35,365 nt of DNA from Saccoglossus kowalevskii. Lineage: Eukaryota; Hemichordata; Enteropneusta; Harrimaniidae. The notes beneath the pieces are model-generated. The model was not told where the DNA came from and did no database searches. It was given only the letters and a program-made list of their open reading frames with translations. The stretch is from NCBI RefSeq assembly GCF_000003605.2, contig NW_003125193.1:1-35365 (forward strand), given 5' to 3'. Made by a program: the position numbers and the translations under genes. Positions 1-35,365 of this stretch are shown in pieces; positions within the stretch are counted from its first letter, which is position 1, and each line of letters starts with the position of its first letter.

Positions 1-129
1 AGTTCATCAATGGCATTTATCTTCCCAGCCCAACAATATGGCATTTATCTTCCCAGTCCATCAATATGGCATTTATCTTCCCAGTCCAACAATATGGCAT
101 TTATCTTCCCAGTCCAACAATATGGCATT

Positions 130-465
130 GATCTACCCAGTCCAAAAAGATTGCATTTATCTACCCAGGCCAACAATATGGCATTTATCTACCCAGTCCA
201 ACAAGATGGCATTTATCTACCCAGTCCAACAATATAGCATTGATCTACCCAGTCCAACAATATGGCATTTATCTTCCCAGTCCAACAATATGGCATTGAT
301 CTACCCAGTCCAAAAAGATTGCATTTATCTACCCAGGCCAACAATATGGCATTGATCTACCCAGTCCAACAATATGGCATTTATCTACCCAGTCCAACAA
401 TATAGCATTGATCTACCCAGTCCAACAATATGGCATTTATCTTCCCAGTCCAACAATATGGCATT
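130..465. repeat. 168-bp (6-unit) tandem duplication
   Basis: Three linked rare variants occur twice, 168 bp apart: CCAAAAAGATTG at 142 and 310, CCCAGGCC just after each, and ATATAGC at 232 and 400. 168 is exactly six units, so this is a local in-register duplication. The second Q lies 278 bp before the E variant at 588, the spacing found again at 3778-4056 and 23079-23357. The units just after the second CCCAGGCC differ slightly (TTGATC in place of TTTATC), so it is not a fresh perfect copy. Confidence 0.85.
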
Positions 466-559
466 GATCTACCCAGTCCAACACTATGGCATTGATCTAC
501 CCAGTTCAACAAGATTGCATTTATCTACCCAGTTCAACAATATGGCATTGATCTACCCA

Positions 560-1300
560 GTTCAACAAGATTGCATTTATCTACCCCGTTCACCAATATG
601 GCATTGATCTGCCCAGTCCAACAAGATTGCATTTATCTACCCAGTCCAACAATATGGCATTGATCTACCCAGTCCAACAATATGGCATTGATCTACCCAG
701 TCCAACAAGATTGCATTTATCTACCCAGTCCAACAATATGGCATTGATCTACCCAGTCCAACAATATGGCATTTATCTTACCAGTCCAACTATATGGCAT
801 TGATCTACCCAGTCCACATATGGCATTGATCTACCCAGTTCACAGATGGCATTTATCTACCCAGTCCAACAATATGGCATTGATCTACCCAGTGTAACAT
901 AATGGCATGGATCTACCCAGTCCAACAATATGGCATTGATCTACCCAGTCCAACAAGATTGCATTGATCTACCCAGTTCAACAATATGGCATTTATCTTC
1001 CCAGTCCAACAATATGGCATTTATCTTCCCAGTCCAACAATATGGCAGTTATCTTCCCAGTCCAACAATATGGCATTTATCTACCCAGTCCAACAATATA
1101 GCATTGATCTACTCAGTCCAACAATATGGCATTTAACTACCCAGTCCAACAATATGGCATTAATCTACCCAGTTCAACAAGATTGCATTTATCTACCCAG
1201 TCCTACAATATGGCATTTATCTACCCAGTCCAACAAGATGGCATTTATCTACCCAGTCCAACAATATGGCATTGATCTACCCAGTTCAACAAGATGCATT
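560..1300. repeat. Delta module copy 1, shortened before A
   Basis: Landmarks in order are E (GTTCACC, 588), A (GTGTAACATAATGG, 892), H (ATATAGC, 1096) and I (AAGATGCAT, 1291). A-H is 204 and H-I is 195, the same as in other copies. E-A is only 304 instead of 616, so about 11 units are missing. The units at 808-850 have lost single bases from AA pairs (GTCCACATATGG, GTTCACAGATGG), so the shortening and these losses lie close together. Confidence 0.8.
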
Positions 1301-1810
1301 TATCTACCCAGTCCAACAATATGGCATTTATCTACCCAGTCCAACAAGATGGCATTTATCTACCCAGTCCAACAATATGGCATTGATCTACCCAGTGTAA
1401 CATAATGGCATGGATCTACCCAGTCCAACAATATGGCATTGATCTACCCAGTTCAACAAGATTGCATTTATCTACCCAGTTCAACAATATGGCATTGATC
1501 TACCCAGTTCAACAAGATTGCATTTATCTACCCCGTTCACCAATATGGCATTGATCTGCCCAGTCCAACAAAGATTGCATTTATCTACCCAGTCCAACAA
1601 TATGGCATTGATCTACCCAGTCCAACAATATGGCATTGATCTACCCAGTTCAACAAGATTGCATTTATCTACCCAGTTCAACAGTATGGCATTTATCTTC
1701 CCAGTCCAACAATATGGCATTGATCTACCCAGTCCAACAAGATGGCATTTATCTACCCTGTCCAACAATATGGCATTGATCCACCCAGTCCAACAAAATG
1801 GCATTTATCT
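1301..1810. repeat. Rearranged A/E fragments leading into beta 1
   Basis: A second A variant at 1395 is only 503 bp after the first and is not followed by H. It is followed instead by E at 1535, reversing the usual E-then-A order. A single-base A insertion (CAACAAAGATTG) sits near 1568. From about 1680 the units match the lead-in to the beta modules (CAGTATGG, CCCTGTCC, CAAAATGG). The stretch therefore looks like a junction of module pieces; no gene is seen. Confidence 0.7.
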
Positions 1811-2340
1811 ACTCAGTCCAACAATATGGCATTGATCTACCCAGTTCAACAAGATGGCATTTATCTAACCAGTCCAACAAGATGGCATTGATCCACCCAG
1901 TCCAACAAGATTGCATTGATCCACCCAGTCCAACAATATGGCATTGATCTACCCAGTTCAACACGATGGCATTTATCTAACCAGTCCAACAAGATGGCAT
2001 TGATCCACCCAGTCCAACAAGATTGCATTGATCCACCCAGTCCAACAATATGGCATTGATATACCCAGTTTAACAATATGGCATTGATCTACCCAGTTCA
2101 ACAAGATTGCATTTATCTACCCAGTCCTACAATATGGCATTTATCTACCCAGTCCAACAAGATGGCATTTATCTACCCAGTCCAACAATATGGCATTGAT
2201 CCACCCAGTCCAACAATATGGCATTTATCTTCCCAGTCCAACAATATGGCATTGATCTACCCAGTCCAACAAGATTGCATTGATCTACCCAGTTCAACAA
2301 TATTGCATTTATCTTCCCAGTCCAACAATATGTCATTTAT
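1811..2340. repeat. Beta module copy 1 (K-D-C)
   Basis: K (ACTCAG) is at 1811, D (GTTTAAC) at 2068 and C (ATGTCATT) at 2330, with spacings 257 and 262. The K-D half is rich in TTGATCCACCC units and contains an internal 112-bp (four-unit) duplication: TTATCTAACC is at 1861 and again at 1973. A CpG in CAACACGATGG near 1960 is diagnostic of the module. The C end has CAATATTG, an 8-bp palindrome, just before the ATGTCATT unit. Confidence 0.85.
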
Positions 2341-3200
2341 CTTCCCAGTCCAACAATATGGCATTGATCTACCCAGTCCAACAATATGGCATTTATCTTC
2401 CCAGTCCAACAATATGGCATTGATCTACCCAGTCCAACAATATGGCATTGATCTACCCAGTTCAACAAGATCGCATTTATCTACCCAGTTCAACAATATG
2501 GCATTGATCTACCCAGTTCAACAAGATTGCATTTATCTACCCAGTTCAACAATTATGGCATTGATCTACCCAGTCGAACAAGATGGCATTTATCTACCCA
2601 GTCCAACAATATGGCATTGATCTACCCAGTCCAACAATATGGCATTGATCTACCCAGTTCAACAAGATTGCATTTATCATCCCAGTCCAACAATATGGCA
2701 TTGATCTACCCAGTCCAACAATATGGCATTGATTCACCCAGTTCAACAAGATTGCATTTATCTACCCAGTTCAACAAGATTGCATTTATCTACCCAGTTC
2801 AACAAGATGGCATTTATCTACCCAGTCCAACAATATGGCATTGATCTACCCAGTTCAACAAGATTGCATTTATCTACCCAGTTCAACAATATGGCATTTA
2901 TCTTCCCAGTCCAACAATATGGCATTTATCTTCCCAGTCCAACAATATGGCATTTATCTTCCCAGTCCGACAATATGGCATTTATCTACCCAGTCCAACA
3001 ATATGGCATTGATCTACCCAGTGTAACATAATGGCATGGATCTACCCAGTCCAACAATATGGCATTGATCTACCCAGTCCAACAAGATTGCATTGATCTA
3101 CCCAGTTCAACAATATGGCATTTATCTTCCCAGTCCAACAATATGGCATTTATCTTCCCAGTCCAACAATATGGCATTTATCTTCCCAGTCCAACAATAT
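2341..3200. repeat. Mixed units with isolated N and A landmarks
   Basis: This stretch joins pieces of several modules. GATCGC (N) is at 2469 but lacks the CTATATGG expected 277 bp later. The A variant is at 3021, preceded by GTCCGAC near 2967 as in other delta copies, yet H does not follow. One T is inserted near 2550 (CAACAATTATGG). Nothing but repeat units is present. Confidence 0.7.
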
Positions 3201-4056
3201 GGCGGTGATCTACCCAGTCCAACAAGATTGCATTTATCTACCCAGTCCAACAATATGGCATTGATCCACCCAGTCCAACAATATGGCATTGATTCACCCA
3301 GTTCAACAATATGGATTGATCCACCGAGTCCAACAATATGGCATTGATCTACCCAGTTCAACAATATGGCATTTATCTACCCAGTCCAACAAGATGGCAT
3401 TGATCTACCCAGTCCAACAATATGGCATTGATCCACCCAGTCCAACAATATGGCATTGATCCACCCAGTCCAACAATATGGCATTGATCTACCCAGTTCA
3501 ACAATATGGCATTTATATTCCCAGTCCAACAATATGGGCATTTATCTTCCCAGTCCAACAATATGGCATTTATCTTCCCAGTCCAACAATATGGCATTTA
3601 TCTTCCCAGTCCAACAATATGGCATTGATCTACCCAGTCCAACAAGATTGCATTTATCTACCCAGTTCAACAATATGGCATTTATCTTCCCAGTCCAACA
3701 TATGGCATTTATCTTCCCAGTCCAACAATATGGCATTTATGTTCCCAGTCCAACAATATGGCATTGATCTACCCAGTCCAAAAAGATTGCATTTATCTAC
3801 CCAGGCCAACAATATGGCATTTATCTACCCAGTCCAACAAGATGGCATTTATCTACCCAGTCCAACAATATGGCATTGATCTACCCAGTCCAACAATATG
3901 GCATTTATCTTCCCAGTCCAACAATATGGCATTGATCTACCCAGTCCAACAATATGGCATTGATCTACCCAGTTCAACAAGATTGCATTTATCTACCCAG
4001 TTCAACAATATGGCATTGATCTACCCAGTTCAACAAGATTGCATTTATCTACCCCG
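3201..4056. repeat. Gamma module copy 1 (B-J-E, Q form)
   Basis: B (GGCGGTG) is at 3201, J (ATGGATTG, then CCACCGAG) at 3311, TATATTCC at 3514, Q (CCAAAAAGATTG) at 3778 and E (CCCCGTTCACC, GTTC at 4056). B-J is 110 and B-TATATTCC is 313, as in other copies. B-E is 855, five units shorter than the 995 of the copies at 12854 and 29653. Single-base changes near 3535 (ATGGGC) and 3698 (CAACATATGG) are homopolymer-length changes. Confidence 0.85.
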
Positions 4057-5248
4057 TTCACCAATATGGCATTGATCTGCCCAGTCCAACAAGATTGCAT
4101 TTATCTACCCAGTCCAACAATATGGCATTGATCTACCCAGTCCAACAATATGGCATTGATCTACCCAGTCCAACAAGATTGCATTTATCTACCCAGTCCA
4201 ACAATATGGCATTGATCTACCCAGTCCAACAATATGGCATTTATCTTACCAGTCCAACTATATGGCATTGATCTACCCAGTCCAACAATATGGCATTGAT
4301 CTACCCAGTTCAACAAGATGGCATTTATCTACCCAGTCCAACAATATGGCATTGATTCACCCAGTTCAACAAGATTGCATTTATCTACCCAGTTCAACAA
4401 GATTGCATTTATCTACCCAGTTCAACAAGACTGCATTTATCTACCCAGTCCAACAAGACTGCATTTATCTACCCAGTCCAACAATATGGCATTGATCTAC
4501 CCAGTTCAACAAGATTGCATTTATCTACCCAGTTCAACAATATGGCATTTATCTTCCCAGTCCAACAATATGGCATTTATCTTCCCAGTCCAACAATATG
4601 GCATTTATCTTCCCAGTCCGACAATATGGCATTTATCTACCCAGTCCAACAATATGGCATTGATCTACCCAGTGTAACATAATGGCATGGATCTACCCAG
4701 TCCAACAATATGGCATTGATCTACCCAGTCCAACAAGATTGCATTGATCTACCCAGTTCAACAATATGGCATTTATCTTCCCAGTCCAACAATATGGCAT
4801 TTATCTTCCCAGTCCAACAATATGGCAGTTATCTTCCCAGTCCAACAATATGGCATTTATCTACCCAGTCCAACAATATAGCATTGATCTACTCAGTCCA
4901 ACAATATGGCATTGATCTACCCAGTCCAACAATATGGCATTGATCTACCCAGTTCAACAAGATTGCATTTATCTACCCAGTCCTACAATATGGCATTAAT
5001 CTACCCAGTTCAACAAGATTGCATTTATCTACCCAGTCCTACAATATGGCATTTATCTACCCAGTCCAACAAGATGGCATTTATCTACCCAGTCCAACAA
5101 TATGGCATTGATCTACCCAGTTCAACAAGATTGCATTTATCTACCCAGTCCTACAATATGGCATTTATCTACCCAGTCCAACAAGATGGCATTTATCTAC
5201 CCAGTCCAACAATATGGCATTGATCTACCCAGTTCAACAAGATGCATT
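4057..5248. repeat. Delta module copy 2 (CTATATGG-A-H-I)
   Basis: CTATATGG is at 4258, A at 4672, H at 4876 and I at 5239. CTATATGG-A is 414, E-A is 616 and A-H is 204, all standard. H-I is 363, which is 195 plus 168, so six extra units are present. They lie around the repeated GTCCTACAAT variants near 4980, 5036 and 5148. GTCCGAC with its CpG is near 4618. Confidence 0.85.
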
Positions 5249-5640
5249 TATCTACCCAGTCCAACAATATGGCATTTATCTACCCAGTCCAACAAGATGG
5301 CATTTATCTACCCAGTCCAACAATATGGCATTGATCCACCCAGTCCAACAAGATTGCATTTATCTACCCAGTCCAACAATATGGCATTGATCCACCCAGT
5401 CCAACAATATGGCATTGATCCACCCAGTCCAACAATATGGCATTTATCTTCCCAGTCCAACAATATGGCATTGATCTACCCAGTCCAACAAGATTGCATT
5501 GATCTACCCAGTTCAACAATATTGCATTTATCTTCCCAGTCCAACAATATGTCATTTATCTTCCCAGTCCAACAATATGGCATTTATCTTCCCAGTCCAA
5601 CAATATGGCATTGATCTACCCAGTCCAACAAGATTTCATT
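5249..5640. repeat. Beta-C end fragment, twin of 29.0-29.35 kb
   Basis: It carries CAATATTGCATT and ATGTCATT (C at 5549) and, 82 bp later, the rare AGATTTCATT at 5631. The only other C followed by AGATTTC that I found is at 29259/29341, also 82 bp apart. The two stretches therefore share a recent common source. K and D are absent upstream, so this is a truncated module end. Confidence 0.75.
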
Positions 5641-5815
5641 TATCTACCAGTCCACATATGGCATTTATCTAGCCAGTCCAACAATAAGGCATTGATCTAT
5701 CCACCTCACCAACATTGCCTTTATCTACCCGGTTCATGAATATGGAATTTATCTTCCCACTCCAACCATATGGCATTGATCTACCCAGTCCAATAATATT
5801 GTCTTGATCTACCCA
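5641..5815. repeat. Most diverged patch of the array
   Basis: About six successive units carry scattered substitutions seen nowhere else: TCTAGCCAG, CAATAAGGC, ATCTATCCACCTCACC, CATTGCCTTTATC, GGTTCATGAA, TCCCACTCCAACCATATGG and TATTGTCTTG. The first units also lose bases from runs (CTACCAGTCCACATATGG). The 28-bp rhythm is still recognisable. It could be an old, unhomogenised remnant, a junction between blocks, or poor consensus sequence. Confidence 0.8.
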
Positions 5816-6540
5816 GTTCAACAATATGGCATTTATCTTCCCAGTCCAACAATATGGCATTTATCTTCCCAGTCCAACAATATGTCATTGATCTACCCAG
5901 TCCAACAATATGGCATTTATCTACCCAGTCCAACAATATGGCATTTATCTACCCAGTCCAACAATATGGCATTTATCTACCCAGTCCAACAATATGGCAT
6001 TGATCTTCCCAGTCCAACAATATGGCATTTATCTTCCCAGTCCAACAATATGGATTGATCCACCGAGTCCAACAATATGGCATTGATCTACCCAGTTCAA
6101 CAATATGGCATTTATCTACCCAGTCCAACAAGATGGCATTGATCTACCCAGTCCAACAATATGGCATTGATCCACCCAGTCCAACAATATGGCATTGATC
6201 CACCCAGTCCAACAATATGGCATTGATCTACCCAGTTCAACAATATGGCATTTATATTCCCAGTCCAACAATATGGCATTTATCTTCCCAGTCCAACAAT
6301 ATGGCATTTATCTTCCCAGTCCAACAATATGGCATTTATCTTCCCAGTCCAACAATATGGCATTTATCTTCCCAGTCCAACAATATGGCATTGATCTACC
6401 CAGTCCAAAAAGATTGCATTTATCTACCCAGGCCAACAATATGGCATTTATCTACCCAGTCCAACAAGATGGCATTTATCTACCCAGTCCAACAATATGG
6501 CATTGATCTACCCAGTCCAACAATATGACATTTATCTTCC
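5816..6540. repeat. Gamma fragment lacking B and E
   Basis: J (ATGGATTG then CCACCGAG) is at 6050 and TATATTCC at 6253, 203 bp apart exactly as in intact gamma copies (110 to 313). Q (CCAAAAAGATTG) is at 6405. B is missing upstream, replaced by a run of TTTATCTACCC and TTTATCTTCCC units, and no E follows at the expected 278 bp. The fragment ends near a CCCAATCC variant at about 6540. Confidence 0.75.
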
Positions 6541-7740
6541 CAATCCAACAATATGGCATTGATCTACCCAGTCCAGCAATATGGCATTGATCTACCCAGT
6601 TCAACAAGATTGCATTTATCTACCCAGTTCAACAATATGGCATTGATCTACCCAGTCCAACAATATGGCATTTATCTACCCAGTCCAACAATATGGCATT
6701 TATCTACCCAGTTCAACAAGATTGTATTTATCTACCCAGTCCAACAATATGGCATTGATACACCCAGACCAAACAGATTGCATTTATCTACCCAGTCCAA
6801 CAATATGGCATTGATCTACCCAGTCCAACAAGATGACATTTATCTACCCAGTCCAACAAGATGGCATTTATCTACCCAGTCCAACAAGATGGCATTGATC
6901 CACCCAGTCCAACAAGATGGCATTTATCTACCCAGTCCAACAATATGGCATTGATACACCCAGACTAAAAAGATTGCATTTATCTACCCAGTCCAACAAT
7001 ATGGCATTGATCCACCCAGTCCAACAAGATTGCATTTATCTACCCAGTCCAACAAGATGGCATTGATACACCCAGACGAAAAAGATTGCATTTATCTACC
7101 CTGTCCAACAATATGGCATTGATCCACCCAGTCCAACAAGATTGCATTTATCAACCCAGTCCAACAAGATGACATTGATCTACCCAGTTCAACAAAATGG
7201 CATTTATCTACCCAGTCCAACAAGATGGCATTGATCCACCCAGTCCAACAAAATGGCATTTATCTACCCAGTCCAACAAGATGGCATTGATCCACCCAGT
7301 CCAACAAAATGGCATTTATCTACCCAGTCCAACAATATGGCATTGATCTACCCAGTTCAACAAGATGGCATTTATCTACCCAGTCCTACAAGATGGCATT
7401 GATCCACCGAGTCCAACAAGATTGCATTGATCCACCCAGTCCAACAATATGGCATTGATCTACCCGGTCCAACAAGATTGCATTTATCTACCCAGTTCAA
7501 CAATATGGCATTGATCTACCCAGTTCAACAAGATGGCATTTATCTACCCAGTCCAACAAGATGGTATTGATCCACCCAATCCAACAAGATTGCATTGGTC
7601 CACCCAGTCCAACAATATGGAATTGATCTACCCAGTTCAACAATATGGCATTTATCTACCCAGTCCAACAAGATGGCATTTATCTACCCAGTCCGACAAC
7701 ATGGCATTGATCCACCCAGTCCAATAATATGGCATTTATC
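6541..7740. repeat. Subdomain without TTTATCTTCC units
   Basis: For about 1.2 kb I find no TTTATCTTCCC unit, the most typical unit elsewhere. The stretch is dominated by AAGATGG junctions and TTGATCCACCC units. It has its own markers: CACCCAGACC at 6761, CACCCAGACT at 6957 and CACCCAGACG at 7069, spaced 196 and 112 bp (seven and four units). At about 7190-7330 a 56-bp dimer (CAAAATGG unit plus TTGATCCACC unit) is repeated in tandem. It is repeat only, with no gene, and I did not find another copy of this subdomain in the window. Confidence 0.8.
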
Positions 7741-7942
7741 TTCCCAGTCCAACAATATGGCATTGATCTACCCAGTCCAACAAGATTGCATTGATCTACC
7801 CAGTTCAACAATATTGCATTTATCTTCCCAGTCCAACAATATGGCATTTATCTTCCCAGTCCAACAATATGGCATTTATCTTCCCAGTCCAACAATATGG
7901 CATTGATCTACCCAGTCCAAAAAAATTGCATTAATCTACCCA
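7741..7942. repeat. Alpha/beta-type units before beta 2
   Basis: Includes CAATATTGCATTTATC and TTTATCTTCC units and a CAAAAAAATTGC variant near 7918. The same order, with CAACAAAATTGC, precedes the beta copy at about 18850-18988 and the remnant at about 25200-25339. No other content is visible. Confidence 0.6.
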
Positions 7943-8691
7943 GTCGAACAATATGGCATTTATCTACCCAGTCCAACAATATGGCATTGATCTACCCAGT
8001 TCAACAAGATTGCATTTATCTACCCAGTTCAACATTATGGCATTTATCTTCCCAGTCCAACAATATGGCATTGATCTACCCAGTCCAACAAGATGGCATT
8101 TATCTACCCTGTCCAACAATATGGCATTGATCCACCCAGTCCAACAAAATGGCATTTATCTACTCAGTCCAACAATATGGCATTGATCTACCCAGTTCAA
8201 CAAGATGGCATTTATCTAATCAGTCCAACAAGATGGCATTGATCCACCCAGTCCAACAAGATTGCATTGATCCACCCAGTCCAACAATATGGCATTGATC
8301 TACCCAGTTCAACACGATGGCATTTATCTACCCAGTCCAACAAGATGGCATTGATCCACCCAGTCCAACAAGATTGCATTGATCCACCCAGTCCAACAAT
8401 ATGGCATTGATATACCCAGTTTAACAATATGGCATTGATCTACCCAGTTCAACAAGATTGCATTTATCTACCCAGTCCTACAATATGGCATTTATCTACC
8501 CAGTCCAACAAGATGGCATTTATATACCCAGTCCAACAATATGGCATTGATCCACCCAGTCCAACAATATGGCATTTATCTTCCCAGTCCAACAATATGG
8601 CATTGATCTACCCAGTCCAACAAGATTGCATTGATCTACCCAGTTCAACAATATTGCATTTATCTTCCCAGTCCAACAATATGTCATTTAT
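7943..8691. repeat. Beta module copy 2 (S-K-D-C)
   Basis: S (GTCGAAC) is at 7943, K (ACTCAG) at 8162, D (GTTTAAC) at 8419 and C (ATGTCATT) at 8681. S-K 219, K-D 257 and D-C 262 equal those of the copy starting at 18989, so the 748-bp span is collinear between them. The diagnostic CACGATGG lies near 8313. One unit near 8217 reads TCTAATCAGT. Confidence 0.88.
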
Positions 8692-9230
8692 CTTCCCAGT
8701 CCAACAATATGGAATTTATCTTCCCAGTCCAACAATATGGCATTGATCTACCCAGTTTAACAAGATTGCATTTATCTACCCAGTCCAACAATATGGCATT
8801 TATCTACCCAGTCCAACAATATGGCATTGATCTACCCAGTTCAACAAGATTGCATTTATCTACCCAGTTCAACAATATGGCATTTATCTTCCCAGTCCAA
8901 CAATATGGCATTGATCTACCCAGTCCAACAATATGGCATTGATTCACCCAGTTCAACAAGATTGCATTTATCTTCCCAGTCCAACAAGATTGCATTTATC
9001 TTCCCAGTCCAACAATATGGCATTTATCTACCCAGTCCAACAATATGGCATTTATCTACCCAGTTCAACAAGATTGCATTTATCTACCCAGTTCAACAAT
9101 ATGGCATTTATCTTCCCAGTCCAACAATATGGCATTTATCTTCCCAGTCCAACAATATGGCATTTATCTTCCCAGTCCGACAATATGGCATTTATCTACC
9201 CAGTCCAACAATATGGCATTGATCTACCCA
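8692..9230. repeat. Mixed units leading to A
   Basis: Contains a second GTTTAAC variant near 8755, but followed by AAGATTG and so not a D landmark. There is also a TTGATTCACCC unit near 8940 and GTCCGAC near 9176 in its usual place about 55 bp before A. CTATATGG is absent, so the normal delta lead-in has been replaced by other units. Confidence 0.65.
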
Positions 9231-9840
9231 GTGTAACATAATGGCATGGATCTACCCAGTCCAACAATATGGCATTGATCTACCCAGTCCAACAAGATTG
9301 CATTGATCTACCCAGTTCAACAATATGGCATTTATCTTCCCAGTCCAACAATATGGCATTTATCTTCCCAGTCCAACAATATGGCATTTATCTTCCCAGT
9401 CCAACAATATGGCATTTATCTACCCAGTCCAACAATATAGCATTGATCTACTCAGTCCAACAATATGGCATTTAACTACCCAGTCCAACAATATGGCATT
9501 AATCTACCCAGTTCAACAAGATTGCATTTATCTACCCAGTCCTACAATATGGCATTTATCTACCCAGTCCAACAAGATGGCATTTATCTACCCAGTCCAA
9601 CAATATGGCATTGATCTACCCAGTTCAACAAGATGCATTTATCTACCCAGTCCAACAATATGGCATTTATCTACCCAGTCCAACAAGATGGCATTTATCT
9701 ACCCAGTCCAACTATATGGCATTGATCCACCCAGTCCAACAAGATTGCATTTACCTACCCAGTCCAACAATATGGCATTGATCCACCCAGTCCAACAATA
9801 TGGCATTGATTCACCCAGTTCAACAATATGGATTGATCCA
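9231..9840. repeat. Delta module copy 3 (A-H-I-J)
   Basis: A is at 9231, H at 9435, I at 9630 and J (ATGGATTGATCCACCCAG form) at 9828. A-H 204, H-I 195 and A-J 597 are identical to the copy starting at 14465. Private changes are ACTATATGG near 9711 and TTTACCTACCC near 9750. Confidence 0.88.
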
Positions 9841-10260
9841 CCCAGTCCAACAATATGGCATTGATCTACCCAGTTCAACAATATGGCATTTATCTACCCA
9901 GTCCAACAATATGGCATTTATCTTACCAGTCCAACAATATGGCATTTATCTTCCCAGTCCAACAATATGGCATTTATCTTCCCAGTCCAACAATATGGCA
10001 TTTATCTTCCCAGTCCAACAATATGGCATTTATCTTCCCAGTCCAACAATATGGCATTTATCTTCCCAGTCCAACAATATGGCTTTGATCTACCCAGTCC
10101 AACAAGATTGCATTTATTTACCCAGTTCAACAATATGGCATTTATCTTCCCAGTCCACCAATATGGCATTTATCTTCCCAGTCCAACAATATGGCATTGA
10201 TCTTCCCTGTCCAACAATATGGCATTTATCTTCCCAGTCCAACTATATGGCATTGATCTA
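9841..10260. repeat. Run of TTTATCTTCC units and first 1,231-bp pair member
   Basis: Five consecutive TTTATCTTCCC units follow a TTTATCTTACC unit at about 9925-10075, one of the longest uniform runs. From 10081 the units carry GGCTTTGATC, then GCATTTATTTACCC (10110) and CTGTCC (10207). The same three variants recur 1,231 bp later at 11312, 11341 and 11438. The difference from 44 units is one base, explained by TATCTCCCAG near 11291. Confidence 0.8.
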
Positions 10261-11311
10261 CCCAGTCCAACAATATGGCATTGATCTACCCAGTTCAACA
10301 ATATGGCATTTATCTTACCAGTCCAACAATATGGCATTGATCTACCCAGTCCAACAAGATTGCATTTATCTTCCCAGTCCAACAATATGGCATTTATCTT
10401 CCCAGTCCAACAATATGGCATTTATCTTCCCAGTCCAACAATATGGCATTGATCTACCCAGTCCAACAATATGGCATTTATCTACCCAGTTCAACAATAT
10501 GGCATTTATCTTCCCAGTCCAACAATATGGCATTTATCTTCCCAGTCCAACAATATGGCATTGATCTTCCCAGTTCAACAATATGGCATTTATCTTCCCA
10601 GTCCAACAATATGGCATTTATCTACCCAGTCCAACAATATGGCATTGATCTACCCAGTCCAACAATATGGCATTTATCTACCCAGTCCAACAATATGGCA
10701 TTGATCTACCCAGTCCAACAATATGGCATTTATCTACCCAGTCCAACAAGATTGCATTTATCTACCCAGTCCAACAATATGGCATTGATCTACCCAGTCC
10801 AACAATATGGCATTTATCTTCCCAGTCCAACAATATGGCATTGATCTACCCAGTCCAACAATATGGCATTGATCTACCCAGTTCAACAAAATGGCATTTA
10901 TCTACCCAGTCCAACAATATGGCATTGATCCACCCAGTCCAACAAGATTGCATTGATTCACCCAGTTCAACAATATGGCATTGATCCACCCAGTCCAACA
11001 AGATTGCATTTATCTACCCAGTCCAACAATATGGCATTGATCTACCCAGTCCAACAATATGGCATTGATCTACCCAGTCCAACAAGATTGCATTTATCTA
11101 CCCAGTCCAACAATATGGCATTGATCTACCCAGTCCAACAATATGGCATTTATCTTCCCAGTCCAACTATATGGCATTGATCTACCCAGTCCAACAATAT
11201 GGCATTGATCTACCCAGTTCAACAATATGGCATTTATCTTACCAGTCCAACAATATGGCATTGATCTACCCAGTCCAACAAGATTGCATTTATCTCCCAG
11301 TCCAACAATAT
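10261..11311. repeat. Mixed units between the 1,231-bp pair
   Basis: Standard units with no rare module landmark except CTATATGG at 10243 (just upstream) and 11167, 924 bp (33 units) apart, each followed by the same TTGATC/GTTC/TTTATCTTACC order. A similar order recurs from 26901. No gene or unique sequence. Confidence 0.7.
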
Positions 11312-12107
11312 GGCTTTGATCTACCCAGTCCAACAAGATTGCATTTATTTACCCAGTTCAACAATATGGCATTTATCTTCCCAGTCCACCAATATGGCAT
11401 TTATCTTCCCAGTCCAACAATATGGCATTGATCTTCCCTGTCCAACAATATGGCATTTATCTTCCCAGTCCAACAATATGGCATTTATCTTCCCAGTCCA
11501 ACAATATGGCATTGATCTACCCAGTCCAACAAGATTGCACTTATCTACCCAGTCCAACAATATGGCATTGATCTACCCAGTCCAACAATATGGCATTTAT
11601 CTACCCAGTCCAACAAGATGGCATTTATCTACCCAGTCCAATAATATGGCATTGATCTACCCAGTCCAACAATATGGCATTTATCTTCCCAGTCCAACAA
11701 TATGGCATTGATCTACCCAGTCCAACAATATGGCATTGATCTACCCAGTTCAACAAGATCGCATTTATCTACCCAGTTCAACAATATGGCATTGATCTAC
11801 CCAGTTCAACAAGATTGCATTTATCTACCCAGTTCAACAATATGGCATTGATCTACCCAGTCCAACAAGATTGCATTTATCTACCCAGTCCAACAATATG
11901 GCATTGATCTACCCAGTCCAACAATATGGCATTGATCTACCCAGTCCAACAAGATTGCATTTATCTGCCCAGTCCAACAATATGGCATTGATCTACCCAG
12001 TCCAACAATATGGCATTTATCTTCCCAGTCCAACTATATGGCATTGATCTACCCAGTCCAACAATATGGCATTGATCTACCCAGTTCAACAAAATGGCAT
12101 TTATCTA
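11312..12107. repeat. Alpha module copy, truncated start (G-M-N-R)
   Basis: CTGTCC (G) is at 11438, GCACTTATC (M) at 11537, GATCGC (N) at 11757, CTATATGG at 12034 and AAAATGG at 12091. Spacings 99, 220, 277 and 57 equal those of the full alpha copies. L is missing; the start instead belongs to the GGCTTTGATC duplication. Confidence 0.85.
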
Positions 12108-12459
12108 CCCAGTCCAACAATATGGCATTGATACACCCAGTTCAACAAGATTGCATTTATCTACCCAGTTCAACAAGATTGCATTTATCTACCCAGTTCA
12201 ACAAGATTGCATTTATCTACCCAGTTCAACAAGATTGCATTTATCTACCCAGTCCAACAAGATTGCATTTATCTACCCAGTCCAACAATATGGCATTGAT
12301 CTACCCAGTTCAACAAGATTGCATTTATCTACCCAGTTCAACAATATGGCATTTATCTTCCCAGTCCAACAATATGGCATTTATCTTCCCAGTTCAACAA
12401 TATGGCATTTATCTTCCCAGTCCAACAATATGGCATTTATCTTCCCAGTCCAACAATAT
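12108..12459. repeat. GTTCAACAAGATTGC run
   Basis: Four successive units carry GTTCAACAAGATTGC (starting about 12138, 12166, 12194 and 12222) and a fifth has GTCC instead. It is the longest run of this unit type I noticed; a shorter related run lies at about 21060-21130. It ends in a series of TTTATCTTCC units. Confidence 0.7.
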
Positions 12460-12853
12460 GTCATTTATCGACCCAGTCCAACAATATGGCATTTATCTAC
12501 CCGGTCCAACATGATTGCATTTATCTACCCAGTTCAACAATATTGCATTTATCTACCCAGTCCAACAATATGGCATTGATCCACCCAGTCCAACAATATG
12601 GCATTGATTCACCCAGTTCAACAATATGGATTGATCCACTCGAGTCCAACGAATATGGCATTGATCTACCCAGTTCAACAATATGGCATTTATCTACCCA
12701 GTCCAACAAGATGGGCATTGATCTACCCAGTCCAACAATAAGGCATTGATCCACCCTGTCCAACAATATGGCATTGATACACACAGTCCAACAATATGGC
12801 ATTGATATACCCAGTTCAACAATATGGCATTTATATAGCCAGTCCAACAATAT
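12460..12853. repeat. Second degenerate zone
   Basis: Many one-off variants are packed together: ATGTCATTTATCGACCC, CCCGGTCCAACATGATTGC, ATCCACTCGAGTCCAACGAA, GATGGGCATTG, CAATAAGGC, CCACCCTGTCC, GATACACACAGTCC and TTATATAGCCAG. The J-like GGATTGATCC near 12628 carries an inserted CT and G. CTCGAG at 12639-12644 is an XhoI site; I saw no other in the window. The zone lies just before an intact gamma copy. Confidence 0.75.
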
Positions 12854-13849
12854 GGCGGTGATCTACCCAGTCCAACAAGATTGCATTTATCTACCCAGTC
12901 CAACAATATGGCAATTATCCACCCAGTCCAACAATATGGCATTGATTCACCCAGTTCAACAATATGGATTGATCCACCGAGTCCAACAATATGGCATTGA
13001 TCTACCCAGTTCAACAATATGGCATTTATGTACCCAGTCCAACAAGATGGCATTGATTTACCCAGTCCAACAATATGGCATTGATCCACCCAGTCCAACA
13101 ATATGGCATTTATCCACCCAGTCCAACAATATGGCATTGATCTACCCAGTTCAACAATATGGCATTTATATTCCCAGTCCAACAATATGGCATTTATCTT
13201 CCCAGTCCAACAATATGGCATTTATCTTCCCAGTCCAACAATATGGCATTTATCTTCCCAGTCCAACAATATGGCATTGATCTACCCAGTCCAACAAGAT
13301 TGCATTTATCTACCCAGTTCAACAATATGGCATTTATCTTCCCAGTCCAACAATATGGCATTTATCTTCCCAGTCCATCAATATGGCATTTATCTTCCCA
13401 GTCCAACAATATGGCATTTATCTTCCCAGTCCAACAATACGGCATTGATCTACCCAGTCCAACAATATGGCATCGATCTACCCAGTCCAACAATATGGCA
13501 TTTATCTTCCCAGTCCAACAATATTGCATTGATCTACCCAGTCCAACAAGATGGCATTTATCTACCCAGTCCAACAATATGGCATTGATCTACCCAGTCT
13601 AACAATATGGCATTTATCTTCCCAGTCCAACACGATGGCATTTATCTACCCAGTCCAACAATATGGCATTGATCTACCCAGTCCAACAATATGGCATTTA
13701 TCTTCCCAGTCCAACAATATGGCATTGATCTACCCAGTCCAACAATATGGCATTGATCTACCCAGTTCAACAAGATTGCATTTATCTACCCAGTTCAACA
13801 ATATGGCATTGATCTACCCAGTTCAACAAGATTGCATTTATCTACCCAG
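12854..13849. repeat. Gamma module copy 2
   Basis: B is at 12854, J at 12964, TATATTCC at 13167 and E (GTTCACC) at 13849; B-E is 995. The copy at 29653 has the same three spacings. Rare CAATACGG (13435) and CACGATGG (13631) recur together at 33901 and 34097, the same 196 bp apart, so part of this copy has a second relative there. Units GGCAATTATCCACC and TTTATCCACC near 12912 and 13106 are rare recombinant types. Confidence 0.88.
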
Positions 13850-15062
13850 TTCACCAATATGGCATTGATCTGCCCAGTCCAACAAGATTGCATTTATCTA
13901 CCCAGTCCAACAATATGGCATTGATCTACCCAGTCCAACAGTATGGCATTGATCTACCCAGTCCAACAAGATTGCATTTATCTACCCAGTCCAACAATAT
14001 GGCATTGATCTACCCAGTCCAACAATATGGCATTTATCTTACCAGTCCAACTATATGGCATTGATCTACCCAGTCCAACAATATGGCATTGATCTACCCA
14101 GTTCAACAAGATGGCATTTATCTACCCAGTCCAACAATATGGCATTGATTCACCCAGTTCAACAAGATTGCATTTATCTACCCAGTTCAACAAGATTGCA
14201 TTTATCTACCCAGTTCAACAAGACTGCATTTATCTACCCAGTCCAACAAGACTGCATTTATCTACCCAGTCCAACAATATGGCATTGATCTACCCAGTTC
14301 AACAAGATTGCATTTATCTACCCAGTTCAACAATATGGCATTTATCTTCCCAGTCCAACAATATGGCATTTATCTTCCCAGTCCGACAATATGGCATTTA
14401 TCTTCCCAGTCCGACAATATGGCATTTATCTACCCAGTCCAACAATATGGCATTGATCTACCCAGTGTAACATAATGGCATGGATCTACCCAGTCCAACA
14501 ATATGGCATTGATTTACCCAGTCCAACAAGATTGCATTGATCTACCCAGTTCAACAATATGGCATTTATCTTCCCAGTCCAACAATATGGCATTTATCTT
14601 CCCAGTCCAACAATATGGCATTTATCTTCCCAGTCCAACAATATGGCATTTATCTACCCAGTCCAACAATATAGCATTGATCTAATCAGTCCAACAATAT
14701 GGCATTTAACTACCCAGTCCAACAATATGGCATTAATCTACCCAGTTCAACAAGATTGCATTTATCTACCCATTCCTACAATATGGCATTTATCTAACCA
14801 GTCCAACAAGATGGCATTTATCTACCCAGTCCAACAATATGGCATTCATCTACCCAGTTCAACAAGATGCATTTATCTACCCAGTCCAACAATATGGCAT
14901 TTATCTACCCAGTCCAACAAGATGGCATTTATCTACCCAGTCCAACAATATGGCATTGATCCACCCAGTCCAACAAGATTGGATTTATCTACCCAGTCCA
15001 ACAATATGGCATTGATCCACCCAGTCCAACAATATGGCATTGATTCACCCAGTTCAACAATA
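13850..15062. repeat. Delta module copy 4 (full, to J)
   Basis: CTATATGG is at 14051, A at 14465, H at 14669, I at 14864 and J (CCACCCAG form) at 15062. E-A 616, CTATATGG-A 414, A-H 204, H-I 195 and A-J 597 are all standard, making this the most complete delta copy. Two GTCCGAC variants (about 14382 and 14409) replace the usual one. The unit after H reads TCTAATCAG instead of TCTACTCAG. Confidence 0.9.
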
Positions 15063-17434
15063 TGGATTGATCCACCCAGTCCAACAATATGGCATTGATC
15101 TACCCAGTTCAACAATATGGCATTTATCTACCCAGTCCAACAAGATGGCATTGATCTACCCAGTCCAACAATATGGCATTGATCCACCCAGTCCAACAAT
15201 ATGGCATTGATCCACCCAGTCCAACAATATGGATCTACCCAGTTCAACAATATGGCATTTATCTTACCAGTCCAACAATATGGCATTTATCTTCCCAGTC
15301 CAACAATATGGCATTTATCTTCCCAGTCCAACAATATGGCATTTATCTTCCCAGTCCAACAATATGGCATTTATCTTCCCAGTCCAACAATATGGCATTG
15401 ATCTACCCAGTCCAACAAGATTGCATTTATCTACCCAGTTCAACAATATGGCATTTATCTTCCCAGTCCACCAATATGGCATTTATCTTCCCTGTCCAAC
15501 AATATGGCATTTATCTTCCCAGTCCATCAATATGGCATTTATCTTCCCAGTCCAACAATATGGCATTGATCTACCCAGTCCAACAAGATTGCACTTATCT
15601 ACCCAGTCCAACAATATGGCATTGATCTACCCAGTCCAACAATATGGCATTTATCTACCCAGTCCAACAAGATGGCATTTATCTACCCAGTCCAACAATA
15701 TGGCATTGATCTACCCAGTCCAACAATATGGCATTTATCTTCCCAGTCCAACAATATGGCATTGATCTACCCAGTCCAACAATATGGCATTGATCTACCC
15801 AGTTCAACAAGATCGCATTTATCTACCCAGTTCAACAATATGGCATTGATCTACCCAGTTCAACAAGATTGCATTTATCTACCCAGTTCAACAATATGGC
15901 ATTGATCTACCCAGTCCAACAAGATTGCATTTATCTACCCAGTCCAACAATATGGCATTGATCTACCCAGTCCAACAATATGGCATTGATCTACCCAGTC
16001 CAACAAGATTGCATTTATCTACCCAGTCCAACAATATGGCATTGATCTACCCAGTCCAACAATATGGCATTTATCTTCCCAGTCCAACTATATGGCATTG
16101 ATCTACCCAGTCCAACAATATGGCATTGATCTACCCAGTTCAACAAAATGGCATTTATCTACCCAGTCCAACAATATGGCATTGATCTACCCAGTCCAAC
16201 AAGATTGCATTGATCTACCCAGTTCAACAATATTGCATTTATCTTCCCAGTCCAACAATATGGCATTGATCTACCCAGTTCAACAAGATTGCATTTATCT
16301 ACCCAGTTCAACATTATGGCATTTATCTTCCCAGTCCAACAATATGGCATTGATCTACCCAGTCCAACAAGATGGCATTGATCTACCCAGTTCAACAAGA
16401 TTGCATTTATCTACCCAGTTCAACATTATGGCATTTATCTTCCCAGTCCAACAATATGGCATTGATCTACCCAGTCCAACAAGATGGCATTTATCTACCC
16501 TGTCCAACAATATGGCATTGATCCACCCAGTCCAACAAAATGGCATTTATCTACTCAGTCCAACAATATGGCATTGATCTACCCAGTTCAACAAGATGGC
16601 ATTTATCTAACCAGTCCAACAAGATGGCATTGATCCACCCAGTCCAACAAGATTGCATTGATCCACCCAGTCCAACAATATGCCATTGATCTACCCAGTT
16701 CAACACGATGGCATTTATCTACCCAGTCCAACAAGATGGCATTGATCCACCCAGTCCAACAAGATTGCATTGATCCACACAGTCCAACAATATGGCATTG
16801 ATATACCCAGTTTAACAATATGGCATTGATCTACCCAGTTCAACAAGATTGCATTTATCTACCCAGTCCTACAATATGGCATTTATCTACCCAGTCCAAC
16901 AAGATGGCATTTATCTACCCAGTCCAACAATATGGCATTGATCCACCCAGTCCAACAATATGGCATTTATCTTCCCAGTCCAACAATATGGCATTGATCT
17001 ACCCAGTCCAACAAGATTGCATTGATCTACCCAGTTCAACAATATTGCATTTATCTTCCCAGTCCAACAATATGTCATTTATCTTCCCAGTCCAACAATA
17101 TGGCATTTATCTTCCCAGTCCAACAATATGGCATTGATCTACCCAGTCCAACAAGATTGCATTTATCTACCCAGTCCAACAATATGGCATTTATCTACCC
17201 AGTCCAACAATATGGCATTGATCTACCCAGTTCAACAAGATTGCATTTATCTACCCAGTTCAACAATATGGCATTTATCTTCCCAGTCCAACAATATGGC
17301 ATTGATCTACCCAGTCCAACAAGATTGCATTGATCTACCCAGTTCAACAATATGGCATTTATCTTCCCAGTCCAACAATATGGCATTTATCTTCCCAGTC
17401 CAACAATATGGCATTTATCTACCCAGTCCAACAA
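14920..17434. repeat. 2,515-bp super-repeat, first copy (alpha+beta)
   Basis: It begins in the delta tail (J at 15062) and continues through L (15229), G (15492), M (15591), N (15811), CTATATGG (16088), AAAATGG (16145), K (16553), D (16810) and C (17072). J and L recur exactly 2,515 bp later at 17577 and 17744. L-G is 263 here, one unit shorter than the 291 of other copies. Between L and G a unit reads TTTATCTTCCCTG rather than TTGATCTTCCCTG. Outer edges are estimated by matching the context around AAGATGGCATTTATC. Confidence 0.8.
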
Positions 17435-19950
17435 GATGGGCATTTATCTACCCAGTCCAACAATATGGCATTGATCCACCCAGTCCAACAAGATTGCATT
17501 TATCTACCCAGTCCAACAATATGGCATTGATCCACCCAGTCCAACAATATGGCATTGATTCACCCAGTTCAACAATATGGATTGATCCACCCAGTCCAAC
17601 AATATGGCATTGATCTACCCAGTTCAACAATATGGCATTTATCTACCCAGTCCAACAAGATGGCATTGATCTACCCAGTCCAACAATATGGCATTGATCC
17701 ACCCAGTCCAACAATATGGCATTGATCCACCCAGTCCAACAATATGGATCTACCCAGTTCAACAATATGGCATTTATCTTACCAGTCCAACAATATGGCA
17801 TTTATCTTCCCAGTCCAACAATATGGCATTTATATTCCCAGTCCAACAATATGGCATTTATCTTCCCAGTCCAACAATATGGCATTTATCTTCCCAGTCC
17901 AACAATATGGCATTGATCTACCCAGTCCAACAAGATTGCATTTATCTACCCAGTTCAACAATATGGCATTTATCTTCCCAGTCCACCAATATGGCATTTA
18001 TCTTCCCAGTCCAACAATATGGCATTGATCTTCCCTGTCCAACAATATGGCATTTATCTTCCCAGTCCAACAATATGGCATTTATCTTCCCAGTCCAACA
18101 ATATGGCATTGATCTACCCAGTCCAACAAGATTGCACTTATCTACCCAGTCCAACAATATGGCATTGATCTACCCAGTCCAACAATATGGCATTTATCTA
18201 CCCAGTCCAACAAGATGGCATTTATCTACCCAGTCCAACAATATGGCATTGATCTACCCAGTCCAACAATATGGCATTTATCTTCCCAGTCCAACAATAT
18301 GGCATTGATCTACCCAGTCCAACAATATGGCATTGATCTACCCAGTCCAACAATATGGCATTTATCTTCCCAGTCCAACAATATGGCATTGATCTACCCA
18401 GTCCAACAATATGGCATTGATCTACCCAGTTCAACAAGATCGCATTTATCTACCCAGTTCAACAATATGGCATTGATCTACCCAGTTCAACAAGATTGCA
18501 TTTATCTACCCAGTTCAACAATATGGCATTGATCTACCCAGTCCAACAAGATTGCATTTATCTACCCAGTCCAACAATATGGCATTGATCTACCCAGTCC
18601 AACAATATGGCATTGATCTACCCAGTCCAACAAGATTGCATTTATCTACCCAGTCCAACAATATGGCATTGATCTACCCAGTCCAACAATATGGCATTGA
18701 TCTTCCCAGTCCAACTATATGGCATTGATCTACCCAGTCCAACAATATGGCATTGATCTACCCAGTTCAACAAAATGGCATTTATCTACCCAGTCCAACA
18801 ATATGGTATTGATCTACCCAGTCCAACAAGATTGCATTGATCTACCCAGTTCAACAATATTGCATTTATCTTCCCAGTCCAACAATATGGCATTTATCTT
18901 CCCAGTCCAACAATATGGCATTTATCTTCCCAGTCCAACAATATGGCATTGATCTACCCAGTCCAACAAAATTGCATTAATCTACCCAGTCGAACAATAT
19001 GGCATTTATCTACCCAGTCCAACAATATGGCATTGATCTACCCAGTTCAACAAGATTGCATTTATCTACCCAGTTCAACAGTATGGCATTTATCTTCCCA
19101 GTCCAACAATATGGCATTGATCTACCCAGTCCAACAAGATGGCATTTATCTACCCTGTCCAACAATATGGCATTGATCCACCCAGTCCAACAAAATGGCA
19201 TTTATCTACTCAGTCCAACAATATGGCATTGATCTACCCAGTTCAACAAGATGGCATTTATCTAACCAGTCCAACAAGATGGCATTGATCCACCCAGTCC
19301 AACAAGATTGCATTGATCCACCCAGTCCAACAATATGGCATTGATCTACCCAGTTCAACACGATGGCATTTATCTACCCAGTCCAACAAGATGGCATTGA
19401 TCCACCCAGTCCAACAAGATTGCATTGATCCACCCAGTCCAACAATATGGCATTGATATACCCAGTTTAACAATATGGCATTGATCTACCCAGTTCAACA
19501 AGATTGCATTTATCTACCCAGTCCTACAATATGGCATTTATCTACCCAGTCCAACAAGATGGCATTTATCTACCCAGTCCAACAATATGGCATTGATCCA
19601 CCCAGTCCAACAATATGGCATTTATCTTCCCAGTCCAACAATATGGCATTGATCTACCCAGTCCAACAAGATTGCATTGATCTACCCAGTTCAACAATAT
19701 TGCATTTATCTTCCCAGTCCAACAATATGTCATTTATCTTCCCAGTCCAACAATATGGCATTTATCTACCCAGTCCAACAATATGGCATTGATCTACCCA
19801 GTCCAACATGATTGCATTTATCTACCCAGTCCAACAATATGGCATTTATCTACCCAGTCCAACAATATGGCATTGATCTACCCAGTTCAACAAGATTGCA
19901 TTGATCTACCCAGTCCAAACAATATGGCATTGATCCACCCAGTCCAACAA
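17435..19950. repeat. 2,515-bp super-repeat, second copy (alpha+beta)
   Basis: J is at 17577, L 17744, G 18035, M 18134, N 18438, CTATATGG 18715, AAAATGG 18772, S 18989, K 19208, D 19465 and C 19727. L-C is 1,983 against 1,843 in the first copy; the 140-bp excess is five whole units, placed as one before G, three between M and N, and one between AAAATGG and K. The copy ends near a CCAAACAATATGG insertion at about 19916, where units switch to gamma type. Confidence 0.85.
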
Positions 19951-20927
19951 TATGGCATTGATCCACCCAGTCCAACAATATGGCATTGATCTACCCAGTT
20001 CAACAATATGGCATTTATATTCCCAGTCCAACAATATGGCATTTATCTTCCCAGTCCAACAATATGGCATTTATCTTCCCAGTCCAACAATATGGCATTT
20101 ATCTTCCCAGACCAACAATATGGCATTGATCTACCCAGTCCAACAAGATTGCATTTATCTACCCAGTTCAACAATATGGCATTTATCTTCCCAGTCCAAC
20201 AATATGGCATTTATCTTCCCAGTCCATCAATATGGCATTTATCTTCCCAGTCCAACAATATGGCATTTATCTTCCCAGTCCAACAATATGGCATTGATCT
20301 ACCCAGTCCAACAATATGGCATTGATCTACCCAGTCCAACAATATGGCATTTATCTTCCCAGTCCAACAATATGGCATTTATCTTCCCAGTCCAACAATA
20401 TGGCATTGATCTACCCAGTCCAACAAGATGGCATTTATCTACCCAGTCCAACAATATGGCATTGATCTACCCAGTCTAACAATATGGCATTTATCTTCCC
20501 AGTCCAACAAGATGGCATTTATCTACCCAGTCCAACAATATGGCATTGATCTACCCAGTCCAACAATATGGCATTTATCTTCCCAGTCCAACAATATGGC
20601 ATTGATCTACCCAGTCCAACAATATGGCATTGATCTACCCAGTTCAACAAGATTGCATTTATCTACCCAGTTCAACAATATGGCATTGATCTACCCAGTT
20701 CAACAAGATTGCATTTATCTACCCAGTTCAACAATATGGCATTGATCTACCCAGTCCAACAAGATTGCATTTATCTACCCAGTCCAACAATATGGCATTG
20801 ATCTACCCAGTCCAACAATATGGCATTGATCTACCCAGTCCAACAAGATTGCATTTATCTGCCCAGTCCAACAATATGGCATTGATCTACCCAGTCCAAC
20901 AATATGGCATTTATCTTCCCAGTCCAA
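19951..20927. repeat. Gamma fragment without B, J or E
   Basis: TATATTCC is at 20016, followed by the usual gamma order of TTTATCTTCC units and a GTCCATCAATATGG variant near 20222, then GTCTAACAATATGG near 20474. There is no B or ACCGAG unit upstream and the E variant is replaced by a plain GTTCAACAATATGG unit near 20726. One unit near 20110 reads CAGACCAAC. Confidence 0.7.
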
Positions 20928-21459
20928 CTATATGGCATTGATCTACCCAGTCCAACAATATGGCATTGATCTACCCAGTTCAACAAAATGGCATTTATCT
21001 ACCCAGTCCAACAATATGGCATTGATACACCCAGTTCAACAAGATTGCATTTATCTACCCAGTTCAACAAGATTGCATTTATCTACCCAGTTCAACAAGA
21101 TTGCATTTATCTACCCAGTCCAACAAGATTGCATTTATCTACCCAGTCCAACAATATGGCATTGATCTACCCAGTTCAACAAGATTGCATTTATCTACCC
21201 AGTTCAACAATATGGCATTTATCTTCCCAGTCCAACAATATTGCATTTATCTACCCAGTCCAACAATATGGCATTGATCTGCCCAGTCCAACAATATTGC
21301 ATTTATCTACCCAGTCCAACAATATGGCATTGATCTACCCAGTCCAACAATATGGCATTGATCTACCCAGTCCAACAAGATTGCATTTATCTACCCAGTC
21401 CAACAATATGGCATTGATCTACCCAGTCCAACAATATGGCATTTATCTTACCAGTCCAA
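20928..21459. repeat. CTATATGG-AAAATGG fragment and following units
   Basis: CTATATGG (20928) and AAAATGG (20985) are 57 bp apart as in alpha. The units after them (TTGATACACCC, then GTTCAACAAGATTGC several times) resemble 12091-12300 rather than the alpha-to-beta lead-in. A TTGATCTGCCC unit near 21275 marks a delta-type lead-in. Confidence 0.65.
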
Positions 21460-22473
21460 CTATATGGCATTGATCTACCCAGTCCAACAATATGGCATTG
21501 ATCTACCCAGTTCAACAAGATGGCATTTATCTACCCAGTCCAACAATATGGCATTGATTCACCCAGTTCAACAAGATTGCATTTATCTACCCAGTTCAAC
21601 AAGATTGCATTTATCTACCCAGTTCAACAAGACTGCATTTATCTACCCAGTCCAACAAGACTGCATTTATCTACCCAGTCTAACAATATGGCATTGATCT
21701 ACCCAGTTCAACAAGATTGCATTTATCTACCCAGTTCAACAATATGGCATTTATCTTCCCAGTCCAACAATATGGCATTTATCTTCCCAGTCCAACAATA
21801 TGGCATTTATCTTCCCAGTCCGACAATATGGCATTTATCTACCCAGTCCAACAATATGGCATTGATCTACCCAGTGTAACATAATGGCATGGATCTACCC
21901 AGTCCAACAATATGGCATTGATCTACCCAGTCCAACAAGATTGCATTGATCTACCCAGTTCAACAATATGGCATTTATCTTCCCAGTCCAACAATATGGC
22001 ATTTATCTTCCCAGTCCAACAATATGGCATTTATCTTCCCAGTCCAACAATATGGCATTTATCTACCCAGTCCAACAATATAGCATTGATCTACTCAGTC
22101 CAACAATATGGCATTTAACTACCCAGTCCAACAATATGGCATTAATCTACCCAGTTCAACAAGATTGCATTTATCTACCCAGTCCAACAATATGGCATTT
22201 ATCTACCCAGTCCAACAATATGGCATTGATCTACCCAGTTCAACAAGATTGCATTTATCTACCCAGTTCAACAATATGGCATTTATCTTCCCAGTCCAAC
22301 AATATGGCATTGATCTACCCAGTCCAACAAGATTGCATTGATCTACCCAGTTCAACAATATGGCATTTATCTTCCCAGTCCAACAATATGGCATTTATCT
22401 TCCCAGTCCAACAATATGGCATTTATTGTCCCAGTCCAACAATATGGCATTTATCTACCCAGTCCAACAATAT
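21460..22473. repeat. Delta module copy 5 (CTATATGG-A-H)
   Basis: CTATATGG is at 21460, A at 21874 and H at 22078. These are each exactly 7,409 bp from 14051, 14465 and 14669, so 618 bp are collinear without net length change. After H the TTTAACTACCC and TTAATCTACCC units follow, but I is absent and the copy switches to a beta/gamma-type run. A TTTATTGTCCC unit lies near 22424. Confidence 0.85.
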
Positions 22474-23700
22474 GGCGGTGATCTACCCAGTCCAACAAGA
22501 TTGCATTTATCTACCCAGTCCAACAATATGGCATTGATCCACCCAGTCCAACAATATGGCATTGATTCACCCAGTTCAACAATATGGATTGATCCACCGA
22601 GTCCAACAATATGGCATTGATCTACCCAGTTCAACAATATGGCATTTATCTACCCAGTCCAACAAGATGGCATTGATCTACCCAGTCCAACAATATGGCA
22701 TTGATCCACCCAGTCCAACAATATGGCATTGATCCACCCAGTCCAACAATATGGCATTGATCTACCCAGTTCAACAATATGGCATTGATCTACCCAGTTC
22801 AACAATATGGCATTTATCTTCCCAGTCCAACAATATGGCATTTATCTTCCCAGTCCAACAATATGGCATTTATCTTCCCAGTCCAACAATATGGCATTGA
22901 TCTACCCAGTCCAACAAGATTGCATTTATCTACCCAGTTCAACAATATGGCATTTATCTTCCCAGCCCAACAATATGGCATTTATCTTCCCAGTCCATCA
23001 ATATGGCATTTATCTTCCCAGTCCAACAATATGGCATTTATCTTCCCAGTCCAACAATATGGCATTGATCTACCCAGTCCAAAAAGATTGCATTTATCTA
23101 CCCAGGCCAACAATATGGCATTTATCTACCCAGTCCAACAAGATGGCATTTATCTACCCAGTCCAACAATATGGCATTGATCTACCCAGTCCAACAATAT
23201 GGCATTTATCTTCCCAGTCCAACAATATGGCATTGATCTACCCAGTCCAACAATATGGCATTGATCTACCCAGTTCAACAAGATTGCATTTATCTACCCA
23301 GTTCAACAATATGGCATTGATCTACCCAGTTCAACAAGATTGCATTTATCTACCCCGTTCACCAATATGGCATTGATCTGCCCAGTCCAACAAGATTGCA
23401 TTTATCTACCCAGTCCAACAATATGGCATTGATCTACCCAGTCCAACAATATGGCATTGATCTACCCAGTCCAACAAGATTGCATTTATCTACCCAGTCC
23501 AACAATATGGCATTGATCTACCCAGTCCAACAATATGGCATTGATCTACCCAGTTCAACAAGATGGCATTTATCTACCCAGTCCAACAATATGGCATTGA
23601 TTCACCCAGTTCAACAAGATTGCATTTATCTACCCAGTTCAACAAGATTGCATTTATCTACCCAGTTCAACAAGACTGCATTTATCTACCCAGTCCAACA
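22474..23700. repeat. Gamma module copy 3 (Q form)
   Basis: B is at 22474, J at 22584 (110), Q at 23079 and E at 23357. Q-E is 278, as at 3778-4056. B-E is 883, four units short of 995. The unit expected to hold TATATTCC at 22787 instead reads TTGATCTACCC, as if overwritten by a neighbouring type. After E the delta lead-in begins but stops before A at about 23700, where TTTATCTTCC units take over. Confidence 0.82.
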
Positions 23701-24178
23701 ATATGGCATTTATCTTCCCAGTCCAACAATATGGCATTGATCTACCCAGTCCAACAAGATTGCATTTATCTACCCAGTCCAACAATATGGCATTTATCTA
23801 CCCAGTCCAACAATATGGCATTGATCTACCCAGTTCAACAAGATTGCATTTATCTACCCAGTTCAACAATATGGCATTTATCTTCCCAGTCCAACAATAT
23901 GGCATTGATCTATTCAGTCCAACAAGATTGCATTGATCTACCCAGTTCTACAATATGGCATTTATCTTCCCAGTCCAACAATATGGCATTTATCTTCCCA
24001 GTCCAACAATATGGCATTTATCGTCCCAGTCCAACAATATGGCATTTATCTACCCAGTCCAACAATATGGCGGTGATCTACCCAGTCCAACAAGAATGGC
24101 ATTGATCTACCCAGTCCAACAATATGGCATTGATCCACCCAGTCCAACAATATGGCATTGATCCACCAGTCCAACAAT
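23701..24178. repeat. Mixed units with truncated B
   Basis: A B variant (GGCGGTG) is at 24069 but its J is missing; instead CAAGAATGGC (one base added) lies near 24090 and ATCCACCAGTCC (one C lost) near 24165. Rare units TTGATCTATTCAG (about 23905) and TTTATCGTCCC (about 24020) recur near 32320 and 32430 (there TTAATCGTCCC). It is a junction between gamma and alpha material. Confidence 0.7.
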
Positions 24179-25140
24179 ATGGATCTACCCAGTTCAACAA
24201 TATGGCATTTATCTTACCAGTCCAACAATATGGCATTTATCTTCCCAGTCCAACAATATGGCATTTATCTTCCCAGTCCAAAAATATGGCATTTATCTTC
24301 CCAGTCCAACAATATGGCATTTATCTTCCCAGTCCAACAATATGGCATTGATCTACCCAGTCCAACAAGATTGCATTTATCTACCCAGTTCAACAATATG
24401 GCATTTATCTTCCCAGTCCACCAATATGGCATTTATCTTCCCAGTCCAACAATATGGCATTGATCTTCCCTGTCCAACAATATGGCATTTATCTTCCCAG
24501 TCCAACAATATGGCATTTATCTTCCCAGTCCAACAATATGGCATTGATCTACCCAGTCCAACAAGATTGCACTTATCTACCCAGTCCAACAATATGGCAT
24601 TGATCTACCCAGTCCAACAATATGGCATTTATCTACCCAGTCCAACAAGATGGCATTTATCTACCCAGTCCAACAATATGGCATTGATCTACCCAGTCCA
24701 ACAATATGGCATTTATCTTCCCAGTCCAACAATATGGCATTGATCTACCCAGTCCAACAATATGGCATTGATCTACCCAGTTCAACAAGATCGCATTTAT
24801 CTACCCAGTTCAACAATATGGCATTGATCTACCCAGTTCAACAAGATTGCATTTATCTACCCAGTTCAACAATATGGCATTGATCTACCCAGTCCAACAA
24901 GATTGCATTTATCTACCCAGTCCAACAATATGGCATTGATCTACCCAGTCCAACAATATGGCATTGATCTACCCAGTCCAACAAGATTGCATTTATCTAC
25001 CCAGTCCAACAATATGGCATTGATCTACCCAGTCCAACAATATGGCATTGATCTTCCCAGTCCAACTATATGGCATTGATCTACCCAGTCCAACAATATG
25101 GCATTGATCTACCCAGTTCAACAAAATGGCATTTATCTAC
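24179..25140. repeat. Alpha module copy 3
   Basis: L is at 24179, G 24470, M 24569, N 24789, CTATATGG 25066 and AAAATGG 25123, with spacings 291, 99, 220, 277 and 57. A private variant, CCAAAAATATGG at 24278, is shared with the next alpha copy at 26113, exactly 1,835 bp on. The two are therefore a recent pair. Confidence 0.88.
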
Positions 25141-25380
25141 CCAGTCCAACAATATGGCATTGATCTACCCAGTCCAACAAGATTGCATTGATCTACCCAG
25201 TTCAACAATATTGCATTTATCTTCCCAGTCCAACAATATGGCATTTATCTTCCCAGTCCAACAATATGGCATTTATCTTCCCAGTCCAACAATATGGCAT
25301 TGATCTACCCAGTCCAACAAAATTGCATTAATCTACCCAGTCGAACAATATGGCATTTATCTACCCAGTCCAACAATATG
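25141..25380. repeat. Beta lead-in with S, no K
   Basis: Units match 18790-19030: CAATATTGCATT, TTTATCTTCC units, CAAAATTGCATTAATC and S (GTCGAAC, 25340). K would be expected 219 bp after S but is not there; the patch of run-length changes follows instead. Confidence 0.7.
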
Positions 25381-25515
25381 GCATTGATCTACCCAGTCAA
25401 CAAGATTGCATTTATCTACCCAGTTCACAGTATGGCATTTATCTTCCCAGTCCACATATGGCATTGATCTACCCAGTCCAACAGATGGCATTTATCTACC
25501 CTGTCCACATATGGC
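25381..25515. repeat. Cluster of homopolymer losses
   Basis: Five or six consecutive units are short by one or two bases, always by shrinking a run: CCCAGTCAACAAG, GTTCACAGTATGG, GTCCACATATGG (twice) and CAACAGATGG. With the lost A, C or T restored each would be an ordinary beta lead-in unit, matching 19020-19170. This pattern is typical of under-called short runs in sequence data. Confidence 0.8.
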
Positions 25516-26013
25516 ATTGATCCACCCAGTCCAACAAAATGGCATTTATCTACCCAGTCCAACAATATGGCATTAATCTACCCAGTTCAACAAGATTGCA
25601 TTTATCTACCCAGTCCTACAATATGGCATTTATCTACCCAGTCCAACAAGATGGCATTGATCTACCCAGTCCAACAATATGGCATTTATCTACCCAGTCC
25701 AACAAGATGGCAGTTATCTTCCCAGTCCAACAATACGGCATTGATCCACCCAGTACAGCAAGATTGCATTAATATACCCAGTACAACAATATGGCATTGA
25801 TCCATCCAGTCCAACAATATGGCATTGATTCACCCAGTTCAACAATATGGATTGATCCACCCAGTCCAACAATATGGCATTGATCTACCCAGTTCAACAA
25901 TATGGCATTTATCTACCCAGTCCAACAAGATGGCATTGATCTACCCAGTCCAACAATATGGCATTGATCCACCCAGTCCAACAATATGGCATTGATCCAC
26001 CCAGTCCAACAAT
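25516..26013. repeat. Delta-tail fragment with J
   Basis: Holds TTAATCTACCC and GTCCTACAAT units as after H, then unusual GTACAGCAAG, TTAATATACCC and GTACAACAAT variants near 25755-25790 and TCCATCCAG near 25802. J (CCACCCAG form) is at 25847, 167 bp before the next L, as at 15062/15229 and 17577/17744. Confidence 0.75.
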
Positions 26014-26960
26014 ATGGATGTACCCAGTTCAACAATATGGCATTTATCTTACCAGTCCAACAATATGGCATTTATCTTCCCAGTCCAACAATATGGCATT
26101 TATCTTCCCAGTCCAAAAATATGGCATTTATCTTCCCAGTCCAACAATATGGCATTTATCTTCCCAGTCCAACAATATGGCATTGATCTACCCAGTCCAA
26201 CAAGATTGCATTTATCTACCCAGTTCAACAATATGGCATTTATCTTCCCAGTCCACCAATATGGCATTTATCTTCCCAGTCCAACAATATGGCATTGATC
26301 TTCCCTGTCCAACAATATGGCATTTATCTTCCCAGTCCAACAATATGGCATTTATCTTCCCAGTCCAACAATATGGCATTGATCTACCCAGTCCAACAAG
26401 ATTGCACTTATCTACCCAGTCCAACAATATGGCATTGATCTACCCAGTCCAACAATATGGCATTTATCTACCCAGTCCAACAAGATGGCATTTATCTACC
26501 CAGTCCAACAATATGGCATTGATCTACCCAGTCCAACAATATGGCATTTATCTTCCCAGTCCAACAATATGGCATTGATCTACCCAGTCCAACAATATGG
26601 CATTGATCTACCCAGTTCAACAAGATCGCATTTATCTACCCAGTTCAACAATATGGCATTGATCTACCCAGTTCAACAAGATTGCATTTATCTACCCAGT
26701 TCAACAATATGGCATTGATCTACCCAGTCCAACAAGATTGCATTTATCTACCCAGTCCAACAATATGGCATTGATCTACCCAGTCCAACAATATGGCATT
26801 GATCTACCCAGTCCAACAAGATTGCATTTATCTACCCAGTCCAACAATATGGCATTGATCTACCCAGTCCAACAATATGGCATTTATCTTCCCAGTCCAA
26901 CTATATGGCATTGATCTACCCAGTCCAACAATATGGCATTGATCTACCCAGTTCAACAAT
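26014..26960. repeat. Alpha module copy 4
   Basis: L (here ATGGATGTACC) is at 26014, the shared CCAAAAATATGG at 26113, G 26305, M 26404, N 26624 and CTATATGG 26901. All spacings equal those of copy 3. After CTATATGG it diverges: a TTTATCTTACC unit replaces the AAAATGG unit, following the order seen from 10243 instead. Confidence 0.87.
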
Positions 26961-27323
26961 ATGGCATTTATCTTACCAGTCCAACAATATGGCATTGATC
27001 TACCCAGTCCAACAAGATTGCATTTATCTTCCCAGTCCAACAATATGGCATTTATCTTCCCAGTCCAACAATATGGCATTTATCTTCCCAGTCCAACAAT
27101 ATGGCATTGATCTACCCAGTCCAACAAGATTGCATTTATCTACCCAGTTCAACAATATGGCATTTATCTTCCCAGTCCACCAATATGGCATTTATCTTCC
27201 CAGTCCAACAATATGGCATTGATGTACCCAGTCCAACAATATGGCATTTATCTTCCCAGTCCAACAATATGGCATTGATCTACCCAGTCCAACAATATGG
27301 CATTGATCTACCCAGTTCAACAA
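26961..27323. repeat. TTTATCTTCC-rich units
   Basis: Matches the order at about 10310-10440, then a GTCCACCAATATGG unit near 27175 as in alpha, and TTGATGTACCC near 27222. No gene. Confidence 0.6.
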
Positions 27324-27680
27324 GATCGCATTTATCTACCCAGTTCAACAATATGGCATTGATCTACCCAGTTCAACAAGATTGCATTTATCTACCCAGT
27401 TCAACAATATGGCATTGATCTACCCAGTCCAACAAGATGGCATTTATCTACCCAGTCCAACAATATGGCATTGATCTACCCAGTCCAACAATATGGCATT
27501 GATCTACCCAGTCCAACAAGATTGCATTTATCTACCCAGTCCAACAATATGGCATTGATCTACCCAGTCCAACAATATGGCATTGATCTTCCCAGTCCAA
27601 CTATATGGCATTGATCTACCCAGTCCAACAATATGGCATTGATCTACCCAGTTCAACAAAATGGCATTTATCTACCCAGT
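27324..27680. repeat. Alpha 3-prime fragment (N-CTATATGG-AAAATGG)
   Basis: GATCGC is at 27324, CTATATGG at 27601 (277) and AAAATGG at 27658 (57). L, G and M are absent, so only the second half of the module was copied here. A GGTATTGATC unit near 27691 is shared with 18806. Confidence 0.8.
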
Positions 27681-28490
27681 CCAACAATATGGTATTGATC
27701 TACCCAGTCCAACAAGATTGCATTGATCTACCCAGTCCAAAAAGATTGCATTTATCTACCCAGGCCAACAATATGGCATTTATCTACCCAGGTCCAACAA
27801 GATGGCATTTATCTACCCAGTCCAACAATATGGCATTGATCTACCCAGTCCAACAATATGGCATTTATCTTCCCAGTCCAACAATATGGCATTGATCTAC
27901 CCAGTCCAACAATATGGCATTGATATACCCAGTTCAACAAGATTGCATTTATCTACCCAGTTCAACAATATGGCATTGATCTACCCAGTTCAACAAGATT
28001 GCATTTATCTACCCCGTTCACCAATATGGCATTGATCTGCCCAGTCCAACAAGATTGCATTTATATACCCAGTCCAACAATATGGCATTGATCTACCCAG
28101 TCCAACAATATGGCATTGATCTACCCAGTCCAACAAGATTGCATTTATCTACCCAGTCCAACAATATGGCATTGATCTACCCAGTCCAACAATATGGCAT
28201 TTATCTTACCAGTCCAACTATATGGCATTGATCTACCCAGTCCAACAATATAGCATTGATCTACTCAGTCCAACAATATGGCATTTAACTACCCAGTCCA
28301 ACAATATGGCATTTAACTACCCAGTCCAACAATATGGCATTAATCTACCCAGTTCAACAAGATTGCATTTATCTACCCAGTCCTACAATATGGCATTTAT
28401 CTACCCAGTCCAACAAGATGGCATTTATCTACCCAGTCCAACAATATGGCATTGATCTACCCAGTTCAACAAGATGCATTTATCTACCCA
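27681..28490. repeat. Q-E and H-I fragments joined
   Basis: Q is at 27737 and E at 28016; the spacing is 279 rather than 278 because CCCAGGTCC near 27790 has one extra G. CTATATGG is at about 28219. H at 28248 then follows directly without A, and I is at 28471 (223, one unit more than 195). The usual 414-bp CTATATGG-A segment has been skipped. Confidence 0.78.
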
Positions 28491-28558
28491 GTCCAACAAT
28501 ATGGCATTTATCTACCCAGTCCAACAAGATGGCATTTATCTACCCAGTCCAACAATAT

Positions 28559-29325
28559 GGCATTGATCCACCCAGTCCAACAAGATTGCATTTATCTACC
28601 CAGTCTAACAATATGGCATTGATCCACCCAGTCCAACAATATGGCATTGATCCACCCAGTCCAACAATATGGCATTTATCTTCCCAGTCCAACAATATGG
28701 CATTGATCTACCCAGTCCAACAAGATTGCATTGATCTACCCAGTTCAACAATATTGCATTTATCTTCCCAGTCCAACAATATGTCATTTATCTTCCCAGT
28801 CCAACAATATGGCATTTATCTTCCCAGTCCAACAATATGGCATTTATCTTCCCAGTCCAACAATATGGCATTAATCTACCCAGTCCAACAAGATTGCATT
28901 TATCTACCCAGTTCAACAATATGGCATTTATCTTCCCAGCCCAACAATATGGCATTTATCTTCCCAGTCCATCAATATGGCATTTATCTTCCCAGTCCAA
29001 CAATATGGCATTTATCTACCCAGTCCAACAATATGGCATTGATCCACCCAGTCCAACAAGATTGCATTTTATTTACCCAGTCCAAACAATATGGCATTGA
29101 TCCACCCAGTCCAACAATATGGCATTGATCCACCCAGTCCAACAATATGGCATTTATCTTCCCAGTCCAACAATATGGCATTGATCTACCCAGTCCAACA
29201 AGATTGCATTGATCTACCCAGTTCAACAATATTGCATTTATCTTCCCAGTCCAACAATATGTCATTTATCTTCCCAGTCCAACAATATGGCATTTATCTT
29301 CCCAGTCCAACAATATGGCATTGAT
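28559..29325. repeat. Tandem duplication, 476/478 bp apart
   Basis: The order from GGCATTGATCCACCC at 28559 restarts at 29035 (476 bp, 17 units). C (ATGTCATT) is at 28781 and again at 29259 (478 bp). The two extra bases are visible in the second copy near 29068 and 29085: GCATTTTATTTACCC and CCAAACAATATGG. The copies stay similar for about 290 bp each and diverge after about 28847 and 29325. Confidence 0.82.
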
Positions 29326-29652
29326 CTACCCAGTCCAACAAGATTTCATTTATCTACCCAGTCCAACAATATGGCATTTATCTACCCAGTCCAACAATAT
29401 GGCATTGATCTACCCAGTTCAACAAGATTGCATTTACCTACCCAGTTCAACAATATGGCATTTATCTTCCCAGTCCAACAATATGGCATTGATCTACCCA
29501 GTCCAACAAGATTGCATTGATCTACCCAGTTCAACAATATGGCATTTATCTTCCCAGTCCAACAATATGGCATTTATCTTCCCAGTCCAACAATATGGCA
29601 TTTATCGTCCCAGTCCAACACTATGGCATTTATCTACCCAGTCCAACAATAT
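29326..29652. repeat. Units leading into gamma 4
   Basis: AGATTTCATT is at 29341, 82 bp after C, as at 5549/5631. TTTACCTACCC is near 29430 and TTTATCGTCCC near 29602. This resembles 22190-22470, the lead-in to gamma copy 3. Confidence 0.65.
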
Positions 29653-31264
29653 GGCGGTGATCTACCCAGTCCAACAAGATTGCATTTATCTACCCAGTCC
29701 AACAATATGGCATTGATCCACCCAGTCCAACAATATGGCATTGAATCACCCAGTTCAACAATATGGATTGATCCACCGAGTCCAACAATATGGCATTGAT
29801 CTACCCAGTTCAACAATATGGCATTTATCTACCCAGTCCAACAAGATGGCATTGATCTACCCAGTCCAACAATATGGCATTGATCCACCCAGTCCAACAA
29901 TATGGCATTGATCCACCCAGTCCAACAATATGGCATTGATCTACCCAGTTCAACAATATGGCATTTATATTCCCAGTCCAACAATATGGCATTTATCTTC
30001 CCAGTCCAACAATATGGCATTTATCTTCCCAGTCCAACAATATGGCATTTATCTTCCCAGTCCAACAATATGGCATTGATCTACCCAGTCCAACAAGATT
30101 GCATTTATCTACCCAGTTCAACAATATGGCATTTATCTTCCCAGTCCAACAATATGGCATTTATCTTCCCAGTCCATCAATATGGCATTTATCTTCCCAG
30201 TCCAACAATATGGCATTTATCTTCCCAGTCCAACAATATGGCATTCATCTACCCAGTCCAACAATATGGCATTGATCTACCCAGTCCAACAATATGGCAT
30301 TTATCTTCCCAGTCCAACAATATGGCATTGACCTACCCAGTCCAACAAGATGGCATTTATCTACCCAGTCCAAAAATATGGCATTGATCTACCCAGTCCA
30401 ACAATATGGCATTTATCTTCCCAGTCCAACAAGATGGCATTTATCTACCCAGTCCAACAATATGGCATTGATCTACCCAGTCCAACAATATGGCATTTAT
30501 CTTCCCAGTCCAACAATATGGCATTGATCTACCCAGTCCAACAATATGGCATTGATCTACCCAGTTCAACAAGATTGCATTTATCTACCCAGTTCAACAA
30601 TATGGCATTGATCTACCCAGTTCAACAAGATTGCATTTATCTTCCCCGTTCACCAATATGGCATTGATCTGCCCAGTCCAACAAGATTGCATTTATCTAC
30701 CCAGTCCAACAATATGGCATTGATCTACCCAGTCCAACAATATGGCATTGATCTACCCAGTCCAACAAGATTGCATTTATCTACCCAGTCCAACAATATG
30801 GCATTGATCTACCCAGTCCAACAATATGGCATTTATCTTACCAGTCCAACTATATGGCATTGATCTACCCAGTCCAACAATATGGCATTGATCTACCCAG
30901 TTCAACAAGATGGCACTTATCTACCCAGTCCAACAATATGGCATTGATTCACCCAGTTCAACAAGATTGCATTTATCTACCCAGTTCAACAAGATTGCAT
31001 TTATCTACCCAGTTCAACAAGACTGCATTTATCTACCCAGTCCAACAAGACTGCATTTATCTACCCAGTCCAACAATATGGCATTGATCTACCCAGTTCA
31101 ACAAGATTGCATTTATCTACCCAGTTCAACAATATGGCATTTATCTTCCCAGTCCAACAATATGGCATTTATCTTCCCAGTCCAACAATATGGCATTTAT
31201 CTTCCCAGTCCGACAACATGGCATTTATCTACCCAGTCCAACAATATGGCATTGATCTACCCAG
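29653..31264. repeat. Gamma copy 4 plus delta to A
   Basis: B 29653, J 29763, TATATTCC 29966, E 30648, CTATATGG 30850 and A 31264. B, TATATTCC, E and A are each exactly 16,799 bp from their counterparts at 12854, 13167, 13849 and 14465. The 1,611-bp span therefore has no net length difference. After A the H unit (expected at 31468) is replaced by TTTATCTTCCC, part of a run of five such units at about 31365-31495. Confidence 0.9.
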
Positions 31265-31706
31265 TGTAACATAATGGCATGGATCTACCCAGTCCAACAA
31301 TATGGCATTGATCTACCCAGTCCAACAAGATTGCATTGATCTACCCAGTTCAACAATATGGCATTTATCTTCCCAGTCCAACAATATGGCATTTATCTTC
31401 CCAGTCCAACAATATGGCATTTATCTTCCCAGTCCAACAATATGGCATTTATCTTCCCAGTCCAACAATATGGCATTTATCTTCCCAGTCCAACAATATG
31501 GCATTTAACTACCCAGTCCAACAATATGGCATTAATCTACCCAGTTCAACAAGATTGCATTTATCTACCCAGTCCTACAATATGGCATTTATCTTCCCAG
31601 TCCAACAATATGGCATTGATCTACCCAGTCCAACAAGATGGCATTTATCTACCCTGTCCAACAATATGGCATTGATCCACCCAGTCCAACAAAATGGCAT
31701 TTATCT
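31265..31706. repeat. Delta-to-beta junction
   Basis: The units after A keep the GGCATGGATC start, then the TTTATCTTCC run, TTTAACTACCC and TTAATCTACCC and GTCCTACAAT as after H. They then switch near 31590 to the beta lead-in (CCCTGTCC, CAAAATGG). I and S are absent. Confidence 0.72.
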
Positions 31707-32226
31707 ACTCAGTCCAACAATATGGCATTGATCTACCCAGTTCAACAAGATGGCATTTATCTAACCAGTCCAACAAGATGGCATTGATCCACCCAGTCCA
31801 ACAAGATTGCATTGATCCACCCAGTCCAACAATATGGCATTGATCTACCCAGTTCAACACGATGGCATTTATCTACCCAGTCCAACAAGATGGCATTGAT
31901 CCACCCAGTCCAACAAGATTGCATTGATCCACCCAGTCCAACAATATGGCATTGATATACCCAGTTTAACAATATGGCATTGATCTACCCAGTTCAACAA
32001 GATTGCATTTATCTACCCAGTCCTACAATATGGCATTTATCTACCCAGTCCAACAAGATGGCATTTATCTACCCAGTCCAACAATATGGCATTGATCCAC
32101 CCAGTCCAACAATATGGCATTTATCTTCCCAGTCCAACAATATGGCATTGATCTACCCAGTCCAACAAGATTGCATTGATCTACCCAGTTCAACAATATG
32201 GCATTTATCTTCCCAGCCCAACAATA
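31707..32226. repeat. Beta module copy 5 (K-D, C overwritten)
   Basis: K is at 31707 and D at 31964 (257). At the C position the unit reads ATATGGCATT instead of ATGTCATT, and the CAATATTG just before it is CAATATGG. Both C-end diagnostics are thus replaced while K-D is intact. CACGATGG is present near 31859. Confidence 0.85.
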
Positions 32227-32479
32227 TGGCATTTATCTTCCCAGTCCAACAATATGGCATTTATCTTCCCAGTCCAACAATATGGCATTTATCTTCCCAG
32301 TCCAACAATATGGCATTGATCTATTCAGTCCAACAAGATTGCATTGATCTACCCAGTTCAACAATATGGCATTTATCTTCCCAGTCCAACAATATGGCAT
32401 TTATCTTCCCAGTCCAACAATATGGCATTAATCGTCCCAGTCCAACAATATGGCATTTATCTACCCAGTCCAACAATAT
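32227..32479. repeat. TTTATCTTCC-rich units before gamma 5
   Basis: A run of TTTATCTTCCC units, a TTGATCTATTCAG unit near 32320 and a TTAATCGTCCC unit near 32430. The same pair of rare types precedes the truncated B at 24069. Confidence 0.65.
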
Positions 32480-33460
32480 GGCGGTGATCTACCCAGTCCA
32501 ACAAGATTGCATTTATCTACCCAGTCCAACAATATGGCATTGATCCACCCAGTCCAACAATATGGCATTGATTCACCCAGTTCAACAATATGGATTGATC
32601 CACCGAGTCCAACAATATGGCATTGATCTACCCAGTTCAACAATATGGCATTTATCTACCCAGTCCAACAAGATGGCATTGATCTACCCAGTCCAACAAT
32701 ATGGCATTGATCCACCCAGTCCAACAATATGGCATTGATCCACCCAGTCCAACAATATGGCATTGATCTACCCAGTTCAACAATATGGCATTTATATTCC
32801 CAGTCCAACAATATGGCATTTATCTTCCCAGTCCAACAATATGGCATTTATCTTCCCAGTCCAACAATATGGCATTTATCTTCCCAGTCCAACAATATGG
32901 CATTGATCTACCCAGTCCAACAAGATTGCATTTATCTACCCAGTTCAACAATATGGCATTTATCTTCCCAGTCCAACAATATGGCATTTATCTTCCCAGT
33001 CCATCAATATGGCATTTATCTTCCCAGTCCAACAATATGGCATTGATCTACCCAGTCCAACAATATGGCATTGATCTACCCAGTCCAACAATATGGCATT
33101 TATCTTCCCAGTCCAACAATATGGCATTGATCTACCCAGTCCAACAAGATGGCATTTATCTACCCAGTCCAACAATATGGCATTGATCTACCCAGTCTAA
33201 CAATATGGCATTTATCTTCCCAGTCCAACAAGATGGCATTTATCTACCCAGTCCAACAATATGGCATTGATCTACCCAGTCCAACAATATGGCATTTATC
33301 TTCCCAGTCCAACAATATGGCATTGATCTACCCAGTCCAACAATATGGCATTGATCTACCCAGTTCAACAAGATTGCATTTATCTACCCAGTTCAACAAT
33401 ATGGCATTGATCTACCCAGTTCAACAAGATTGCATTTATCTACCCAGTTCACCAATATGG
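32480..33460. repeat. Gamma module copy 5
   Basis: B is at 32480, J 32590, TATATTCC 32793 and E (GTTCACC) 33447. B-J and B-TATATTCC are standard; B-E is 967, one unit less than 995. It lies 2,827 bp after copy 4, one base short of 101 units. Confidence 0.87.
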
Positions 33461-34516
33461 CATTGATCTGCCCAGTCCAACAAGATTGCATTTATCTACC
33501 CAGTCCAACAATATGGCATTGATCTACCCAGTCCAACAGTATGGCATTGATCTACCCAGTCCAACAAGATTGCATTTATCTACCCAGTCCAACAATATGG
33601 CATTGATCTACCCAGTCCAACAATATGGCATTGATCTACCCAGTCCAACAATATGGCATTTATCTTCCCAGTCCAACAATATGGCATTTATCTTCCCAGT
33701 CCAACAATATGGCATTTATCTTCCCAGTCCAACAATATGGCATTGATGTACCCAGTCCAACAAGATTGCATTTATCTACCCAGTTCAACAATATGGCATT
33801 TATCTTCCCAGTCCAACAATATGGCATTTATCTTCCCAGTCCATCAATATGGCATTTATCTTCCCAGTCCAACAATATGGCATTTATCTTCCCAGTCCAA
33901 CAATACGGCATTGATCTACCCAGTCCAACAATATGGCATTGATCTACCCAGTCCAACAATATGGTATTTATCTTCCCAGTCCAACAATATTGCATTGATC
34001 TACCCAGTCCAACAAGATGGCATTTATCTACCCAGTCCAACAATATGGCATTGATCTACCCAGTCTAACAATATGGCATTTATCTTCCCAGTCCAACACG
34101 ATGGCATTTATCTACCCAGTCCAACAATATGGCATTGATCTACCCAGTCCAACAATATGGCATTTATCTTCCCAGTCCAACAATATGGCATTGATCTACC
34201 CAGTCCAACAATATGGCATTGATCTACCCAGTTCAACAAGATGGCATTTATCTACCCAGTTCAACAAGAGGGCATTGATCTACCCAGTTCAACAAGATTG
34301 CATTTATCTACCCAGTTCAACAATATGGCATTGATCTACCCAATCCAACAAGATTGCATTTATCTACCCAGTCCAACAATATGGCATTGATCTACCCAGT
34401 CCAACAATATGGCATTGATCTACCCAGTCCAACAAGATTGCATTTATCTACCCAGTCCAACAATATGGCATTGATCTACCCAGTCCAACAATATGGCATT
34501 TATCTTCCCAGTCCAA
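33461..34516. repeat. Second copy of part of gamma 2
   Basis: CAATACGG (33901) and CACGATGG (34097) are each 20,466 bp from 13435 and 13631. The shared rare GTCCATCAATATGG and CAATATTGCATTGATC units lie between and around them. B, J and E are absent; where E would be, units read AACAAGAGGGC near 34263. A GGTATTTATC change near 33963 is private. Confidence 0.78.
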
Positions 34517-34754
34517 CTATATGGCATTGATCTACCCAGTCCAACAATATGGCATTGATCTACCCAGTTCAACAAAATGGCATTTATCTACCCAGTCCAA
34601 CAATATGGCATTGATCTACCCAGTCCAACAAGATTGCATTGATCTACCCAGTTCAACAATATTGCATTTATCTTCCCAGTCCAACAATATGGCATTTATC
34701 TTCCCAGTCCAACAATATGGCATTTATCTTCCCAGTCCAACAATATGGCATTGA
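34517..34754. repeat. Alpha fragment (CTATATGG-AAAATGG)
   Basis: CTATATGG (34517) and AAAATGG (34574) keep the 57-bp spacing, followed by CAATATTGCATT and TTTATCTTCC units as in the alpha-to-beta lead-in. N is absent upstream. Confidence 0.7.
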
Positions 34755-35091
34755 TCCACCCAGTCCAACAAGATTGCATTGATCCACCCAGTCCAACAAT
34801 ATGGCATTGATATACCCAGTTTAACAATATGGCATTGATCTACCCAGTTCAACAAGATTGCATTTATCTACCCAGTCCTACAATATGGCATTTATCTACC
34901 CAGTCCAACAAGATGGCATTTATCTACCCAGTCCAACAATATGGCATTGATCCACCCAGTCCAACAATATGGCATTTATCTTCCCAGTCCAACAATATGG
35001 CTTTGATCTACCCAGTCCAACAAGATTGCATTGATCTACCCATTTCAACAATATTGCATTTATCTTCCCAGTCCAACAATATGTCATTTAT
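34755..35091. repeat. Beta module copy 6, 5-prime truncated
   Basis: D is at 34819 and C at 35081 (262). K, the 112-bp internal duplication and CACGATGG are missing: the lead-in TTTATCTTCC units join directly to the last TTGATCCACCC units before D. Private changes are GGCTTTGATC near 35000 and CCCATTTCAAC near 35039. Confidence 0.83.
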
Positions 35092-35365
35092 CTTCCCAGT
35101 CCAACAATATGGCATTTATCTTCCCAGTCCAACAATATGGCATTGATCTACCCAGTCCAACAAGATTGCATTTATCTACCCAGTCCAACAATATGGCATT
35201 TATCTACCCAGTCCAACAATATGGCATTGATCTACCCAGTTCAACAAGATTGCATTTATCTACCCAGTTCAACAATATGGCATTTATCTTCCCAGTCCAA
35301 CAATATGGCATTGATCAACCCAGTCCAACGAGATGGCATTGATCTACCCAGTTCAACGATATGGC
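35092..35365. repeat. Array continuing past the window end
   Basis: Ordinary units follow the C end as at 17083-17310. The last units have private changes (TTGATCAACCC, CAACGAGATGG, GTTCAACGATATGG). The window stops inside a unit, so the right boundary of the array is not seen. Confidence 0.85.

Follow-up and report, generated by a model that had tools for sequence, protein, structure and literature searches.

How does an array of very short tandem units come to be ordered in long recurring blocks that follow no single period? This question is raised by a contig of the acorn worm Saccoglossus kowalevskii, analysed here at its full length of 35,365 bp (the window, contig C1781), which consists of a 28-bp repeat from end to end. 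The mitochondrial contig of the assembly, with its code (ATA at Ile sites, AAA = Lys) and its COX1 inversion, agrees with what has been published for this species, and a bony fish was rejected on these grounds. The array touches on a disputed matter, namely whether unequal exchange or copying repair, such as conversion and break-induced replication, drives the evolution of satellites (discussed in PMC8997354).

1..35365, + strand: 28-bp monomer ATGGCATTTATCTACCCAGTCCAACAAT (TRF consensus) in an unbroken head-to-tail array that occupies the whole contig without unique flank

TRF reports a single array of period 28 at positions 10-35365 of the window, and wrap-around decomposition divides it into 1,266 monomers, of which 1,224 are exactly 28 bp long. 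A single monomer pattern allowing up to 2 mismatches has 876 matches on the + strand and 0 on the opposite strand. With 35.4 kb of similar, non-coding units arranged head to tail in one orientation, the array has the build of satellite DNA, and its 28-bp unit and 196 distinct monomer types (120 of them singletons) also agree with minisatellites, for which PMC2599865 gives units of 9-100 bp and interspersed variants. Nearly all common variation is held by six monomer columns, the remaining 22 being more than 95% uniform, and rare indel variants recur identically, such as a 27-bp type that occurs six times. The GC content is about 40-42%, and no clear gradient of divergence runs from the edge to the centre of the array in the window. 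An ancestral dimer was also considered and rejected, as alternation at lag 2 is weak and confined to columns 9 and 28.

The sequence-only reading had described this DNA as a 28-bp satellite forming a mosaic of recurring blocks, and the decomposition, the monomer runs, the spacings and the Markov nulls agree with that description. The string decomposition that it had proposed yields a monomer order that is far from random, with a longest exact run of 30 monomers in the window as compared to at most 5 in 50 shuffles. Furthermore, 452 pairs of rare 12-mers recur at least four times at a fixed spacing in the window, and none does so in any of 10 shuffles. Repeated 12-monomer words take up 13.1% of positions, versus 0.01% and 4.0% under Markov nulls of first and second order, respectively; a null of third order reaches 25.9% and thereby exceeds the observed value, in our reading because it memorises the array. 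Altogether 71 local self-alignments take in 87% of the window monomers. The recurring modules are repeated in register, and the most prominent ones are as follows, the coordinates of the last being approximate since they were converted from monomer numbers.

24186..25049, + strand: first copy of the longest exact module (864 bp, 30 whole monomers)
26021..26884, + strand: longest exact module, copy 2, 864 bp
19082..19700, + strand: first copy of a 619-bp exact module, the second lying 12.5 kb away
31581..32199, + strand: copy 2 of the 619-bp exact module at 19082
15528..16146, + strand: first copy of another 619-bp exact module, of which the initial 544 bp are also present at 24506
26341..26959, + strand: copy 2 of the 619-bp exact module at 15528
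3742..4241, + strand: 500-bp exact module, with a second copy 19.3 kb away at 23043
14890..19890, + strand: approximate tandem pair of blocks of about 2.5 kb (monomers 533-616 and 623-711)

The two blocks of the approximate pair are identical in 77% of aligned monomers, which makes this the top-scoring approximate self-alignment. Ten fixed spacings between rare variants had been listed from the sequence, and six of these were recovered with the same anchors: N (GATCGCAT) to CTATATGG at 277 bp (six times), CTATATGG to A (GTGTAACA) at 414 (four), M (GCACTTAT) to N at 220 (four), G (CTGTCCAA) to M at 99 (five), A to H (ATATAGCA) at 204 (five) and E (GTTCACCA) to A at 616 (three). The spacing of 291 between L and G was not recovered with this G among words occurring 3-20 times, and 14 other pairs of rare 8-mers are seen three or more times at that distance. 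The K-D (257), D-C (262) and B-J (110) spacings, whose anchor letters had not been given, were checked generically only: rare 8-mer pairs that recur at these spacings no less often than quoted number 17, 26 and 12, respectively, compared with a mean of 0.0 in 20 shuffles.

No dominant period underlies this order. The best lag identity is 0.105 (lag 601) versus at most 0.086 in 20 shuffles, 7 of 700 lags (321-615 monomers) lie slightly above the highest shuffled value, and the top lags are scattered; a higher-order repeat (HOR) of a single period was therefore rejected, and the array is not periodic in the manner of alpha-satellite. TRASH (PMC10199239) counts any pair of duplicated multi-monomer blocks as a HOR, whether periodic or not; in this sense the array does contain HORs, as its multi-monomer blocks are duplicated and their corresponding monomers are alike. 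The earlier remark that the array is unlike a simple minisatellite is fair, but the phenomenon is not new as a kind, given the TRASH definition and the complex conversion described for human minisatellites (PMC2599865).

The 28-bp monomer is present on only two contigs of the readable 572-Mb assembly, the window contig and C2064, both satellite throughout; three patterns (at most 2 or 3 mismatches) give 1,222, 1,742 and 1,785 assembly-wide matches, exactly the counts of these two contigs. The assembled satellite amounts to about 51 kb over two contigs of the readable assembly, and further arrays may be unassembled. Exact 6-monomer words are common to 658 of 794,430 monomer pairs within the window (8.3 per 10^4) and to 437 of 679,679 pairs between the window and C2064 (6.4 per 10^4), so that the second contig shares modules with the window nearly as much as the window does with itself; sharing inside C2064 is lower (49/144,991, 3.4 per 10^4). 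Exact matches between the contigs reach 610 bp. Within the window sharing shows no falling trend up to 30 kb and is lowest for pairs less than 60 monomers (<1.7 kb) apart (14/72,629, 1.9 per 10^4), a short-range deficit that is mild or not significant when counted as events. Similarly, lag and identity are uncorrelated over the 71 alignments (Spearman 0.10, p = 0.41). The flat relation of module sharing to distance, its minimum below 1.7 kb and the near-equal sharing with the second contig are the new observations made here.

Block amplification had been suggested as the source of the mosaic, which is borne out in part only. Local tandem duplication of blocks does not fit, because similarity stays flat with distance and shows no local excess, and copying that is independent of distance fits better. 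It is narrowly probable that this is an animal satellite or long minisatellite with a 28-bp unit, whose mosaic arose by repeated block copying largely irrespective of distance. Stretches of about 1-10 kb would be copied in register from one array site onto another, largely independently of their distance along the array, with misaligned sister or homologous arrays as partners; gene conversion, synthesis-dependent strand annealing or break-induced replication may provide the route, and point mutation would supply the monomer variants. We infer this mechanism, and likewise that the assembly mirrors the chromosome. A narrower version, in which distance-blind copying of blocks in register would keep a single-locus array of about 60-120 kb thoroughly mixed and local tandem duplication would play almost no part, is possible but doubtful.

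Unequal crossing-over or tandem duplication of blocks several kb in size, followed by deletion and re-duplication, might generate the same mosaic with no need for distance-blind copying, in line with the model of Smith 1976 as recounted in PMC8997354. The approximate pair of about 2.5-kb blocks at monomers 533-711 is in keeping with such a process, and simulations give it some ground. These comprise 1,123 runs (404 of global copying, 352 of local copying and 367 of tandem duplication) after 8 without usable alignments were dropped. Tandem duplication of blocks averaging 187 and 103 monomers accounts for 2 of the 10 nearest simulations, and runs in a 2,500-monomer array whose blocks average 400 monomers come near two observed values, the low short-range and window-to-C2064 ratios. 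Against this, the 40 simulations nearest to the observed array include 33 of global copying, 7 of tandem duplication and none of local copying. Small tandem blocks (mean 30 monomers) produce a short-range excess, with short-lag ratios of 2.5-7.8 versus 0.23 observed, and little sharing between contigs, while large ones (400 and 800 monomers) give alignments that are on average too few (6-19 vs 64) and too long (length-weighted 129-376 monomers vs 79). Some observations count against distance-independent copying: the number of alignments falls below the observed one in all 15 nearest simulations listed, one tandem block pair is present, a few lags slightly surpass the shuffled maximum, sharing inside C2064 is lower, and the short-range deficit is mild or not significant by events. 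Within these models large-block tandem duplication is disfavoured relative to global copying, and as an account of the locus it is unlikely.

The preferred reading, distance-independent block copying, also has to be weighed against explanations that concern the assembly or the source of the DNA. It is rather improbable that the real array exceeds the assembled one in length or regularity and that the assembler walked between near-identical modules, creating false module orders. Such stitching could have occurred because exact repeat pairs of at least 250 bp span 62% of the window; exact repeats reach 864 bp, both contigs start and stop within the repeat without reaching unique sequence, and the assembly is fragmented (11 kb to 662 kb in 20 probed contigs). 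However, modules also recur on the second contig with exact matches of several hundred bp, the indel-bearing variants recur identically, and the 74 exact repeat pairs of at least 250 bp could hardly have been crossed by a short-read assembly. An origin from another eukaryote in the sample, a contaminant or cobiont, would fit any copying mechanism. It is consistent with the absence of the monomer elsewhere in the readable assembly (24-base core, at most 3 mismatches) and with an array joined to unique sequence on neither contig, but the GC content lies inside the range of 0.32-0.51 found in 18 sampled N-free contig stretches, which is a weak and indirect point, and such an origin is highly unlikely. 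Exact searches of viral contigs (28-mer, degenerate 30-mer) and of prokaryotic genome contigs (27-mer, degenerate 25-mer) returned no match, which says little given that these collections cover viruses and prokaryotes.

No function of the array was detected. The window holds 80 open reading frames of at least 100 aa, the longest of 264 aa, and a coding function was rejected, these frames of 100-264 aa being regarded as probable chance frames. The repeat has no Rfam family match at gathering score, and one dimer folds on either strand no better than shuffles (z about +1). That the array is a centromere or another structural element, with its mosaic serving as a functional higher-order code, would again suit any copying mechanism and is very improbable. 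Centromeres of animals and plants are often underlain by satellites (PMC8997354), and the strong uniformity of most monomer columns would suit this reading, yet homogenisation alone would be expected to produce it too. Moreover, the array shows no regular HOR, dyad or hairpin, and the assembled part comes to about 51 kb that carries no flank.

Several known systems offer parallels. As in the CEN178 HORs of Arabidopsis, described with TRASH (PMC10199239), multi-monomer blocks are duplicated and discrete monomer classes are unnecessary; in contrast, CEN178 has a 178-bp unit, and the animal array is small, with a 28-bp unit and 51 kb in two contigs. A link to centromeres is not part of this likeness. 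Human alpha-satellite HOR arrays likewise consist of multi-monomer blocks amplified together, but with periods reported per chromosome (PMC10199239), whereas no period dominates here. The candidate mechanisms, unequal exchange and break-induced replication, are those considered in PMC8997354. The human hypervariable minisatellites MS32 and MSY1 resemble the array in their short units and interspersed variant types and undergo complex conversion, for which synthesis-dependent strand annealing has been proposed (PMC2599865); their changes are complex and partly length-neutral, while the acorn-worm array is known from one assembly and, unlike them, has more than 1,200 units in one contig. Among the literature results listed there was neither a description of this 28-bp satellite nor a hemichordate satellite study, and the words 'satellite' and 'tandem' are absent from the main text of a 2024 study that describes the genomes of two hemichordates (PMC11175523).

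To conclude, the locus looks like an ordinary satellite or long minisatellite of an animal, with an internal order that is unusually well shuffled, probably through recombinational copying. Apart from its value as a test case it is an ordinary repeat: the array is small enough for one ultra-long read to span, is rich in variant markers and has a flat similarity-distance curve, which would make it a convenient test case. If the single-locus reading is true, conversion or break-induced replication, and not unequal exchange and slippage, would be the way in which this hemichordate satellite evolves.

A single head-to-tail array of a 28-bp unit fills the window (TRF 10-35365, 90% matches), which is contig C1781 in full (35,365 bp) in an assembly of 572 Mb and 4,830 contigs. 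Decomposition yields 1,266 monomers, 1,224 of them exactly 28 bp long, that fall into 196 distinct types including 120 singletons (types occurring once). Common variants are confined to six columns of the monomer (3, 9, 13, 14, 21 and 28), the remaining 22 being more than 95% uniform. The window strand is rich in C and poor in G, with hardly any CpG (61 observed, 1,257 expected; ~5% of expectation). Strand asymmetry is strong, with a GC skew of -0.34 to -0.41 at each 1-kb step, and the consensus dimer holds no CG dinucleotide. The strongest linkage between variant sites crosses the monomer boundary and joins column 28 with column 3 of the next unit (mutual information 0.38), the combinations AATATGGC, AAGATTGC, AAGATGGC and AATATTGC occurring 789, 212, 86 and 18 times in the window, respectively.

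Monomer order in the window is non-random: exact runs reach 30 monomers, compared to 5 in 50 shuffles, and 452 pairs of rare words recur at fixed spacing, compared to none in any of 10 shuffles. Markov nulls of first and second order fall short of the window's long monomer words; a third-order null surpasses them, an excess that we read as memorising of the array. In addition, 71 local self-alignments cover 87% of the monomers at a mean depth of 4. The organised repeat mosaic described in the sequence-only reading is confirmed. Six of its ten fixed base spacings between lettered rare variants were recovered exactly with the named anchors, three found generic support, because their anchor letters lacked definition, and L-G was not recovered using the G that fits G-M.

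Exact six-monomer words are shared at rates of 0.0, 2.0 and 2.5 per 10^4, by distance class, between positions less than 60 monomers apart, at 14.6 per 10^4 at 60-99 monomers, and at a trendless 3.1-13.9 per 10^4 beyond 99 monomers up to 35 kb. Sharing is 6.4 per 10^4 between C1781 and C2064, a second satellite contig of the same assembly, and 3.4 per 10^4 inside C2064. Counted as events of run length 6, 4 of 116 in the window lie closer than 60 monomers against 10.6 expected (binomial p = 0.016); for runs of 5 and 8 monomers p is 0.03 and 0.05, respectively. This event-based deficit is not significant in the window for runs of 3 or 4, and C2064 shows no significant deficit whatever the run length. 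Since the deficit is at most mild when events are counted instead of pairs, we state that there is no local excess in the window and do not claim a firm deficit.

Global (distance-independent) block copying, local copying and tandem duplication were compared over 1,123 simulation runs in a coarse rejection scheme, which assumed equilibrium, a single array, geometric blocks and crude mutation. The 40 nearest simulations comprised 33 of global copying, 7 of tandem duplication and none of local copying, and 13 of the best 15 of the 1,123 were global; these 13 had blocks averaging 98-388 monomers (~3-11 kb) in arrays of 2,025-4,267 monomers (~57-119 kb). Hand-picked runs fit with shorter blocks of 60-100 monomers (~2-3 kb), and no run fit the observed array perfectly. 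When simulated, small-block tandem duplication led to a strong local excess and little between-contig sharing. The mosaic may also have originated by large-block unequal exchange, as tandem duplication of 400-monomer blocks in a 2,500-monomer array approaches both observed sharing ratios, although the alignments in these runs are fewer and longer than those observed. Furthermore, the array may be misassembled, or it may be a contaminant of foreign origin; a foreign origin and a centromere reading can each be combined with any copying mechanism.

C2064 (15,185 bp, 544 monomers) is satellite end to end. Assembly-wide, a pattern allowing up to 2 mismatches matched 876 times on C1781 and 346 times on C2064, and two patterns allowing up to 3 gave 1,215 + 527 and 1,249 + 536 matches. 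Because direct counts on the two contigs are identical to the assembly-wide counts for all three patterns, the unit is found on C1781 and C2064 only, within the readable assembly; the assembly contains stretches of N, and any array that is collapsed or unassembled would escape. The first 1.9 kb of C2064, read on the minus strand, are richer in singleton monomers (22%), contain few repeated words and possibly lie closer to the edge of an array; the window has a comparable patch in its interior, at ~5.7-7.6 kb.

Another contig, C4830 (17,037 bp), is mitochondrial; COX1 was located on it by its Pfam family, and the identities of the other genes are visual assignments from open frames. All eight other long genes read run on the opposite strand to COX1, ND2 precedes ND1, and ND5 and cytochrome b are neighbours. 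In COX1, ATA occupies sites that we presume to encode Ile, and in cytochrome b a Lys site carries AAA. The open frames read hold six AGA codons, whose meaning may be Ser or Gly; two or more of these probably precede the gene proper. The single AGG codon stands where the COX3 open frame begins, possibly just before the gene itself, and does not agree with a published 'absent' entry. The relevant passages of PMC3121625 report for the Saccoglossus kowalevskii mitochondrion a COX1 inversion, transposition of ND1 or ND2, and a code in which AUA=Ile, AAA=Lys and AGA=Ser, and C4830 agrees with this account in the COX1 inversion, ND2 before ND1, ATA at Ile and AAA at Lys. An nd5-cob neighbourhood and the ATA change are described for hemichordates in an excerpt of PMC2697986. 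Together these traits point to S. kowalevskii, or a close relative, as the most likely origin of the assembly.

Among the matches listed, no description of the 28-bp repeat was found in the openly licensed literature. The array is a higher-order repeat in the pair-of-blocks sense, as the definition is worded in an excerpt of PMC10199239, but does not qualify as one of the periodic type. Whether satellites evolve by unequal exchange or by break-induced replication is debated in passages of PMC8997354. The 28-bp unit falls within the unit size that PMC2599865 gives for minisatellites, and the complexity of the array recalls that of human minisatellites MS32 and MSY1, which the same paper proposes to change by synthesis-dependent strand annealing.
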